Of a stretch of 64,000 bases of DNA, positions 1-64,000 are shown piece by piece. Under the pieces are notes generated by a model. It saw nothing but the letters and a program-made list of their open reading frames with translations. It did no database searches and was not told the origin of the DNA. Each line of letters starts with the position of its first letter. Within the stretch, counting starts at the first letter, position 1. The stretch is from Shouchella patagoniensis (GTDB lineage Bacteria; Bacillota; Bacilli; Bacillales; Bacillaceae_D), in contig NZ_KV917377.1 in the NCBI RefSeq assembly GCF_002019705.1, positions 246,565-310,564 on the forward strand, in the 5' to 3' direction. A program made the position numbers and the translations under genes.

Positions 1-1
1 A

Positions 2-259
2 GACGAATCGCTTCAGGTGTTTGGGATTGAACGTTCGTTAAGTTTAAAAGGATGTCCCTACGACAATGCGGTAGCTGAATCCATGTTTCATATCGTGAAA
101 GTCGAGTTCCTAAAGCGCTATACGTTCGACACAACCACGGACTTAGAACGTGAACTAGCTGACTATCTTCATTGGTATAACCATTTTCGTCTGCATGGAA
201 CCTTACAGTATCAAAGCCCAATTGAATTCAAACAAACTGCCCACAAAAAAAGTGTCTAA
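2..259 (+). CDS. IS3-family transposase OrfB, C-terminal fragment (cut by window start)
   Basis: The frame is open from base 2, so the 5' part lies outside the window and any start inside it is artificial. The residues GCPYDNAVAES followed by WYNHFRLHGTL are the end of the DDE integrase core of IS3-family (IS150/IS3 type) OrfB, which carries out cut-and-copy transposition of the element. The Glu of the DDE triad falls in the NAVAES segment. The stop codon lies about 18 bp before the likely right end of the element, the usual arrangement. Only the last 85 residues are visible, so it cannot be told whether the element is intact. Confidence 0.9.
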   Translation, partial: DESLQVFGIERSLSLKGCPYDNAVAESMFHIVKVEFLKRYTFDTTTDLERELADYLHWYNHFRLHGTLQYQSPIEFKQTAHKKSV

Positions 260-459
260 AAAAGTGTTGACGGTCCAGCCTCAACTAAACCAGAACTAAG
301 GTGGACGCATGTATCGTTGTCAGAAATTATACACAATAGTTCTTTCTCCTCCTTCACAATAATTCCTTCCTCTTGCAAGTAAATTAAATGGTGAATAGAC
401 ACTTCTTTATTTTTATCTTCAATTTTATTTAATAACTTGATTAACTCATCCACTCTCAA
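256..459 (-). pseudogene. Small gene truncated at its 3' end by the IS element
   Basis: The reading frame starts at a TTG (459) about 7 bp after an AGAGGGGA ribosome site. It encodes a charged, helical small protein beginning MRVDELIKLLNKIEDKN. The host-derived part runs to about base 278; the last six codons and the stop come from the IS terminal repeat, so the natural C-terminus has been lost. I do not recognise the family. The good ribosome site suggests it was once a real gene. Whether the truncated product still works is unknown. Confidence 0.5.
258..277. repeat. Right terminal inverted repeat of the IS3-family element
   Basis: Just after the transposase stop, the sequence reads inward from base 277 as TGGACCGTCAACACTTTTTT. 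It starts with TG, as IS3-family ends do, and lies where the right end is expected. The left end is outside the window, so the match between ends and any target duplication cannot be checked. Confidence 0.6.
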
Positions 460-640
460 CTAATCCCCTCTTTTCTTGGATTATAACTATTCTAAGAAAA
501 GCTTGTTTTATTACACATACAAAAAACAGCTTCAGCAAGTTTCGTGATTTGATTTGTGAAACGTTAATATAATACAATTGAATTACTTTTTCGAAAATTG
601 CGCGTACAAGCAAAAGCTAGAAAGGGGGATTCATTTAGGC

Positions 641-763
641 GTGAAAGATGTTCTAAACAAATTAATAAATGAGTTTGAATATAAGTTGGGAAGAAAGCTG
701 ACTTTTACTGAAAAAGAATTTTTAGCTACCATCGCTAGTAAAATCAACACTCCTTCGGATTAA
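641..763 (+). CDS. Small protein of unknown function (40 aa)
   Basis: A GTG start at 641 sits 11 bp after a strong AAAGGGGGA ribosome site, which is why I prefer it to the upstream in-frame start at 578. The product (VKDVLNKLINEFEYKLGRK...) is amphipathic and helical, with no signal peptide or membrane segment. Its last 14 codons overlap, tail to tail, the Sda-like gene on the other strand (722-865). A TATAAT box at 568-573 could serve its promoter. No function can be assigned. Confidence 0.45.
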   Translation: MKDVLNKLINEFEYKLGRKLTFTEKEFLATIASKINTPSD

Positions 764-865
764 TTCATTTTTAAAAATGTCTGTAAAATCTTCTTGTAGT
801 TTGAGTTTCTTTGCTTCTACAAATGCTTCCTGCATTAATTTTGTAGGAATTTCATATATCGTCAT
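722..865 (-). CDS. Sda-like sporulation antikinase microprotein, copy 1 (47 aa)
   Basis: This ORF is too short for usual ORF calling. From about residue 10 it follows the helical-hairpin pattern of Sda: L-x-x-E-A-F-x-x-A, then L-x-x-D-F-x-x-I-x-x-x-E-L-x-R-R-S. As I recall the family, B. subtilis Sda reads LIESYFKA...NLNRDFIELIENEIKRRS, so the key Leu, Asp-Phe and Arg-Arg-Ser positions fit. Sda binds the dimerisation domain of sporulation histidine kinases such as KinA and blocks entry into sporulation when replication is disturbed. The weak point is the absence of a convincing ribosome site before the ATG at 865. It also overlaps the tail of the 641-763 gene. Confidence 0.5.
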   Translation of the reverse strand: MTIYEIPTKLMQEAFVEAKKLKLQEDFTDIFKNELIRRSVDFTSDGS

Positions 866-967
866 AAGGCATCCGTTAAAGTGGAATTACAAGTTTTTTT
901 TACAAGTGCATTTGCAGTAAATCAAATAAAAAGCCCCTCTTAAAAGCCAGGCTGTATTAGATTATCC

Positions 968-995
968 TTTTAACGTTTTTGCGTAAACGTTAAAA
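968..995. repeat. Perfect 11-bp inverted repeat with 6-bp spacer
   Basis: TTTTAACGTTT at 968-978 is matched by AAACGTTAAAA at 985-995 around a TTGCGT centre. There is no T-run after it, so a terminator is unlikely. It could be an operator or a promoter-proximal hairpin. It stands in a roughly 320-bp stretch (866-1189) with no gene I can support. Confidence 0.45.
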
Positions 996-1043
996 ATTAC
1001 GTGTAGATTAAAGGTAAAAGCGCAATAAGATTAAACAGCGCGG

Positions 1044-1067
1044 CCGTTCTTAGGGACGGTTTTTTTG
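1044..1067 (+). terminator. Rho-independent terminator-like hairpin
   Basis: A 6-bp stem (CCGTTC/GGACGG with one G-U pair) is followed directly by seven T residues. No gene ends just upstream on this strand, so it may end an unannotated short transcript from the 870-1040 stretch. Confidence 0.5.
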
Positions 1068-1189
1068 AATGAAGGAAAAACTTTATAACAATGTAAAGAG
1101 GTCACTAATTTAACACTAGGTAAACATACAATCAAATTTTTTATTGTGGCATTTAATATTAAAAAGAAGGGAGAGGGGAGAAAAAAGTA

Positions 1190-1480
1190 ATGTGTAGTGT
1201 TCGATATAAAAAGTGCTGTGTGTGTCACAGTAATATACAGTATTTTGAGCGGTCCCGTCAAAACCTTCCAACCTTGCCTATACCAAGCCCTCCAGCCGAA
1301 AGATTTCCTTTAAGAGAACTGCTGATCTCATTAATTGGGGATACTATAGAGGTCTTTACACCTTTCGGAATTTTAGTAGGAACGTTAGAAGCTGTTCAAG
1401 AAGACTATATTATACTAGTAGATGAAACTAATTCGCAGAATCTTGTTCGTTTGGCTAAGATTGAAAGTGTGCTCATATAG
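1190..1480 (+). CDS. DUF2642-like (spore coat associated) protein
   Basis: ATG follows a GAAGGGAGAGGGGAG ribosome site. The first 40 residues are Cys- and Pro-rich (CCVCHS; PTLPIPSPP). The rest (about residues 42-96) resembles the DUF2642 / Lsm-like beta domain: LRELLISLIGDTIEVFTPFG, then GTLEAVQEDYIILV and a final LVRLAKIESV. Proteins of this kind in Bacillus are often spore-coat or forespore-associated, but the reaction or partner is not known. The family call is by pattern only. A hairpin with a T-run at about 1559-1588 lies downstream. Confidence 0.55.
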   Translation: MCSVRYKKCCVCHSNIQYFERSRQNLPTLPIPSPPAERFPLRELLISLIGDTIEVFTPFGILVGTLEAVQEDYIILVDETNSQNLVRLAKIESVLI

Positions 1481-1558
1481 CAAATAATGGAGGTTACCGA
1501 GTAGTAAAAGCTATAGTTATACCCGTATCGGGATCTAGCAAAAACCTTTCTTAATGAC

Positions 1559-1588
1559 AAAAAGCGCCCCTGCACGGGCACTTTTTTC
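1559..1588 (+). terminator. Terminator-like hairpin with T-run
   Basis: AGCGCCC pairs with GGGCACT (one mismatch) across a CTGCAC loop, followed by six T residues. It could end transcription of the 1190-1480 gene and, read on the other strand, of the small gene at 1612-1782. Confidence 0.5.
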
Positions 1589-1611
1589 ATTTCTAACACA
1601 ACACATTATTG

Positions 1612-1782
1612 TTATTTCTCCTCCGAAAGCTTGTCCCGTCTTTCTAAGGTGAAATTTTCCAACTCTTGTAAGTCTTCTACTGTCGCTTGCTTCTTAACAA
1701 AGTTTCTAGCAGTTGATCGGTTTCTAAGGTACCGGGCTCCAGCGACGCCTGCCAGTAAAACGATTATCTTGTCTACATCCAC
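1612..1782 (-). CDS. Small N-terminally hydrophobic protein (56 aa)
   Basis: This short ORF has one of the best ribosome sites in the region (AAAGGAGGAGATAAC, then GTG at 1782). The product starts MDVDKIIVLLAGVAGARYL, a short hydrophobic helix, and continues as a basic then acidic helical tail (NFVKKQATVEDLQELENFTLERRDKLSEEK). It looks like a small membrane-associated protein with a cytosolic coiled helix. I do not recognise a family. It is convergent with the 1190-1480 gene. Confidence 0.6.
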   Translation of the reverse strand: MDVDKIIVLLAGVAGARYLRNRSTARNFVKKQATVEDLQELENFTLERRDKLSEEK

Positions 1783-1959
1783 TCGTTATCTCCTCCTTTC
1801 TATACTCTAACCACACTATCGATAGTATGGTTAGTCAACACTTTTTGTAATATTGATCTAAAGTAATTTAAGGGTTATATTTTTACAATTATAATAAGGA
1901 AGACTAACGGAAAAAATGAGCCGTCTATCAGGCACCCGGAACAAAAGATATGGTAAGAT

Positions 1960-2155
1960 ACATTAAAGTATAATTAAATATATATTAGGATTTAGAACCC
2001 CATAAAATCGGGGTTCCGCATCGCTTGCTAGATACAAATAAATACATTAGAATACAGGTAATTACTAGCGTGCTGTAGGAAGCATTTATGGCTGTCTTGC
2101 GCATGGACGATAACTAAGTCTGAAAAAGCCGCCTGCGATGTAGGCAGGCTTTTTT
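1960..2155 (+). ncRNA. Possible small non-coding RNA upstream of hemW
   Basis: The 390-bp stretch 1790-2178 has no ORF I can support. It contains a TATAAT box at 1969-1974, a perfect 7-bp hairpin at 1995-2016 (GAACCCC/GGGGTTC) and ends at a strong terminator (2123-2155) 24 bp before hemW. A promoter, a stable hairpin and a terminator without an ORF fit a short untranslated transcript. No good -35 box was found and no known RNA family was recognised, so this is tentative. Confidence 0.3.
2123..2155 (+). terminator. Rho-independent terminator upstream of hemW
   Basis: GCCTGC (2131-2136) pairs with GCAGGC (2144-2149) inside flanking A and T runs, with six T residues after the stem. It separates whatever is transcribed upstream from hemW. 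Confidence 0.75.
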
Positions 2156-2178
2156 CATGTGAGAAGGAGAGTAAATCT

Positions 2179-3333
2179 ATGGGCCAATCAATTTATGTAC
2201 ACATCCCTTTTTGCGAACATATATGTCATTACTGCGACTTTAATAAGGTATTTTTAGAAAATCAGCCTGTTGAAGCATATATTGATGCGTTAATTAAGGA
2301 GATGGAGCATTCAGAACAGTCTCGAAAAAAGGTTCCGATTCAGACCATATATATAGGTGGTGGAACACCTACGGCATTATCTGCACAACAACTTGATCGA
2401 CTAATGACCGCAATGCATACCGTTTTTCAGTTAGATGCCTTACTTGAATGGTCGGTTGAAGTGAATCCAGATAGTGCGGATGAAAACAAACTAAGTGTCT
2501 TGAAGAAACATGGAGTAACCCGTTTGAGTTTAGGTGTTCAAACATTTACCCAACCGTTATTAGATGAAATTGGGCGAACACACTCGCCAGAGAGTGTGCA
2601 ACAGGCAATTGTCACAGCGAGAAATCAAGGATTTACGAACTTGTCCGTTGACTTAATGTTAGGCCTTCCTAACCAAACAGTCGAGCATTTTTCCGATTCC
2701 TTAGATAAAGCCTTAGCATTAGGAGTAGAACATATTTCAGCTTATATGTTGAAAGTTGAAAAGCAAACCGTGTTTTACAATCGTTATAAAAAAGGGAAAC
2801 TACGCTTACCACCAGAAGAAGCGGATGTAGCAATGTATGATTTATTGCGATTAAAAACATCACAAGCTGGATTGTATCAATATGAAATTAGTAACTTTGG
2901 GAAAATGGGATATGAGAGTAAGCATAATCTTGTCTATTGGAAAAACGAGGAATATGCAGGTTTTGGAGCTGGAGCATCCGGTTACGAGCGGCAGGTGAGG
3001 TATCAAAATATTAATCCAATCCAAAAGTATATTGATGCAGTTATGGATAAGGGTCAAGCGAGAATGAGGGAACATCAGGTCTCTAAAGTGGAATGGCTTG
3101 AAGAAGCGGTTTTCTTAGGATTACGCATTCGTGATGGGATTGATAAAGAATCATTTAAGGCACATTATGGGTATGATATAAACGAATTATTCGCAGACGA
3201 AATTCGCATAGGGATACAAAAAGGTTTGATAGAGGAAACAACAAGTCATTTAAAACTAACGGAAGAAGGGTTGCTCCTAGGAAATGAGGCGTTTGAATTA
3301 TTTGTTGCCGTTTTAGATGAAGAAGCCTTTTAA
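2179..3333 (+). CDS. hemW: Radical SAM heme chaperone HemW
   Basis: The protein (384 aa) is a HemN-like radical SAM enzyme. Cys12, Cys16 and Cys19 in CEHICHYC bind the 4Fe-4S cluster that activates S-adenosylmethionine. The next position of interest is Phe21 rather than the fourth Cys (CxC) typical of true coproporphyrinogen dehydrogenase HemN, which points to HemW, a heme-binding and heme-transfer protein. GGGTPTAL (SAM-binding glycine motif) and the C-terminal HemN domain are present. The ATG follows GAGAAGGAGAG. Its place just before hrcA is standard in Bacillaceae, but lepA, the usual upstream neighbour, is absent here. Confidence 0.93.
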   Translation: MGQSIYVHIPFCEHICHYCDFNKVFLENQPVEAYIDALIKEMEHSEQSRKKVPIQTIYIGGGTPTALSAQQLDRLMTAMHTVFQLDALLEWSVEVNPDSADENKLSVLKKHGVTRLSLGVQTFTQPLLDEIGRTHSPESVQQAIVTARNQGFTNLSVDLMLGLPNQTVEHFSDSLDKALALGVEHISAYMLKVEKQTVFYNRYKKGKLRLPPEEADVAMYDLLRLKTSQAGLYQYEISNFGKMGYESKHNLVYWKNEEYAGFGAGASGYERQVRYQNINPIQKYIDAVMDKGQARMREHQVSKVEWLEEAVFLGLRIRDGIDKESFKAHYGYDINELFADEIRIGIQKGLIEETTSHLKLTEEGLLLGNEAFELFVAVLDEEAF

Positions 3334-3398
3334 CTATGGAAAAAATGAGCTTTTAGCAATTGACAACAGAGCCTCTTTTTGATAGTGTAACAATAGTA

Positions 3399-3425
3399 TT
3401 AGCACTCGCTTGCTTAGAGTGCTAA
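3399..3425 (+). promoter_or_regulatory. CIRCE operator (HrcA binding site)
   Basis: TTAGCACTC at 3399-3407 and GAGTGCTAA at 3417-3425 are separated by exactly 9 bp, a perfect match to the CIRCE consensus. HrcA binds this DNA inverted repeat to repress the dnaK operon until heat shock. It lies 16 bp before the hrcA start, so the repressor controls its own operon. Confidence 0.97.
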
Positions 3426-3441
3426 CAGGGAGGTGCTTGGA

Positions 3442-4470
3442 ATGTTAACGGAAAGACAACTTATGATTTTACATGCAATCGTTGACGATTATGTTCGTTC
3501 CGCAGAGCCTGTTGGTTCACGAAGCATCTCAAAACGGAATGATATTCCGTATAGTCCAGCAACAATACGAAATGAGATGGCAGACCTTGAAGAACTTGGT
3601 TTTCTGGAAAAGCCGCATAGTTCAGCTGGAAGAGTGCCTTCACAGCATGGATATCGCTATTATGTAGACCATTTATTATCTCCACACCGATTGACTGTTG
3701 CAGAACGCGCAGGGCTTTCCCGACTAACCTCTGCAAGTTTGGAAGCAATGGAAGAAGTCTTTCAAGAATCAGCACGGATATTGTCAGAGATGACTAGTTA
3801 CGTTTCTGTTGTTCTTGGACCTGAATCGTTGAATGAAAAACTGAAAAATATTCAAATCATCCCAATGGACAGCCGAAAGGCCGTTGTTATTGTTGTGAGC
3901 GATACAGGTCATGTTGAGAATCACCTTGTGCAAATTGGAGAAGGTGTAACGTCTACTGATTTAGAGCGAACCGTTAATCTTTTAAATGAGCGATTAATCG
4001 GAACACCTCTTTCCCAGTTGCAAAAGAAAATCAATATAGAGTTAGGACAACTATTCCGAGATCATATTGACAATTATCAACAAGTGCTCGGTATGTTGGA
4101 GCGGACGATGGTCTCTGGTGTGAGTGAAAAATTGTTTTTCTCGGGAAAAACGAATTTAATGGAGCAACCTGAATTTCAGGATGTTGGCAAAATGCGTTTA
4201 GTTTATAAAACGTTAGAAGAAGAGAATCTATTGCAGCAGTGGTTCCGAACACAACAGGCAGACGGATTACAAGTCTCAATTGGTCAAGAAAACCAATTAG
4301 AAGCATTTGAAGCTTGCAGCATTATTACTGCTTCTTATGCGATTAATGGTCGTCATGTTGGAACACTTGGAGTGATTGGGCCAACAAGGATGGAGTATAG
4401 GCGAATGATTAAAGTGGTTGATTCGCTTTCAAAAGATTTGTCTAAACTGTTAACAGGATTTAATGAGTGA
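3442..4470 (+). CDS. hrcA: Heat-inducible transcription repressor HrcA
   Basis: HrcA (342 aa) represses class I heat-shock genes through CIRCE. The N-terminal winged helix (residues 1-75) contains SRSISKRNDIPYSPATIRNEMADLE and the following LEKPHSSAGRVPS. The C-terminal GAF-like dimerisation domain ends with GTLGVIGPTRMEYRRMI. I chose the ATG at 3442, which lies 7 bp after GGGAGGTG and gives the usual MLTERQ start; the GTG at 3433 overlaps the ribosome site. It is the first gene of hrcA-grpE-dnaK(-dnaJ). Confidence 0.96.
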   Translation: MLTERQLMILHAIVDDYVRSAEPVGSRSISKRNDIPYSPATIRNEMADLEELGFLEKPHSSAGRVPSQHGYRYYVDHLLSPHRLTVAERAGLSRLTSASLEAMEEVFQESARILSEMTSYVSVVLGPESLNEKLKNIQIIPMDSRKAVVIVVSDTGHVENHLVQIGEGVTSTDLERTVNLLNERLIGTPLSQLQKKINIELGQLFRDHIDNYQQVLGMLERTMVSGVSEKLFFSGKTNLMEQPEFQDVGKMRLVYKTLEEENLLQQWFRTQQADGLQVSIGQENQLEAFEACSIITASYAINGRHVGTLGVIGPTRMEYRRMIKVVDSLSKDLSKLLTGFNE

Positions 4471-4477
4471 TGGTATG

Positions 4478-4498
4478 CGCAGCAGCTAATCTGCTGCT
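4478..4498 (+). other. Hairpin in the hrcA-grpE gap
   Basis: The 169-bp gap between hrcA and grpE contains a perfect 7-bp stem (GCAGCAG/CTGCTGC) with a 5-base loop soon after the hrcA stop. There is no T-run. It may stabilise or process the polycistronic message; a partial attenuator is also possible. I saw no second CIRCE element. Confidence 0.5.
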
Positions 4499-4639
4499 CT
4501 ACATAAAGCATGAGTGTTAGGCAATGTAATTGCATGACACATGCACCAATCGAAGTATTTGCAGACTAGCTAGGTTATTTGCTAAGCTGTCCAAGAATCA
4601 AGTCTGTAAATACGGAAACATACTAGGAGGTGAACAATC

Positions 4640-5218
4640 ATGGCTGAAGAAAAGAAAGATGAAACAATTTTGGAAAATGAATCACTTGAGCAGGAAATGC
4701 CTGAAGCTGAAAAAGAAGTTGAGCAAAAAGAAGCTTCTAATGAAGAAACGATTGAGGCGAATGATGAAGAGTCAGAGGTTCACCCTCTTGAAATAGAGTT
4801 GGCAGAAACAAAAGATCGCCTTGCTCGTGTTCGAGCGGATTATGAAAACTTCCGTCGCCGTACAAATGAAGAAAAAGAAGCACAAGCTAAATATCGTGCA
4901 CAAGGATTTATTGAAAAGCTTTTGCCTGCACTTGATAATTTTGATCGGGCGTTAACTGTTGAACCACAACACGACGAAGCAAAACAGCTTCTTCAAGGAA
5001 TGGAAATGGTTAACCGTCAAATTCAAGATGCGTTAAAAAATGAAGGTGTTGAGGTTATTCCGACAAAAGGGGAAATGTTTGATCCACATCTTCACCAAGC
5101 AGTGATGCAAGTAGAAGAAGAAGGATATGACAGCAACCAGATTGTCGAGGAGCTTCAAAAAGGATATCAATTAAAAGACCGAGTCATTCGGCATTCTATG
5201 GTAAAAGTGAATTCATAG
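4640..5218 (+). CDS. grpE: Nucleotide exchange factor GrpE
   Basis: GrpE (192 aa) releases ADP from DnaK. The first 55 residues are highly acidic and disordered, followed by a long helix ([25 protein letters not shown] begins it) that forms the dimer coil. The C-terminal beta wing includes [13 protein letters not shown] and [12 protein letters not shown], the conserved DnaK-contact region. ATG follows ACTAGGAGGTGAAC. The stop is 19 bp before dnaK. Confidence 0.95.
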
Positions 5219-5237
5219 TTTTGGGAGGAAAAAAGAA

Positions 5238-7073
5238 ATGAGTAAAATTATTGGAATTGACTTAGGTACAACAAATTCATGTGTAGCAGTTATGGAAGGC
5301 GGAGAAGCAACTGTAATTCCAAATCCAGAAGGCAACCGTACGACCCCATCTGTAGTTGCATTTAAAGATGGCGAGCGTCTTGTTGGAGAAGTGGCAAAAC
5401 GTCAAGCTATTACGAACCCAAACACGGTTATTTCTATTAAACGTCACATGGGAACAGACTACAAAGTAGAAGTAGATGGAAAGAGTTATTCTCCACAAGA
5501 ACTTTCAGCGATTATTTTACAAAAGCTTAAGTCCGATGCAGAAGCATATTTAGGTGAAAAGGTAACGAAGGCAGTTATTACAGTACCTGCTTACTTTAAT
5601 GACTCACAACGCCAAGCGACAAAAGATGCTGGAAAAATTGCTGGTCTGGAAGTAGATCGTATCGTTAACGAACCAACTGCAGCAGCGCTTGCATATGGGC
5701 TTGAGAAAGAAGAAGATCAAACAATTCTTGTCTATGACTTAGGAGGCGGTACATTTGACGTATCAATCCTTGAGCTTGGTGATGGTTTCTTCGAAGTAAA
5801 AGCAACTTCTGGTGATAACAAGCTAGGTGGCGATGACTTTGATGATGTTATCATGGACTATCTTGTAGCAGAATTTAAAAAAGAAAACGGCATTGATTTA
5901 GCACAAGATAAAATGGCAATGCAACGTTTGAAAGACGCTGCTGAAAAAGCGAAAAAAGATCTTTCTGGTGTCACACAAACACAAATTTCATTACCGTTTA
6001 TCACTGCAGATTCTTCAGGACCAAAGCACCTCGAAATCAACTTGACTCGTGCGAAATTCGATGAGATTTCTTCTGAACTTGTTGAACGTACATTAGCACC
6101 GACACGTCGGGCATTATCAGATGCAGGAATGTCAGCTTCTGAAATTGATAAAGTTGTTCTTGTAGGTGGATCAACGCGTATTCCTGCAGTACAGGAAGCG
6201 ATTAAACGTTTAACTGGAAAAGACTCACACAAAGGAGTTAACCCAGATGAAGTTGTTGCTCTAGGTGCAGCAATTCAAGCAGGTGTATTGACTGGAGATG
6301 TTAAAGACGTTGTTCTTCTTGACGTTACACCACTTTCACTTGGTATTGAAACAATGGGCGGAGTCTTCACTAAGCTAATTGACCGTAATACAACAATTCC
6401 AACATCAAAATCACAAACATTCTCTACAGCGGCTGATAACCAACCTTCTGTAGATATCCATGTGCTTCAAGGTGAACGCGAAATGGCAGCTGACAACAAA
6501 ACGCTTGGTCGTTTCCAACTTAGTGATATCCCACCAGCTCCACGTGGAGTCCCACAAATTGAAGTAACATTTGATTTAGATGCAAACGGAATTGTAAATG
6601 TAAAAGCAAAAGATCTTGGAACAAACAAAGAACAATCAATTACAATTACTTCATCATCTGGTCTTTCTGATGAAGAAATTGAAAAAATGGTTCATGATGC
6701 AGAAGAAAATGCTGAAGCAGATAAAAAACGTCGTGAGCAAGTAGAGCTTCGTAATGAAGCAGATCAACTCGTTTTCTCAACTGAAAAAACACTTAAAGAT
6801 TTAGGTGATAATGTTGAGCAAGAAGAAAAAGATAAAGCAGAAGCAGCAAAAGACAAGCTAAAAACTGCACTTGAATCGGATAACGAGGAAGAAATTAAAA
6901 CAGCAAAAGACGAGCTTCAAGAAATCGTCACAGCTTTGACAACAAAAATGTATGAGCAAGCAGCGCAAGCGGCCCAGCAGCAACAAGAAGCTGGTGGCGA
7001 AGGTGCAGAGCAACAAGATGAGAATGTTGTTGATGCGGACTATGAAGAAGTAAATGACGACGAAAAGAAATAA
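5238..7073 (+). CDS. dnaK: Molecular chaperone DnaK (Hsp70)
   Basis: DnaK (611 aa, normal for Firmicutes) is an ATP-driven chaperone. The ATPase domain shows the phosphate-1 loop [10 protein letters not shown] (residues 6-15), [17 protein letters not shown] and [10 protein letters not shown]. The linker [19 protein letters not shown] leads to the substrate-binding domain. The C-terminal tail is Gln/Glu/Ala-rich. Firmicutes lack the roughly 24-residue insert of Gram-negative DnaK, and none is seen here. ATG follows GGGAGGAAAAAAG. A terminator-like hairpin follows the stop, so dnaJ may be expressed at a lower level. Confidence 0.98.
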
Positions 7074-7085
7074 GAGCGGATTGGA

Positions 7086-7123
7086 GAAAAGTCAAAGTCA
7101 GCGTCATGGCTTTGGCTTTTTTC
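7086..7123 (+). terminator. Terminator-like hairpin between dnaK and dnaJ
   Basis: AAAAGTCAAAG (7087-7097) pairs with CTTTGGCTTTT (7110-7120) with one G-U pair, and T residues follow. It should end or reduce read-through from dnaK into dnaJ. Confidence 0.75.
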
Positions 7124-7232
7124 TCTGAAATAGGTGTCTCCTATTGCAAGGAGCGCTTACCTGGTGATAAGATGAACGTTATGTGAGAAAACGTGAGGCG
7201 GCAAAAAGTCGCATTCAGTCGGGAGGAAAAAC

Positions 7233-8357
7233 GTGAGTAAACGAGATTTTTATGAGGTGCTCGGGGTAAGCCAAGGCTCTTCTGAAGAAGAAGTGAAAAA
7301 AGCGTACCGCAAATTAGCTCGGAAATATCACCCAGATGTAAACAAAGAAGAGGGTGCTGAAACAAAATTTAAAGAAGTAAAGGAAGCATACGATACATTA
7401 AGTGATCCACAGAAGAAAGCGCATTATGATCAATTTGGTCATACTGATCCAAATCAAGGGTTCGGTGGTGCTGGTGGAACAGGAGACTTCGGTGGTTTTA
7501 GCGATATTTTTGATATGTTCTTTGGTGGAAATGGCGGTGGTGGCCGTCGTAATCCAAACGCACCACGCCAAGGGAATGACCTCCAATATACAATGACACT
7601 TGAATTCAAGGAAGCTGTTTTTGGAAAAGATACGGAAATCGAAATTCCTCGGGAAGAGACATGTGAAACGTGTGACGGTTCAGGTGCTAAAGCCGGGACT
7701 AAACCTGAAACATGTTCTCATTGCGGAGGCTCTGGTCAGTTAAATGTAGAGCAAAATACACCATTTGGCAGGGTCGTTAATCGCCGCGTGTGTAATCATT
7801 GTGAGGGAACAGGGAAAACGATTAAACATAAATGTGGAACGTGTCATGGAAAAGGCAAAGTGAAGAAACGTAAAAAAATCAGTGTGAAAGTACCAGCAGG
7901 AATTGATAATGGACAACAGCTACGTGTAACGGGTCAAGGAGAAGCTGGTGCTAATGGCGGGCCTGCAGGTGATCTTTATGTTGTATTCCAAGTGAAGACA
8001 CATGAATTCTTTGACCGTGAAGGCGAAGACATTTATTGCGAAGTACCACTTACATTCCCACAGGTGGCACTTGGAGACGAAATAGAAGTACCGACATTGA
8101 CTGGAAAAGTAAAATTAAAAATTCCAGCAGGTACACAGACAGGTACAAACTTCCGCTTGCGTGGAAAGGGTGTACCAAATGTTCACGGACGTGGCCAAGG
8201 TGACCAACATGTACAAATACGTGTAGTAACACCAAAAACCTTAAATGAAAACGAAAAAGAACTAATGCGTGAATTCGCTGGAATGAGCGGTGGAAAGCCT
8301 GAAGAGCAAAACGACGGCTTTTTTGATAAATTACGTCGAGCGTTTAAAGGCGATTAA
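7233..8357 (+). CDS. dnaJ: Chaperone DnaJ (Hsp40)
   Basis: DnaJ (374 aa) stimulates DnaK ATPase and delivers substrates. The J domain (residues 1-70) has the essential HPD in [12 protein letters not shown] Gly/Phe linker follows. The zinc domain carries four CxxCxGxG repeats ([32 protein letters not shown]). The C-terminal beta-sandwich domains contain [13 protein letters not shown] and [17 protein letters not shown]. The GTG start follows GGGAGGAAAAAC. A strong hairpin follows before prmA. Confidence 0.97.
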
Positions 8358-8382
8358 TCAAGTTAAGACTACGTATATATAT

Positions 8383-8420
8383 GGTGAAGGAAGCTTGTTT
8401 TAAGCATTCCTTCACCTATT
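8383..8420 (+). terminator. Terminator-like hairpin between dnaJ and prmA
   Basis: A perfect 10-bp stem, GGTGAAGGAA (8383-8392) with TTCCTTCACC (8407-8416), is followed by a short TATTTTA run. The weak T-run suggests partial read-through into prmA. Confidence 0.6.
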
Positions 8421-8464
8421 TTACGGAAAAAATGATTTATAGGATTAATAAGGGAGCTAATACA

Positions 8465-9406
8465 ATGAAATGGGCAGAATTTCGTGTTCACACCACACAG
8501 GAAGCAGTTGAACCAGTTTCTAATGTACTACACGAATCTGGTGCAGCGGGTGTTGCAATTGAAGACCCTCATGATCTTGTAACAGAATGGAGTGTCAAAT
8601 ACGGTGAAGTGTATGAGTTATCACCTGATGATTATCCCGAGGAAGGCGTTATGGTCAAAGCCTATTTTCCAATGAATGATACGTTTAAACAAACAATGAG
8701 CCACGTACAAAACCGCATAAAAGAGTTGGAGAATTTCTCAATTAATATCGGACGAGCTGAGATGGATTATGTTGAAGTCGATGATGAAGATTGGGCTACT
8801 GCATGGAAGAAGTATTACCATCCGGTACAAATAACCGAGCAATTGACTATTGTCCCGACATGGGAAGATTATGAGCCTGGACAAGGTGAAATGACGATTG
8901 AACTTGACCCAGGGATGGCTTTTGGTACAGGAACACATCCAACTACGATTTTGTCGATCAGATCTTTAGAAGAAGCGGTGAAACAGGGCGATTCAGTTAT
9001 TGACGTGGGTACGGGCTCAGGGGTATTGGCTTTAGCCGCATGGAAATATGGAGCTGGACCTATTCGAGCACTGGATTTGGATGAAGTAGCCGTTAATAGC
9101 GCAAAAGAGAATTTTCGCTTAAATCGAGCGGAACCCTTTATCGAAATCGCACAAAATAACTTACTTGAAGGTGTTCAGCCTAACGCTGCAGATTTAGTCG
9201 TAGCTAACATATTGGCAGAAGTCATTATCTCGTTTACATATGACGCTTTTAGAGTAGTAAAACCAGGTGGGGTGTTTTTGACTTCAGGAATTATTTCTCG
9301 CAAAAAAGATGATGTGATAAAATCACTAGAAGACGCTGGTTTTCAAGTAGAAGATGTGACTGAATTAGATGATTGGGTTGCGATTAAAGCTGTTAAGCCT
9401 GTATAA
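8465..9406 (+). CDS. prmA: Ribosomal protein L11 methyltransferase PrmA
   Basis: PrmA (313 aa) trimethylates ribosomal protein L11. I placed the start at the ATG at 8465, which gives the usual MKWAEFRVHTTQEAVEP and has AGGGAG upstream; the frame is open further upstream through the terminator hairpin, which is not credible coding. The N-terminal substrate domain is followed by the SAM-binding domain with DVGTGSGVLALAA and the post-I acidic loop ALDLDEVAV, then NILAEVI. It is the standard next gene after dnaJ. The stop lies 11 bp before rsmE. Confidence 0.95.
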   Translation: MKWAEFRVHTTQEAVEPVSNVLHESGAAGVAIEDPHDLVTEWSVKYGEVYELSPDDYPEEGVMVKAYFPMNDTFKQTMSHVQNRIKELENFSINIGRAEMDYVEVDDEDWATAWKKYYHPVQITEQLTIVPTWEDYEPGQGEMTIELDPGMAFGTGTHPTTILSIRSLEEAVKQGDSVIDVGTGSGVLALAAWKYGAGPIRALDLDEVAVNSAKENFRLNRAEPFIEIAQNNLLEGVQPNAADLVVANILAEVIISFTYDAFRVVKPGGVFLTSGIISRKKDDVIKSLEDAGFQVEDVTELDDWVAIKAVKPV

Positions 9407-9417
9407 AGAGGTGTGTG

Positions 9418-10164
9418 ATGCAACGTTATTTTATTGCGGATAAGCAAATGTCCTCTAAATCTGTAGAAATTACAGGGGAGGATGCCGGCCATATAGCACG
9501 AGTGATGCGAATGCAGGCAGGCAGTGAAGTGATATGTGTAAATGAGCAAGGAAGAGCAGTTCAAGTTGAGTTATCGTTGGTAGATAAGGAACGAAGTGAA
9601 GGGCGGATCTTAGCGGAAATTGACACCACTCCAGAAATGGCTGTACGGGTTACAGTTGCGCAAGGTCTTCCGAAAGGCGATAAGCTTGAAACAATTGTTC
9701 AAAAAGGTACTGAATTAGGTGCTTACGCTTTTCTTCCTTTCACTGCCAAACGTTCTGTTGTAAAATGGGACGAGAAGAAAGAGCGTAAAAAAATGGAGCG
9801 TTTGCAAAAAATCGCAAAAGAAGCGGCGGAGCAATCGCATCGAATGAAAGTACCAGAAGTTCGTGCTCCTTTAACTGTTAAACAATTAGCAGAGAACATG
9901 AAGAACTATGATGTATGTATCATTTGTGATGAAGAAGAAGCAAAAATTGGTGAAGTAGGGCGTTTAAAAAAAGCGTTTGAACGACTAGAAAAAGAGATGA
10001 CTATGCTTATCGTTGTTGGTCCAGAAGGCGGACTTAGCCGTGAAGAAGTTAACTTATTCTGTGAATCCGGGGCAGTTGCCTGTGGCATAGGACCTCGAAT
10101 CGTTCGAACGGAGACGGCGAGCCTATATGTTTTGGCTGCCCTTTCGTACCATTTAGAAATTTGA
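9418..10164 (+). CDS. rsmE: 16S rRNA m3U1498 methyltransferase RsmE
   Basis: RsmE (248 aa) methylates N3 of U1498 in 16S rRNA. The N-terminal PUA-like domain (MQRYFIADKQ...HIARVMRMQAG) is followed by a SPOUT trefoil-knot domain with the SAM loop VGPEGGLSREEV and the C-terminal GPRIVRTETAS. GTG and ATG lie side by side; I chose the ATG at 9418 by its spacing from AAAGAGGTG. Between prmA and mtaB, as in other Bacillaceae. Confidence 0.95.
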   Translation: MQRYFIADKQMSSKSVEITGEDAGHIARVMRMQAGSEVICVNEQGRAVQVELSLVDKERSEGRILAEIDTTPEMAVRVTVAQGLPKGDKLETIVQKGTELGAYAFLPFTAKRSVVKWDEKKERKKMERLQKIAKEAAEQSHRMKVPEVRAPLTVKQLAENMKNYDVCIICDEEEAKIGEVGRLKKAFERLEKEMTMLIVVGPEGGLSREEVNLFCESGAVACGIGPRIVRTETASLYVLAALSYHLEI

Positions 10165-10174
10165 GGTGAATCTA

Positions 10175-11533
10175 TTGTCAACCGTTGCGTTTCATACATT
10201 AGGTTGTAAAGTAAATCATTACGAAACTGAAGCAATTTGGCAGCTCTTTAAACATGAGGGCTATGAAAAAGTAGAATATGAACAAGCTGCGGATGTTTAT
10301 GTTATTAATACATGCACTGTAACCAATACTGGCGATAAAAAAAGCCGACAAGTCATTCGACGTGCGATCCGCAAAAACCCAGACGCAGTCATCTGTGTAA
10401 CAGGCTGTTATGCTCAAACATCTCCTGCTGAAATTATGGCAATTCCAGGAGTTGATATTGTAGTAGGGACGCAAGATCGAACAAAAATGATTGGTTATAT
10501 TGAGCAGTATAAGCAAGAACGTCAACCCATTAATGGCGTAGGTAACATTATGAAATCTCGTGTATACGAAGAATTAGATGTGCCTTCTTTTACTGATCGC
10601 ACACGTGCTTCATTGAAAATCCAAGAAGGTTGCAACAATTTTTGTACATTCTGCATTATTCCTTGGGCTCGTGGACTGATGCGTTCCCGTGATCCGGAGG
10701 AAGTAGTAAAACAAGCCCAACAGCTCGTTGAAGCAGGTTATAAAGAAATTGTTTTAACCGGAATTCATACTGGAGGATACGGTGAAGACTTAAAAGATTA
10801 TAGCTTAGCAAGGTTACTTGAAGATTTGGAGAATGTAAGTGGATTAAAGCGCATCCGTATCTCTTCAATTGAAGCGAGCCAATTGACAGATGAAGTCATT
10901 GCTGTTATTGGAAAATCAACTAAAGTGGTACGTCATATGCATATACCCCTTCAATCTGGTTCGGACACTGTTTTGAAGCGGATGCGTCGGAAATATACGA
11001 TGGATGCTTTTGCAGAGCGTATTACAAAATTAAAAAAAGTATTGCCACGTTTAGCGATTACGTCTGATGTAATCGTTGGCTTTCCTGGCGAGACAGAGCA
11101 AGAATTCCAAGAAACATATGATTTTATTGCTAAACATCAATTTAGTGAGTTACACGTATTTCCTTATTCAATGCGGACAGGAACACCTGCTGCGAGAATG
11201 ACAGATCAAGTTGATGAAGAAGTGAAGAATAAACGCGTTCATCGGTTAATCGAACTTTCAAACCAACTTGCAAAAGAATACGCATCAAGTTTTGAAAATG
11301 AAGTCTTAGAAGTAATCCCTGAAGAACGGGATAAAGACAATCCGGATAGCGGGCTATATGTAGGTTATACGGATAATTATTTAAAAGTAAAACTTCCCGC
11401 TGATGAATCAATGGTAGGAAGTATCGTTAAAGTGAAAATAAAAGAAGCGGGTTATCCATTTAACCGAGGCGAGTTTGTTCGCATATTGGAAGAAAATGAC
11501 CATTTACGTAAAGAATTAAAACCTTTGGCTTAG
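10175..11533 (+). CDS. mtaB: tRNA t6A37 methylthiotransferase MtaB
   Basis: MtaB (452 aa, YqeV in B. subtilis) converts t6A37 to ms2t6A37 in tRNAs. Three domains are visible: the N-terminal UPF0004 cluster domain (FHTLGCKVNHYETE, INTCTVT, VTGCYAQ), the radical SAM domain with CNNFCTFC, and a C-terminal TRAM domain. I prefer the TTG at 10175, 6 bp after TTGAGGTG, which gives the usual STVAFHTLGCK start, over the GTG at 10166. The terminator hairpin begins inside the last codons. Confidence 0.95.
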   Translation: MSTVAFHTLGCKVNHYETEAIWQLFKHEGYEKVEYEQAADVYVINTCTVTNTGDKKSRQVIRRAIRKNPDAVICVTGCYAQTSPAEIMAIPGVDIVVGTQDRTKMIGYIEQYKQERQPINGVGNIMKSRVYEELDVPSFTDRTRASLKIQEGCNNFCTFCIIPWARGLMRSRDPEEVVKQAQQLVEAGYKEIVLTGIHTGGYGEDLKDYSLARLLEDLENVSGLKRIRISSIEASQLTDEVIAVIGKSTKVVRHMHIPLQSGSDTVLKRMRRKYTMDAFAERITKLKKVLPRLAITSDVIVGFPGETEQEFQETYDFIAKHQFSELHVFPYSMRTGTPAARMTDQVDEEVKNKRVHRLIELSNQLAKEYASSFENEVLEVIPEERDKDNPDSGLYVGYTDNYLKVKLPADESMVGSIVKVKIKEAGYPFNRGEFVRILEENDHLRKELKPLA

Positions 11534-11548
11534 CCAAAGGTTTTTTTC
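11518..11548 (+). terminator. Rho-independent terminator of the dnaK-mtaB cluster
   Basis: AAACCTTTGGC and GCCAAAGGTTT pair over a 3-base loop holding the mtaB stop codon, followed by seven T residues. Confidence 0.9.
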
Positions 11549-11640
11549 TTATACATAATGATAAGAAAATGGCATTATCTTTCCGATTATTTCTTCCCTT
11601 ATACTATAACTAAGAAAAGAAAAAGAAGGGGAGATGAAAA

Positions 11641-12405
11641 ATGGGGAAAAGTGCTAAAGAACAGTTTGGTGCTTATGCAAGTGCATATGTGACGAGTAAG
11701 AAGCATGCAAAAGGAATGGATTTAAATTTGCTTGAACAATTAGTTAAAGGTTCAGAAGCGACTTCTTTATTAGATGTTGCAACAGGTGGAGGGCATGTAG
11801 CAAAGAAAATGGCACCTTATGTAAAAGAAATTGTGGCTATAGATTTAACTCCAGAAATGCTAGCTGTTGCTGAAAAACATCTCGATGAAAGTGGAATTAC
11901 AAATGTACAGTTCATCGAAGCACCTGCGGAGAAATTGCCATTTAAAGAAAGTACATTTGATTTTGTTGTTTGTCGAATTGCGGCACATCACTTTATGAAT
12001 GTAGCTGCTTTTATCGCAGAGGCATTCCGTGTATTAAAGCCAGGTGGACGTTTCTTTTTACTTGATAACGTAGCTTTGGAAGATGACGCGTGTGATCATT
12101 TTTATAATGAACTGGAGTATAAGAGAGATGGAAGTCATAAACGTGCTTACAAAAAATCAGAATGGCTATCCATGGTTGAAGCTGTTGAATTTGAAATCGT
12201 ACAATTACACGTTTTTAAAAAAGAATTTGATTTTCAAGACTGGACGGGTAGAGTACAGATGAAAGAGGATGTTAAGAAAAGATTAGAAAACTGGATCTTT
12301 GCACAACCGCTTGAATTAAAACACGCTTTAAACGTGGAAGAACGTAGAAATAACATCATACGTTTTAAAGGACAGTCGATATTGTTAGAGGCACTAAAAC
12401 CTTAG
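11641..12405 (+). CDS. Class I SAM-dependent methyltransferase (UbiE/YcgJ type)
   Basis: The protein (254 aa) has a Rossmann SAM-binding fold: motif [15 protein letters not shown] (about residues 44-57), acidic [10 protein letters not shown], the [12 protein letters not shown] region and [14 protein letters not shown]. It resembles the Methyltransf_11 group of B. subtilis YcgJ. The substrate is not predictable from sequence; small molecules are most usual for this group. ATG follows AAGGGGAGATGAAAA, and its own terminator (12396-12422) follows. It stands between mtaB and deoC as a single-gene unit. Confidence 0.85.
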
Positions 12406-12423
12406 TCATCTCAAGGTTTTTAT
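12396..12423 (+). terminator. Rho-independent terminator
   Basis: AAAACCTT (12396-12403, overlapping the stop region) pairs with AAGGTTTT (12413-12420), and T residues follow. Confidence 0.75.
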
Positions 12424-12499
12424 AATGGCAATACTCGTCTTGTATGTAAATTCGTGTTATCATGAGTGGGGCAATACAACTGACGAAAGGGTGAGAAAA

Positions 12500-13174
12500 A
12501 TGGCGGAAACGATCGCACATCTCATTGACCACACACTGCTTAAAGCAGATGCAACTGAAGAACAAATTATACAATTGTGTAAGGAAGCAAAAGAGAATCA
12601 ATTTGCCTCTGTTTGCATTAATCCTTATTGGGTGAAAACGGCTTATCAAGAATTAAAAGATCAAAAAGAAGTAAAAGTATGTACAGTCATTGGCTTTCCT
12701 TTAGGTCAAAATACAGCGGAAACAAAAGCGTTTGAAACGACTAATGCGATTGAAAATGGTGCGACTGAAATTGACATGGTTATTAATATATCTGCATTGA
12801 AAGATCAAAAAGATGAAATCGTTCTTGAAGATATTGAGTCGGTTGTCAAAGCAGCAAAGGGAAAAGCATTAACAAAAGTTATTATTGAAGCTTGTTTGTT
12901 GACTGATGAAGAGAAAGAACGCGCTTGTAAGCTAGTTGTACAAGCTGGAGCAGATTATGTGAAAACGTCAACCGGATTTTCTACTGGTGGTGCTACAGTA
13001 GAAGACATCAAATTGATGAGAAAAACGGTTGGTAAAGATGTTGGAGTCAAAGCATCTGGCGGGGTACGTGATTTGAGTGGGGTAGAAGCGATGGTTGAAG
13101 CAGGAGCCACTCGGATCGGTGCTAGTGCTGGTGTCGCTATTGTCGCCGGAGAACAAGGCAAATCTGATTATTAA
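12500..13174 (+). CDS. deoC: Deoxyribose-phosphate aldolase DeoC
   Basis: DeoC (224 aa) cleaves 2-deoxyribose 5-phosphate into acetaldehyde and glyceraldehyde 3-phosphate in deoxynucleoside use. The Schiff-base Lys is in YVKTSTGF; the proton-relay Lys is in [14 protein letters not shown] marks the N-terminus. The ATG at 12500 after GAAAGGGTGAG gives the usual family length, so the longer frame from 12425 is not used. In many Bacillaceae rpsU follows; here a terminator and about 400 bp of non-coding DNA follow instead. Confidence 0.95.
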
Positions 13175-13195
13175 GATCAGCATAAGAAAAGCAGG

Positions 13196-13225
13196 AGCTC
13201 AATCAACGATCGATTGAGCTTTTTA
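13196..13225 (+). terminator. Rho-independent terminator of deoC
   Basis: AGCTCAATC (13196-13204) pairs with GATTGAGCT (13212-13220), followed by four to five T residues. The remaining gap to 13581 has promoter-like boxes but no ORF. Confidence 0.85.
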
Positions 13226-13332
13226 GTAACCAATTTGTCGTTTGACCGTCATCTTCAGGGGGAAGAAGAACGGTAATTATGGTTATTATTTAAAAGGTCC
13301 AATGAGAGCCCGCTTTAAAGAGCGGTTATCTT

Positions 13333-13360
13333 TTGTGAACAATATTCATTATGATATACT
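13333..13360 (+). promoter_or_regulatory. Candidate sigma-A promoter
   Basis: TTGTGA (13333-13338) and TATACT (13355-13360) are separated by 16 bp. It would start a long leader before the thioesterase gene. A second candidate, GTGACT (13518) plus TATAAT (13541-13546) with 17-bp spacing, lies closer to the gene. Confidence 0.4.
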
Positions 13361-13517
13361 AAAAAAAGTCGTCAAATGTATAAAAAAATTGTGATTTGGG
13401 ATAGATACTTTGTCGACGCTAGACTAGAGAATGAATAAACGATGTATCATGTGAATCGACAAAAGCCTCATCATTCGATCGATAATAATGAACGAAATAT
13501 AATGCAAGACAAGCTAT

Positions 13518-13546
13518 GTGACTTCAATGTGACTTTTAGGTATAAT
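13518..13546 (+). promoter_or_regulatory. Candidate promoter for the thioesterase-yneQ-nadE genes
   Basis: A perfect -10 (TATAAT, 13541-13546) lies 17 bp after a weak -35 (GTGACT). The start codon of the thioesterase is 36 bp downstream. Confidence 0.45.
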
Positions 13547-13581
13547 ATTCAAAATGGGAGAGAACGGAGTGGTTAAAACCA

Positions 13582-14010
13582 TTGGCACACAAGACTTTTA
13601 CAACGATCAAACCACAATATGCTGACACCGATATGATGGGTGTTGTCTATCATGCCAATTACTTAAAGTATTTTGAACTAGGGCGAACTGAATTTATTGA
13701 AGAGGCCGGTTTCAGCTATGTTGAAATGGAGGAAGCTGGTTATTTTGCTCCTGTTTATGACGTTCACGCTACTTACAAGCAGGCACTCCGTTATGGAGAT
13801 AATGCTACAATATCAACATGGATTACGTTAAATGATGGTATAAAAACGGTCTACACATATGAGATACATAATCAACATGGTGTTCTTTGTATTAGTGGGT
13901 ATACAACGCATGTGATTGTGAAGAAAGATACATTCCGACCAGTCCCCTTTAAGCGTGCGTTTCCGGACTGGTATCAAAAGTACGTACAGCTGATGGATCA
14001 ACAAAGTTAA
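13582..14010 (+). CDS. Acyl-CoA thioesterase, 4HBT hot-dog family (YneP-like)
   Basis: The protein (142 aa) is a single hot-dog fold thioesterase. YADTDMMGVVYHANYLKYFELGR near residues 13-33 is the family signature, with the catalytic Asp in ADTDMMG. It should hydrolyse acyl-CoA or similar thioesters. A TTG start at 13582 follows a GGAGTGG site. The stop overlaps the ATG of the next gene (TAATG), so the two are translationally coupled, as yneP and yneQ are in B. subtilis. Confidence 0.85.
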   Translation: MAHKTFTTIKPQYADTDMMGVVYHANYLKYFELGRTEFIEEAGFSYVEMEEAGYFAPVYDVHATYKQALRYGDNATISTWITLNDGIKTVYTYEIHNQHGVLCISGYTTHVIVKKDTFRPVPFKRAFPDWYQKYVQLMDQQS

Positions 14011-14312
14011 TGGCATTTGGAATAAAACGCTGTGAACTTGATGCTTGGAAAGAAAGGGCTTCTGCTGGTAAGATAGCGATCTTGACACATTATTGGTACG
14101 ATCGTCGTTTTCCTAATGCTTCTACTGTAACGAAAGTTGCTTGTAGCAATAGAGAACGATTAGTCGACTGGGGTAAGCATTATGCTTTACGACCAGAATG
14201 GATTCATGAAAGAGATAATTTTTCTCATTTTGATTTATTGGAGGATAAGCAAATAGAAGTTTTAAAAGCCGAAGGGTTGCTTTGGCAACTTGAACGCTTA
14301 TCAAATACTTAA
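14010..14312 (+). CDS. yneQ: YneQ-like protein of unknown function
   Basis: A 100-residue cytosolic protein starting MAFGIKRCELDAWKE, rich in aromatic and charged residues (ILTHYWYDRRFP). Its position, overlapping the thioesterase stop, and its opening residues match what I recall of YneQ beside YneP. No catalytic motif is visible and the function is not known. It may belong to the same operon as nadE, whose start is 16 bp downstream. Confidence 0.7.
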   Translation: MAFGIKRCELDAWKERASAGKIAILTHYWYDRRFPNASTVTKVACSNRERLVDWGKHYALRPEWIHERDNFSHFDLLEDKQIEVLKAEGLLWQLERLSNT

Positions 14313-14327
14313 AATGGAGGGTTCGAT

Positions 14328-15155
14328 ATGAAAGTGAATCAAGATTCGATCAGAGCTGATTTACATACAAAAGAAGAGATTAATCCTACAAAAGAAATTC
14401 GTTCAAGAGTGGATTTTTTAAAGAAGTATTTGACCAAAGTAGGCGCTAAAGGGTATGTGCTTGGAATATCAGGGGGACAGGATTCCTCACTTGCTGCGAA
14501 ACTAGCTCAATTAGCAATCAATGAATTAAATGAGAATCAGCCAGGTGAGTATACATTCCATGCTGTTCGATTACCTTATGGTGTACAACATGATGAAGAT
14601 GATGCGAGAAAAGCATTGGCGTTTATTGGTGCTGACCGGGTTTATACGGTAAACATTAAACCAGCTGTTGATGCATCTGCACAAGCATTTAAAGAAGCGA
14701 CAAATGAAGAGCTGTCGAACTTCTTAAAAGGAAACATAAAAGCAAGAGAAAGAATGAAAGTACAATTTGATTTAGCTGCACATTATAAAGCATTGGTAAT
14801 AGGAACAGATCATGGTGCTGAAGCTGTGACAGGATTCTTCACAAAATTTGGCGATGGTGCATGCGATGTGGCTCCTCTTTTTGGTTTAAACAAACGTCAA
14901 GGAAAAGAGCTATTGGAACATTTAGAAGCACCAAAGTCATTGTATGAGAAAGTACCAACTGCTGATTTAGAAGATGACAAGCCTGGTTTGTCTGATGAAG
15001 AAGCTCTTGGGATGACGTATAATCAAATTGATGATTATTTAGAAGGGAAAAAAATTGACACTTCTATTCAACAGCAGTTGGAATCACGTTATGTTGCAAC
15101 AGAGCACAAACGGCAATCACCAGTCACGATTTATGATGAATGGTGGAAAGGCTAA
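14328..15155 (+). CDS. nadE: NAD synthetase, ammonia-dependent
   Basis: NadE (275 aa) amidates nicotinic acid adenine dinucleotide, the last step of NAD synthesis. The PP-loop [14 protein letters not shown] (about residues 47-60) binds [28 protein letters not shown] is the conserved substrate-binding region, and the end ([13 protein letters not shown]) is typical. It lacks a glutaminase domain, so it uses ammonia. ATG follows AATGGAGGGTTCG. Confidence 0.96.
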
Positions 15156-15259
15156 AGAAATACATCTCTTCTTAATTAACTGTTTCAGAACCATGTATGG
15201 GCAGCATTTTTCAGGCATACAATGGAATATATAGCAGATGAAGGGGAGAGAGGGGAAAC

Positions 15260-15742
15260 ATGAAAGAAAAAGTATTAGTGTTACTTGGATTAATTGCTTG
15301 TTTATTATTGATTGTAGCTTTTTCAAGAGGGTTTGTTTCAAATGATGAAACAACTTCATCAAACGAGAATGAAGATGATGAAGTGACAGTTGGAGAAACC
15401 CAAGAATTAAGAGGAATAGAAATCACTTTAAATGAAGTGACGACAATTGAAGAAAAAGAGGACGAGCTAATTGTAAAAGTAGATTTGACTGTAAAAAATG
15501 AACGTGACACAACGATCAATCTTTCCTTGTTGAACATGACTTTAATGGATGAAGATTATTATGCATACTCACATGCATCTAATGTTGAGACGAAAGGGAT
15601 TCTTGGCGGTCAAATTCCTGCTGGTAGAGTTGTGTCAGGTGAAGTTGCTTATATCGTTCCAGAAGGAAATACATTTGAATTTATGTATACTGATCATATC
15701 CAGGAAGGGCAATTGATTTTCCCAATTGAGCTTGATCGTTAA
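15260..15742 (+). CDS. Membrane-anchored DUF4352-like protein
   Basis: The protein (160 aa) starts with a hydrophobic segment (VLVLLGLIACLLLIVAF, residues 5-21), then an acidic Asn/Glu-rich linker and an extracytoplasmic beta domain resembling DUF4352 (RGIEITLNEVTTIEEKEDELIVKVDLTVKNE; VSGEVAYIVPEGNTFEFMYTD). The residues after the only Cys are hydrophobic, so a lipobox is unlikely and an uncleaved anchor is more probable. The function is unknown. ATG follows AAGGGGAGAGAGGGG; a terminator follows at once. Confidence 0.7.
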   Translation: MKEKVLVLLGLIACLLLIVAFSRGFVSNDETTSSNENEDDEVTVGETQELRGIEITLNEVTTIEEKEDELIVKVDLTVKNERDTTINLSLLNMTLMDEDYYAYSHASNVETKGILGGQIPAGRVVSGEVAYIVPEGNTFEFMYTDHIQEGQLIFPIELDR

Positions 15743-15768
15743 GGTTATGCACTTGCATAACCTTTTTT
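15741..15768 (+). terminator. Rho-independent terminator
   Basis: AAGGTTATGCA pairs with TGCATAACCTT over a 2-base loop, followed by T residues. Confidence 0.85.
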
Positions 15769-15844
15769 ATGGTCTTGAAACTATATTTAACTTGCGTTAA
15801 GATGATTGAAAAATGAATGTTTTCATTTTTAGGGGAGAGAGACG

Positions 15845-16756
15845 ATGCCGATTAAAATTCCAGACCATTTACCAGCGAAGAATATTCTTCTAAAAGAAAA
15901 CATATTTGTGATGGATGAAAGCCGGGCGTATACTCAAGATATAAGACCGCTTAAAATATGTATTCTTAATTTAATGCCAACAAAACAAGAAACGGAAACG
16001 CAATTGATTCGCTTATTAGGCAACACGCCTTTACAAGTTGACGTATCATTACTACATCCAAGTAGCCATGCGCCAAAGAATACATCAAAAGAGCATTTGA
16101 ATTTATTTTACAAAACGATTGATGAAGTGAAGCAACTTAAGTTCGATGGGATGATTATAACGGGTGCACCTATTGAGACATTACCTTTTCATGATGTGAA
16201 TTATTGGAATGAAATGACTTCAATTCTTGACTGGACAACAACAAATGTCACGTCTACTTTACATATTTGTTGGGGCGCTCAGGCAGGTTTGTTTCATCAT
16301 TATAAGGTTAAAAAACAACCGTTAACTAACAAGCTTTTCGGCATCTACTCTCACAAGGTGGATGTACCAAACGTGAATTTACTGCGAGGTTTTGATGATG
16401 TCTTTCTTGCTCCTCATTCGCGCCATACGACAGTCAGCAGAGAAGATATCGAGAATACAGAGGATTTAATGGTGCTTAGTTCATCAAATGAGGCAGGTGT
16501 TTATATTGCTTCATCTAAAAATGGAAAACGCGTTTATGTTATGGGTCATTCAGAATACGATGCTCAAACACTTAAACAAGAATATGAACGTGACTTAAAA
16601 AGAGGAATTGCTTGTGAAGTACCGTTTAATTATTTTCCCGAAGATGATGCAAAAGCATCGCCTCTTTTACAATGGCGAGCCCATTCAAATTTATTGTTTT
16701 CTAATTGGTTAAACTATTATGTTTACCAAGAAACACCATATCATTTACATGATTAA
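15845..16756 (+). CDS. metA: Homoserine O-acetyltransferase MetA
   Basis: MetA (303 aa) acylates homoserine at the start of methionine synthesis. Cys142 in HICWGAQAG is the acyl-enzyme nucleophile; GHSEYD carries the catalytic His and Glu. Residue 111 (GAPIE) is Glu. In this family Glu111 selects acetyl-CoA whereas Gly111 (as in E. coli) selects succinyl-CoA, so an acetyltransferase is predicted. No S-box leader was seen in the 100-bp upstream gap. ATG follows GGGGAGAGAC. Confidence 0.95.
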
Positions 16757-16778
16757 AACCGAGCAATCGGTTTTTTTT
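16755..16778 (+). terminator. Rho-independent terminator of metA
   Basis: AAACCGA (16756-16762) and TCGGTTT (16767-16773) form a short stem with a GCAA loop and eight T residues. Confidence 0.8.
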
Positions 16779-16817
16779 ATTTATTCCCGTGCAGACTAAA
16801 TGTAAGGAGTGATGGCG

Positions 16818-17690
16818 ATGCGGACGCTAAAACCAATGAAGTCTTCTTACTATTCTATTGACAATGCAACTGTTTATTTTGAATATTTCACTTGTGAAAA
16901 AAAACCAATCGGGACGATCTTATTTCTTCACGGTTTTTTTTCCTCATGTGCAAGTTTCCATAAATTAATTCCATTTTTACTAAAAGAATTTGATGTTATT
17001 AGTTGTGATCTACCTGGTTTTGGAAAAAGTAGTAAACATAAACGATATTTATATTCCTTTAATAATTATGCAAGAACGGTTATTAAGTTGTTGGACGAAT
17101 TGGAAGTACAACAAGCTTGTTTAATCGGTCATTCTATGGGCGGTCAAGTTGCTTTATATGCTGCAAAAGAGTATCCGAATCGTGTACAGTGCCTTGTATT
17201 ACTTGCTAGCTCCGGGTATTTGAAAAGAGTGAAACAACGGTACCGTGTAGCATCTTATTTTCCGTTTGCTTCCTATTTCGTGAAACGATTTATACAAAAA
17301 CCAGATGTTCGTATGGTGATTGAAGAGGCTGTTTATGATAAGGGCTGTATTGATGAGCAAATGGTACAACATTATCATACACCGCTTCTAGATCCTCACT
17401 TTTGTATTGGATTAATTCAACTTAGCCGTCAGCGTGAAGGGGATTTAACTTCAGATCAATTGACATGTATCAATCAGCGTACTTTACTGTTAGCTGGTAT
17501 AAGTGATCCACTAATTCCCGTGAAAACGAGTGAGCGTTTGTATCATGATTTGCCAAATAGTAAGTTAGTTTTATTAGATAAATGCGGCCACCTTATACCA
17601 GAGGAGCGACCGACAGAAGTGGCTGAAAACATACTCTTTTTTTTACAAGATGCGCATGGGGCGAAGCCAGGAGCGAATATGATACAATAA
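16818..17690 (+). CDS. Alpha/beta-fold hydrolase
   Basis: The protein (290 aa from this start) has the alpha/beta-hydrolase features: oxyanion-region LHGFFSS, nucleophile elbow GHSMGGQ (Ser), the acid in GISDPLIP and the His in CGHLIPEERP. The FLHGF...DLPGFGKS pattern is that of the broad esterase / C-C hydrolase group; the substrate cannot be told. Three starts lie close together; the ATG at 16818 has the best spacing from AAGGAGTG. It ends 30 bp before the EAL gene. Confidence 0.85.
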   Translation: MRTLKPMKSSYYSIDNATVYFEYFTCEKKPIGTILFLHGFFSSCASFHKLIPFLLKEFDVISCDLPGFGKSSKHKRYLYSFNNYARTVIKLLDELEVQQACLIGHSMGGQVALYAAKEYPNRVQCLVLLASSGYLKRVKQRYRVASYFPFASYFVKRFIQKPDVRMVIEEAVYDKGCIDEQMVQHYHTPLLDPHFCIGLIQLSRQREGDLTSDQLTCINQRTLLLAGISDPLIPVKTSERLYHDLPNSKLVLLDKCGHLIPEERPTEVAENILFFLQDAHGAKPGANMIQ

Positions 17691-17720
17691 ACAAAAAGCA
17701 GCTCTGAACGAGGTGATAGT

Positions 17721-18938
17721 ATGGATCCGCTTGATATTATGATGAACAAAAATCAAGTTATCCCTTATTTCCTCCCCATTATTAGCGCAGATAAACAGCA
17801 GATTATTGGTTATGAAGTGCAGGCTTATTGGGTCGATGGAGATGAAAAAATTAATCTAAATTGGTTCTTCGAAGATCGAGATATTCCAAGTGATTATTTG
17901 CTTGAATTAGAGGATGATTTGCAAGAGAAAGCAATATCTCTCTATACAAAAGAAAAGCAGTCGAGTGTACTTTGTTTTCATTACAGTGCAAACTTATTAA
18001 GGAAAAATGCAGGTGAAGAATTACTTGCAAGGCTTGAAGCAATAGACAGTTTAGGGATACCTTTACATCGGATTATTGTGATCATAGGTTGCCAGCATAC
18101 TTTGGAAGAATTGTTAGAAGTTAAACACACAATGGTATACATGCAAAGCCTTGGAGTTCAAATTGCAATTGATGCAGACTCATCTACGCCAAATCAATTT
18201 GAGTTGTTCACACAGCTTCGTCCAAACGTCATACGTGTTAATTGCCGGTTCTTAGAGGAAAATGTCTTGCCCGGTATGTATAAGGACGTGCATCAACCAC
18301 TCTCACAATTGGCGAGAAAAATTGGCGCCACCTTATTATTTGAAGGTGTGGAGACATTCAAACAGCTTAATTATGCTTGGAGAAGCGGTGGTCGTTATTA
18401 TCAAGGGTCGTATTTAAGACACGGTGAAGAAACGTTTATCGATGAAAATGAATGTAAAAACAAATTGACGAAGGATATGAATCATTTTATTCATTTTGAA
18501 CGTCAGAAGATGGAGGCGCAATTTCAACTTTCAAATGCGCTAACAACAACGATTAAACAAGCAATGAAAACGATTGAGTCATCGCAAGAATATGATGAAG
18601 TGATTTTGAAAGTGGCGAGTATGTTAGATGAATTCACATTTCGCGTATATATTTGTAATGCTAACGGCTTTCAAGAGTCAGCTAATGCGGAAAAAAATGA
18701 AGAGGGTAAATGGGAACTTCATAAAGAAGGTAGAGCTAAAAACTGGAGTTGGCGCCCGTATTTTTTAGAAAATATTGTTCGGATGAACGTTGAGAAAAAA
18801 GGAATCTTATCAGATCTTTATATAGATATTGAACGAGATGAACAAATTCGAACGTATTCCTACCCATTAACCAATACGTTGTATGTATTTATTGATATAC
18901 CTTATGCGTATTTGTTTGAACAAGATGGGTTGCTATAG
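17721..18938 (+). CDS. ykuI: YkuI-type EAL-domain protein with degenerate active site
   Basis: The 405-residue protein matches the YkuI layout: an EAL domain (residues 1-250) and a C-terminal PAS-like domain, with the conserved end NWSWRPYFLENI, KKGILSDLYIDIE and PYAYLFEQDGLL. EAL domains hydrolyse cyclic di-GMP. Here the signature is EVQ, the metal-binding Asn position reads His (CFHYSANLL), the next Glu position reads Gly (VIIGC), the DD pair is altered (AIDADSS) and the catalytic Lys position reads Arg (VIRVN); only a Glu (FEGVE) and a Gln (YYQGSYL) remain. It is probably not a phosphodiesterase but may bind a ligand. ATG follows GAGGTGATAGT. Confidence 0.88.
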   Translation: MDPLDIMMNKNQVIPYFLPIISADKQQIIGYEVQAYWVDGDEKINLNWFFEDRDIPSDYLLELEDDLQEKAISLYTKEKQSSVLCFHYSANLLRKNAGEELLARLEAIDSLGIPLHRIIVIIGCQHTLEELLEVKHTMVYMQSLGVQIAIDADSSTPNQFELFTQLRPNVIRVNCRFLEENVLPGMYKDVHQPLSQLARKIGATLLFEGVETFKQLNYAWRSGGRYYQGSYLRHGEETFIDENECKNKLTKDMNHFIHFERQKMEAQFQLSNALTTTIKQAMKTIESSQEYDEVILKVASMLDEFTFRVYICNANGFQESANAEKNEEGKWELHKEGRAKNWSWRPYFLENIVRMNVEKKGILSDLYIDIERDEQIRTYSYPLTNTLYVFIDIPYAYLFEQDGLL

Positions 18939-18955
18939 ATAGGAAGGGGAAAAAC

Positions 18956-19288
18956 ATGCAAATAAATATTACAGAAGAAGCGGCTAACTACTTAAAGGAT
19001 CGTAACTATTCAACCATACGTGTCGCAGCAAGAGATACATTCGAATGTAGTACAATGGTTGAATTTTACTTACAAGAAGGAGTTTTTAAAGAAGACGATC
19101 AGCTAATTAAAGCAAATGATTTGACGTTTCTTTATGATAATAAAGCAGAGGAAGAGATAGGGAAGGTGATTAAGGTTGATTATGTATTATCACAAGGGCT
19201 AAAGTTGCTTGCTCCTCGAGGGACACTCGCTTATGCGCAAAAAGTAAAACCATTAGACTGGGAACCAGACACCAGAGGAATGTGTTAA
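18956..19288 (+). CDS. HesB/IscA-fold protein (Fe-S biosynthesis domain-like)
   Basis: A 110-residue protein starting MQINITEEAANYLKDRNYSTIRV, a pattern typical of the HesB/IscA fold (short strand, helix, strand). Only one internal Cys (FECSTMVEF) and a C-terminal Cys remain, so the usual three-Cys iron-sulfur ligand set is missing. It could be a YqkB-like protein of unknown role. ATG follows AGGAAGGGGAAAAAC, 17 bp after ykuI. Confidence 0.6.
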   Translation: MQINITEEAANYLKDRNYSTIRVAARDTFECSTMVEFYLQEGVFKEDDQLIKANDLTFLYDNKAEEEIGKVIKVDYVLSQGLKLLAPRGTLAYAQKVKPLDWEPDTRGMC

Positions 19289-19316
19289 AAAGGGCAGTAT
19301 CTGCCTGCCCTTTATT
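19289..19316. terminator. Bidirectional terminator
   Basis: AAAGGGCAG (19289-19297) pairs with CTGCCCTTT (19305-19313). A-rich and T-rich flanks suit termination of both converging genes. Confidence 0.8.
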
Positions 19317-19611
19317 TAATAAAAAAGTTGCTAACTTTAGCTACATAAGGAGAAACTTGTCTAACGGTTTTTACAAATTGGTCTACAGAAGTTGCGGTGC
19401 GCGAGAAATCAAAGTTCCCATTTTCATTCGTAAATGGGGCTGCCCACATTGATCTTTTTTTAGGAGCAGTCGATGGTTGTTGCCCTTGAGGGTAGAAACG
19501 TCGAGGATATGGAAACGGTGGTCTGTGTCCTCGATTAACTTTATTCGGTCTACCATGCATTTGAGGGTTGAAGTGAGACTGTCGCCTGCTTGGTGGAAAC
19601 ATCTGTATCAC
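19312..19611 (-). CDS. YppG-like protein
   Basis: A 99-residue basic protein. The first 60 residues are Pro/Arg/Gln/Tyr-rich (PPFPYPRRFYPQGQQPS). The C-terminal part (NENGNFDFSRTATSVDQFVKTVRQVSPYVAKV) matches the YppG-like pattern of a DG/NG-x-DF segment followed by an amphipathic helix. The role is unknown; such proteins are common in spore formers. It lies 5 bp downstream of the Hsp20 gene on the same strand, preceded by GGAGGTGATACAG, so the two form an operon. Confidence 0.6.
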   Translation of the reverse strand: MIQMFPPSRRQSHFNPQMHGRPNKVNRGHRPPFPYPRRFYPQGQQPSTAPKKRSMWAAPFTNENGNFDFSRTATSVDQFVKTVRQVSPYVAKVSNFFIK

Positions 19612-19616
19612 CTCCT

Positions 19617-20036
19617 TTACTTTATAGCTATCGTTTTACGGTGACCTGTAATCTTAATACGAAGGAGACCGTTTTGATAATGGGCATGAATATCATGGTC
19701 TTGGAAAGGAAAGGGAACTGGAATGACACGTTCCTTCCTTATGCTCGAACTTTGACGACTGATTAGATTTGATTCTTCCTCAAGAGTCATGAGCTCATCT
19801 ACATTCTGGAGACGAATGATTAGTGCTTGATGATGTGCTTCTAGCTCGATTTGTTCTCGTTTAATTCCTGGAAGGTCCGCTTCTATTATAAATTCATTGC
19901 TTTCCTCTTTCACACGCACTGGAATTGCTTGACCAAATAACTGCGTCGGGAAATGTTTGAATGTTGACTGGAAAAATTGATCAATCGATGCCATGAAATT
20001 AGTAGAGCCCTGATTTTTTCGGGAATTGTCAGACAT
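19617..20036 (-). CDS. Hsp20/alpha-crystallin family protein
   Basis: The protein (139 aa) has a small heat-shock alpha-crystallin domain at about residues 42-138: IPVRVKEESNEFIIEADLPGIKREQIELEA and near the end AHYQNGLLRIKITGHR (the family G-x-L motif). The variable N-terminus has Gln/Phe-rich helices. Divergent Hsp20 proteins in Bacillus include spore coat proteins CotM and CotP, and the YppG-like partner would fit a spore or stress role. ATG is 7 bp after ATGGAGG. Confidence 0.8.
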   Translation of the reverse strand: MSDNSRKNQGSTNFMASIDQFFQSTFKHFPTQLFGQAIPVRVKEESNEFIIEADLPGIKREQIELEAHHQALIIRLQNVDELMTLEEESNLISRQSSSIRKERVIPVPFPFQDHDIHAHYQNGLLRIKITGHRKTIAIK

Positions 20037-20116
20037 CGTAAAACCTCCATCCCTATAATTCTAATTATGTGTGATGATCATTGCTCTATCGTATGAAATA
20101 AGGGGGGCGAATGTGA

Positions 20117-21046
20117 ATGAAAGTAATTGATACGCACTGTGATGCATTGCTGAAATTATGGAGAGATGAAACAAAGTCATTTATAAATGATCCGGAAATA
20201 GATACGAATGCAAATCGGTTAAAAGCAGGGAACGTCTACGTACAGTTTTTTGCCATATGGGTACCAGATCGAATCCCCCAGGAATTAAAGTTTCAAGTTG
20301 TATTGGACCAAATGAACGCATTTTATGAAAGAGTTTTAAGCCTTCCAAATATAAAACATATTCGTTCGTATTCACAAATTAATCAATTGAGCGATGGGGA
20401 GATTGGAGCTGTTTTGACATTGGAAGGGATGGATGCAGTAGGGAGTGATTTAGGTAAATTAGAATGGCTCTATGAACAAGGGGTTTGTTCCATCGGTTTA
20501 ACTTGGAATGATGCAAATTTATGTGCTGATGGGATTGGTGAGGCGAGAGGGGCAGGTTTGACTCAATTAGGGAAAAAAGTGGTGGAAATGAACAATGAAC
20601 GCGCTGTAACAAACGATGTATCGCACTTAAGTATCCGTGCTTTTTGGGAAGTGATTGAGCGGTCTACACATACAATAGCAAGTCATTCAAATGCTTTTGC
20701 AATCTGTCAACATGACCGGAATTTACGCGATGAGCAAATAGATGAACTAATTAAACAAAATTGTTTTATAGGAACCGTTTTTTTCCCTACATTTGTAAAA
20801 TGTGAACAAGAGGCTACTATTACTGACTTAATCAAGCACATTGATTATATAGCTGGCAGAGGCGGCGTTTCTCACATTGGATTTGGATCAGATTTTGACG
20901 GTATCAAGCATCATATTACTCAATTAGAGCACTCGGGCATGTATGATCAATTAATTAATGAATTATGCAAACATTTTAGCGAGGAAGAAGTCAAAGGTTT
21001 TTGTCATGGTAATTTCTTGTCAAAGTCGTTATTTGTTATAAATTGA
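20117..21046 (+). CDS. Membrane dipeptidase family protein (peptidase M19)
   Basis: The protein (309 aa) belongs to the renal dipeptidase family. Metal ligands are recognisable in IDTHCD (His-x-Asp), LTLEGMDA (bridging Glu), SHSNAFAI and GSDFDGI. In bacteria these zinc enzymes cleave dipeptides, often with a D-residue. No signal peptide is seen, so it should be cytosolic. ATG at 20117 follows AAGGGGGGCG. Divergent from the Hsp20 gene with an 80-bp gap. Confidence 0.88.
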   Translation: MKVIDTHCDALLKLWRDETKSFINDPEIDTNANRLKAGNVYVQFFAIWVPDRIPQELKFQVVLDQMNAFYERVLSLPNIKHIRSYSQINQLSDGEIGAVLTLEGMDAVGSDLGKLEWLYEQGVCSIGLTWNDANLCADGIGEARGAGLTQLGKKVVEMNNERAVTNDVSHLSIRAFWEVIERSTHTIASHSNAFAICQHDRNLRDEQIDELIKQNCFIGTVFFPTFVKCEQEATITDLIKHIDYIAGRGGVSHIGFGSDFDGIKHHITQLEHSGMYDQLINELCKHFSEEEVKGFCHGNFLSKSLFVIN

Positions 21047-21076
21047 AATAGAGATAGGTATTGGAGGGACATAGTC

Positions 21077-21769
21077 GTGGTGAAGAAAATGGCAGCGGTA
21101 GCTTTCATTATGTTACTTGCAGCTTGCAGTGAAGAATCGAGTGAGGAACCTTACACACAAAAGTATAATTCAGTTGATCCTGAAGAGTGGCCGAATGTAG
21201 TTGCAACAGTAAACGGTGAAGAGATACATAAAAACAAGATTGAAGCGGACTTTGTAGATTATACAAATGCCTATGAGCAGGCTGCATCTAGTTCAGAAGA
21301 AGAGCAGCTTATGGTTTATGAACGTATTTTAACTCAATTGTTAACTAGTGAAATTGAAACGGAGCTACTTTTACAAGCTGCAGAGGCAGAAGAAATTTAT
21401 GTTACCGACGATGAGCTTCAAGAGGCAATTCTGGATCTGCGTTTAGAAGAGGGCATCGAGTCCGATGAAGAATATGAAGAAGTAATACGTGCTGGAAACA
21501 TGACTGTTGAAGAATATGAAGAACAAATAAAAGAAGACTTATTACGATTTAAATTTTTAGATTCAGAACAAGGATCACCAGATATTACTGAAGAACAAAT
21601 TAATGAGACGTACGAAGTGGATTATGGAGAAACAGACATTGAATTAGATGAAGTTAGAAACTTAATTATAGCTGAACTTGAGGCAGATTATAGACAAAAT
21701 GGAGCTGCCAGACTTTTTGAGCGTCTTCGTGAAGAAGCTTCAATTACACTATTTATTGAACGAGACTAA
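21077..21769 (+). CDS. Lipoprotein with SurA-type N-terminal chaperone domain
   Basis: The protein (230 aa) has a lipoprotein signal with lipobox LLAAC (Cys17). The mature part resembles the helical SurA/PrsA N-terminal domain (ATVNGEEIHKNKIEADF; LLTSEIETELLLQAAE) followed by the C-terminal helix (NLIIAELEADYRQNGAARLF). There is no parvulin PPIase domain between them, unlike full PrsA. It is strongly acidic, which suits an alkaliphile's extracytoplasmic protein. Probably a folding helper outside the membrane. A GTG start at 21077 is 8 bp after GGAGGG. Confidence 0.75.
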   Translation: MVKKMAAVAFIMLLAACSEESSEEPYTQKYNSVDPEEWPNVVATVNGEEIHKNKIEADFVDYTNAYEQAASSSEEEQLMVYERILTQLLTSEIETELLLQAAEAEEIYVTDDELQEAILDLRLEEGIESDEEYEEVIRAGNMTVEEYEEQIKEDLLRFKFLDSEQGSPDITEEQINETYEVDYGETDIELDEVRNLIIAELEADYRQNGAARLFERLREEASITLFIERD

Positions 21770-21780
21770 ACATCTCTCTT

Positions 21781-21812
21781 AAGCTGGCCGATAAGAAAGG
21801 AAAGTGGTCAGC
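21781..21812 (+). other. Hairpin in the leader of cheV
   Basis: AAGCTGGCC and GGTCAGCTT pair with one mismatch about 16 bp upstream of the chosen cheV start. No T-run follows. It may be a weak terminator for the lipoprotein gene or a leader structure. Confidence 0.4.
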
Positions 21813-21827
21813 TTAATGGAGGTTAGT

Positions 21828-22712
21828 ATGGCATTATCAATATTTCAAGTAGAAGAGAAAAGTTATGATCAAGAGCTTATTTTGTTCATGCTAAATAAAG
21901 AATATTTTGCGTTAAATGTTTTAAAAGTAAAAGAAATCATTCGTCCGCTTCCAATAAGTGCCTCTCCAAACCGCCATGCAATCATTGAAGGTGTCATTCG
22001 TTTTCGTGATGAAGCGATTCCCGTCATAAACACGTATCAGTTAATGGATATGCAGGAAGAAGAGAGCTTCTATTTTATCATTGCGGAAGTAGGTCAACGT
22101 ACAATTGCATTAAAAGTATCAAATGTTCTAAGAATCGTACAGGCTCACTCAGAAGAGATTAAACACGTACATCACATAAGCCAGGGTAAGGAGACATTTG
22201 TTTCAGGCATGATGCCTCTTGAAGAAAGGGAGTTTGCCTATTTACTTGATCTAGAAAAAGTGATCCACTTTATTCATCCAATCCATTTCGATACTGACTT
22301 TTCCGAAGGATTCTTACGCAATAGAGGGGACTATCCTATCATCTTACTAGAAGATTCTGTCACAATACGTCAGTTGATTGTCGAAGCATTACATGATGGT
22401 GGATATGATGATGTGACAACGTTTAGCAACGGACTTGACGCTGTGAAGTACTTGGGAGATGAGGATAATGTTATTGAGTACAAAGCAATTGTAACAGATA
22501 TCGATATGCCATTTTTAAACGGTCTTGAATTCACAAAGCAAATTCGACAATCAAAGCGTTACGAAGCAACACCGATTCTTTCGTTTTCGTCACTTGAAGC
22601 TTCTGTTATGGCAAAAAGAGGAGAATCTGCAGGTGTAACTTTTCATGTCGCTAAACCTGACATCCCTCTTTTAATTGAAAAGCTCGATACATACTTATTA
22701 GAAAAAAGCTGA
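21828..22712 (+). CDS. cheV: Chemotaxis coupling protein CheV
   Basis: CheV (294 aa) couples receptors to the kinase CheA and takes part in adaptation. The N-terminal CheW-like domain spans about residues 10-155 (LNVLKVKEIIRPLPIS; GVIRFRDEAIPVIN). The C-terminal receiver domain has the acid pair in LLEDSVTIR and the phosphoacceptor Asp in VTDIDMPFLNG, with the Lys of FHVAKPD. I chose ATG 21828, 5-6 bp after TGGAGGT, over the upstream in-frame starts. A terminator follows. Confidence 0.93.
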   Translation: MALSIFQVEEKSYDQELILFMLNKEYFALNVLKVKEIIRPLPISASPNRHAIIEGVIRFRDEAIPVINTYQLMDMQEEESFYFIIAEVGQRTIALKVSNVLRIVQAHSEEIKHVHHISQGKETFVSGMMPLEEREFAYLLDLEKVIHFIHPIHFDTDFSEGFLRNRGDYPIILLEDSVTIRQLIVEALHDGGYDDVTTFSNGLDAVKYLGDEDNVIEYKAIVTDIDMPFLNGLEFTKQIRQSKRYEATPILSFSSLEASVMAKRGESAGVTFHVAKPDIPLLIEKLDTYLLEKS

Positions 22713-22739
22713 TCTGCAATTAATTGATCGGCTTTTTTT
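22702..22739 (+). terminator. Rho-independent terminator of cheV
   Basis: AAAAAGC-TGATC pairs with GATC-GGCTTTTT; seven T residues follow. Confidence 0.85.
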
Positions 22740-22969
22740 GATTTGTTTTTTCCAGTTGTTCAAATGAGATTAATCGTAATTTATATAATAAGGAGGCATA
22801 TGCATAAGGATTCTTTTTCACAAACATCGTCCACACTTCCTTTTTTTAATAATATATGCACGGATGAAAAAAAGTTTCCCTAGTGAAACAAAATCGACTT
22901 TTTGGACGTGAACAACCATTATTGATATGATAAGCACAAACGGATTCGAGATAAGGGGAGTAAAATACC

Positions 22970-23275
22970 ATGAATATATATATAACAAAACCAGCACTAG
23001 CTTGGTTTAAAGAAGAATTTGAAACAGGAGACAACTTGGTGCCCATTCGTTTATTTGGTCGATATGGAGGTTGTGGGTCATTGCAAAGTGGTTTTTCATT
23101 AGGCATCAGTCAGGCAGAACCGCTGCACCCCGTAACGATAAAAGAAGAAGAAGGATTTCGTTTCTTTGTTGAGGAACAAGATAGTTGGTATTTTGATCAA
23201 CATGACGTCAAAATAAAGTACAGTCGCAAATTAGATGAAATTCAATTCGAATATGAAGACTCTGACGAAGAGTAA
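22970..23275 (+). CDS. yneR: YneR-like HesB/IscA-fold protein
   Basis: The protein (101 aa) matches YneR: ALAWFKEEF near the start, RLFGRYGGCGSLQSGFSLGIS (residues 27-47) and SWYFDQHDVKIKY. The HesB-like fold is clear but the Cys set is reduced to a single Cys in GGCG, so a classic Fe-S carrier role is doubtful. The function is unknown. ATG follows AAGGGGAGTAAAATACC. It is followed 30 bp later by uvsE and is probably in the same operon. Confidence 0.8.
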   Translation: MNIYITKPALAWFKEEFETGDNLVPIRLFGRYGGCGSLQSGFSLGISQAEPLHPVTIKEEEGFRFFVEEQDSWYFDQHDVKIKYSRKLDEIQFEYEDSDEE

Positions 23276-23305
23276 TACGTTAACGACTTAGAATAGGAGT
23301 ACGTG

Positions 23306-24190
23306 ATGAGACTTGGCTATGCCTGTTTAAATACAACGATTCCAAGCCGCTTTAAGACTTGCCGTCTTCAAACAATGAGACTAGAGGGAATGGAAAAGAT
23401 AAAAGAGTTGACGCTCCATAATTTGAACCAGCTTAAAGCCATTGTTGAGTGGAATTTAGAATATGATATTCGTTTCTTACGATTGTCGAGTGAACTAGTA
23501 CCATTCGCAACTCACCCAGAGATGACTTGGAATTGGAAGCAAGATGAGGATGTATTGAAGCTTACGAACCAATTTAAAAAAGAGCAGCAAGAAAAAGGGT
23601 TGCGCTTCTCAATGCACCCTGGACAATACTCTGTTTTAAACTCTCCTAAAGAGCATGTAGTTGAGAATGCAATTAAAGATTTGCACTACCATAGTGATTT
23701 TTTGGATTTGGTCAATGGTGAAGATATCATTATTCATACGGGTGGCGCATATGGAGATAAAGATAAAGCAAAACAAGCATTTGCTGACGTTTACAAGACG
23801 TTACCAAAATCAATTAAACAAAAACTTAGGCTTGAAAATGATGACAAAACCTTTCATGTAAAGGATGTTCTGGAGATTCACTCATCTTGCGGGGTTCCTA
23901 TTTGTTTTGATATTCATCATGAGCGTTGTTTCCATACAGGCGAAGAAGAAATGACCACATTGTTTGACAACGTTGCTGCTACTTGGAATTCTTTACCTAA
24001 AGTGCATATAAGTTCAGGAAAAACAAGCAAGAGTGACCGGAGTCATGCTAATTATGTAGATATTGAAGATTTTAAAATGCTTTTGCGTGTTTTACAATTG
24101 CATGATGTTGATGTAATGATAGAGGCGAAAGCAAAAGAAAAGGCTGTATTAAATTTAAGAGTGGATATGAAAAAAATGGGGGAGATTTAA
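23306..24190 (+). CDS. uvsE: UV damage endonuclease UvsE
   Basis: UvsE (294 aa) nicks DNA 5' of UV photoproducts, using a TIM-barrel metal site. MRLGYACLNTTIPSRFKTCR starts it as in the family. Metal-ligand regions include RFSMHPGQYSVLNSP, HTGGAYGDK, RLENDDKTFHV, FDIHHERC, and VHISSGK with DVMIEAKAKE. The ATG at 23306 next to a GTG has better spacing from AGGAG. The stop is 1 bp before the msrA GTG, so the genes are tightly coupled. Confidence 0.93.
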   Translation: MRLGYACLNTTIPSRFKTCRLQTMRLEGMEKIKELTLHNLNQLKAIVEWNLEYDIRFLRLSSELVPFATHPEMTWNWKQDEDVLKLTNQFKKEQQEKGLRFSMHPGQYSVLNSPKEHVVENAIKDLHYHSDFLDLVNGEDIIIHTGGAYGDKDKAKQAFADVYKTLPKSIKQKLRLENDDKTFHVKDVLEIHSSCGVPICFDIHHERCFHTGEEEMTTLFDNVAATWNSLPKVHISSGKTSKSDRSHANYVDIEDFKMLLRVLQLHDVDVMIEAKAKEKAVLNLRVDMKKMGEI

Positions 24191-24191
24191 G

Positions 24192-24722
24192 GTGACGATT
24201 GAGAAAGCGACTTTTGCTGGTGGTTGTTTTTGGTGCATGGTACAACCGTTTGATCAACTTCCTGGTATCGTGGAAGTGAAGTCAGGTTATATGGGCGGTA
24301 CAATTGACCAACCTAGATATGAGCAAGTAAAGACAGGACAGTCGGGTCATTTGGAAGTGGTCCAGATTACATATGATTCAACAACATTTCCATACAATCG
24401 ATTGTTAGAACTATATTGGCCACAAATTGACCCAACAGATGCAGGTGGTCAGTTTCAAGACAGGGGGAGCCAATATACAACAGCTATCTTTTACCATAAT
24501 GAGGATCAAAAAAAGCTAGCTGAATTGTCCAGAAAAGAGATTGAAGCAAGTGGTCGTTTTCAAAAGCCCATTGTGACATCAATACGACGAGCTGACACAT
24601 TTTATCTAGCAGAGGATGAACATCAAGATTTTTATAAAAAACAACCAGAAGCTTATAAAAAAGACAGAAAAGAAAGTGGTAGAGATGAGTTTATCGTAAA
24701 AAACTGGGATTCGGGTCGCTGA
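24192..24722 (+). CDS. msrA: Peptide methionine sulfoxide reductase MsrA
   Basis: MsrA (176 aa) reduces methionine-S-sulfoxide. The catalytic GCFWC motif is at residues 11-15, followed by YMGGTIDQPRYEQVKTGQSGH and DPTDAGGQFQDRGSQY. The second position Cys15 is unusual compared with the common GCFWCxE; here Glu is replaced by Met (GCFWCMV). There is no fused MsrB domain. A GTG start directly follows the uvsE stop. Confidence 0.93.
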   Translation: MTIEKATFAGGCFWCMVQPFDQLPGIVEVKSGYMGGTIDQPRYEQVKTGQSGHLEVVQITYDSTTFPYNRLLELYWPQIDPTDAGGQFQDRGSQYTTAIFYHNEDQKKLAELSRKEIEASGRFQKPIVTSIRRADTFYLAEDEHQDFYKKQPEAYKKDRKESGRDEFIVKNWDSGR

Positions 24723-24723
24723 A

Positions 24724-25890
24724 ATGATGAAGCATAATTGGTCTTTGCTAGTACGTATTTCAATGTCAGGATTGTTAGTGCTAGTGTTGGTTAGTTTGCT
24801 TTCTATTTTTTTTGTGCAAAGTTTACGATATACAGAAGCTGGTAAAGTGCCGCCAAAAACGGCTGTCATGCTACATGCTGTAAATAAACAATTACTGCCT
24901 GAAGGTTTAAAAACACCTTCTTTTCTAGCAAGTAAAGCGCCACCAACCATTCAACAACTTGAGATGATAATGGATACAAAAGATGGTGATACAATACCAA
25001 TCCGAGTTTATAAACCGGTCGCGGATGGTCCTCATCCTGTAATTGTCTATTTTCATGGCGGAGCATTTATGGAAGGGTTTGGAAACATCGAAACGCATGA
25101 TAATATTATTCGTTCCCTAGCAGCACGGACTAAAGCAATTGTCGTAGCGCCAGGTTATCGCTTGGCACCAGAACATGTCTTTCCTACTGCTGTAAATGAT
25201 AATTATGAAACGTTAGAATGGGTTGTTGAATCGTCTGAACAACTTGATGCTGATGTTGAGAGAATTGCGGTTGCTGGAGATAGTGCTGGCGGTAATCTTG
25301 CTGCTGCGGTGGCATTAAAAACGAAGCAACTCGATGGGCCAAAGATAGAAAGTATGGCATTACTTTATCCATTAACAACATTTGAAGACATAGAGCTAAA
25401 TTCTCGTGACCGTTATTCAAGTGGCTATTATTTTCTGTCCCGTTCTGTTATGGAACGGGCAAGGGAAGTTTATACGCCTAATAAGATGGATTGGCATTCC
25501 CCATACTCTTCTCCATTGCTTGCAGAGGATTTATCTGATCTGCCTGATACACTTGTTATTACAGGAGAATTTGATCCCTTGAGAGATGAGGGCGAAGCAT
25601 TTGCTCATCGTCTACATGAAGCGGGAGTATATACTGAAGCAGTTCGTTTCAATGGTGTGATGCATGGGTTTATTTCCTTTTACGAAGTAATGGGTAGAGG
25701 CGAGGAAGGAATGCAGTTAGTATCAGATTTTATGCGTCGCGCGTCTTCTGATAATGCTCTGACTACTGATGAAGCACAAATGTTTAAAGTGAATATTAGA
25801 CAAGAGCAAGATACTTGGCGAGATGAAGTAGAGGCGTATATAATGGGAGTTTATTTAATTAGTCGTCACATTCAAAGTTGGTTTTCGTAA
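24724..25890 (+). CDS. Membrane-anchored alpha/beta hydrolase (HSL-type esterase)
   Basis: The protein (388 aa) has an N-terminal membrane anchor (about residues 9-32) and a hormone-sensitive-lipase-type esterase domain. The oxyanion motif is FHGGAFMEGF, the nucleophile Ser is in GDSAGGNLAAA, the acid is in GEFDPLRDEG and the His in VMHGFISF. It should hydrolyse short-chain esters at the membrane surface. The start follows the msrA stop by 1 bp, so it is the last gene of yneR-uvsE-msrA-esterase. Confidence 0.88.
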   Translation: MMKHNWSLLVRISMSGLLVLVLVSLLSIFFVQSLRYTEAGKVPPKTAVMLHAVNKQLLPEGLKTPSFLASKAPPTIQQLEMIMDTKDGDTIPIRVYKPVADGPHPVIVYFHGGAFMEGFGNIETHDNIIRSLAARTKAIVVAPGYRLAPEHVFPTAVNDNYETLEWVVESSEQLDADVERIAVAGDSAGGNLAAAVALKTKQLDGPKIESMALLYPLTTFEDIELNSRDRYSSGYYFLSRSVMERAREVYTPNKMDWHSPYSSPLLAEDLSDLPDTLVITGEFDPLRDEGEAFAHRLHEAGVYTEAVRFNGVMHGFISFYEVMGRGEEGMQLVSDFMRRASSDNALTTDEAQMFKVNIRQEQDTWRDEVEAYIMGVYLISRHIQSWFS

Positions 25891-25892
25891 AA

Positions 25893-25925
25893 GAGCAGTC
25901 CCCTTATGAAAGGGGACTGTTTTTA
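25893..25925. terminator. Bidirectional terminator
   Basis: CAGTCCCC (25896-25903) pairs with GGGGACTG (25912-25919); A-run before and T-run after. It lies between the converging esterase and zinc-ribbon genes. Confidence 0.85.
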
Positions 25926-26155
25926 GCATAAGCAGTAAATGCTTGTTCAGACTCATTTAAACCACACGCCCCACATTGGATGCGTATTTCAGGTCCGTTA
26001 TAGTTTAGATGAAATGCATCGAGATGAGCTTCTTCATATGTTTCTGCAATTTCACCGCTTTTAGGATCCAGTTTAACAGGTTGCGCTTCCTGCTTTATTT
26101 GATGAAACCTTGTGCGATTTGTTTTGCATTTTGGACATAAATAGGGACTACTCAT
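25904..26155 (-). CDS. Small zinc-ribbon protein
   Basis: The protein (83 aa) has two CxxC pairs, CPKC near the start and CGAC near the end (IQCGACGLNES), which should bind one zinc ion as a ribbon. The middle is acidic (LDPKSGEIAETYEEAH). The ATG at 26155 follows AAAGGAGGTAGATTA, a very good site, so the longer in-frame start at 26203 is not used. The function is unknown. Confidence 0.75.
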   Translation of the reverse strand: MSSPYLCPKCKTNRTRFHQIKQEAQPVKLDPKSGEIAETYEEAHLDAFHLNYNGPEIRIQCGACGLNESEQAFTAYAKNSPLS

Positions 26156-26412
26156 TAATCTACCTCCTTTTTGTTTAGTGTCGACCAATTTAGGGTATTT
26201 CATGATTGCGCTAACAAGAAATGAATGGTAAAGATGTGTCTGCTTCGCAACTTTTTTTTGTCTAATTTATGATAATTAATTGTTTGTGCTTTGATTTCGG
26301 AGCATTTCTTGCAGGAAAGTGTTAGGATGTAAGCAGCTATGTTACACGTTCATCATTTCACATAGTTTTGCGCAACCATTTATTTTATTATGCCAAAAGA
26401 AAGGTGATTTTA

Positions 26413-27393
26413 TTGAGTACACCATCCACTTACATGAAATGGATTACTTTTGCGATGGTCGCTCTCTTTCTGAGTGGCTGTGGGAATCTAACAGTTCTTG
26501 ACCCGCAGGGTCCCGTAGCGGATCAGCAAAAAAGCCTGATCATGTTATCCATTTGGTTTATGATTTTTATTGTTCTTGTTGTATTCGTGATGTTAACAAT
26601 TATGCTCGTGAAATATCGTGACAGAGCGAACAATGATAATTATGACCCGTCAATTGAAGGAAGTCATAAGTTGGAGCTAACTTGGACAATTATTCCGATT
26701 GTAATTGTTACAATCCTTTCTGTTCCAACAGTAGTTACGATTTACAATCTTGAGGAAGCGCCAGAGATTGCTGAGGGAAGTGTCCAAACGGATCCATTGG
26801 TTATTCATGCAACAAGCGCTAACTGGAAATGGATTTTTAGCTATCCTGAAGAAAATATTGAAACCGTTAATTACATCAATATTCCTGTAGATCGTCCTGT
26901 CTTGTTTAAATTAACGTCAGCTGATTCAATGGCATCCTTTTGGGTCCCACAGCTTGGCGGACAAAAATACAGCATGGCGGGTATGGAAACAGAATTGTTT
27001 TTAGCAGCAACAGAAGTCGGTACGTATGATGGGCGGAATGCAAACTTTACGGGAGAAGGTTTTGCAGAACAACGTTTTCTTGTTAATGCAATGACCGATG
27101 AAGCCTATGATAATTGGGTAACAGATGTGCAAGAAGAGGCACCTAGTCTCTCTGAAGATGAATATGCTCATTTAATGGTTCCAGGGCATGCAGAAGAAAT
27201 GACCTTTTCATCCACGCATCTTGAGTTTGTTAATCATGTTTATGATGCTACTTACTCACTTGAAAAGCGTGCGGAGCTTGGTTATGAAGCTTGGAGCCCT
27301 CATTCAAGAGAAGGTAAAGCATTTGAAATGCCATTGTTATCTCAACCTATTGATACTTCTAAAACGTATGAGGTGGATTTAGAGGATGAATGA
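26413..27393 (+). CDS. qoxA: Cytochrome aa3 quinol oxidase subunit II, QoxA
   Basis: QoxA (326 aa) is subunit II of the aa3-600 quinol oxidase. A lipoprotein signal with LSGC is followed by two membrane helices (SLIMLSIWFMIFIVLVVFV; LTWTIIPIVIVTILSVP). The extracellular cupredoxin domain (VDRPVLFKLTSADSMASFWVPQLGGQKYSMAGM) lacks the CuA Cys ligands, showing it takes electrons from menaquinol, not cytochrome c. A TTG start at 26413 follows GAAAGGTGATTT, giving a normal-length signal peptide. It is the first gene of qoxABCD. Confidence 0.95.
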   Translation: MSTPSTYMKWITFAMVALFLSGCGNLTVLDPQGPVADQQKSLIMLSIWFMIFIVLVVFVMLTIMLVKYRDRANNDNYDPSIEGSHKLELTWTIIPIVIVTILSVPTVVTIYNLEEAPEIAEGSVQTDPLVIHATSANWKWIFSYPEENIETVNYINIPVDRPVLFKLTSADSMASFWVPQLGGQKYSMAGMETELFLAATEVGTYDGRNANFTGEGFAEQRFLVNAMTDEAYDNWVTDVQEEAPSLSEDEYAHLMVPGHAEEMTFSSTHLEFVNHVYDATYSLEKRAELGYEAWSPHSREGKAFEMPLLSQPIDTSKTYEVDLEDE

Positions 27394-27426
27394 TGGTAGT
27401 TACAATGGAAGAGAGGGGATATACCG

Positions 27427-29370
27427 TTGAGATGGGATGAATTTATAGTAACGGGTGACCCGTTTATACTAGGGGCGCAGATTTCGATCGCGCTTACCAG
27501 CATAATCGCAATTGTTGCCCTCACATATTTTAAAAAATGGAAAACACTTTGGTCTGATTGGATTACAACAGTAGATCATAAAAAAATTGGTATTATGTAT
27601 ATTGCCTGCGCACTTTTAATGCTTTTCCGCGGTGGCGTAGATGCAATGATGATGCGTGTGCAATTAGCAGCTCCAGAGATGGAGTTCTTAAACGGACAGC
27701 ATTATAATGAGATCTTCACAACTCATGGTACAATTATGATTATCTTTATGGCAATGCCATTCTTAATTGGTCTAATGAACGTTGTTGTACCATTGCAAAT
27801 TGGCGCGCGTGACGTAGCCTTTCCGTTTTTAAACAACTTAAGTTTTTGGACGTTCTTTTTTGGGATGGCACTTTTTAATCTGTCGTTTATTATCGGCGGT
27901 TCACCTTCAGCTGGTTGGACATCGTATTTCCCGCTGGCTTCAAATGATTTTAGCCCCGGTGTTGGACAGAATTATTACGCATTAGGTATTCAACTATCAG
28001 GTATTGGTACTCTTGCGACAGGTATTAACTTTATTGTAACGATTCTTAGAATGCGCACAAAAGGCATGTCATTGATGAAAATGCCAATGTTCACTTGGAC
28101 TGTTTTTATTACTTCATTAATTATTGTGCTCGCATTTCCTGTTTTAACTGTTGCACTTGCAATGATGACATTTGACTTATTATTTGGTTCAGCGTTCTTT
28201 ACATTGCAAGGTGAAGGACTTGATATGCTATGGGCGAACTTATTCTGGATTTGGGGGCACCCTGAAGTTTATATTGTTGCCTTGCCAGCATTTGGGATTT
28301 TCTCAGAGATTATATCAACCTTTGCCCGTAAAAAATTATTTGGTTATAATGCGATGGTTGCATCCATTGTGATCATTTCATTCTTAAGTTTCCTTGTATG
28401 GGTACACCATTTCTTCACAATGGGAAATAGTGCAGCTGTGAACTCGTTCTTCTCCATATCAACCATGGCGATTTCGATTCCGACAGGTGTTAAGATCTTT
28501 AACTGGCTCTTTACACTACACAAAGGGAAAATTCGATTCACAACACCGATGCTTTGGTCATTAGGGTTTATTCCGAACTTCGTTATCGGTGGGGTAACAG
28601 GTGTTATGCTTGCCATGGCAGCTGCTGATTACCAGTATCACAACACGTATTTCCTAGTTTCGCATTTCCACTATGTATTAATTGCGGCTACTGTATTTTC
28701 ATGTTTCGCCGGTCTTATTTACTGGTACCCAAAAATGTTTGGTCATCGTATGAATGAGCGCATTGGGAAATGGGTATTCTGGATCTTTATGATTGGCTTT
28801 AACGTATGTTTCTTCCCGCAGTATTTCTTAGGACTAGATGGAATGCCACGTCGAACCTATACGTATTTAGAATCTGATGGCTGGTTCTCACTTAATTTTA
28901 TTTCAACCGTTGGCGCATTTATGATGGCTGCAGGTTTTGCACTGTTTGTGTATAACATTTATTACAGCTGGCGTTATGAGAAGCGAGATACGACAGGAGA
29001 CCCATGGGATGGACGTACACTTGAGTGGGCGACATCTTCAGCGGCACCTCCGTTTTATAATTTCGCGAAAGTCCCTGAAGTATCTGAAAGAGACGCATTC
29101 TGGGATATGAAAGAAAAAGGCTTTGATCCAAATGAGGATAAGAATTTCGAAAAAATTCATATGCCGAGTAATTCGTGGTTATCACCAATTATGGCTCTGT
29201 TTATGTTTATTGCCTCATTTGCACTTGTGTTCAGTTGGTTTTCAATTGCAATTATCGGTGCGATCGGTATCTTTGCTTGTATGATTATCCGTTCCTTTGA
29301 TTACAATGACGGTTACTATGTAAGTGTAGAAGAAATCGAAGAAATCGAAAACAAAGCGAAGGAGGCGTAA
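27427..29370 (+). CDS. qoxB: Quinol oxidase subunit I, QoxB
   Basis: QoxB (647 aa) holds low-spin heme a and the heme a3-CuB centre where O2 is reduced and protons are pumped. Ligands are recognisable: His in [11 protein letters not shown], the WGHPEVYI loop with the cross-linked Tyr, the VHHFFT pair for CuB, and the [11 protein letters not shown] His pair. About 14 or more membrane helices are present. A TTG start follows GAGAGGGGATATACC. The gap to qoxA is 33 bp. Confidence 0.96.
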
Positions 29371-29372
29371 CG

Positions 29373-29987
29373 ATGGCTTCACATGAATCAATTAATCCGA
29401 ATGCACCACTAGAGTATCAATCATCTGAAGGCAAAAACAATATCCTTGGTTTTTGGATCTTCATCGGCGCTGAATTCGCCTTGTTCTCGACGTTATTTGC
29501 TTCTTATTTCGTCTTGGTGGACCGAAATGCCGGAGCGATTTCGACAGGTGAATTATTTGATTTGAGCCTGGTGTTAGCCATGACATTCTTGCTTCTGACA
29601 AGTTCATTTACTGCAGGAATCGCTATTCATGAAATGAGGGCCGGAAGAGTAAACCGGATGCTCGTCTGGGTCGGTTTAACACTTTTACTTGGGCTAGGTT
29701 TCTTAGGCTTTGAAATTTATGAGTTTGTTCATTACGCTCATGAAGGAGCTACATTATCTGCAAGCGCCCACTGGTCTACATTCTTTGTTTTATTAGGAAC
29801 ACATGGTTTACACGTAAGTGTTGGTGTTGTTTGGATGCTCTTGCTTGCGATTCAAATTAAACAAAGAGGATTAACGCCACGTACAACATCGAAGTTCTTT
29901 ATTGCAAGCTTGTATTGGCACTTTCTTGATGTTGTTTGGATCATTATCTTTACAGGCGTTTACTTGCTTGGAATGGAGTGGATTTAG
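29373..29987 (+). CDS. qoxC: Quinol oxidase subunit III, QoxC
   Basis: QoxC (204 aa) is a five-helix membrane protein of the cytochrome oxidase subunit III family. ILGFWIFIGAEFALFSTLFASY and THGLHVSVGVVWML with WHFLDVVWIIIF are the conserved parts. It stabilises subunit I. ATG follows GCGAAGGAGGCGTAACG, overlapping the end of qoxB. Confidence 0.94.
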   Translation: MASHESINPNAPLEYQSSEGKNNILGFWIFIGAEFALFSTLFASYFVLVDRNAGAISTGELFDLSLVLAMTFLLLTSSFTAGIAIHEMRAGRVNRMLVWVGLTLLLGLGFLGFEIYEFVHYAHEGATLSASAHWSTFFVLLGTHGLHVSVGVVWMLLLAIQIKQRGLTPRTTSKFFIASLYWHFLDVVWIIIFTGVYLLGMEWI

Positions 29988-30305
29988 ATGGCAAACAACA
30001 ATGAAACATCGGCCAATAATCACCACGGGTTTCCATGGCAGCATTTAATTGGCTTCTTACTGTCAATTGTTTTAACGTTGCTTGCTGTATGGGTTATGAC
30101 TCAAACAAATTTAGCTTGGAGCGTTCGAGTAATCATCGTCTTTGTCTTTGCATTCATCCAAATGTCTGTGCAATTGTTTATGTTCATGCATATTGGTGAA
30201 GGAAAAGATGGCAAATGGCAAATTGGTCATACGCTATTCGCTCTTGTGATTGCGATTATCATTGTGCTAGGTACGTACTTCGTTATTATGACGGGTCACG
30301 TTTAA
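29988..30305 (+). CDS. qoxD: Quinol oxidase subunit IV, QoxD
   Basis: QoxD (105 aa) is the small three-helix subunit (Cyt bo/aa3 quinol oxidase subunit IV family): HLIGFLLSIVLTLLAVWVM, VIIVFVFAFIQMSVQLFMFMHIGEG and a last helix LFALVIAIIIVLGTYFVIM. The ATG directly follows the qoxC stop. It is the last gene of the operon, with a strong terminator next. Confidence 0.94.
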   Translation: MANNNETSANNHHGFPWQHLIGFLLSIVLTLLAVWVMTQTNLAWSVRVIIVFVFAFIQMSVQLFMFMHIGEGKDGKWQIGHTLFALVIAIIIVLGTYFVIMTGHV

Positions 30306-30306
30306 A

Positions 30307-30344
30307 TAAAAAAACGCATTCCAAAATTGGAATGCGTTTTTTTT
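30307..30344. terminator. Bidirectional terminator of qoxABCD
   Basis: A 15-bp perfect stem (AAAAACGCATTCCAA with its complement) and eight T residues. The A-run on the left makes it work for the converging small membrane gene too. Confidence 0.93.
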
Positions 30345-30345
30345 G

Positions 30346-30627
30346 TTATTCAGCTGTTTCTTTTGTTTGTTTTGTTTTTGTTTGAATATGTGGAGAAGCA
30401 TAAAGAATAAACGCCGCAATGTGTGCAATAACCACATTAACTAGAAACGCAGTAATAAAAGCTGATTCGTTAATATGGAACATAAAACCTTCAAATAAGA
30501 AGGCGATTGATAATAACCACATAACCACAATAAATGGGATACTAAGCATGGCAATCTTACGGTGCTCTAACCATAAGAATAGCGGAGTAGCACTCGCAAC
30601 GAACATATAAGCAAAAAATAGATCCAT
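30346..30627 (-). CDS. Small integral membrane protein, three helices
   Basis: The protein (93 aa) has three hydrophobic segments (FFAYMFVASATPLFLWL; AMLSIPFIVVMWLLSIAFLF; AFITAFLVNVVIAHIAAFILY) and a Lys/Thr-rich tail. I do not recognise the family. An ATG at 30627 follows AAAAGGAGTGCCCC. It faces qoxD tail to tail and may be unrelated to it. Confidence 0.75.
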   Translation of the reverse strand: MDLFFAYMFVASATPLFLWLEHRKIAMLSIPFIVVMWLLSIAFLFEGFMFHINESAFITAFLVNVVIAHIAAFILYASPHIQTKTKQTKETAE

Positions 30628-30803
30628 AATGGGGCACTCCTTTTGTTTGTATTAAAGTTGTGAATTTACTTTGTCAACATTGTGTCTTTTTTGTGTCTTT
30701 TTATATTATCATACTTTAGACACATTTGAAAGCGGTTTCCTTAAAATAGGCTAGGTTTTTTCTTCTTTTACGTGGGTAATGAATGATAAAGGAGTGATTC
30801 TAC

Positions 30804-31076
30804 ATGAAGCGTTTTGAAATAGAAGTAGTTGGTCATGTTCAAGGTGTCGGCTTTCGTTCTTTTGTAGAACAAGAATCATTAAATTGGGATGTAACTGGCA
30901 CAGTGAAAAACATGGATAACGGTAATGTTTTAATTTATGTCCAAGGAGAGGAAAGTCAGATTCAATCTTTTTTATCAAACATAAAGAAGGGCAATCAATT
31001 CTCGAAAGTGGAGCATGTTGCAACAAAAGAAAAAACAATTATTAATGACGAGTTACGTTTCAGGACAATTTATTAA
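30804..31076 (+). CDS. acyP: Acylphosphatase
   Basis: The protein (90 aa) hydrolyses acyl phosphates. GHVQGVGFRSFVEQ (residues 10-23) has the phosphate-binding loop and catalytic Arg; the catalytic Asn is in TVKNMDNGNVLIYVQGE. The length is normal. ATG at 30804 follows AAAGGAGTGATTCTAC. A very strong terminator follows. Confidence 0.93.
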   Translation: MKRFEIEVVGHVQGVGFRSFVEQESLNWDVTGTVKNMDNGNVLIYVQGEESQIQSFLSNIKKGNQFSKVEHVATKEKTIINDELRFRTIY

Positions 31077-31121
31077 AAAATGACCAATTTCGCTAAAGAT
31101 AGCGAAATTGGTCATTTTTTA
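31074..31121 (+). terminator. Strong rho-independent terminator of acyP
   Basis: AAAAAATGACCAATTTCGCT pairs perfectly with its complement over a 6-base loop and ends in six T residues. Confidence 0.95.
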
Positions 31122-31127
31122 TGATAG

Positions 31128-31238
31128 ACTTTCGTACAAACATTCACTAAGCTATTTAGCGGTAACAAAAACGGACTACCCGAAGCTCAAATACGCTTGG
31201 AAGAAAAACTGCAAGAAAAGCAAATGGGTGCTAGTTAA
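31128..31238 (+). pseudogene. Possible coding remnant without a start
   Basis: The frame from 31128 to a TAA at 31236-31238 encodes a coding-like C-terminal piece (KLFSGNKNGLPEAQIRLEE then KLQEKQ). There is no start codon or ribosome site and the acyP terminator lies just upstream. It may be the relic of a deleted gene; chance is equally possible. Confidence 0.2.
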
Positions 31239-31299
31239 CGTTTTTGTTCTTCTTTGACTCATGCTATGATAAAGTGGAGCGAAGGAGAGGTACGGACGG

Positions 31300-31869
31300 A
31301 TGGCAAGAAGAAAACTAAACAAAGAAGATATCTTTATTGCAACAGATGGGTTATTGCATGAATTAGGCTATGAAGGATTTCATTTTAAAGCATTAGCTGA
31401 TCAACTTGGTGTAGGGCGAAGTACGATTTATGAATATTATCGTAGCAAAGAAGATTTGATCACAGCTTATATGCTTCATATAATGGAAGCGTTTATTGAA
31501 GATCGTGATAAATTGGATCAAACAGCGCGACCACTAGAACAGTTACGTGGGCTTTTGCATCTTTTTATGAAGCATGATCGTATCTTGCTAGCAATTGAAT
31601 TAACACCTCATGTTCAAAAAAGTAGTAGTGATCATGTGCAACAAATACTTAACCACTTATGGAAGCATCATCATATCGTATTTGCTCAAATAAAGGAATT
31701 AGTTGTTGCAGGAATTAAATGTGGTGAGATTCGATCCGACCTGCCAGTGAAACTAATTGAAGCGGCTTTATTTCAAGCAATATCTTTGAATAAAGCTCGC
31801 AATCAAGAAACAACCGAGGAATGGGCAAATGCGGTTTTTGATATGTTGTTTTCTGGAATACGAACTTAA
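31300..31869 (+). CDS. TetR/AcrR family transcriptional regulator
   Basis: The protein (189 aa) has an N-terminal TetR-type helix-turn-helix: GYEGFHFKALADQLGVGRSTIYEYYRSKEDL (residues 19-49). The C-terminal ligand domain (50-189) is helical and His-rich (HLWKHHHIVFAQIK). It represses its own targets until a small ligand binds; the target is unknown, but the chitinase gene lies 295 bp downstream on the same strand. ATG follows GAAGGAGAGG. Confidence 0.88.
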   Translation: MARRKLNKEDIFIATDGLLHELGYEGFHFKALADQLGVGRSTIYEYYRSKEDLITAYMLHIMEAFIEDRDKLDQTARPLEQLRGLLHLFMKHDRILLAIELTPHVQKSSSDHVQQILNHLWKHHHIVFAQIKELVVAGIKCGEIRSDLPVKLIEAALFQAISLNKARNQETTEEWANAVFDMLFSGIRT

Positions 31870-31897
31870 AAAGAGTTATCTTAACAACCAATAGGTG

Positions 31898-31942
31898 AAA
31901 AGAGAGTCTCAAGAAGGAATATACTTCGTGGGTCTCTTTTGC
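31898..31942 (+). terminator. Terminator-like hairpin after the TetR gene
   Basis: AAAAGAGA (31898-31905) pairs with TCTCTTTT (31933-31940); an inner GAAG/CTTC stem supports it. The rest of the gap to the chitinase is AT-rich with no ORF I can support. Confidence 0.6.
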
Positions 31943-32163
31943 GTTGAAAAGAAATGGTGACTCAACTGCAAACCATCTGCCCTATTTATAAATCGAGTGC
32001 ATAATTTGATTCTTTAGTCCTGAAGAGACGATTAAAGACAAAAAAATGAGTCTTTCTGATTATTTTGACTAAAAAAGTAGGAAAAAGAAAACAAGTAACG
32101 AATTCTTTTGTAATGACAAATAAAAATTTGTTGTATCAATAATCTGAAAGAGGAGGAATGATT

Positions 32164-33813
32164 ATGAAAAAGACAACTTTTAGTGTTTATGTGCTCGTAC
32201 TTGTTTTTCTCTTCAGTGGAACGCAAACATTTGCCAAGGCGGGTTCAGCAAGTGACGATTTTAAAGTAGTTGGTTACTATCCATCATGGGTTGCAGAGGA
32301 GCGTGGTTATGAAGTGATGGATCTCCCAGCAGAGCAAATGACTCATGTTATGTATGCGTTTGCAAACGTGTGTTGGGATGGTGTTCATGGTAACCTTGAT
32401 CCAAGTGGTCCCAACCCACAGGAGTGGGTTTGTGAGGATGAAAATGGCCCAATTGATGTTCCTAATGGTTCAATCGTCCTTGGTGATCCTGAACAAGATG
32501 TTCATAAGCGATACCCTGGAGACTCAGAAGATGAACAGATTAAAGGAAATATAAAACAACTTCAACTTTTGAAAAAGGAACACCCACATTTAAAAACAGT
32601 GATTTCGGTTGGGGGTTGGACATGGTCTAATCGTCTCTCCCTTGTAGCAGCAACAGAAGAAACTCGTGAAAATTTTGCTCAGTCGGCAGTTGATTTTGTA
32701 CGTGCATATGATTTTGATGGTGTTGACCTTGATTGGGAGTACCCGGTTAGTGGGGGAATGCCGGATAATGAGCGTGATCCTGCTGATAAAGAAAACCACA
32801 CATTGTTATTAGAAGCAACAAGAGCAGCGCTTAATGAGGCCGGGGCAGAAGATGGAAAAGGCTACACATTAACAATTGCTTCTTCTGCGTCTCCAAGTTA
32901 TCTACAAAACAATGAATTAGATAAACTAGCAACTATTTTAGATTGGATTCAAATTATGACTTACGACTTGAATGGTACATGGCAAGCACAAAATGGACAC
33001 AATGCGCCACTATATTATGATGAAGATGCAACCGTCCCAGGGGCTGATGTGTTAAATGTAGATGCAGCAGTGAATGGTCATTTGAATGCTGGTGTTCCGA
33101 AAGATAAATTAGTTGTTGGCATGCCATTCTATGGCTATGGATGGACTGGTTGTGAACCTAATAATAATGGTGAGTATTCAACTTGTACAGGACCTGCAGA
33201 TGTAGGAACATGGACTAACGCAACATTTGATTATCAGGATTTAAAAGACAATTATGTGAATCAAAATGGGTATACACGTTATTGGAATGAGGCATCAAAA
33301 GTACCGTTCTTATTTAACGCAAGTGAAGGAACATTTATTACGTATGATGATCCCGAGTCCATTTCCTATAAAGCTCATTTTGTAAAGGATAATGGGCTTG
33401 CTGGAGCAATGTTCTGGGAGGCAAGTAACAATCGTGATGGTGATTTGGTTAATGCCATTGCAGAGGTGCTATTAACAGAGAATGAGAACCTTGTGTGTAA
33501 TGCAGGCGTTTGGTCTTCTAGTGCAGTGTATACAAAGGGAGATCGAGTTAGTGTGAACGGGGTAATTTATGAGGCGAAATGGTGGACAACAGGGGAGAAT
33601 CCAGTGGATTCTGGTGAATGGGGTGTGTGGAAGAAAGCAACCGACTGTCTAGAGGCTGAATCTGGTACCCCTTCTTGGACTGCGACATCGATTTATACGA
33701 AAGGGAATCAGGTTGTTTATGAAGGTGTTTTATATGAAGCGAAATGGTGGACAAAAGGTGAAATTCCTAGTCAGTCCGGAGAATGGGATGTCTGGAAGAA
33801 AGTAAAGAATTAA
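32164..33813 (+). CDS. Secreted chitinase, GH18, with two C-terminal chitin-binding modules
   Basis: The protein (549 aa) has a Sec signal peptide (KKTTFSVYVLVLVFLFSGTQTFA). The GH18 barrel contains SVGGWTWSN and the catalytic DGVDLDWEYP motif (acid/base Glu), plus MTYDLNGTW. It should cleave chitin outside the cell. The last about 105 residues form two CBM5/12 repeats (SSAVYTKGDRVSVNGVIYEA and TSIYTKGNQVVYEGVLYEA, each ending KWWT..GE then WKK). ATG 32164, 7 bp after AGGAGG, is preferred to the ATG at 32158. Terminator next. Confidence 0.93.
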   Translation: MKKTTFSVYVLVLVFLFSGTQTFAKAGSASDDFKVVGYYPSWVAEERGYEVMDLPAEQMTHVMYAFANVCWDGVHGNLDPSGPNPQEWVCEDENGPIDVPNGSIVLGDPEQDVHKRYPGDSEDEQIKGNIKQLQLLKKEHPHLKTVISVGGWTWSNRLSLVAATEETRENFAQSAVDFVRAYDFDGVDLDWEYPVSGGMPDNERDPADKENHTLLLEATRAALNEAGAEDGKGYTLTIASSASPSYLQNNELDKLATILDWIQIMTYDLNGTWQAQNGHNAPLYYDEDATVPGADVLNVDAAVNGHLNAGVPKDKLVVGMPFYGYGWTGCEPNNNGEYSTCTGPADVGTWTNATFDYQDLKDNYVNQNGYTRYWNEASKVPFLFNASEGTFITYDDPESISYKAHFVKDNGLAGAMFWEASNNRDGDLVNAIAEVLLTENENLVCNAGVWSSSAVYTKGDRVSVNGVIYEAKWWTTGENPVDSGEWGVWKKATDCLEAESGTPSWTATSIYTKGNQVVYEGVLYEAKWWTKGEIPSQSGEWDVWKKVKN

Positions 33814-33846
33814 AAAAACTGGTTCCTGTAAAGGAACCAGCTTTTA
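33812..33846. terminator. Bidirectional terminator
   Basis: CTGGTTCCT (33819-33827) pairs with AGGAACCAG (33832-33840), with an A-run before and CTTTT after. It lies between the converging chitinase and aminopeptidase genes. Confidence 0.85.
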
Positions 33847-33850
33847 ATTC

Positions 33851-35080
33851 TTAGAGTGCCCAACCACCATTGCGGAATACTGGCTCGCGCTTGCCATCTT
33901 TATCAATTCCGTCAATATTCATGTCAGCAGAACCCATCATGAAATCGACATGAGTGATACTTTGATTTAAGCCATTCTTCTCAAGTTCTTCAGGGCTCAT
34001 GTCCTTACCACCCTCAATATTAAAGGCATATGCACTACCAAGGGCAAGGTGATTGGAAGCATTCTCATCAAATAACGTATTATAAAAAATAATATTTGTA
34101 TCAGAAATAGGTGAACGATGTGGAACAAGAGCAACTTCCCCAATTGAACGCGCACCTTCATCTGTATCAAGTAAACGTTTTAACGTTTCCTCTCCCTGTT
34201 CCGCGCTAAAGTCTACAACTTTTCCATTTTCAAATGTTAATGAAAAGTTTGTAATAAGTGTACCACCATAGTTAAGTGGCTTTGTACTTGTTACTGTTCC
34301 GTTAACGCCATCTTTCTTAGCAGCAGAGAAGACTTCTTCTGTTGGCATATTCGCAACAAAGTTAGTGCCTGACTTACTTGTGCTTCCGCCAGAAGCCCAA
34401 ATATGTGTCTGTGGTAATTCGATTGTCAAGTCCGTTCCTTCTGCTGTGTAATGAAGTGCAGAGAAATGTTTTTCGTTTAATATTGTCATTTTTTCATCTA
34501 AAGTAGCTAAATGTTTTTTCCAAGCTGCAACTGGATCTTCCTCGTTCATGCGCGTTGCTGCAAAGATCGCTTCCCATAATTTCGAAACGGCTTCTTCTCC
34601 TGTTTTTTCTGGAAATACTTTTTCGGCCCAGCCAACCGATGGAACAGCAACGATAGACCAACTTACTTTATCTGATTGGATATAACTGCGGAATGTGCTG
34701 TTTGCAGCACCTGCGGTTTTATTAGCGGTAGCAACTCGCTCTGGGTTTACATCTTTAAGTAAATCAGGGTTTCCTCCAGTGATGCTTAAGAAAGCAGCAT
34801 TGTTTTCTGCTTCTTGAACGAGCGTATTTGCTTGCCATTCAGGGTATTCAGAGAAGGCTTCTTCAGGAGCAAGTTCATATTTCAATCTTGTTAATTCCTC
34901 GTCAGCCCACTCAACTCGCACATGTTTTGCTCCTGCTTCATAGGCTTTTTTTGCGACCACTCTTACAAAAGGAGCAGCAAATAGAGGGGTGCGGACAAAT
35001 AGAGTTTGCCCTGGTTGAATATTTACTCCAACTCGGACTGCTAGGTCAGCATAGTTTTCAAGTTTTTCTTGGAAATTCAC
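33851..35080 (-). CDS. Aminopeptidase, M29 (AmpS/AmpT) family
   Basis: The protein (409 aa) is a thermophilic-type metalloaminopeptidase of family M29. FQEKLENYADLAVRVGVNIQPGQ starts it; ligand regions include EGTDLTIELP, ANMPTEEVF, EVALVPHRSPIS, and FDENASNHLALGSAY with the final THVDFMMGS. A GTG start at 35080 follows AAGAAGGCG. No signal peptide; cytosolic peptide turnover is likely. Confidence 0.92.
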   Translation of the reverse strand: MNFQEKLENYADLAVRVGVNIQPGQTLFVRTPLFAAPFVRVVAKKAYEAGAKHVRVEWADEELTRLKYELAPEEAFSEYPEWQANTLVQEAENNAAFLSITGGNPDLLKDVNPERVATANKTAGAANSTFRSYIQSDKVSWSIVAVPSVGWAEKVFPEKTGEEAVSKLWEAIFAATRMNEEDPVAAWKKHLATLDEKMTILNEKHFSALHYTAEGTDLTIELPQTHIWASGGSTSKSGTNFVANMPTEEVFSAAKKDGVNGTVTSTKPLNYGGTLITNFSLTFENGKVVDFSAEQGEETLKRLLDTDEGARSIGEVALVPHRSPISDTNIIFYNTLFDENASNHLALGSAYAFNIEGGKDMSPEELEKNGLNQSITHVDFMMGSADMNIDGIDKDGKREPVFRNGGWAL

Positions 35081-35213
35081 AAAGAACGCCTTCTTTCAGA
35101 AGATTTATGTAACACTACTCTTTTGTAGAATACCTAAGAATCCATGCATTTGCAAACAAATAAAGGGAAAGAGATGGTACAATACAGATTGGTTTAAAAA
35201 TAATGATGGAAGA

Positions 35214-35248
35214 AGAGGTTCGCGAACTCCCTCTATAAAAAACTAATT
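35214..35248 (+). promoter_or_regulatory. PreQ1-I riboswitch
   Basis: AGAGG (35214-35218), a C-rich segment with CCCTCT, then ATAAAAAACTAA (to 35246) is the compact class I preQ1 aptamer pattern: a hairpin plus an A-rich tail that folds back as a pseudoknot. It lies about 50 bp upstream of queC. PreQ1 binding turns off queuosine precursor genes. The following sequence (TTAGTTTCAGGAG) could couple aptamer folding to the ribosome site or to attenuation. Confidence 0.92.
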
Positions 35249-35295
35249 AGTTTCAGGAGTGATCGAATGCTCGTTCTCAAAAGGAGAAATGAAGC

Positions 35296-35958
35296 ATGAA
35301 CAAAGAAAAAGCTGTCGTCGTTTTTAGTGGAGGTCAAGATAGTACAACGTGTTTATTTTGGGCTATGGAACGTTTTAGCGAAGTGTCAGCAATTATTTTT
35401 GATTATGGACAACGCCATAAAAAAGAGATTGAATGTGCACAAGCGATTGCGGCTGATCAAGGAATTAGTGCCCGAGTGCTTGATATGACACTCATTAACC
35501 AATTAAGCGCAAACGCACTAACACGAAGTGATATGGCTGTTGACGCAGGGGGAGAAGGGGAGTTGCCTAATACGTTTGTCGCTGGCAGAAACCACCTCTT
35601 TTTATCGTTTGCGGCTGTTGCTGCGAGAGAAATAGGCGCAAAACATATCATTACAGGTGTATGTGAAACCGACTTTAGTGGATATCCAGATTGTCGAGAT
35701 ATATTTATAAAATCATTAAACGTAACATTAAATCTTGCTATGGATAATCAATTTGTTATTCATACCCCACTTATGTGGTTGGATAAAGCAGAAACATGGA
35801 AAATGGCGGATGATCTTGGGAAGCTTACTTATATTCGCGAAACAACGCTCACTTGTTATGAAGGCATCCAAGGTGATGGCTGTGGGGAGTGTCCTTCATG
35901 CGAACTTCGTAAAAAAGGGCTCGAGTCTTATTTACAAAGCAAAGAAGGTGCTTTGTAA
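35296..35958 (+). CDS. queC: 7-cyano-7-deazaguanine synthase QueC
   Basis: QueC (220 aa) turns 7-carboxy-7-deazaguanine into preQ0 with ATP and ammonia. The PP-loop [14 protein letters not shown] is at residues 10-23. The zinc-binding Cys are in [16 protein letters not shown] near the C-terminus. It is the first gene under the preQ1 riboswitch. ATG follows AAAAGGAGAAATGAAGC. The stop overlaps the queD start (TAATG). Confidence 0.96.
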
Positions 35959-36383
35959 TGATCCAACAGATTTACCCAACTCCTTACCACGGTTTTAAAT
36001 ATGAGCTTAATAAAGATATGCAAGTGGCAGCTGCCCATTACATTGATCATCCACAGGCTGGTAAATGTCAACACATTCACGGTCACACGTATTTTATTAA
36101 TCTAACAATCGGTGGCGACCATTTAGATGAGCTTGGTTTTTTAGTTGATTTTAAAGCATTAAAGCAAACAGTGCATGATCGGTTTGATCATACACTTATT
36201 AACGAGGATGAACGGTTTTCTTCTAATCCTCCCTCAACAGAAAAGATGGCCGAAACCATTTATGAACTTGTAGAAACGAAATTACAAAAGCTAGATAACA
36301 GACCCACTTGCCTACAAGTATTTGTGAGAGAAACGCCAACTAGTTATGTCACTTTTAGACCAAAGAGGCAATCATATGAGTAA
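35958..36383 (+). CDS. queD: 6-carboxy-5,6,7,8-tetrahydropterin synthase QueD
   Basis: QueD (141 aa) makes 6-carboxytetrahydropterin from dihydroneopterin triphosphate. The T-fold enzyme has the zinc His in QHIHGHTYF and the Cys in GKCQH, with a later FDHTLINEDE carrying another ligand region. The start overlaps queC by 1 bp and the end overlaps queE by 8 bp, so the three genes are translationally coupled. Confidence 0.95.
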   Translation: MIQQIYPTPYHGFKYELNKDMQVAAAHYIDHPQAGKCQHIHGHTYFINLTIGGDHLDELGFLVDFKALKQTVHDRFDHTLINEDERFSSNPPSTEKMAETIYELVETKLQKLDNRPTCLQVFVRETPTSYVTFRPKRQSYE

Positions 36384-37089
36384 ACCAGTACCTGTTTTAG
36401 AAGTATTTGGTCCGACCATTCAAGGTGAAGGAATGGTCATTGGACAGAAAACGATGTTTGTACGTACTGGAGGTTGTGATTATCGGTGTTCTTGGTGCGA
36501 CTCTGCTTTTACATGGGATGGTAGTGGAAAAAGTGAGCCGTTAAAAGCGGCCGAAATCATCTCTCGTTTGGATCAACTTGCATTTGGTAAATATGGTCAT
36601 GTGACGATATCTGGCGGTAATCCAGCATTGCATGCAGGCTTAAGCGACCTGGTTAAGCAACTACATGAGCGAGGAATTAAAACGGCTGTAGAGACCCAAG
36701 GGACGATTTGGCAAGACTGGTTGTTTGACGTTGATGATGTGACAGTAAGCCCTAAGCCACCAAGTTCGGGAATGAAAACAAATTGGGTGTTACTCGATCG
36801 CTTTATGGCCCAACTATCACGGAATAAGGCGAGTTTAAAAGTAGTGGTCTTTGATGAAAAAGACTTTGAATATGCAAAACAAGTACATCTCCGTTTTCCT
36901 GAAATTGCGTTTTATTTGCAAGTAGGAAATACTGATAGCGCAACAACGGACCAACAGAGTTTGTTAACGAGGTTGCTTGTAAGTTATGAAAAACTGATTG
37001 AAACAACGATGAACGATCCAGAAATGAATAACGTTCGAGTGCTTCCACAACTTCATACATTGTTGTGGGGAAATAAAAGAGGCGTATAG
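36376..37089 (+). CDS. queE: 7-carboxy-7-deazaguanine synthase QueE
   Basis: QueE (237 aa) is a radical SAM enzyme forming the deazapurine ring. The N-terminal IQGEG and the cluster motif CDYRCSWC (residues 34-41) are present, then SGGNPALH (SAM-binding). I chose the ATG at 36376 inside queD because it gives the family start (VPVLEVFGPTIQGEGM); the frame is open upstream. 230 bp without a standard gene separate it from queF. Confidence 0.94.
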   Translation: MSKPVPVLEVFGPTIQGEGMVIGQKTMFVRTGGCDYRCSWCDSAFTWDGSGKSEPLKAAEIISRLDQLAFGKYGHVTISGGNPALHAGLSDLVKQLHERGIKTAVETQGTIWQDWLFDVDDVTVSPKPPSSGMKTNWVLLDRFMAQLSRNKASLKVVVFDEKDFEYAKQVHLRFPEIAFYLQVGNTDSATTDQQSLLTRLLVSYEKLIETTMNDPEMNNVRVLPQLHTLLWGNKRGV

Positions 37090-37099
37090 AGGGAAGGTG

Positions 37100-37150
37100 C
37101 TCAGCCTGCGAGTATGGAGTCCCGCGCGCTCACTGAGAAACATTCTATAC
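37100..37150 (+). other. Possible H-type pseudoknot between queE and queF
   Basis: CTCAG (37100-37104) can pair with CTGAG (37133-37137), and GTATGGAGT (37112-37120) can pair over all 9 positions (two G-U) with ATTCTATAC (37142-37150). The two stems cross, as in an H-type pseudoknot. It ends 15 bp before an AGGAGG site. No known riboswitch was recognised. Confidence 0.3.
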
Positions 37151-37179
37151 TGGCGGTCTTGCCACAGGAGGAAGAAGAA

Positions 37180-37293
37180 TTGTCCCAAATGATCCTAAGA
37201 TCATTATCTAGAAATATCACGAGGCAGCCAAGAGCTTGTCCCCAAATTAAGAAGAAAGTATCAGTGATTTATTCTTGGATTTTTAGTGCTTAA
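37180..37293 (+). CDS. Possible small ORF between queE and queF (37 aa)
   Basis: A TTG at 37180 lies 8 bp after a perfect AGGAGG (37166-37171). The frame encodes a basic 37-residue peptide ([18 protein letters not shown], then [14 protein letters not shown]) with no recognisable family. An inverted repeat (AATGATC/GATCATT, 37187-37204) lies in its first codons. It ends 25 bp before queF. It could be a leader peptide or simply chance. Confidence 0.3.
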
Positions 37294-37318
37294 ACATAAC
37301 ATACGAGGAGGAACGGCA

Positions 37319-37816
37319 ATGGTAGGTAGAAACGAAGAGAATTTAGATGGTGTAACGCTACTTGGAAATCAAGGGACAGATTATGAATTTAACTATAATC
37401 CAGGAGTACTTGAAACATTTGATAATCAACACCCCTATCGTGATTACTTTGTAAAGTTTAATTGTCCAGAGTTTACCACTTTGTGTCCTAAAACAAGGCA
37501 GCCCGATTTTGCAACGATTTACATCAGCTATATTCCTGACGTAAAAATGGTCGAGAGCAAGTCATTGAAATTGTATTTATTTAGCTTCCGTAATCACGGT
37601 GATTTCCACGAAGATTCGGTTAACACAATCATGAATGACTTAATAGAGCTAATGGACCCTCGGTATATTGAAGTATGGGGCAAGTTTACCCCTCGTGGTG
37701 GGATTTCAATCGACCCATTCTGCAACTATGGAAAAAAAGGAACAAAGTATGAACAGTTAGCGGAGCAAAGACTCTTTCAACATGATATGTATCCAGAAAC
37801 GATTACAAATCGCTAA
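37319..37816 (+). CDS. queF: NADPH-dependent preQ0 reductase QueF
   Basis: QueF (165 aa, the unimodular type of Bacillus) reduces preQ0 to preQ1. The catalytic Cys is in [20 protein letters not shown], and the substrate region [20 protein letters not shown] is intact. ATG 37319 follows GAGGAGGAACGGCA; the longer frame from 37286 is not needed. It completes the queC-D-E-F set, although the 230-bp gap before it may allow separate control. Confidence 0.95.
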
Positions 37817-37886
37817 GGGTTTTGTAACGAATATGGGGTAGTGATATTGGTGTAAATTGTAACTAAAACATTAGAAAATGAATGAG

Positions 37887-38066
37887 TGTGACTAAATACT
37901 TTGCATGAAAAAGTAAACGTGACACTAGAATTGCGAGTGAGACTAGGCAATATTCCAAAATAGCAGTGGTTATATGTATAAATGGGATAAAATTAAGAGG
38001 TATTACTTGAGACCATTTAGTCACATCTACTTTTTAACATCAATAATTTAGTCACACTTAGTCACA
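37887..38066. repeat. Dispersed TTAGTCACA motif, four copies
   Basis: TGTGACTAA at 37887-37895 and TTAGTCACA at 38017-38025, 38048-38056 and 38058-38066 are one 9-mer in both orientations; two of them are only 1 bp apart. Looser versions (GTGACACTAG, GTGAGACTAGG) lie between. The rest of the 860-bp stretch from 37817 to 38678 is AT-rich and holds no gene I can support. Confidence 0.6.
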
Positions 38067-38678
38067 AAAATTGATTAAAACATGAGTGATTTGAGGATTT
38101 CACTTTTATAGTTAAGGTGTTGATGTAAGTTTTTGGGGTGACTTTACTTGCATCAATTGAGAGACTTTAAGAGAGTGTTTTATAGCACTCAATTTTTTGC
38201 TCATGTTAACAATACCTGCAGAAAAAAGTATTTACAAACTTATAAATGTCAGAGATACAAACAATTTTTATTATACTTTTCGGAGATGTATATGGTTATT
38301 TTGATGGGCATCAGTTTTTTAACTTTTAGAGAACAATGGGATTTTGTTTTTTGGAATTCAGGATAAGGCTTCAATTGATGATTATGCAAGTGGTATGATA
38401 AGGAAGATCAAAAATATCTTTACATCCCTGACTTCTACGCAATTTCCTAATCTTCCTACCCACATCCACATAAATATCCAAATTAGTTCCTCTATTCATG
38501 TTTAAGAATATATAAAATTTCTATACTGTTAATTAATCATCCTTTAAATTATCTAATAATAATGGGATAACATTTTTTGTAGAAATGAGGTTGGGAAATA
38601 TATTGATTCAATTCCAACATTTAACATAATGTAGTATGATTAATTTAATAATCTTACTATTACTATAGAGGTGAAGGT

Positions 38679-39764
38679 ATGAACAGTACACTACCGTCAG
38701 AGGAAGTCGGCGCTAAAATTGTTGAATGGCATAGTTGTATTATTGCTAGTTCATATAAAGATGCCGCATTATTAAAAAAAGAAGTAGAGCTTATGCTTGA
38801 GGACATGGAAGAAAATGATAAGTTATTAGCTTATTATTCACTAATCGAATATCGGCACCAGACTATGATTAATGGGAATAATGGAATTTTAACAAATGAA
38901 ATCCAGTTTAACTTTAAAGAAACTAGCTTAGACCATTATCTAAAATATCTTTATTACTTTGTAAGTGGTCAGTACGAGTTTAACAAAAAACGATATAGAA
39001 CTGCTGTAAAGATGTTTAGAAAGGCAGAACGACTTCTAGAACACGTTCAAGATGATGCGGAAGAGGCAGAGTTTTTAAGTTACATTGGATACGCTTATTA
39101 CCGTATAAACCAATATCTCTTTTCAATGTCTTATTTAGAGCAGGCAGAAACTGCTTTTAGAAGATTGAACTTTGTAAAAAAAGCTTTAAATTGTAAGCAA
39201 GTACTAGGTGCTATATATTCTGAGCTGGAAAATTACGATAAAGCTGAATTATGTCTAAAGGAAATTTTAGAAGAAAGTACATACCCATCAATTAATGGAA
39301 TTACGCTGAGAGCTTTGGGTCTTAACATGTTCGCGCAATCAAACTATGAGTCTGCCGTTAAATACTTTAAGCAATCGCTCGAAGTGAAAGAGCATAAAAA
39401 ATCTTATTATGGAATGGCGTCATTAGCTGATTTGTCACATTCTTTATTTAAATTAAATGATGTTGCAGCAGCACTCGAAGTTTTTAAAAAGGCAAAAGAG
39501 GGCGCTTTATATCATAAAGATTCTGAATTCATATCAAGGTGTAAATTTATTGAAGGAGCTTATATAAAAAAGGATACTAGTGTTATTGATGAGGCAATTA
39601 ATGAATTAAATTCGGAAGGTTTATACTATGAAGTTTGTGAACTTGCAGCAGAAATGGTTGAAATATCTGAGGAGAAGGGTGATAATGAAAGCGCATTAAA
39701 ATATAGTAAATTAGCTTACAGAGGTAGAGTAAATCAAAATTTGATTGGAGATGGTCAAGAATGA
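38679..39764 (+). CDS. Rap-family TPR regulator (aspartate phosphatase / response regulator inhibitor)
   Basis: The protein (361 aa) has the Rap N-terminal three-helix bundle (VGAKIVEWHSCIIASSYKDA; MEENDKLLAYYSLIEYRHQ) and then about seven TPR repeats (YEFNKKRYRTAVKMFRKAERLL; AYYRINQYLFSMSYLEQAETAF; YESAVKYFKQSLEV). Raps either dephosphorylate Spo0F-type proteins or block DNA-binding response regulators, and are inhibited by Phr peptides. The catalytic Gln47 of phosphatase-type Raps is Asp47 here, so the second mode is more likely. ATG follows GAGGTGAAGGT. The stop overlaps the phr start by 4 bp. Confidence 0.9.
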   Translation: MNSTLPSEEVGAKIVEWHSCIIASSYKDAALLKKEVELMLEDMEENDKLLAYYSLIEYRHQTMINGNNGILTNEIQFNFKETSLDHYLKYLYYFVSGQYEFNKKRYRTAVKMFRKAERLLEHVQDDAEEAEFLSYIGYAYYRINQYLFSMSYLEQAETAFRRLNFVKKALNCKQVLGAIYSELENYDKAELCLKEILEESTYPSINGITLRALGLNMFAQSNYESAVKYFKQSLEVKEHKKSYYGMASLADLSHSLFKLNDVAAALEVFKKAKEGALYHKDSEFISRCKFIEGAYIKKDTSVIDEAINELNSEGLYYEVCELAAEMVEISEEKGDNESALKYSKLAYRGRVNQNLIGDGQE

Positions 39765-39889
39765 AAAAGTATTTATTTTCCATCATTGCCGTAGTAATAC
39801 TGTCTGTAACACCATTTTCAACTGATATGTTGGCAAGTAATGATTCGCCAATTGAAACAAGGGGGAAAACTGGTTTTGACCAAACTTAA
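39761..39889 (+). CDS. Phr peptide precursor
   Basis: A 42-residue ORF overlapping the rap stop (ATGA), the usual rap-phr arrangement. It has a Lys-Lys signal peptide with a hydrophobic core (YLFSIIAVVILSVTPFS), then a short exported part ending SPIETRGKTGFDQT. Phr signals are five- or six-residue pieces of that region with Arg at position 2 and often Thr at 5 (ARNQT, ERGMT, SRNVT). TRGKT fits best, with GFDQT as a C-terminal alternative. The mature peptide would be re-imported by Opp and inhibit the Rap. Confidence 0.85.
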   Translation: MKKYLFSIIAVVILSVTPFSTDMLASNDSPIETRGKTGFDQT

Positions 39890-39946
39890 TTTCTACGTCG
39901 AGTATTCCGTGCAAACGAGGCTCATTGGCAATGCAAGAGTTAATAC

Positions 39947-39977
39947 AAAAAAGAAGACCATTAGGTCTTCTTTTTAC
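39947..39977 (+). terminator. Rho-independent terminator of rap-phr
   Basis: AAAAAGAAGACC pairs with GGTCTTCTTTTT over ATTA. Confidence 0.9.
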
Positions 39978-40033
39978 TTTATTTTGCAACTTCGCTATAC
40001 TGGATAATATAGAAAATCCAGGGAGTTGGTTGT

Positions 40034-41358
40034 GTGAAGATCTATGAGGCAGTATCGCGCTCAATCAATCAAGGGCTTCTTTCGCAACAGCCATTTACCA
40101 TTAATTAGATACTGGGATAGTTCAATAAATAAAGGCGAAAGCATGCTTATGAGTGTTAAGAATGCTGCAAATAGTTTTGATTCGCATCCAAATGCATATG
40201 TAAGCGAAGGCTTCATTGAAGGTGAAATCCTGCCTCAACTAGATAAACTAAAGCAAGAAACGGCAGAGAGCACGAGTAATGTTAATGCTATACTTGATGA
40301 GATATCCGATATAGTATCAATTCCGAGGCTTGATGATACTCAAATCCAAGCGAGCATTGATAGAGCGAAGAAATATGCTCAAATTACAGTTGAAAATCTA
40401 TATGAATTTGATTACAAAGCAAATGCGACCATGCTTAAGTTTGCTGAAATTTTAAGCCCTTTACAAAACTACATATCAGATCTGATGAATGCTGTGGAAT
40501 CTGGTATTAACTCTCCAGCAACCTTAGCAGCGGTTACACTCACCACAGATGGCCATGTCTATGGCAGTGAATCCTATGGGTGCTGTACAATGGTTTAACC
40601 CTTATGCTTATGGTGTGCCACAAAGAATGATGCTTGCAAGCGGACATATAGATGTAGTAAACCACTACAACCCAAACCAGCAGGTTGCAGGAATGTCCGT
40701 TGATGCTGATGGGAATGTAATAACTTCTGCAAATGGTGATGAAATAGGTGGGGAAATTGTTCATGATTGGGGCGATGGTCACATAGAAGCTAAAGGCGGT
40801 AACATAGACATACAAGCGCTAAAAGATGCTGGTGTGCGTGTGCAAACCTTTACTGCGGTGAATGGAAAAGAGCTCCATTATACTGTTGAAAACGGAGAGT
40901 TTATCCTCTTTAGACATGAGCCTGACACACACTATTATACAAATGGCTATACACAAACAAGATCCAATGTCTGGTTAGCTCATGGAGCGATGTTTGTTGG
41001 CGGTATATTAACTTATAGGGTAGGGAAATCCATTTCTCGTGGCGAATATAAAGGAAATACTAAGAAGGATAATACCGTTGTTATGGAAGAAAAGAAGGAT
41101 AAAGCAATTGGTGATTTTGTGAAAGATAAAGGGAAAAACTTTATCTTAGGAACTTTACCCATTATTGGAACGTCTATGCCTAAAACGAGCAGTCAAGAGA
41201 TTATTGTGTGGTTGAGCGACGACGAGGGAGAAAACTGGGATACCAAAGTTCATGTTGAAGTAGCGCCTAACGGTCAAGTTTCAATGGGGGATTATGAAGA
41301 GCGTAAGAACTTTATTGATAAAGCTGTGGACTTCTTCACAAGTGATAATAAAAAGTAG
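40034..41358 (+). pseudogene. Decayed LXG-domain polymorphic toxin (type VII secretion effector)
   Basis: A GTG at 40034 with GGGAG upstream starts the typical LXG opening VKIYEA, but that frame stops after 24 codons. The next frame (40044-40598) continues with the conserved LXG middle: SIKGFFRNSHLPLIRYW, FDSHPNAYVSEGFIEGE, IVSIPRLDD and RAKKYAQ..FDYKANA. About 50-60 residues of the N-terminal helix are missing, so an internal deletion shifted the frame. A third frame (40549-41358, 269 aa) gives the C-terminal part (NPMGAVQWFNPYAYGVPQ... IVHDWGDGH... VHVEVAPNGQVSM), a second frameshift. An intact LXG protein would be exported to poison competitors. The C-terminal ORF might be expressed alone but has no ribosome site. 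Confidence 0.75.
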
Positions 41359-41367
41359 GTGATTAGC

Positions 41368-41682
41368 TTGAATGAGGAATCAAAAATAACAACTATGAAT
41401 ACTTGGAACAAAATACAAGCGCTTATTTTAATGCCTCTATACATGATAGTATTGGCTTTTGTACTTTATTTTCTTGCTTCCTTAACCTTTATAAGAGCAG
41501 AAGGAATCATCTCCATTGTCGTTCTTCCAATAGCTTTCTGCTGGATCTACGTTCCAATTAGCAAGAAATACCATTTTGAGGAACTTTACTATGTGCCCTT
41601 ATTTAATCGATTTAAAGGAAAGCATGTCTCCAAAAAAACTAATCAAATTTATTTATGGCAACTATTGCGTTTACTGATATAG
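41368..41682 (+). CDS. Small membrane protein, possible immunity protein of the LXG toxin
   Basis: The protein (104 aa) has two membrane segments (LILMPLYMIVLAFVLYFLASLTFI; IISIVVLPIAFCWIYVPI) and a basic tail. A TTG at 41368 is 8 bp after TAGGTGATT, preferred to the GTG at 41359. It starts 9 bp after the toxin remnant, the place of an immunity gene in LXG operons. That role is inferred from position only. Confidence 0.6.
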   Translation: MNEESKITTMNTWNKIQALILMPLYMIVLAFVLYFLASLTFIRAEGIISIVVLPIAFCWIYVPISKKYHFEELYYVPLFNRFKGKHVSKKTNQIYLWQLLRLLI

Positions 41683-41702
41683 AAAAGAGCGTTATTCTGA
41701 TG

Positions 41703-41822
41703 TTAAACCCGTTGCACATCATAAATTACCCGTATATTAATCCACTCGCGTTCTAATTCATGAGGAGCCTTATACTCAATTCGTACTCGTTTACCTTGAT
41801 GATCCACTTTAAATATTAACAT
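41703..41822 (-). CDS. Small protein of unknown function (39 aa), coupled to the gene at 41816-42007
   Basis: The ATG lies within the last codons of the upstream gene (GGAATGTTAA, -1 frame), so it would be translated by coupling. The product (MLIFKVDHQGKRVRIEY, then APHELEREWINIRVIYD) looks like a small beta domain. Its strand-rich pattern and coupling support a real gene or the severed tail of one protein split by a frameshift. Confidence 0.4.
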   Translation of the reverse strand: MLIFKVDHQGKRVRIEYKAPHELEREWINIRVIYDVQRV

Positions 41823-42007
41823 TCCTGTTCAAAGTAATATTCTTCTTTCCAGTACTTTATTTTAATAGGAAGAGTGTGTTTTTCAGGATCCATGATAATC
41901 TCACTGATTTCCCACCATTGTTCCTCGTCAAGCTCTCCATGTAATTCTACTTCCCATTCTTCCTTTTCCAATTTTATTAATGCCTCTTTATGCTCTGTAA
42001 GCATCAT
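41816..42007 (-). CDS. Small acidic protein of unknown function (63 aa)
   Basis: The product (MLTEHKEALIKLEKEEWEVELHGELDEEQWWEISEIIMD...) is very acidic and Trp-rich, with no membrane segment. ATG 42007 is 7 bp after AAGGA; the ATG at 42013 is too close. The function is unknown. It lies opposite to the LXG remnant and XRE gene in the accessory island. Confidence 0.5.
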   Translation of the reverse strand: MMLTEHKEALIKLEKEEWEVELHGELDEEQWWEISEIIMDPEKHTLPIKIKYWKEEYYFEQEC

Positions 42008-42146
42008 ACGCATTCCTTATATTTAAACGTAGATTACCATATAACCTAATTTAGCGTTAAGTATATGTCTTCAATGTATAACTTAGTAAAAGAAAGTTAG
42101 ATTCTACTCATTTAGGCGTAAACTAATTTTACTTTTATTTTATATA

Positions 42147-42180
42147 AGTATACTTTACTTTTTCGTCAGTATAGTTTACT
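42147..42180 (+). promoter_or_regulatory. Direct repeat, candidate operator for the XRE regulator
   Basis: AGTATACTTTACT (42147-42159) and AGTATAGTTTACT (42168-42180) differ at one base and start 21 bp apart, two helical turns, so a regulator could bind both on one DNA face. They lie 34 bp before the XRE gene start, where its own product may repress. Confidence 0.5.
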
Positions 42181-42213
42181 ATATAAATGTAGTTATAAAG
42201 GAAGGTGTGGACC

Positions 42214-42453
42214 TTGAAGAAAGAATTTGAGGATTGCATTGAAAATAAGGTGTACGAACATAGGGTTTTAAAAAGAATGACGCAAAAAGATTTGGCGGAC
42301 GCTGTAGGTGTTTCTAAACAAACTATATTTGTTATGGAGAAGAACAATTACTCTCCTTCTCTCGTTTTAGCTTTTCGAATAGCTGATTTCTTTAACGTAA
42401 ACGTTAACGATATTTTTACTTATGTGAAAGGAAGTGATCAAGATAAAAATTAG
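42214..42453 (+). CDS. XRE-family helix-turn-helix regulator
   Basis: The protein (79 aa) is a single XRE domain: [52 protein letters not shown], like the small chromosomal regulators of DUF2178 membrane proteins. A TTG at 42214 has better spacing from AAAGGAAGG than the GTG at 42205. The gene downstream overlaps its end by 20 bp, so the two are an operon. It probably binds the direct repeat at 42147-42180. Confidence 0.88.
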
Positions 42454-42787
42454 TTCAGAAATATCAAATGCAGTCTTTGACCCTTTAAGAACCTGGGCGG
42501 AAAAATCAACTGGTAATTGGAATATGCTTGTTGGTAGTGGTTTTGTATTAGTTTTAGTCGGAGTAATCCTGTTATTCGTGTATCTAAAAAAAATGGGTAA
42601 AGCTGACGAAAGAACAAATCAAATCCATTTAAAAAGTGCTCTTATTATGTTATTTGGAGTGATTTTGTGCGACATAATTTTCCCGAAAGAATATATGTGG
42701 CAAATTTTCTTCCTATTTAAATATTCTATTGCCTTCTTCGCATCAGGAATATATCTGGCTTTTCGATATAATAAGGATTTTAACTAA
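42434..42787 (+). CDS. DUF2178-like membrane protein
   Basis: The protein (117 aa) has three hydrophobic segments ([53 protein letters not shown]). [13 protein letters not shown] between helices 1 and 2 matches the D-E-R motif of DUF2178-type proteins, which often follow an XRE gene. A GTG start at 42434 lies inside the XRE gene. Its role is unknown. Confidence 0.65.
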
Positions 42788-42891
42788 AGAACTATACAGA
42801 GTAATCGAAAATTTGAAGTACAATTACCTCATCACAAATACGAATAATTATTGTGCTAGCTGAGACAGTTCAACAATCAAGCTTTAATTGA

Positions 42892-42942
42892 ATAAAAAGA
42901 AGCCAGAAAACCAAAAAATTAAGTGTTTTCTGGCTTCTTTTA
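42892..42942 (+). terminator. Strong terminator after the XRE-membrane pair
   Basis: AAAAAGAAGCCAGAAAA pairs perfectly with TTTTCTGGCTTCTTTT. Confidence 0.9.
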
Positions 42943-43069
42943 TAAATTACTTCAAACTTGCAATACAAAGAAGTTTTGTTCAATACTATAAATTTAAATA
43001 AACATAATCATTGGGATAAACTTGTTTTCTTAAAGTCACCTCAAATATATTAATTTGAGGAGTGTTTTC

Positions 43070-43165
43070 TTGAAGCAGATAAAAAAGGACGCAAAAGGGC
43101 AATATTATTTTGTAATCAGTGCTGGTGTTGACGAATTAACTGGAAAGCGCAAACAATTGTTTTAG
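43070..43165 (+). pseudogene. Truncated tyrosine integrase, N-terminal fragment
   Basis: A TTG start behind TTTGAGGAGTG encodes 31 residues (MKQIKKDAKGQYYFVISAG, then VDELTGKRKQLF) before a stop. This is the N-terminal beta strand region (arm-type DNA-binding, AP2-like) of phage and ICE integrases, where D-x-x-TGKRKQ is typical. The catalytic domain is gone; the next 160 bp contain no continuing frame. It marks the site of a former prophage or conjugative element. Confidence 0.65.
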
Positions 43166-43329
43166 GTTTAATTATAAATAATAAGGGAAATTTGTAAGTA
43201 ACTGTCGAATGTTAAAAAAGCAGTAGGTAGTAAAGTGAAAGTTAGCAAGTTAAAAGATATGAGGATAGATTTTTAATAAGAAATAAAAAGAAAGGTGTAA
43301 AAAAGGAAATTAATCGAAATGTGTAATAA

Positions 43330-43461
43330 TTAATTAGAAATATACATTCCACGTCTCTCTATTTCCTCTTTTAACAGTTCAATAAAGTCTGCTTCTAAAT
43401 TATTTTGGATAGCTTTATTACAAGCCTCAATAAGTAGATCGTCTTTTAGCTCACTTAACAT
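43330..43461 (-). CDS. Sda-like sporulation antikinase microprotein, copy 2 (43 aa)
   Basis: The ATG at 43461 follows TAGGAGTGATCTATA. The product begins MLSELKDDLLIEACNKAIQ and continues NNLEADFIELLKEEIERRG. It shares with B. subtilis Sda the LxxELL.E opening, the N-L-x-x-D-F-I-E-L core and the E-I-x-R-R helix end, all key for the antiparallel hairpin that binds sporulation kinases. This is the closest to Sda of the three copies here. It lies at the end of the accessory island, next to the integrase fragment. Confidence 0.8.
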   Translation of the reverse strand: MLSELKDDLLIEACNKAIQNNLEADFIELLKEEIERRGMYISN

Positions 43462-43568
43462 TATAGATCACTCCTAAATACAGATAAGGTTACTAACAAA
43501 TCGGTTCCCGGAATTGTTTTGTAATAAACCACTTTTTTTATATTTTTTCAATTATTTTTCCAATAATG

Positions 43569-44072
43569 TCATTTCAGTGTATTCGAGCGCGGCTTTAATG
43601 CTTCCTGGAATAATAGCTTCGCTTTTACCCCTTCTTTTTGTTCTAAATGCCATTTCCCTAAATGCTGGTAAACAAAATCAAGTGCATAGTTATTGTTTTT
43701 GTTAGCTAACTCTAATGCAGTCACAAAACAAGTATATGCTTGAGCCTTTCCAGCATATTTATAAGCTTCACCTAAGCGGATATAAGAAAGTTGTTCTTTC
43801 TTCTTATCGTCTAATTCAATAGATAATTTAAGGGCTTTTTGTAAGTGAACGATTGCTTTAGGTGATTGGTAAATTCGGAAGAGCGTTCCAATGTGAGTAT
43901 GTAACTCGTAACCTTCAATCGAATTTTCAAGTGAAGCCAATTGTTGATTTGCTTTTTCTATCCATTGAAGCAATAGCCGTGGATTGGTACTAAAGTCTCT
44001 TAAGCAACAATTCGTGTTTGATTGAACTGTTTCATAACAAGTGTCGAGTAATTGTCGTAATTTTTCATCCAT
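43569..44072 (-). CDS. TPR-repeat protein
   Basis: The protein (167 aa) has about three tetratricopeptide repeats (HTHIGTLFRIYQSPKAIVHLQKALKLSIEL; SYIRLGEAYKYAGKAQAYTCFVTALELANK; DFVYQHLGKWHLEQKEGVKAKLLFQEALK). TPR arrays bind peptides or proteins. It lacks the Rap N-terminal bundle. ATG 44072 follows GGAGGGTGAA; the GTG at 44081 is less well spaced. It lies head to head with topB. Role unknown. Confidence 0.8.
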   Translation of the reverse strand: MDEKLRQLLDTCYETVQSNTNCCLRDFSTNPRLLLQWIEKANQQLASLENSIEGYELHTHIGTLFRIYQSPKAIVHLQKALKLSIELDDKKKEQLSYIRLGEAYKYAGKAQAYTCFVTALELANKNNNYALDFVYQHLGKWHLEQKEGVKAKLLFQEALKPRSNTLK

Positions 44073-44224
44073 CCATTTCACCCTCCATTCTTATGATTTA
44101 CAGGCAAAATGATAAATAAATGATGGTGATAATCATAAATAATAGTAAGAGGAAATCGTACTGTCATTTCTTCTAATATGCTATACTGAAGCCAAAAAGT
44201 TCTTAATAAGTGAGGAGTATATTG

Positions 44225-46354
44225 ATGAAGCTAATCCTCGCAGAAAAACCTTCTGTAGCAAAAAATATCGCAGACGCCTTAAAAATAAAAGGAAAAAAAG
44301 ATGGATATTATGAAGGAACAGAGTATATAGTTACATGGGCTTTTGGACATTTGCTACAACTTTATGATGCAAAGGACTATGACAATAAGTACACAAAGTG
44401 GAGTATGGATAACTTTCCTTTTATTCCAGTGGCCTTTAAGTATAAAGTAAGAACAAAGCAACAGAGACCAGATGCTGGAGCTAAAAAACAATTAACACTT
44501 ATTCACCGCCTTGCTAAAAGAAAAGACGTCATATCGTTAATTTCCGCATGTGATTACGACCGGGAAGGTCAACTTATAGGAGATAGTATTATTTCTAGTT
44601 TAAAAGTAGACAAACCAGTCTTTCGGGTTCTTTTAAATGAATGGACAGAAACTGAAGTATTAAAAGGGTTGCAAGAGGCAAGACCTAATTCAGAATTAGC
44701 TTCTTTAAGAGACGCTGGATTAAGTAGGCAGTGGGCCGATTGGGCAATTGGTATTAATTTAACATCTACCGCTACGTTAAAATATCAAAAAGGTTATGGA
44801 AAGGTAATTAATATTGGGAGGGTACTTTTACCAACATTAAAAATTATCTATGACCGTGACCGAGAAATTGAACAGTTTAAACCAGAACCTTATTATAAAT
44901 TAAAAGCAACCTTTAAGACAATTAGAAATGATCTGTACGAAGGAACATATGCGGTTGACAAAGAGGTTACTTTTCCGAAGAGAGAAACACTGGAACAAAT
45001 TCTTCCTTTATTAAAAAACGCTAAAGGTGTAGTCGCTCACACTAAAAAAACAGAGAAAAGAGAACTACCACCTTTCCTTTTCAATTTATCTCAACTACAA
45101 GGATACATAACGAGTAAGTATAACGGATGGACATCTGATAAAGTGTTAAAGACAGCTCAAAAGCTCTATGAGAAAAAATACATTACGTATCCACGAACCT
45201 CTAGTACTGCTTTAGAAGAGAGTCTTTTTAAGAAGACAGCAGGCGTGCTAAATGCAGTTAAAAAAGGTTTGCCATATGAAGAAGAGATCAAGTTTAGCAA
45301 ATCAAAGCGTGTTTTTAATAATAGTAGAGTTGAAAGTCATAGCGCAATTATTCCAACATATATGGTTCCTAAAAAGTTAAGTAAAGAGGAACAAATTGTA
45401 TATGATGCGATTAAAACGCGCTTTATTGTTCAGTTTATGCCTGCAGCTGTATATGAAGAAACAGAGGTAGTGACGCAAATTTTAGAAACAGAATTGCCTG
45501 GTGTTTTTGTCTCTAAAGGAAGACGCGAACTAGTAGAAGGCTGGAAAAAAGCCGACCCACAAAAGAGTAACGAAAAAATACTCCCATATGTGGTCGAGGG
45601 TGATGAAGTACAAGCTGTTGATGCTGAAATTAGTGATCACAAAACAACAGCTCCTAAACCACACATCGAAAAAACATTGCTTTCTGTCATGGAGACTTGT
45701 GGGAAGAAAATAAACGCTGAAGAAGCAGAGCATTTGTTAAAAGGTTATTCAATTGGTACAGCGGCGACTCGTGCAGATACAATTAAGAAATTAATTGATA
45801 TCGGTTATGTAAATCAAGACCGTAAACAATTACATTGTTCAGAAACTGGGAGAAAATTAGTCGAACAGTTTCCAGGAAGAGATTTATTTGATCTTTCCTT
45901 TACAGGGAAATTGGAGAAGCAATTATTAGAAATAGAAAAAGGAACTGGCAATAAACAAGCTTTTATGAACGAGATCTTTTCATTTATTCAAGAAGCGGTG
46001 GACTTAATCAAAAAAGACGATGGTCCCATTATACAAACAGTTGCATCTAAACAGAGGCAGAGTCATGAAGTACTTGGTAGCTGTCCTCTTTGTGGCAAAG
46101 CGGTAAAAGAGACGAGTAAAGGTTTTGGATGTAGTAACTGGAAAAATGGGTGTACGTTTGTCATTTGGAAAAACGATAAGTTCCTAGCATCATTTAAAAA
46201 AAAGCCTACAAAAACAATGGTTAAAAAGTTGCTTAAAGATGGATTTGCAGAAACAAAGGGTTTAAAATCGAAAAACGGAAAAACGTTTACTGCTAAGTTA
46301 CGCTATCAGCGAAAAGAAAATCAATCAAAATTTAGTTGGGATATCGAGTTTTAA
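44225..46354 (+). CDS. topB: DNA topoisomerase III
   Basis: TopB (709 aa) is a type IA topoisomerase that resolves replication and recombination intermediates. The TOPRIM domain starts with MKLILAEKPSVAKNIADAL and has the acidic ACDYDREGQ. The catalytic Tyr is in KKYITYPRTSS. A C-terminal zinc-finger (CPLCGKAVKETSKGFGCSN..NGC) completes it. ATG 44225 follows GTGAGGAG; 44210 is upstream of the ribosome site. Confidence 0.95.
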   Translation: MKLILAEKPSVAKNIADALKIKGKKDGYYEGTEYIVTWAFGHLLQLYDAKDYDNKYTKWSMDNFPFIPVAFKYKVRTKQQRPDAGAKKQLTLIHRLAKRKDVISLISACDYDREGQLIGDSIISSLKVDKPVFRVLLNEWTETEVLKGLQEARPNSELASLRDAGLSRQWADWAIGINLTSTATLKYQKGYGKVINIGRVLLPTLKIIYDRDREIEQFKPEPYYKLKATFKTIRNDLYEGTYAVDKEVTFPKRETLEQILPLLKNAKGVVAHTKKTEKRELPPFLFNLSQLQGYITSKYNGWTSDKVLKTAQKLYEKKYITYPRTSSTALEESLFKKTAGVLNAVKKGLPYEEEIKFSKSKRVFNNSRVESHSAIIPTYMVPKKLSKEEQIVYDAIKTRFIVQFMPAAVYEETEVVTQILETELPGVFVSKGRRELVEGWKKADPQKSNEKILPYVVEGDEVQAVDAEISDHKTTAPKPHIEKTLLSVMETCGKKINAEEAEHLLKGYSIGTAATRADTIKKLIDIGYVNQDRKQLHCSETGRKLVEQFPGRDLFDLSFTGKLEKQLLEIEKGTGNKQAFMNEIFSFIQEAVDLIKKDDGPIIQTVASKQRQSHEVLGSCPLCGKAVKETSKGFGCSNWKNGCTFVIWKNDKFLASFKKKPTKTMVKKLLKDGFAETKGLKSKNGKTFTAKLRYQRKENQSKFSWDIEF

Positions 46355-46367
46355 TGGAGGGATGAAG

Positions 46368-46805
46368 GTGATTCATTCATTTTTGTTAGATGCTGAGTGG
46401 GATGGGGGACGAAATAGTACAGGCAAGATTGAGGCGGGTAATTTGAAGCAATCCATTTCAATCCCTAGTAGTATGAACGGACCGGGTGTCGGAACGAATC
46501 CAGATGAGATGCTACTTGGCGCAGCTAGTACATGCTTTATTATTACTTATGCTGCAATGTTGGAGCGCTCTGGTATACATGTGGCTTCATTAAAGCTACA
46601 TTCTGAAGCAAAAGTAGATGTGACGGCAAATGTATTTACGTTCCAGTCAATTCATCATCAGCCTACGGTTATACTAGAGCCTGATCAATCCGTGGAAAAA
46701 GCAGAGAAACTTGCACAAAAAGCTGAACAAACGTGCATGATTTCTAGAGCACTTTCAGGAAATGTGGATGTAAGTGTCGAACCACTTGTGAGGATAATTG
46801 AGTAA
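46368..46805 (+). CDS. OsmC/Ohr-family protein
   Basis: The protein (145 aa) has the OsmC fold with the two active-site Cys in GAASTCFIITY and AEQTCMISRAL. NPDEMLLGA before the first Cys is the family loop. Such proteins reduce organic hydroperoxides using a dithiol cofactor. A GTG at 46368 has normal spacing from GGAGGG, while the ATG at 46362 touches it. It lies 14 bp after topB. Confidence 0.85.
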   Translation: MIHSFLLDAEWDGGRNSTGKIEAGNLKQSISIPSSMNGPGVGTNPDEMLLGAASTCFIITYAAMLERSGIHVASLKLHSEAKVDVTANVFTFQSIHHQPTVILEPDQSVEKAEKLAQKAEQTCMISRALSGNVDVSVEPLVRIIE

Positions 46806-46806
46806 C

Positions 46807-46983
46807 ATGAATACGAAAGGAAAGGGTTTACTTGTTTCTAGTTGCACTATACTTATGTTTTTTTTCTTTTTAACAGGGTGTCAGCAGGAAGAACCAGCTC
46901 CTTCACATTCAGGAAAACCACAATCTTATGAAGAGCCCATTCCAGTTATTTTAGAAGAGGAAGAGCCTATCTACATTCAATAA
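46807..46983 (+). CDS. Small lipoprotein (58 aa)
   Basis: The precursor has a lipoprotein signal with lipobox LTGC (MNTKGKGLLVSSCTILMFFFFLTGC) and a 34-residue Pro/Glu-rich tail (EEPAPSHSGKPQ... VILEEEEP). It would be a tiny acidic surface lipoprotein. The ATG at 46807 overlaps the end of the preceding gene closely, with GTGAGGATA upstream. The function is unknown. Confidence 0.7.
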   Translation: MNTKGKGLLVSSCTILMFFFFLTGCQQEEPAPSHSGKPQSYEEPIPVILEEEEPIYIQ

Positions 46984-47027
46984 AGGTCGTGAACTCCACA
47001 AAGTAGAGTTTTTATAAGCAACGGAAG

Positions 47028-47067
47028 GGCTAGTTGAAGTTCGGTATATACCGGACTTTGGCTAGCC
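47028..47067 (+). other. Long near-symmetric hairpin in a 319-bp gap
   Basis: GGCTAG, AAGT and CGGTA on one arm pair in order with TACCG, ACTT and CTAGCC on the other, with single or triple mismatched spacers, giving a 40-base imperfect palindrome. It is followed by AATTTTCG, so it may act as a terminator for the lipoprotein operon. Otherwise the gap 46984-47302 has only the minus-strand terminator at 47222-47267. Confidence 0.5.
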
Positions 47068-47221
47068 AATTTTCGTTTAATCCAATGATACGTGCACGAA
47101 TTCAAGACTCATGAAGGGGGTTTACCTTATTCAAAATTAGGAAGCAACAGTTTATTAATATGTTGTCTTCACACGAGGCTTTTTTATACATACTTTTAAG
47201 ATAGGTTTTTTTGACCATACA

Positions 47222-47267
47222 AAACACCCCAAAGTTAAGTTTTTTAGACTTTAACATTTGGGGTGCC
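47222..47267 (-). terminator. Terminator of the transglycosylase gene
   Basis: CACCCCAAA (47225-47233) pairs with TTTGGGGTG (47257-47265), continued by TTAA pairs inside. Read on the minus strand it follows the transglycosylase stop by about 36 bp. Confidence 0.7.
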
Positions 47268-47302
47268 ACTCCTTGATATAAGCGAGTAATTGGGTTGCAT
47301 CT

Positions 47303-47926
47303 TTATTCTGCATGGTTCTGAAAAGGGATACTAATTAATTCGTATCCTTGTTCAATATACGTTTGGTAATAGTTTAATACTTCTTCAACATAATCTTCGC
47401 TTTTGTTGTAAGAGAATAAAGCTTGTTCAAAGTCTCCTTCGGTTGCGCCGTGATCGGCCAAATACCGAGCAGCTGCATGGGCAGAGTCATTTAAATCAAA
47501 TGGATCTGCTTGACCCGTCCCCTTCGCATCCGTACCATAGCCTTGATGTTCTTCGATTAAGAAGGTATCTGTAATATCAGTCTCTTCATCGATATTACCG
47601 ATGTCATCAACCCCAGGATACGTCCAACCCACCCAAGTACGGGGCATAAATTGAAAGTGCCCTAATGCACCTACTGGACTGACTAGAGGATCCATTGTTG
47701 AAAAAATAGTTTCTACACGATGTACAGAGGCGAGGAGTTCCCAAGGGATTCCATATTCATCAGACGCTTCTTGATAAATTGGTACATATTCTTCTGGGAT
47801 TTGGTTTTCCGCGATCATTGTTTTATAGACGCCTTGGCGAAATCGATCATTTTGTTCAAACAATAAAACGATAATGATTACACTCATAACACCAAGAAGC
47901 GCAATGGAATAGAGCCATTTCCGCAT
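47303..47926 (-). CDS. Membrane-anchored lytic transglycosylase (SLT domain)
   Basis: The protein (207 aa) has an N-terminal anchor (WLYSIALLGVMSVIIIVLLF) and a transglycosylase domain. The catalytic Glu is in SVHRVETIFS, and GALGHFQFMPRTW is the family S/GxGxxQxMPxTW motif. AAARYLADHGA and the final FSYNKSEDYVEEVLNYYQTYI fit the SLT_2/MltB-like group. It cleaves peptidoglycan strands outside the membrane. ATG is at 47926. Confidence 0.9.
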   Translation of the reverse strand: MRKWLYSIALLGVMSVIIIVLLFEQNDRFRQGVYKTMIAENQIPEEYVPIYQEASDEYGIPWELLASVHRVETIFSTMDPLVSPVGALGHFQFMPRTWVGWTYPGVDDIGNIDEETDITDTFLIEEHQGYGTDAKGTGQADPFDLNDSAHAAARYLADHGATEGDFEQALFSYNKSEDYVEEVLNYYQTYIEQGYELISIPFQNHAE

Positions 47927-48053
47927 CTGCTTAGTCTCTCCCTATAATAAATTACATTTCTAATACTATCACGACAAACAATAATTTTACACTATAGTTT
48001 CGTTTCAACTAAAACGAAATTGGGAATGAGAGTGTAGAAAACGAGGTGGAAGC

Positions 48054-49355
48054 GTGAAGACAGATGTACTCATTATCGGTGGTGGAGTAGCAGGATTAAC
48101 GCTTGCTATCAAATTAGTAAAACGCAATATTAAAGTGGCAGTAGTAGAGAAAGACCCCACGCTCGGAAAAGTGTATAAAGGAGAATTAATTCAACCAAAA
48201 ACAATTCAAATATTTGATCGGTTAGGGATGTTACAACAGTTCAAGGAAGAATGGAATGAATTCTCTGATATAGGTATAACGGAATTTAATCAAGAGAAAA
48301 AACCATTGCTTGAACAAACCATGTCTTATAGTCTTTTAAAAAATCCATATAATTACGCGGCTATGATGCCACATAGTTTAATAAAAGCAAAACTAATGAA
48401 CGAAGCAAAACAGTATAGCACGTATACAAGTTTTCAGCCCGCTACATTTCAAAGGCTGGAAAATGAGCATAAGGCGATCATTAAAAAAGATGGTGAGGAA
48501 CAAGCAATTGAAGCAAATTATATTATTGGGGCAGAGGGCCTGTCCTCGAAGATTCGTACCCACATTGGAGCTAGTAGATCTAGAGAATTATATAATCACG
48601 ACTTCTTAACCGTTTCATTTTCAGGTCCAAGTGAGTTACGTATTGGTGAGATGATCTCTACTCAAGATCGATTTCTTGGCTTATTCCCTTTACCAAACAA
48701 CGACGTACGCACCGTCTATTTGGTCCGAAAAGGTGAGTTTAAGGAAATGAGAAAGCGATCACTAGAAGAGTTTTACAGCCGCTATCTTTCTTTATATCCA
48801 GAGTTGGATGGGTATGTACAAAAGGTACAAAGTTGGAAAGACATTCAGTTAATGGTTCCGATAAAACAACACGCAAGCCATTATGTGAAAGACCATTTTG
48901 CGCTTATAGGTGATGCAGCGCATAGTGTTCATCCTATGGCAGGTGAAGGGATGAATTTAGCTATACAAGATGCCGATGTGCTGGGAGAATTGATCGGAGA
49001 TATGTATGAAGCAAATCAACAATTTCATACAAGCTGGTTGACACAGTATGAGCTTGTAAGAAGAAAGCGTGTGTCGGCGGTTCAGAGTTTATCCCATTTG
49101 GGGGGCCTCGTCTATGGACGAAGTGGCTCGTTATGGCAACGAAACCGATCGTTTTTAATTAAACGACTTGCACAGAACAAAACGCTATTAAGCAAATATA
49201 TGTTTACTATTTCCGGCTTAGGAATTTGGCCTTTTTCCATCAATGATGGGAAGCGTCTATTCAAATCGGAAAATGAACGGTATCTTCAACAAAAAATGAA
49301 TAAGCGAACATTTACAGAAGAAGAGGATTATCCTTGGAAAAAGAAGATGAGGTGA
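48054..49355 (+). CDS. FAD-dependent monooxygenase
   Basis: The protein (433 aa) is a group A flavin monooxygenase (UbiH/PHBH type): the dinucleotide motif VLIIGGGVAGLTLAIKL at the start, the GAEGLSSKIRTHIG (DG-like) region and the FAD ribityl motif FALIGDAAHSVHPMAGEGMN. It would hydroxylate an aromatic or isoprenoid-like substrate. A GTG start follows GAGGTGGAAGC. A methyltransferase gene starts 4 bp after the stop, so the two enzymes likely act on one product. Confidence 0.88.
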   Translation: MKTDVLIIGGGVAGLTLAIKLVKRNIKVAVVEKDPTLGKVYKGELIQPKTIQIFDRLGMLQQFKEEWNEFSDIGITEFNQEKKPLLEQTMSYSLLKNPYNYAAMMPHSLIKAKLMNEAKQYSTYTSFQPATFQRLENEHKAIIKKDGEEQAIEANYIIGAEGLSSKIRTHIGASRSRELYNHDFLTVSFSGPSELRIGEMISTQDRFLGLFPLPNNDVRTVYLVRKGEFKEMRKRSLEEFYSRYLSLYPELDGYVQKVQSWKDIQLMVPIKQHASHYVKDHFALIGDAAHSVHPMAGEGMNLAIQDADVLGELIGDMYEANQQFHTSWLTQYELVRRKRVSAVQSLSHLGGLVYGRSGSLWQRNRSFLIKRLAQNKTLLSKYMFTISGLGIWPFSINDGKRLFKSENERYLQQKMNKRTFTEEEDYPWKKKMR

Positions 49356-49359
49356 ATAG

Positions 49360-50343
49360 ATGGCGATTGGTGAATATTTAAAAGTGTGGAATGCGAGAAA
49401 ATGGATGAAGCAAACAGAGCCATTCCTACAAACTTGGCATGCTCACTTAGGATATAGTTTAGATTTATTTCAGCATTTTAAGCGAAGTTCAGCTGTTGAG
49501 AAAGTAGCAAAAATATATGATTTAGATGAGACACTTTTAAAAAGGTGGGTTGAAGTCGGAATAGCGGTAGGTCATTTAGAGCAAAAAAGAGGAAAGAAAG
49601 TTCGCACGAAACGAAAAATAATAAAATACTTAACAAAGGAAAGCAATCAGTCAGTAGGTGTATTGCTCGAAGAAATGTTCGAATTGCATATCCCAACATT
49701 GCTTAGCTATAAGAAGCAGCTCTCAAAAAAAGAAACTGAAAATGGACCTGAAATGGCAGATATGGTTGCAGAAACATCTAGTTTATTAGAAACATTAACA
49801 TTACCAAAAGTGACTACTGTGTTAAAGACAAGAAAGGTCAAATCAGTTCTTGATGTTGGTTGTGGTTATGGCGGATATTTAAAGCGGCTAGCAGGCAAAT
49901 TTCCAAAGATTCAATTCGATGGAATTGAAGTCGATCAAGATGTGTGTACACGAGCCGTTGAAAGCAATCATTTTGATAATGTTCAAATTGCCCAAGGCGA
50001 TTTTTATGAAATAACACCAGAACAACCATATGATGCAGTGATGCTTAACAACATTCTTTACTATTTCCCAGTAAAAGAAAGACTCTCCATGTTAAAGCGA
50101 GCATCCTCCATAGTGAACAAAAATGGAACGTTAATTGTCATTTCACCAATAGCTGACGGAAAACACGGGAAACGTTTTGCGAGCGCTTTTAATAGTTTTA
50201 TGACCGCTCATGAAGAGATGCATCCTTTGCCTACCAAAAAAGAATTAATTGAATCAGCACGTAAAGCTGGATTTAAGTTTATTGAAGCTAAGCCGGTAGT
50301 AAAAGAGGGCGGTTGGTATATGCTTACGTTTCTTCATAAATAG
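49360..50343 (+). CDS. SAM-dependent methyltransferase paired with the monooxygenase
   Basis: The protein (327 aa) has a helical N-terminal domain (1-140) of the dimerisation type found in small-molecule O-methyltransferases, then a Rossmann fold: motif I SVLDVGCGYGGYLKRL (about 165-180), acidic FDGIEVDQDVCTRA, and YDAVMLNNILYYF. A final GGWYMLTFLHK ends it. Hydroxylation followed by methylation is the suggested order. ATG follows GAGGTGAATAG. No other pathway gene is adjacent. Confidence 0.85.
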   Translation: MAIGEYLKVWNARKWMKQTEPFLQTWHAHLGYSLDLFQHFKRSSAVEKVAKIYDLDETLLKRWVEVGIAVGHLEQKRGKKVRTKRKIIKYLTKESNQSVGVLLEEMFELHIPTLLSYKKQLSKKETENGPEMADMVAETSSLLETLTLPKVTTVLKTRKVKSVLDVGCGYGGYLKRLAGKFPKIQFDGIEVDQDVCTRAVESNHFDNVQIAQGDFYEITPEQPYDAVMLNNILYYFPVKERLSMLKRASSIVNKNGTLIVISPIADGKHGKRFASAFNSFMTAHEEMHPLPTKKELIESARKAGFKFIEAKPVVKEGGWYMLTFLHK

Positions 50344-50466
50344 AATAAAAAAGTAAACAAAGAGACTCTTTTATAGAAGGCAGCATGAAAAAGGGTGGGA
50401 GCCAAGCTGAAAAAGAGAACTAATAAGGGTTAAAAAAACGCGGGTGAACAGCCTGCAACACTCGAA

Positions 50467-50480
50467 AGAAAGCGCTTTAT
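50467..50480. promoter_or_regulatory. cre-like site 1 upstream of odhA
   Basis: AGAAAGCGCTTTAT has a perfect 10-bp palindromic core AAAGCGCTTT close to the CcpA cre consensus TGWAANCGNTNWCA. The gap 50344-50710 has no ORF I can support. Confidence 0.35.
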
Positions 50481-50645
50481 GACGAAATAGGCAGAATCCT
50501 CGATAAAAAAGCTAGATTTTCGTGCGCAAACGCGCTAAAATTTAAGTGACCAATTTCCTCTCGGTTTTTAAGTTATTTTGTATCTTTTAAAGATGACTAG
50601 AAGCGAAATTTTTGAGTAAACCGCTGGGAAATGGTAATATAGTTC

Positions 50646-50659
50646 TGTAAGCGCTTGAA
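50646..50659. promoter_or_regulatory. cre-like site 2 upstream of odhA
   Basis: TGTAAGCGCTTGAA matches the first 11 positions of the CcpA cre consensus, 52 bp before the odhA start. The last C of the consensus is missing. Confidence 0.4.
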
Positions 50660-50710
50660 AATAGACGTTCGCAAATAGTGCGAACAATCGTTGTAGGAGG
50701 TTTAAATCAC

Positions 50711-53548
50711 ATGTCCAGCAAGGAACACAGCCCGGAAAAGCCTTGGCAGGAATTTTATGGTCCTAACCTTGGAGTCGTGATTGAGCTGTATGAGCAATAT
50801 GCGGAAGACCCGAACTCCGTGGATGAAGAAACACGTGCTCACTTTGAAAAATGGGGCCCGCCAGCTTTAGAGGAGAAAGTCAGCTCGTCTAACGCAAGTG
50901 AAGCAGGTGCAATCGGGGCGGACATGATAAATGCAGTCGTAGGAGCGGTGAAGCTGGCCGAATTTATTCGTGCCAAAGGTCACTTAGCGTCAGATATTCA
51001 ACCGATTTGGAAAAATCATAAGAATGATGATCTGCTAAGCTATGAGCGTTTTAATGTAACGGAAAATGAGTTAAGGAAAGTGCCAGTCAAATTGATTTGC
51101 CCAGATGCACCTTCTAATGTAACGAATGGGCTTCAGGCAATTGAACATTTGCGCAATGTGTACACAAAAACAATGGCAGTTGAATTTGGTCATGTGCAAG
51201 ACGAAGAAGAGCGGGAGTGGCTGCGTCGAAAAATAGAGTCACAAACGTATGCTGATCAACTTTCTCAAGAAGACAAGCGAGCACTACTTGAACGGTTAAC
51301 TTCAGTAGAAGGTTTTGAGAAATTTATCCACCGTACATTCGTTGGGCAAAAACGCTTTTCCATTGAAGGTGTAGATGCTTTAGTACCGATGCTTGATAAA
51401 GCTATTGGAGAAGTAAGAAAAGAAAAAACGGACCATGTCATGATCGGTATGGCGCATAGAGGACGACTAAATGTGCTTGCTCATACATTAGGAAAACCGT
51501 TTAAAGCCATTTTTGCAGAGTTCTTGCAAGCTCCGAATAAACTCATTGCACCGTCTGAAGGTCTTGGAGAAACGTATACAGGCTGGACTGGCGATGTGAA
51601 ATATCATTTAGGAGCAGATCGGCAAATTTCTGATGATGACCAAGATGAGACAATCGTTTCTTTAGCAAATAACCCGAGTCATTTGGAATTTGTATCACCT
51701 ATTGTGGAAGGGTATGCACGTGCAGCTCAGGAAGACCGCAGTCAAAAGGGTGTTCCGATGCAAGATACGACACGAGCATATTCCATTCTTATTCATGGAG
51801 ATGCCGCATTTCCTGGTCAAGGAATTGTAACTGAAACGTTAAACTTGGGTAGACTTAATGGCTACCATGTTGGTGGATCGTTGCATATCATCGCTAATAA
51901 TAATATTGGGTATACAACAGAAACGTATGATTCACGTTCAACTACATACGCGAGTGACCCGGCAAAAGGATTTGAAGTGCCAATTGTGCATGTCAATGCA
52001 GATGATGCAGAAGCGTGTGTAAAGGCGGTTCAATTTGCGGTTGAGTATCGTCGTCAGTTCAAAAAAGACTTTTTGATTGATTTGATTGGTTATAGACGTT
52101 TTGGTCACAACGAAGGTGATGAGCCTGCAGTCACACAACCCGATCTATATACACAAATCCGTAAACATCCGACTGCTCGGGCCATTTATGCTGAACAGCT
52201 AAATAAAGAGAGCGTTATCTCTGCTGAAGATGCTAAAAAACTAGATAATGACATGTATGACTATCTGCTTGAAGAGTACAACAAAGTGAATGCAGATAAA
52301 ACAGAACGGAAATATGAACTTAGTCCGCCTGATTTCATAGTAGACGGATTACCGAAAATTAAAACAGGTATTGAAAAAGACAAGCTAATTTCATTTAATG
52401 AGCAATTACTGGAATGGCCAGAAACATTTAAACCAAACCAAAAGCTTGAAAAAATCTTACAAAGACGTGCGAAAGCGTTTGATGGGGATGGTAGCATCGA
52501 TTGGGGCTTAGCAGAAGTACTTTCTTTTGCTTCGATTATTCATGATGGTACACCGATTCGTTTGAGTGGTCAAGATACAGAAAGAGGAACATTTGCACAC
52601 CGTCATCTTGTTCTTCATGACAGAGAGACTAATGAAACCTATACACCTTTACAATCTTTTGAGGATGCGAATGCTTCTTTTGCAGTTTATAATAGTCCTC
52701 TTTCAGAGCAAGCTTGTGTAGGTTTTGAATACGGATACAATGTATTTTCCAAAGAAACCCTTGTTCTTTGGGAAGCGCAGTTTGGTGATTTTGTTAACGG
52801 TGCACAAGTGATTTTTGACCAATGGGTTTCCGCAGCGCGTGCTAAGTGGGGTCAAAAATCCGGGTTGGTCATTTTGCTTCCTCATGGTTACGAAGGAGCA
52901 GGTCCTGAACATTCAAGTGGTCGTGTGGAGCGGTTCTTAAGTTCTGCCGCTGAAAACAACTGGACGATTGCTAACTGTACATCTGCTGCCCAATATTTCC
53001 ATATACTACGTCGCCAAGCGAAAATACTACAAAAGAATACCGTGCGACCATTGATCATCATGACACCAAAAAGTTTGTTGCGAAACCAAGCAATTGCTTC
53101 TGAAACGTCTATGTTTACTGAAGGTGAATTTCAATCCATTATGGAAGAACCAAACCTTGGGAAAAATAGAGAAGCGGTTAAACGAATTATTCTTTGTAGT
53201 GGAAAATTGGCTGTGGAACTTCAGGATTACGTCAAGAAAAACGACGAAGACTGGAGTTGGGTACACATTATTCGTGTTGAGGAATTATATCCATTCCCAA
53301 GACGTGCGATACGTGAACTATTAAAAGAGTTTCCTAATTTAGAAGAAGTCAAATGGGTTCAAGAAGAGCCGAAGAATATGGGCGCATGGACGTTTATGGA
53401 GCCTCGTATTCTAGAAATCCTTCCGCAAGATGTTCCACTTAGTTACATTGGTAGGACTCATCGTTCTAGCCCGGCTGAAGGCGTATCAAACGCACATAAG
53501 TTGGAACAAAAACGCATCATTTCGGAGTCATTGACCCGCAAAAACTAA
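50711..53548 (+). CDS. odhA: 2-oxoglutarate dehydrogenase E1 component
   Basis: OdhA (945 aa) decarboxylates 2-oxoglutarate with thiamine diphosphate in the TCA cycle. Motifs: [20 protein letters not shown] at the N-terminus, [31 protein letters not shown] and [17 protein letters not shown] (ThDP-binding), and the later [26 protein letters not shown] 50711 follows TAGGAGGTTTAAATCAC; the frame from 50678 is too early. odhB starts 14 bp after the stop. Confidence 0.97.
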
Positions 53549-53562
53549 GGAGGCTTTTTGAA

Positions 53563-54819
53563 GTGACTGAAATTAAAGTACCAGAACTAGGAGAATCGAT
53601 TACAGAAGGAACGATCTCACAGTGGCTTAAAGAAGTAGGCGACTATGTTGAACAAGGCGATTTTATCGCAGAACTTGAGACAGATAAAGTAAATGCAGAA
53701 ATACCTGTTGAAACATCTGGTGTTATTAAGGAATTCAAACGTGAGCCAGGTGATACGGTTGAAATTGGCGAGGTAATCGCTATTATTGATGAAAGTGGTA
53801 CTGCAGGTGGAGAGTCATCTTCTTCCGAAAGCAAATCCGAAGAGAAAAAAGAAGAGCCTAAAGAAGAAAAGAAACCTGAAAAAGAAGAAGTGAGAAGTGA
53901 GGAAGAAGAATCTACAAGCAACAATCGCCCACTTGCATCTCCTGCGGCTCGTAAATTAGCTCGTGAAAAAGGGATTTCGCTTGATTCAATTACACCAACA
54001 GATCCGACAGGTAAAATTCGCCGTCAAGACATAGAGGCACATACTCAAAAACCGAAAAAAGAAGAAGCTCCTAAACAAAGCAAACAACCAGAAACGAATA
54101 ATACTGGGGAAGTTGGTAAGCCAGTAGAGCGGGAGAAAATGTCGCGTCGCAGACAAACGATCGCTAAACGTCTAGTTGAAGTTCAACAAACATCAGCGAT
54201 GCTAACAACGTTTAATGAAGTTGATATGACTGCTGTTATGGATTTGCGTAAGCGTCGCAAAGATGCATTTTTAGATAAAAACGGTGTGAAATTAGGGTTT
54301 ATGTCTTTCTTTACGAAAGCAGTTGTTGGTGCCCTTAAAGAATTCCCATTATTAAACGCGGAAATTCAAGGTGATGAGCTATTAATTAAGAAATTTTATG
54401 ATATTGGAATCGCTGTATCAACAGATACAGGCCTTGTCGTGCCAGTCTTACGTGACGCAGACCGTCTAGGTTTTGCAGGTATTGAAAAAGGCATTGGTGA
54501 ACTCGGTAAAAAAGCACGAGATAATAAATTACAACTTGGAGATATGCAAGGAGGAACGTTTACCATTACAAATGGTGGAGTGTTTGGTTCCCTTTGGTCA
54601 ACGCCGATTTTAAATGCGCCTCAAGTAGGTATTTTAGGTATGCACAAGATTCAAATGCGTCCAGTAGCGATTGATAATGAACGTTTTGAAAATCGTCCAA
54701 TGATGTATTTAGCATTATCATATGATCACCGTATTGTTGATGGTAAAGAAGCAGTAAGTTTCCTTGTAAAAGTAAAAGAATTAATTGAGGATCCAGAACA
54801 GCTGTTACTTGAAGGTTAA
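53563..54819 (+). CDS. odhB: Dihydrolipoyl succinyltransferase (E2 of 2-oxoglutarate dehydrogenase)
   Basis: OdhB (418 aa) has an N-terminal lipoyl domain with the lipoylated Lys in ETDKVN (about residue 43), a Glu/Lys-rich linker, the E3-binding domain ([28 protein letters not shown]), and a catalytic domain ending in [13 protein letters not shown] with the His-Asp pair. A GTG start follows CTAAGGAGGC. E3 is not encoded here; it is probably shared with other complexes. Confidence 0.96.
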
Positions 54820-54831
54820 TAGTCGAATTGA

Positions 54832-54858
54832 AGAGGCTAGCTTGCTGGCCTCTTTTCT
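54832..54858 (+). terminator. Rho-independent terminator of odhAB
   Basis: AAGAGGC pairs with GCCTCTT over TAGCTTGCTG, followed by a T-rich run. Confidence 0.85.
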
Positions 54859-54902
54859 TGTACAATAAAAGAGACTTATGTTGTAAGAAGGAGGGAATAC
54901 GT

Positions 54903-55103
54903 ATGATCCATCAAACATGGACAGATGCGCCAACAATTCGAACATTGACATGCGTGCATACGGATGCTAAAAAATATGTGGTTAATGAGGTATTAACTGT
55001 TGGTAAACAATACCCACTTAAAAATGAAACAGACGAATTTTACTTTGTTATCGATAATACCGGCAAGATTGGCGGTTTTTACAAAGAGTACTTCGAAGGA
55101 TAG
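54903..55103 (+). CDS. DUF6501-like small protein (66 aa)
   Basis: The product (MIHQTWTDAPTIRTLTCVHTDAKKYVVN..., ending FYFVIDNTGKIGGFYKEYFEG) is a beta-rich small protein that resembles a conserved Bacillaceae family I recall as DUF6501. The role is unknown. ATG 54903 follows AAGGAGGGAATAC; the in-frame extension upstream passes through the odhAB terminator and is not used. Confidence 0.75.
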   Translation: MIHQTWTDAPTIRTLTCVHTDAKKYVVNEVLTVGKQYPLKNETDEFYFVIDNTGKIGGFYKEYFEG

Positions 55104-55139
55104 AAAAACCGAGTGCTACATTAGCACTCGGTTTTTTTG
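55104..55139. terminator. Bidirectional terminator
   Basis: AAAAACCGAGTGCTA pairs perfectly with TAGCACTCGGTTTTT over a 3-base loop. It serves the small gene and the converging ABC-F gene. Confidence 0.93.
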
Positions 55140-55142
55140 ACG

Positions 55143-56741
<1,599 letters not shown>

Positions 56742-56940
56742 CTACAATAAGCAATTAAGGAATGACATTGTTTGCTTTTGTTGTTTTTTATCCATATCTA
56801 GTTTACCGTCTAAGGCCACCAGTGTAAACGAAAACGGGACATTTTATACGAAAACGTTAAAATTTACGTCCACGGAAAGGTGTTAAAAGAAAAAAGGTGA
56901 ATAAAATCCTGTAAGAGAAGGTGAGAAGGAGGCATAAACC

Positions 56941-57644
56941 ATGAATTTAAATTATTCCATTTATCGATCAAATGAGTGGAAAGAAGTAAACGAATTTATA
57001 AAAGTGCTTAATAAAAAGTTATCTCGTCCCTGCGATGAATGGACAGTCCTGATTAAGAATTCTAATAAGTTAATAGCGATCTTCCAATTTTGGACGTATT
57101 CTTTCTATAAAAAGTGGTTTACGCTGACATCATAGGGCAGCAAAATGCACCTACACAGTTAAAGGAAATGGTGGCAATGACAAAACAAATAGTAGGGATA
57201 AAAAAACCACTACAAATACTGGTTCATGAAGATAACGAAAATTGCTTATCACAAGCAGGGTTTGCATTAGTCCGAACGACTTATTTTGCAGCGTGGACTT
57301 TAAAAAACATAAGGGAGGCAAGTGAAAATCAATGTTATCGTCAAGTAAATAACTTAACGACTGAAGAGAAGATTCAATATATAAAATTAGTTAAAGGCAA
57401 TTACGAACATAGTCATCTTATGAATCCGATTCGAAATCTTGGCTTACAGGAGTGGGAAAAACTTATATTTGCAGAGGATCTGCTAGATGAAGAGACACTT
57501 CTTATATTTAATCAAAGAATACGTGCCTATATTCAATGTCATTCCAGCGCTCAACCAACTAAAGTAGAAATTGGTTGGGTCGGACAAGATTTGAGTGAGG
57601 ACTGCGTTTCCATATACCAATTGATGCGTAAAAAAGACTTTTAG
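56941..57644 (+). pseudogene. GNAT-like acetyltransferase, frameshifted
   Basis: The first frame (56941-57135; MNLNYSIYRSNEWKEVNEF...) stops soon after an AAAAA run near 57106; the second frame (57114-57644) carries on with no plausible ribosome site (ADIIGQQNAPTQLKEMVAMTKQ..., LVHEDNENCLSQAGFALVRTTY, then a long C-terminal part to 57644). Adding one A to the run would join them into one protein of about 234 aa. The first half resembles a GNAT N-terminal fold (NKLIAIFQFW, then the A-site strands). AGAAGGAGGCATAAACC gives a strong site for the ATG at 56941. It may be a real mutation, slippage or a read error. Confidence 0.6.
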
Positions 57645-57701
57645 CTGCTTTTCCGTTTTATGTAACAGAAACCTATTATACATATCAAGAAAGGTTTTAA
57701 A

Positions 57702-57735
57702 AAAAGCAAATCCAATTGGATTTGCTTTACCTTTT
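57702..57735. terminator. Bidirectional terminator
   Basis: AAAAGCAAATCC pairs with GGATTTGCTTT over AATT; T-rich on the right and A-rich on the left, between the converging acetyltransferase and reductase genes. Confidence 0.85.
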
Positions 57736-57736
57736 T

Positions 57737-58561
57737 TTAACGTGCATGCATGTCACTCGGATTGGATCCACGGCGTTGATTGCGATCCAAACGGTTGATA
57801 GCAGCCATATTTTCTTCTGTAAGCTCAAAATCAAAGACATTAAAATTTTCTTCAATTCGTGATGGTGTTACTGATTTTGGAATAACGATTGTGTTGTTTT
57901 GTAAGTGCCAACGCAATACAACTTGTGCAGCCGTTTTTCCATGCTCATTTGCAATTTGTACAACTGTTGTATCACTAAGTACTTCCCCGCCCTGATCAAG
58001 TGGACTCCAAGCTTCTATATAAATATCATGCTTCGCACAAAAATCTTTTAATTCGTTTTGCGCTAAATAAGGATGGCATTCAACTTGGTTTAGTACGGGT
58101 GGAATATCACATTCATTAAGAAGACGTTCAAGATGCTCGATATGGAAATTGCAAACTCCAATCGCTCGAACTTTACCGTCTTTATATAATTTCTCCAACG
58201 CCTTATATGTATCTATGTACTGATCAAAATCAGGTGTTGGCCAGTGAATTAAATATAAATCCAAGTATTCTAAACCAAGGCGCTCCATGCTTGCGTCAAA
58301 TGCTTTTAAAGTAGCATCATAGCCTTGATCCGCATTCCATACTTTGGTGGTAATAAATAAGTTATTTCGATCAATATTTCCATCTTTGATTGCTTTTCCA
58401 ACACCGGCTTCATTTTTATAAATCATGGCAGTGTCGATTGATGTATAACCTGTTTCTAGGGCTTTTGCAACTGCTGGCGTCGCTTCTTCATCTTTTACTT
58501 GCCAAACACCAAAGCCAAGCTGTGGCATAGTAATGCCGTTATTTAATGTGACAGTTTTCAT
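57737..58561 (-). CDS. Aldo/keto reductase
   Basis: The protein (274 aa) is an NADPH-dependent AKR. The catalytic Asp and Tyr are in SIDTAMIYKNEAGVG, the Lys in ITTKVWN and the His in LYLIHWPTP. The NADPH-binding C-terminal IPKSVTPSRIEENFNVFDFEL is intact. It reduces aldehydes such as glyoxal or methylglyoxal, judged by its likeness to YvgN/YtbE-type enzymes. ATG follows TAGGAGTGATCTGTAG. Confidence 0.93.
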   Translation of the reverse strand: MKTVTLNNGITMPQLGFGVWQVKDEEATPAVAKALETGYTSIDTAMIYKNEAGVGKAIKDGNIDRNNLFITTKVWNADQGYDATLKAFDASMERLGLEYLDLYLIHWPTPDFDQYIDTYKALEKLYKDGKVRAIGVCNFHIEHLERLLNECDIPPVLNQVECHPYLAQNELKDFCAKHDIYIEAWSPLDQGGEVLSDTTVVQIANEHGKTAAQVVLRWHLQNNTIVIPKSVTPSRIEENFNVFDFELTEENMAAINRLDRNQRRGSNPSDMHAR

Positions 58562-58711
58562 CTACAGATCACTCCTAAAATAGATTTGACTATTTTTTCA
58601 GTATACAACAGTCAGATTATAAGGGAAAGAAACAAGTCTTGAAAGATGAATGATAGGTTTTAAAAAAGTTGAAATCGTTTATAGAAAGGATAAAGGAAAT
58701 GGAGGTATTGG

Positions 58712-59806
58712 ATGAATAGATGGATACTATTAGCAGGTGGAATGTTTATGCTGTCGGCTTGTACACAGGAGAACGAAAGTACTACCAACAATAGTGAAGA
58801 CGACGGAATGACACAAGAATCGGGTCCAGATACTACTATGGATATGACAACTTTAGCTGATCAACTTAAAGCACCATGGGCAATTGTAAAAGGAGAGGAA
58901 GTGTTTTTTGTTCCAAGACGTGATGGCACCATCTATGTTATTAATGAAAATGGTACCGTCAGTGAACAACCAGTCTACTTGGAAGAAGATGTAGAACAAG
59001 AAGCGGAGTCAGGTTTGTTAGGCATGGTTTTACATCCGGAGTTTGAAGAGAATCAAACCGCATTTCTTTATCATTCATATGAGAGTAACGAGGGTATTGA
59101 GAATCGGATTATTGAGACTAGGTGGGACGAAGAAAACGAAGAGTGGAATGAGGTAGATGTCCTTTTGGATGGCATTCCTGGCGCGGGGATACATAATGGA
59201 GGGCGCTTAGCAATTGGACCGGATCAATTGCTTTATGCAACGACAGGCGATGCAGATCAAGAAGAACTTGCGCAAGATGTTGACAACCTTGCAGGAAGTA
59301 TTTTGAGAATGGAGCTTGACGGAGCAATTCCTTCTGACAATCCATTTGAAAATTCTGTTGTCTATTCATATGGTCATCGAAACCCACAAGGATTGGCGTG
59401 GGTAGAAGATGGAACAATGTTTAGTTCGGAGCATGGTCCGGTAGGTCACGATGAAATTAACGTAATTGAACCTGGAAGCAATTATGGATGGCCAGAAATA
59501 ACTGGAGACGAAACGAGGGATGGAATGATGCCCCCGCTTATCCATTCTGGGGAAGATACGTGGGCACCTTCAGGATTAACGGCAGATAAGGATCAGTTAT
59601 ATGTGGCAGGGTTACGTGGGGAAGCGATCTATCAATTTGCCCCTGATGATGAGAATTTAGTTGAATTGATTGATGGGGTTGGTCGTATTCGTGATGTTCA
59701 TGTAGAAGATGGTGTTCTATATTTCATTACGAATAACACTGATGGACGAGGAACTCCGAGTGAAGAAGATGATCAGTTAATAAAATGGGAATTGAATAAA
59801 TTATGA
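58712..59806 (+). CDS. PQQ-dependent sugar dehydrogenase-like lipoprotein
   Basis: The protein (364 aa) has a lipoprotein signal (lipobox LSAC) and an acidic linker, then a six-blade beta-propeller of the glucose/sorbosone dehydrogenase type: LKAPWAIVKGEEVFFVPRRDGTIYV, RNPQGLAWVEDG, EHGPVGHDEINVIEPGSNYGWPE and APSGLTADK. It would oxidise sugars at the membrane surface if PQQ or a similar cofactor is present; no PQQ genes are in the window. ATG follows ATGGAGGTATTGG. Divergent from the reductase gene. Confidence 0.88.
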   Translation: MNRWILLAGGMFMLSACTQENESTTNNSEDDGMTQESGPDTTMDMTTLADQLKAPWAIVKGEEVFFVPRRDGTIYVINENGTVSEQPVYLEEDVEQEAESGLLGMVLHPEFEENQTAFLYHSYESNEGIENRIIETRWDEENEEWNEVDVLLDGIPGAGIHNGGRLAIGPDQLLYATTGDADQEELAQDVDNLAGSILRMELDGAIPSDNPFENSVVYSYGHRNPQGLAWVEDGTMFSSEHGPVGHDEINVIEPGSNYGWPEITGDETRDGMMPPLIHSGEDTWAPSGLTADKDQLYVAGLRGEAIYQFAPDDENLVELIDGVGRIRDVHVEDGVLYFITNNTDGRGTPSEEDDQLIKWELNKL

Positions 59807-59841
59807 GAGAAGGCTAAGTATCTTTATTTAGCCTTCTTTTA
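59807..59841 (+). terminator. Rho-independent terminator
   Basis: AGAAGGCTAA (59809-59818) pairs with TTAGCCTTCT (59828-59837), followed by T residues. Confidence 0.88.
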
Positions 59842-59926
59842 ATGGAGTTTATACCAATTCATTGTTATCTGTTTTATACTTAATAAGATAAAGTTGATTG
59901 AATGAAGTGAGGAAGTGGTTCAAAAA

Positions 59927-62041
59927 ATGATCCAACAAAAAATGGAACAAGCAATACAGACGTTGGAGACGTTTTATGGGTATTCGTCTTTCCGTAAAGG
60001 TCAAGAGCAAATTATTCGCTCTTTACTGACTAACAACGATGCACTAGTTGTTATGCCTACAGGTGGAGGAAAGTCATTATGCTATCAAATCCCTGCTCAA
60101 GTTTTAGGTGGAACAACACTTGTTATTTCTCCCTTAATAGCATTAATGAAAGACCAAGTCGATGCTGTAAATCAAATTGGAATACGAGCAACATTCGTGA
60201 ATAGTGCAATTTCAAAAGCAGAAGAACATGCTAGATTGACTCAGGTTGCATCAGGGGAAATAACGCTTCTCTATGTCGCACCTGAACGCCTCTATGATCC
60301 TGCTTTTCAAAACGCCTTAAAACAGACACCAATTTCTTTAATTGCGATCGACGAAGCACATTGTATGTCGCAGTGGGGTCATGATTTCCGCCCTAGTTAT
60401 TTGCGAATAGCTGAGTGGATCAATGGATTGCCTTATAGACCACCTGTAGTGGCGTTAACAGCTACTGCAACACCTGAAGTGGCAGAGGATATTTGTTTAC
60501 GTTTAGGAATTGATGTAAACAACCAGCATTATACAGGTTTTAAACGGGAGAATTTAACGTTTCGATTGTTGCGAGGTGAAAAAAAAGACCGTTTTATTAT
60601 GCAATACGTTGAAGCGAAAAAAGGGCTGTCAGGTATTGTTTATGCATCAACTCGTAAAGAAGCTGAACAGATTTACCGCCAATTAAGGAAGCAACAGACA
60701 AATACAGTCCTCTATCACGGTGGTTTAACGGAAATTGAACGGACCGAAGCCCAGGAAGCGTTTGTCCATGATGAGGCAGATGTTATGGTTGCAACAAATG
60801 CCTTTGGTATGGGGATAAATAAGTCGAATGTGCGCTTTGTTATTCATGCAAACTTGCCGGGTACGATTGAAGCATATTATCAAGAAGCGGGTCGTGCTGG
60901 TCGAGATGGGGAAGAAAGTGAATGTGTCCTTTTATACCAAGCTCAAGATATTCAAACACAACGTTTTTTCATTGAACAATCAAATGGAGAACTGGAAAAA
61001 AAAGAGAATGACTTTGAAAAGCTACAATTTATGAATCGATATGCTCATACAAACCAATGTTTGGAACAATTTATTTTAGAGTATTTCGGAGGTTCAGAGA
61101 GTGAGCCTTGTGGCAAATGTAGCAATTGTACAAAGGAGGGGGAACAAGAGGACGTAACGAGAGAAGCTCAAATGGTCCTCTCTTGTGTTGTACGAATGAA
61201 GGAACGGTATGGAAAGTCAATCGTTGCTCAAGTATTGACTGGTTCAAAAAATAAAAAAATAGAACAGTTTCATTTAAATAAACTACCTACGTATGGTCTA
61301 ATGAATAAGAGAACGGCAAAAGATGTACAAGCCTTTATTGACTTTTTGCTTGCCGAGGGATTCATCGGTTTAACACCAACGTCATATCCAACATTAAAAG
61401 TGTTAGAAAAGGGTGCGGCTGTTTTAAAAGGCGATGCAAAAGTGAATCAATACAAAGAACATATTTCGAGTCAACAAAACAACATCAATGATCCTTTGTT
61501 TGAGCAGTTGCGATTAAAGCGAAAAGAGCTAGCCGAAAAACAAGGGGTCCCACCATATTTAATTTTTTCTGATAAGACTTTAAAAGAGATGGCTACGGTC
61601 GTTCCAAAAACAAATGAAACATTAGCAACCATCTCTGGAGTTGGAGCACATAAGTTGGAGTTATATGGTGAGGCGTTTTTAGATTTATTACGCTCCACAG
61701 ACATACAGGTAAGTACAGTCATCTCTACCCAACAAAAAGGGAAGGCGAAGCTCAATGTGGACGAAGCAATTCAACTATATAATGAGCACAAAAGCCCATC
61801 AGAAATCGCCGAAGAACTTGGTTTCTCTGAACAAACGATTATTAAACATTTGATTGAAGCGGAGAAAGATGGTCGAGCCTCTGACGTTTTAAAACTTGTA
61901 ACAGAAGAAAAACAAATAAGGATAAAAGAGGCTATAAATGAACATGGAACTGAGTTTTTAAAGCCAATCAAAGAAAGAGTTGGTGAAACGATCTCTTATA
62001 CGGAGATTAAAATTGTGATGGAACTTGGGGCGAACGTGTAG
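59927..62041 (+). CDS. recQ: ATP-dependent DNA helicase RecQ
   Basis: The protein (704 aa) is a RecQ helicase. The helicase core has Walker A MPTGGGKSLCYQ, DEAH in IDEAHCMSQWGHDFRPSY, ALTATA and the arginine-finger motif QEAGRAGRDG. The RecQ zinc-binding domain follows (CLEQFILEYFG..CGKCSNC), then the RQC winged helix, an HRDC domain (about 515-590) and a C-terminal helix-turn-helix (YNEHKSPSEIAEELGFSEQTI). The last domain makes it longer than typical RecQ. ATG 59927 was chosen because the GTG at 59915 overlaps the GAGGAAG ribosome site. Confidence 0.95.
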   Translation: MIQQKMEQAIQTLETFYGYSSFRKGQEQIIRSLLTNNDALVVMPTGGGKSLCYQIPAQVLGGTTLVISPLIALMKDQVDAVNQIGIRATFVNSAISKAEEHARLTQVASGEITLLYVAPERLYDPAFQNALKQTPISLIAIDEAHCMSQWGHDFRPSYLRIAEWINGLPYRPPVVALTATATPEVAEDICLRLGIDVNNQHYTGFKRENLTFRLLRGEKKDRFIMQYVEAKKGLSGIVYASTRKEAEQIYRQLRKQQTNTVLYHGGLTEIERTEAQEAFVHDEADVMVATNAFGMGINKSNVRFVIHANLPGTIEAYYQEAGRAGRDGEESECVLLYQAQDIQTQRFFIEQSNGELEKKENDFEKLQFMNRYAHTNQCLEQFILEYFGGSESEPCGKCSNCTKEGEQEDVTREAQMVLSCVVRMKERYGKSIVAQVLTGSKNKKIEQFHLNKLPTYGLMNKRTAKDVQAFIDFLLAEGFIGLTPTSYPTLKVLEKGAAVLKGDAKVNQYKEHISSQQNNINDPLFEQLRLKRKELAEKQGVPPYLIFSDKTLKEMATVVPKTNETLATISGVGAHKLELYGEAFLDLLRSTDIQVSTVISTQQKGKAKLNVDEAIQLYNEHKSPSEIAEELGFSEQTIIKHLIEAEKDGRASDVLKLVTEEKQIRIKEAINEHGTEFLKPIKERVGETISYTEIKIVMELGANV

Positions 62042-62118
62042 GCGGCTTGTTTGCAATCGAATAATTGATTATGGTACAACCATACGTAGTGACTACATCG
62101 TGAAAGGGTCGATTAAAA

Positions 62119-62451
62119 GTGGGACAATTAAAAGAGCTAACAACAGTTGAAGAATGGGAGCAATTTCTTATTGGTTCGAATGAAACAGTTTCATTATTAT
62201 TTAAACATAGTACACAGTGCCCGATTAGTGCAGAAGCATATGAGGAATTTCAAAGCTTTGCGAACGAGAATGAGCAATTTCAATTTGGAGTAGTAAAAGT
62301 CATTGAGTCTCGTCCAGTGTCTAACCAAATAGCAGAAAAGCTAGAAGTTGTTCACAAGTCACCACAACTATTCGTCCTAGAGGATCAAAAAGTAAAGTGG
62401 ACAGAATCACATTGGAACATAAAACAACAATCAATTCAAGACCATGTATAA
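62119..62451 (+). CDS. brxC: Bacillithiol system redox-active protein BrxC (YtxJ)
   Basis: The protein (110 aa) is a thioredoxin-like YtxJ/DUF2847 protein: LFKHSTQCPISAEAYEEF has the monothiol CPIS motif in place of CxxC. It acts with bacillithiol in reducing protein mixed disulfides, as known for Firmicutes lacking glutathione. GTG start at 62119, with AAAGGGTCG upstream. A terminator follows immediately. Confidence 0.88.
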   Translation: MGQLKELTTVEEWEQFLIGSNETVSLLFKHSTQCPISAEAYEEFQSFANENEQFQFGVVKVIESRPVSNQIAEKLEVVHKSPQLFVLEDQKVKWTESHWNIKQQSIQDHV

Positions 62452-62478
62452 AACGAGCTTTATTGCTCGTTTTTTTTC
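62451..62478. terminator. Terminator of brxC
   Basis: AAACGAGC pairs with GCTCGTTT over TTTATT, then a T-run. It overlaps the stop end of the minus-strand gene at 62460. Confidence 0.9.
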
Positions 62479-62579
62479 TTTGCAGCATGATCTTGTTTCA
62501 TGATGCAATAATACGTAAATAGTAAAAACGCGATCACGAGTAAAGAACAGATTCTTTTAGTCACGGAAAACCAATCCAA
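62460..62579 (-). CDS. Small membrane protein (39 aa)
   Basis: A TTG at 62579 follows a strong AAGGAGTGATTGAT site. The product has one membrane helix (ICSLLVIAFLLFTYYCIM) and a basic, Lys-rich cytosolic tail (KQDHAAKKKNEQ). The brxC terminator overlaps its 3' end. No family recognised. It is divergent from the membrane gene at 62719. Confidence 0.5.
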   Translation of the reverse strand: MDWFSVTKRICSLLVIAFLLFTYYCIMKQDHAAKKKNEQ

Positions 62580-62718
62580 ATCAATCACTCCTTAACTAAA
62601 GTTTAACCAATTCATACCTGTCCATTCACGGAAAAAGCCTGTTTTATAAGATTCAAGACAAACAAACAAGACAAGGTATCGAGTGATGCATACATTGAAA
62701 GTCAAGGAGGTGTTTTTG

Positions 62719-62940
62719 ATGGGTCCGACAGTTTACGCAACCTCTCTCTTTATTTTCAGTTTGTTAGGAATTACGGGAGCTTTTACTGCCATACTCGCAT
62801 TTTCATCTGGCTGGAGTATTTGGGCTGGACTAGCATGGCTTTTTGTTGCGGCACTTTCTGTATTGGCGATCATAGTGACTGATATAGTTCAAAGGGTTTT
62901 TGAGATAGAAGCTCGTTTAGATGAGGAAGAAGAAGAATAA
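62719..62940 (+). CDS. Small membrane protein with two helices (73 aa)
   Basis: The product (MGPTVYATSLFIFSLLGITG...) has two membrane helices (YATSLFIFSLLGITGAFTAIL; AGLAWLFVAALSVLAIIV) and an acidic C-terminus (EARLDEEEEE). ATG 62719 follows CAAGGAGGTGTTTTTG. Function unknown. A terminator comes next. Confidence 0.75.
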   Translation: MGPTVYATSLFIFSLLGITGAFTAILAFSSGWSIWAGLAWLFVAALSVLAIIVTDIVQRVFEIEARLDEEEEE

Positions 62941-62964
62941 AAAGCGACGAAATGTCGCTTTTCT
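62938..62964 (+). terminator. Rho-independent terminator
   Basis: AAAAGCGAC pairs with GTCGCTTTT over GAAAT. Confidence 0.85.
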
Positions 62965-63020
62965 AAAGGAATTGGTAGAGCTAGATAGAATGAATAGGGT
63001 GAATGACTGATGGGAAATAT

Positions 63021-63164
63021 TCAACTGTGTTTATTCTTAATAGGAGTTATCTTCCTTTTTGCAAGTTCCTTTTCTAAAATAGAGATAAAGTCCTTTTCTA
63101 AATTATTTTGACATGCTTTTTTATACGCCTCTAAGAGTACCGAATTGGTTAATTGATTCAGCAT
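63021..63164 (-). CDS. Sda-like sporulation antikinase microprotein, copy 3 (47 aa)
   Basis: An ATG at 63164 follows AAAGGAGAGTCTATAAA. The product opens MLNQLTNSVLLEAYKKACQ and continues NNLEKDFISILEKELAKRK. The pattern L-L-x-E-A-Y-x-x-A, N-L-x-x-D-F-I-x-I/L and E-L-x-x-R matches Sda. It shares the QNNLE-x-DFI core with copy 2, so those two are close paralogs. It probably binds a sporulation histidine kinase, though the target could differ. Confidence 0.75.
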   Translation of the reverse strand: MLNQLTNSVLLEAYKKACQNNLEKDFISILEKELAKRKITPIKNKHS

Positions 63165-63247
63165 TTTTATAGACTCTCCTTTAAATCCCTAATTTATTTA
63201 TTGTTTGTACCCAAACAAAATGATTATTAAACTAGTAAAAAACGACA

Positions 63248-63275
63248 AAAACCTAGCATTAGCTGCTAGGTTTTA
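63248..63275 (-). terminator. Terminator of the GNAT-like gene
   Basis: AAAACCTAGCA (63248-63258) pairs with TGCTAGGTTTT (63264-63274). Read on the minus strand it follows the stop codon of the GNAT-like gene. Confidence 0.8.
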
Positions 63276-63758
63276 CATACCGGTCCAGTACACTTGGCCG
63301 GCTTTTTCTGTTTCATCGACAAAAACAGAAAAGGAATGTTTCTTATAAAAATGTGTGAGTCTATCCAAATGACCCCAGTCACGTTTAGCCAAATCTCCAG
63401 TAATTTTACAGTTGTTTGACCAAGCTGTTTCTTTTAAATACTCCATACAAATTGAACCGAAACCACGACAAGGTTCTCCTTTGATATCACCGATAAATAA
63501 ATGATGGCTGTCCTTGTACTCTACTTGCAAAGCAAAGTCCCATGAACCTCGATATGGAGAAGTACAATCATTAATCATAAACTGGAGTGTGCTGCCTTCC
63601 TCTTTTTTGGATACAATCACCCATTCTTCTCCTGCTGTTTGTTCAATGCCAATCACTTCTTTATGTTTTTCTCGGGCAATATCTTTAACTTGTTGTTGCA
63701 TACGAAGAAGCTGTAATTCAGTTTCATTTGCTTCTCGTATTTCCATTGTTGTCACCAA
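63273..63758 (-). CDS. GNAT-like acetyltransferase domain protein
   Basis: The protein (161 aa) has a C-terminal part resembling a GNAT fold: FIGDIKGEPCRGFGSICMEYLKETAW (acetyl-CoA-loop-like RGFGS), ITGDLAKRDWGHLDRLTHFYKKHSFSVF. The N-terminal 45 residues are a helix. The donor-binding loop is weak, so enzyme activity is not certain. A GTG at 63758 follows TAGGAGTGATTTG. Confidence 0.65.
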   Translation of the reverse strand: MVTTMEIREANETELQLLRMQQQVKDIAREKHKEVIGIEQTAGEEWVIVSKKEEGSTLQFMINDCTSPYRGSWDFALQVEYKDSHHLFIGDIKGEPCRGFGSICMEYLKETAWSNNCKITGDLAKRDWGHLDRLTHFYKKHSFSVFVDETEKAGQVYWTGM

Positions 63759-63874
63759 ATCACTCCTAAGTTCATTTTCGCCTATATCATTATAAATGAA
63801 GTGTTGAATAAAAGCAAAAAAAAGATCTGACAGAGTAGGGAACTAAGGTTAAGGTAATAGTGGGTTTAAAGAAG

Positions 63875-63903
63875 GTCCAGCAAACTACGTTGGTTTGCTG
63901 GAC
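63875..63903 (-). terminator. Terminator of the partial gene at the window end
   Basis: GTCCAGCAAAC pairs perfectly with GTTTGCTGGAC; read on the minus strand it follows the stop at 63912 and is followed by CTTCTTTAAA. Confidence 0.75.
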
Positions 63904-63911
63904 TGAATTGT

Positions 63912-64000
63912 TTAAGAAACAAAAGCGTGGAAATCTTCAAAAGGAACGCGAATCGAAATGCGGGTTAGTTCATTTTCAACATGCTGTCGATTTAATGATA
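63912..64000 (-). CDS. C-terminal end of an unidentified gene (cut by window end)
   Basis: The minus-strand frame entering the window encodes SLNRQHVENELTRISIRVPF and EDFHAFVS before a TAA at 63912-63914. A strong terminator follows, supporting a real gene end. 28 residues are too few for identification. Confidence 0.5.
   Translation of the reverse strand, partial: SLNRQHVENELTRISIRVPFEDFHAFVS

Follow-up and report, generated by a model that had tools for sequence, protein, structure and literature searches.

Three short open reading frames on the minus strand of the window (the whole stretch of 64,000 nucleotides of Shouchella patagoniensis DNA that was analyzed) encode microproteins that a first-pass annotation had assigned to the Sda antikinases, and their coordinates, strand and Sda-like residue pattern were confirmed here (Table 1). 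In the profile search that the annotation had proposed, all three exceeded the cut-off of 22.6 bits for the Pfam Sda family (PF08970), while an NCBIfam profile search returned zero matches for copies 1, 2 and 3. The AlphaFold2 model of copy 1 is a two-helix hairpin (helices at residues 8–20 and 25–37, pLDDT 87), and the same fold is assigned to copies 2 and 3 by homology. When this model was submitted to Foldseek, the top five PDB matches were all Sda (probability 0.93–1.00, rmsd 0.4–3.0, with E-values of only 0.2–0.7). Leu21 and Phe25 of Sda are kinase contact residues; their equivalents (L..DF) are present in the three copies and, in the wider set, each occurs in 75 of 80 paralogues. Profile, predicted fold and residues together leave next to no doubt that the three ORFs are genuine Sda relatives with the Sda fold. 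The good ribosome sites claimed for copies 2 and 3 were also found, and the Shine-Dalgarno scan recognized no site before copy 1.

Table 1. Positions of the Sda genes, the partner gene and their putative control regions within the window.
Feature	Position	Strand	Basis
Partner microprotein, 40 aa, GTG start, SD AGGGGG	641..763	+	First row of family alignment
Sda copy 1 (47 aa), divergent	722..865	-	Pfam 32.4 bits, AF2 hairpin
Promoter-like stretch of copy 1: TTGATT 925-920, CTTGTAA 906-900 and 893-887	887..926	-	Sequence
Second SigB-type promoter, facing copy 2, GTTTAA-N13-GGGAAA	43166..43190	+	Partner-promoter position in relatives
Sda copy 2 (43 aa), S2 group, SD AGGAG	43330..43461	-	Pfam 55.7 bits
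SigB-type promoter of copy 2, GTTTAT-N14-GGGAAC	43504..43529	-	Pattern in 10/10 fetched S2 orthologs
Sda copy 3 (47 aa), S3 group, SD AAGGAG	63021..63164	-	Pfam 50.9 bits
SigB-type promoter of copy 3, GTTTAA-N14-GGGTAC	63207..63232	-	Pattern in 6/6 fetched S3 orthologs

The earlier count of three Sda genes in 64 kb was right for the window and too low for the genome, which holds eight Sda genes above the cut-off and another two that are weak or decayed, a family of about 10 members. The canonical sda, linked to yqeG and yqeH, lies 18 kb to the left of the window (G000:C1:228749, locus L102), and the yqeG/yqeH neighborhood is absent at copies 1, 2 and 3. Likewise, the textbook picture of one Sda per genome held for the Bacillus subtilis control and failed for the order: among 101 genomes, 55 contain at least two copies and 45 exactly one, showing that several Sda copies per genome are common in the order; the 13 Shouchella genomes have 1–10 matches each. 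In the tree, S1, S3, S4 and the canonical Sda proteins are each monophyletic, and the closest relative of copy 1 is L104, a paralogue in the same genome (S1 clade support 0.89). The paralogues also differ from canonical sda in upstream DnaA boxes and in the C-terminal tail. An exact DnaA box was found upstream of 7/31 canonical genes (0.2 when shuffled) versus 1/80 paralogues, and the DnaA boxes that the first-pass annotation had suggested looking for did not appear as exact boxes within 160 bp of copies 1, 2 or 3. The C-terminal -[ST]S tail of Sda is a possible signal for ClpXP turnover; counted by hand from lists, it is present in 27/31 canonical proteins versus 4/80 paralogues, and the three window copies end in -GS, -SN and -HS instead.

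Copy 1 is convergent with the gene of a second microprotein, hereafter the partner, and the final 42 bp of both genes overlap tail to tail. The partner was modeled by AlphaFold2 as a two-helix hairpin (pLDDT 89). No credible match to its family was obtained in Pfam, NCBIfam or PHROGs, the best E-values (7e-4, 0.0035 and 3e-4, respectively) each coming from 1 of 24 members, and the best PDB matches had E-values of 0.025 by sequence and 0.99 by fold. A DnaD-like identity drawn from the PDB match was rejected and read as a shared helix-turn pattern; homology of the family to Sda was rejected as well (hhalign profile-profile probability 0.3%, P 0.19). The partner family is a previously undescribed group of small proteins. 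The heptamer CTTGTAA occurs upstream of 7/20 partner genes, and synonymous sites between the partners of copy 1 and L104 are saturated, so that dN/dS is not usable for this pair.

Whether the partner belongs functionally with Sda was judged from its distribution. Members of the family adjoin 28 of 149 Sda matches, always 3' of Sda (chance 0.1), and none of the 39 canonical sda genes, a set made up of 31 assigned by neighborhood, four by a later neighborhood check (G008, G012, G014, G021), three by score only (G010, G011, G028) and the best Sda match of G029, which is canonical and has no partner. A partner-linked Sda match in G015 sits in a PatB-like/YwpF-like locus and was not classed as canonical. 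When 13 genomes were searched with a single sequence and the matches compared by hand with those of Sda, 10 of 18 fell within 300 bp of an Sda match, and in G001, G005 and G008 a SigB promoter precedes each gene of the S2 pair. These data stand against the view that the partner is a separate small-protein family that is merely nearby, to which we nevertheless give somewhat less than an even chance: 74 of 102 partner-profile matches are not beside Sda, Sda loci supplied the seeds of the profile, most Sda-partner tandems trace to one ancestral locus, and pair members have been lost singly, as in copy 2 (no partner) and at L108 (a partner with only an Sda remnant). At the copy 2 locus no partner ORF was seen downstream of the facing SigB site; this facing pattern recurs in 5/9 S2 loci and 2/96 other Sda loci, and in 0/6 S3 loci, the last count again favoring mere proximity. 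On balance, the odds that the partner acts in the same pathway as Sda appear to be even.

The first-pass annotation had raised the possibility that several antikinases serve different kinases. Such a one-to-one arrangement, in which the paralogues diverged to inhibit different histidine kinases, would fit the variation of Sda copies outside the core residues, and in G017 (L095) and G031 (L118) a histidine kinase gene belonging to one cluster is located no more than approximately 2.4 kb from Sda. However, the Shouchella genomes (n = 13) encode only 2–3 kinases with the exact motif HE(I/V)RNPLT, which overlooks variant kinases, versus 1–10 Sda matches; Sda genes outnumber exact-motif kinases in 20 of 40 genomes, and across these 40 genomes copy number did not correlate with kinase number (Spearman 0.09, p = 0.56). 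Because the kinases are few and copy number does not track them, different kinases are not supported as the driver of Sda multiplication, and we consider this explanation unlikely, although it may hold for individual Sda-kinase pairs.

A still less probable account holds that the paralogues are functionless relics or selfish hitch-hikers which drift in and then decay. Signs of decay do occur: an Sda remnant with an internal stop is present at L010/L108, G004_L060 is truncated, and the paralogues L103, L105 and L107 are weakly constrained (dN/dS 0.81, 0.51 and 0.37), the first two of them speaking for this account. Copy 1, which lacks a recognized SD, has no neighboring gene in common with the other fetched Sda loci and lies approximately 460 bp from a match to the integrase core domains rve_2 and rve_3 at window positions 17–259, read as a probable transposase remnant, which we take to be of IS3 type; the "integrase fragment" reported beside one copy was thus right in kind. 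Outside the genus, an Sda gene is carried by a circular 270-kb plasmid of Cytobacillus solani (H1), which looks like a genuine plasmid Sda. A match labeled as a B. subtilis plasmid (H6) looks chromosomal because yqeG and yqeH adjoin its sda; H1 and H6 were examined out of these two plus eight other plasmid matches. Two Sda queries found no Sda in 50,697 phage records, and two partner-family queries against plasmids found nothing. Against decay, dN/dS ranged from 0.06 to 0.27 over the S2, S3 and S4 groups, with neighborhood and upstream motifs kept in 6–10 genomes; three ortholog pairs within S2 (0.08, 0.17 and 0.27) and three within S3 (0.12, 0.19 and 0.27) indicate that these groups are under purifying selection. 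A mobile-element origin for all copies was therefore ruled out for copies 2 and 3 by selection and by a neighborhood kept across the genus, and the suggestion that some copies may be mobile survives, weakly, for copy 1.

The upstream regions of copies 2 and 3 contain sequences resembling the published Bacillales SigB consensus, given as KTTTW-N12-17-GGGWAW. This pattern was observed 62–80 bp upstream in 16/16 fetched S2 and S3 orthologs, which are not independent of one another, versus 0/31 canonical sda genes and 1/57 other window genes; 19/80 Sda paralogues are preceded by it (20 shuffles: mean 0.6, maximum 2). By itself the pattern is not rare in the window (seven sites versus 3.66 expected, with 11/100 shuffles reaching seven), and the case hence rests on its conserved position. 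The SigB model scored above the cut-off in 11/13 genus genomes, the exceptions being G007 (2.6 Mb, a single Sda) and G006 (sigB gene split over two frames). In the same genus, rsbV is preceded by GTTTAR-N14-(T/G)GGTAW in the genomes inspected except G002 (GGGTAG). Judging from the promoter motifs, it is very probable that SigB controls copies 2 and 3; chance motifs upstream of paralogues that are constitutive or under other regulators are the least probable of the alternatives. Conservation at -62 to -80 speaks against chance; the shortness of the motif, its frequency in the window and its absence upstream of G002_L051, a member of the S2 branch, speak for it.

Other paralogues appear to answer to other regulators. 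Upstream of S4, which lies outside the window, paired NrdR boxes were identified, and nrdR is present in 13/13 genus genomes. A free search for box period returned 31–32 bp at S4 in 8/9 cases and at nrdI in 11/11 tested (14 RNR loci were fetched, and L170, L173 and L176 were left out of this search); published NrdR boxes are described with spacers of 15–16 bp. At such spacings, box pairs scored 25–28 at S4 versus 17–24 for 102 other Sda upstreams, and the matches at nrdI were weaker (22–25 of 32) than those at S4. The best S4 box pair of G000 itself has a 24-bp period and not a 32-bp one, and no candidate NrdR box was found at L173, the second RNR locus of G005. Control of S4 by NrdR is likely on these motifs, a little less so than that of copies 2 and 3 by SigB. 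An NrdR-type site with a single box seen was also noted at L136, upstream of a gene that is presumably MazG-like. The element TTTGATTTTCCCAA precedes L103 and L104; at no more than one mismatch it has 14 sites in the genome versus three for the reversed pattern, and 9/14 lie inside other genes. Support for the proposal that several antikinases tie different signals to sporulation thus extends to promoter motifs only, namely SigB-type sites at copies 2 and 3, NrdR boxes at one paralogue beyond the window and DnaA boxes at canonical sda.

We favor, with a probability of roughly 0.6, a reading in which paralogous Sda antikinases have acquired new promoters, which would let each of several stresses act as a brake on the same small set of kinases. 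One kinase-blocking helical hairpin would have been copied repeatedly, with several of the copies coming under separate regulators; the phosphorelay could then be braked in different conditions through one type of inhibitor. Inhibition of sporulation kinases by the paralogues is fairly likely from their sequences, and each would bind, like Sda, to the dimerization domain of KinA/KinB-like kinases. General stress would induce copies 2 and 3, which would then delay sporulation, comparable to the action of SigB through Spo0E in B. subtilis; a fall in dATP would derepress S4, and loss of the tail may render the paralogues more stable. Copy 1 is a lineage-specific member whose gene overlaps, tail to tail, that of another helical microprotein; this partner would be expected to act where Sda meets the kinase, most probably by tempering its Sda. 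More tentatively, and with the odds against it, Sda paralogue and partner could constitute a two-gene antikinase module, with the genes in tandem or tail to tail and the partner adjusting or relieving the brake. A set of such modules, each with its own regulator (SigB, NrdR or others), would let many interchangeable stress inputs, acting on two or three kinases, add up to the decision to sporulate. Both genes would be SigB-switched in S2; at copy 2, where the partner ORF is gone, the kept facing SigB promoter may make antisense RNA against its Sda.

The paralogues resemble Sda of B. subtilis and Geobacillus stearothermophilus (PF08970; 1pv0, 3fyr, 3d36) in length, hairpin (copy 1 model), L21/F25 and profile. 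Unlike those proteins, they occur several per genome, without yqeG/yqeH neighbors, almost without close DnaA boxes and mostly without the -[ST]S tail, and their control regions are of SigB or NrdR type. KipI and KipA are considerably larger than either Sda or the partner. A kinase inhibitor accompanied by a modulating encoded neighbor is a possible common logic, as KipI/KipA are described (PMC12471899). SigB is reported to drive the aspartyl-phosphatase Spo0E in B. subtilis (PMC7522486), and the feature shared with our system would be a SigB-dependent brake on the Spo0A phosphorelay, predicted here from motifs; Spo0E, as described there, dephosphorylates Spo0A~P, whereas the presumed target of the Sda-hairpin paralogues is a kinase. 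The paired 16-bp boxes of S4, with their 15–16 bp spacer, resemble same-genus nrdI upstreams and the NrdR regulon as described (PMC12051234), although the S4 target is an antikinase gene and not a ribonucleotide reductase operon.

Sda is presented in the literature cited as a single replication-linked checkpoint, whereas here the inhibitor appears to have been re-promoted several times. Sporulation would thereby be coupled to general stress, and perhaps to the supply of dNTPs, by means of protein copies instead of one complex promoter. This account of how species may come to differ in the wiring of their sporulation decisions is open to direct test, and for the Sda-linked partners there is a clear first hypothesis.

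The three short minus-strand ORFs that the first-pass annotation took for divergent Sda antikinases (copies 1, 2 and 3) are present, and a search with the Pfam Sda profile scored them at 32.4, 55.7 and 50.9 bits, respectively, against a cut-off of 22.6; an NCBIfam search with the three ORFs gave zero matches. In a phmmer search, copy 3 on its own recovered all three solved Sda sequences (E 9e-6 to 3e-5). They were also recovered, at E 6e-18 to 3e-19, when the query was a 31-row Sda profile with copy 1 as its first row. For copy 1, AlphaFold2 predicts a hairpin (pLDDT 87), for which the top five Foldseek hits were all Sda, with probabilities of 0.93-1.00 yet E-values of 0.2-0.7. Overall, the genome of the window (G000, 4.65 Mb) yielded 11 profile matches at E<=10: eight over the cut-off, two weak ones (19.4 bits, and 18.4 bits with an internal stop) and one within a 373-aa frame, which was taken as chance. 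Across 40 genomes including G000, 1-10 matches per genome were obtained at E<=0.05. A tally of 101 genomes of the order at E<=0.001 found no copy in 1, one in 45 and at least two in 55; hence, the textbook picture of a single Sda per genome does not hold as a rule for this order. At least four copies occurred in 11 of the 101, the maximum of 15 being from a genome that is 7% contaminated. The expansion is partly visible in databases already, because copies annotated on plasmids bear the name "sporulation histidine kinase inhibitor Sda". Two Sda genes lie convergent, tail to tail, less than 300 bp apart in G022 (locus L099), and two lie in tandem within 300 bp in G030 (L116), one of them just at the cut-off. 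At L091 of G017, a 437-aa open frame carries the Sda domain on into a long tail of glycosidase-like appearance; this may be a fusion, or an accident of frame.

From the 149 matches, 111 distinct Sda genes were taken from the fetched loci (those of G012, for example, were left out), and gene neighbourhood assigned 31 as canonical, adjoining yqeG/yqeH, and 80 as paralogues. Copy 1 falls in group S1, as do L103 and L104 of G000; copy 2 belongs by neighbourhood to S2, close to presumed queuosine and topoisomerase III genes; copy 3 belongs to S3 and adjoins an unclassified 161-aa gene and a BrxC/YtxJ gene; and S4 lies outside the window, its G000 member being L106. A FastTree of the proteins recovered S1 (5/5, support 0.89), S3 (6/6, 0.78), S4 (9/9, 0.83) and the canonical genes (31/31, 0.79), while the S2 branch (0.74) comprised its nine members plus G004_L060, G002_L051 and G003_L057. 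Single pairwise estimates of dN/dS over 43-48 codons were 0.08, 0.17 and 0.27 for S2, 0.12, 0.19 and 0.27 for S3, 0.06 and 0.20 for S4, 0.14 for canonical sda and 0.23 for copy 1 versus L104, and were higher in L103 (0.81), L105 (0.51) and L107 (0.37). The equivalents of Sda residues L21 and F25 are each retained in 75 of the 80 paralogues, whereas an -[ST]S tail is found in 27/31 canonical proteins and 4/80 paralogues. Upstream of copy 2, a 170-aa ORF shows TPR-like matches below the Pfam cut-off.

The canonical and paralogous genes also differ in their upstream regions. An exact DnaA box precedes 7/31 canonical genes (shuffled 0.2) versus 1/80 paralogues, the 130-bp limit undercounting these boxes since several are visible further up, at about -130 to -150; GAACNNNNGTTC precedes 12/31 (shuffled 0.05) versus 0/80. 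Activation of sda by DnaA and degradation of Sda by ClpXP are described in excerpted text of PMC4923064. In 27/31 canonical genes the Shine-Dalgarno sequence, GGAGGTG, and the start codon are 18-30 nt apart, and in most of these a hairpin separates the two. The leader folds better than 95% of mononucleotide shuffles in 21/27 cases (mean z -3.2), against 1/27 past that threshold for a control stretch upstream (mean z -0.23), and the 22 different 5' arms of the hairpin suggest compensatory change. The leader resembles a translational switch or a ribosome site bridged by a hairpin.

The SigB-type pattern GTTTNN-N12-15-GGGWAH was found within 130 bp upstream of 19/80 paralogues versus 0/31 canonical genes, and 20 dinucleotide shuffles of the paralogue upstreams gave a mean of 0.6 and a maximum of 2. 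It lies at -62 to -80 in ten S2 genes (nine plus the truncated G004_L060) and in 6/6 S3 genes, and also at -59 in G003_L057, -64 in G013_L088 and -82 in G017_L093; it is absent from the 130 bp upstream of G002_L051, within the S2 branch. Other window genes are preceded by it in 1 of 57 cases. Single sites mean little, because the whole window holds 7 versus 3.66 expected; the evidence for these putative SigB promoters is position kept over divergent sequence. SigB itself exceeds the model cut-off in 11/13 Shouchella genomes, and the surrounding G000 ORFs were read as rsbU-rsbV-rsbW-sigB-rsbX, rsbV carrying GTTTAG-N14-TGGTAT in G000 and GTTTAA-N14-GGGTAT in G004 and G009-G011. The Bacillales SigB consensus, as given in excerpted passages, is KTTTW-N12-17-GGGWAW (PMC9847131), in the main text of which "sda" is absent. 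SigB-driven Spo0E brakes sporulation, according to part of PMC7522486.

For S4, we used ACACWATATNTWGTGT, which we take to be the NrdR box consensus. With at most one mismatch it occurs at only two places in G000, S4 and before a presumably MazG-like gene; with two mismatches, the reversed-pattern control outnumbers the pattern. A free search over periods 17-45 gave a best box period of 31-32 bp in 8/9 S4 orthologs, and for G000 S4 picked a 24-bp period instead; nrdI upstreams had the 31-32 bp period in 11/11 tested, of 14 fetched RNR loci. At periods 31-33, S4 scored 25-28 versus 17-24 for 102 other Sda upstreams. By these motif matches, the S4 upstream bears putative NrdR-type boxes; NrdR is present in 13/13 Shouchella genomes, and the spacers quoted in part of PMC12051234 are 15-16 bp.

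Copy 1 is overlapped tail to tail by a member of a microprotein family defined here (the partner; profile A2, 24 rows) of 39-55 aa with the pattern LxxEFExKLxRxLxxxExELL and a predicted two-helix hairpin fold (pLDDT 89). Searches of Pfam, NCBIfam, PHROGs and the PDB, the last by both sequence and fold, found nothing credible for this family, and its comparison with the Sda profile was not significant. A single-sequence search of 13 genomes gave 18 matches, ten of them less than 300 bp from an Sda match (one being the L010 Sda remnant). With A2, 102 matches were found in 27 of 40 genomes, and 28 of these adjoin 28 of the 149 Sda matches, the chance figure being 0.115 assuming 4.2 Mb per genome. 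All 28 lie 3' of Sda, 19 convergent and nine in tandem, and none accompanies the 39 canonical sda genes (36 of them canonical by neighbourhood). Matches of at least 50 bits adjoin Sda in 20/24 cases, a bias that the choice of Sda loci as seeds for A2 partly builds in. In most of the tandem cases the locus is the same one, presumably PatB-like / Sda / partner / YwpF-like / MFS, and several "orphan" partners occupy loci of this kind that lack Sda. Two partner ortholog pairs gave dN/dS of 0.13 and 0.22. S2 partners in G001, G005 and G008 have their own predicted SigB promoters, and a facing SigB site lies 164-180 bp downstream of Sda at 5/9 S2, 0/6 S3 and 2/96 other loci; at copy 2 the site is present and the partner ORF is gone. 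The opposite case is L108, where the partner is kept and the adjoining Sda is a remnant with an internal stop. That either gene can survive alone argues against an obligate toxin-antitoxin-like pair. CTTGTAA, a candidate operator, precedes 7/20 partner genes (L103, L072, L104, L108, L069, L049 and L047; shuffled mean 0.33) and also copy 1, in some cases doubled 12-13 bp apart. Around the -35 position, TTTGATTTTCCCAA is common to four S1 Sda genes (L103, L104, L069 and L072). No paper retrieved in searches of the open-access literature, which leaves out most subscription papers, shows in its title or abstract several Sda copies per genome, the partner, or an Sda linked to SigB or to NrdR.

Coordinates of features in the window and at fetched loci (L numbers) of G000 and compared genomes
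Feature	Location	Strand	Remark
Copy 1 (Sda, S1)	window 722-865	-	
Copy 2 (Sda, S2)	window 43330-43461	-	
Copy 3 (Sda, S3)	window 63021-63164	-	
Partner ORF	window 641..763	+	40 aa
CTTGTAA before copy 1	window 887-926		
Facing SigB site	window 43166-43190		copy 2
170-aa ORF	window 43569-44081	-	
Canonical sda Shine-Dalgarno/hairpin region	L102:1873-1909	-	G000; equivalent position in other canonical sda genes
Perfect single NrdR-type box	G000:C1:3295530-3295545		L136; upstream of presumed MazG-like gene
Sda ORF with long tail	L091:2492-3772		G017
Partner gene near histidine kinase gene	L260:2988-3128	+	G002
HE(I/V)RNPLT motif of that kinase	G002:C2:35545		

At L095 (G017) and L118 (G031), Sda paralogues have histidine kinase genes of a single cluster (c141) no more than about 2.4 kb away, and in G002 a partner gene is convergent to a histidine kinase gene about 110 bp away. 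The first-pass annotation had proposed that several antikinases might tie different signals, or different kinases, to the decision to sporulate. Kinases with the exact HE(I/V)RNPLT motif number 2-3 per genome in the 13 Shouchella genomes, Sda genes outnumber them in 20/40 genomes, and the two counts do not track each other over the 40 (rho 0.09, p 0.56). The kinase half of the proposal is thus not supported as the driver, and the small number of exact-motif kinases, together with an Sda count that does not follow it, favours many signals acting on few kinases.
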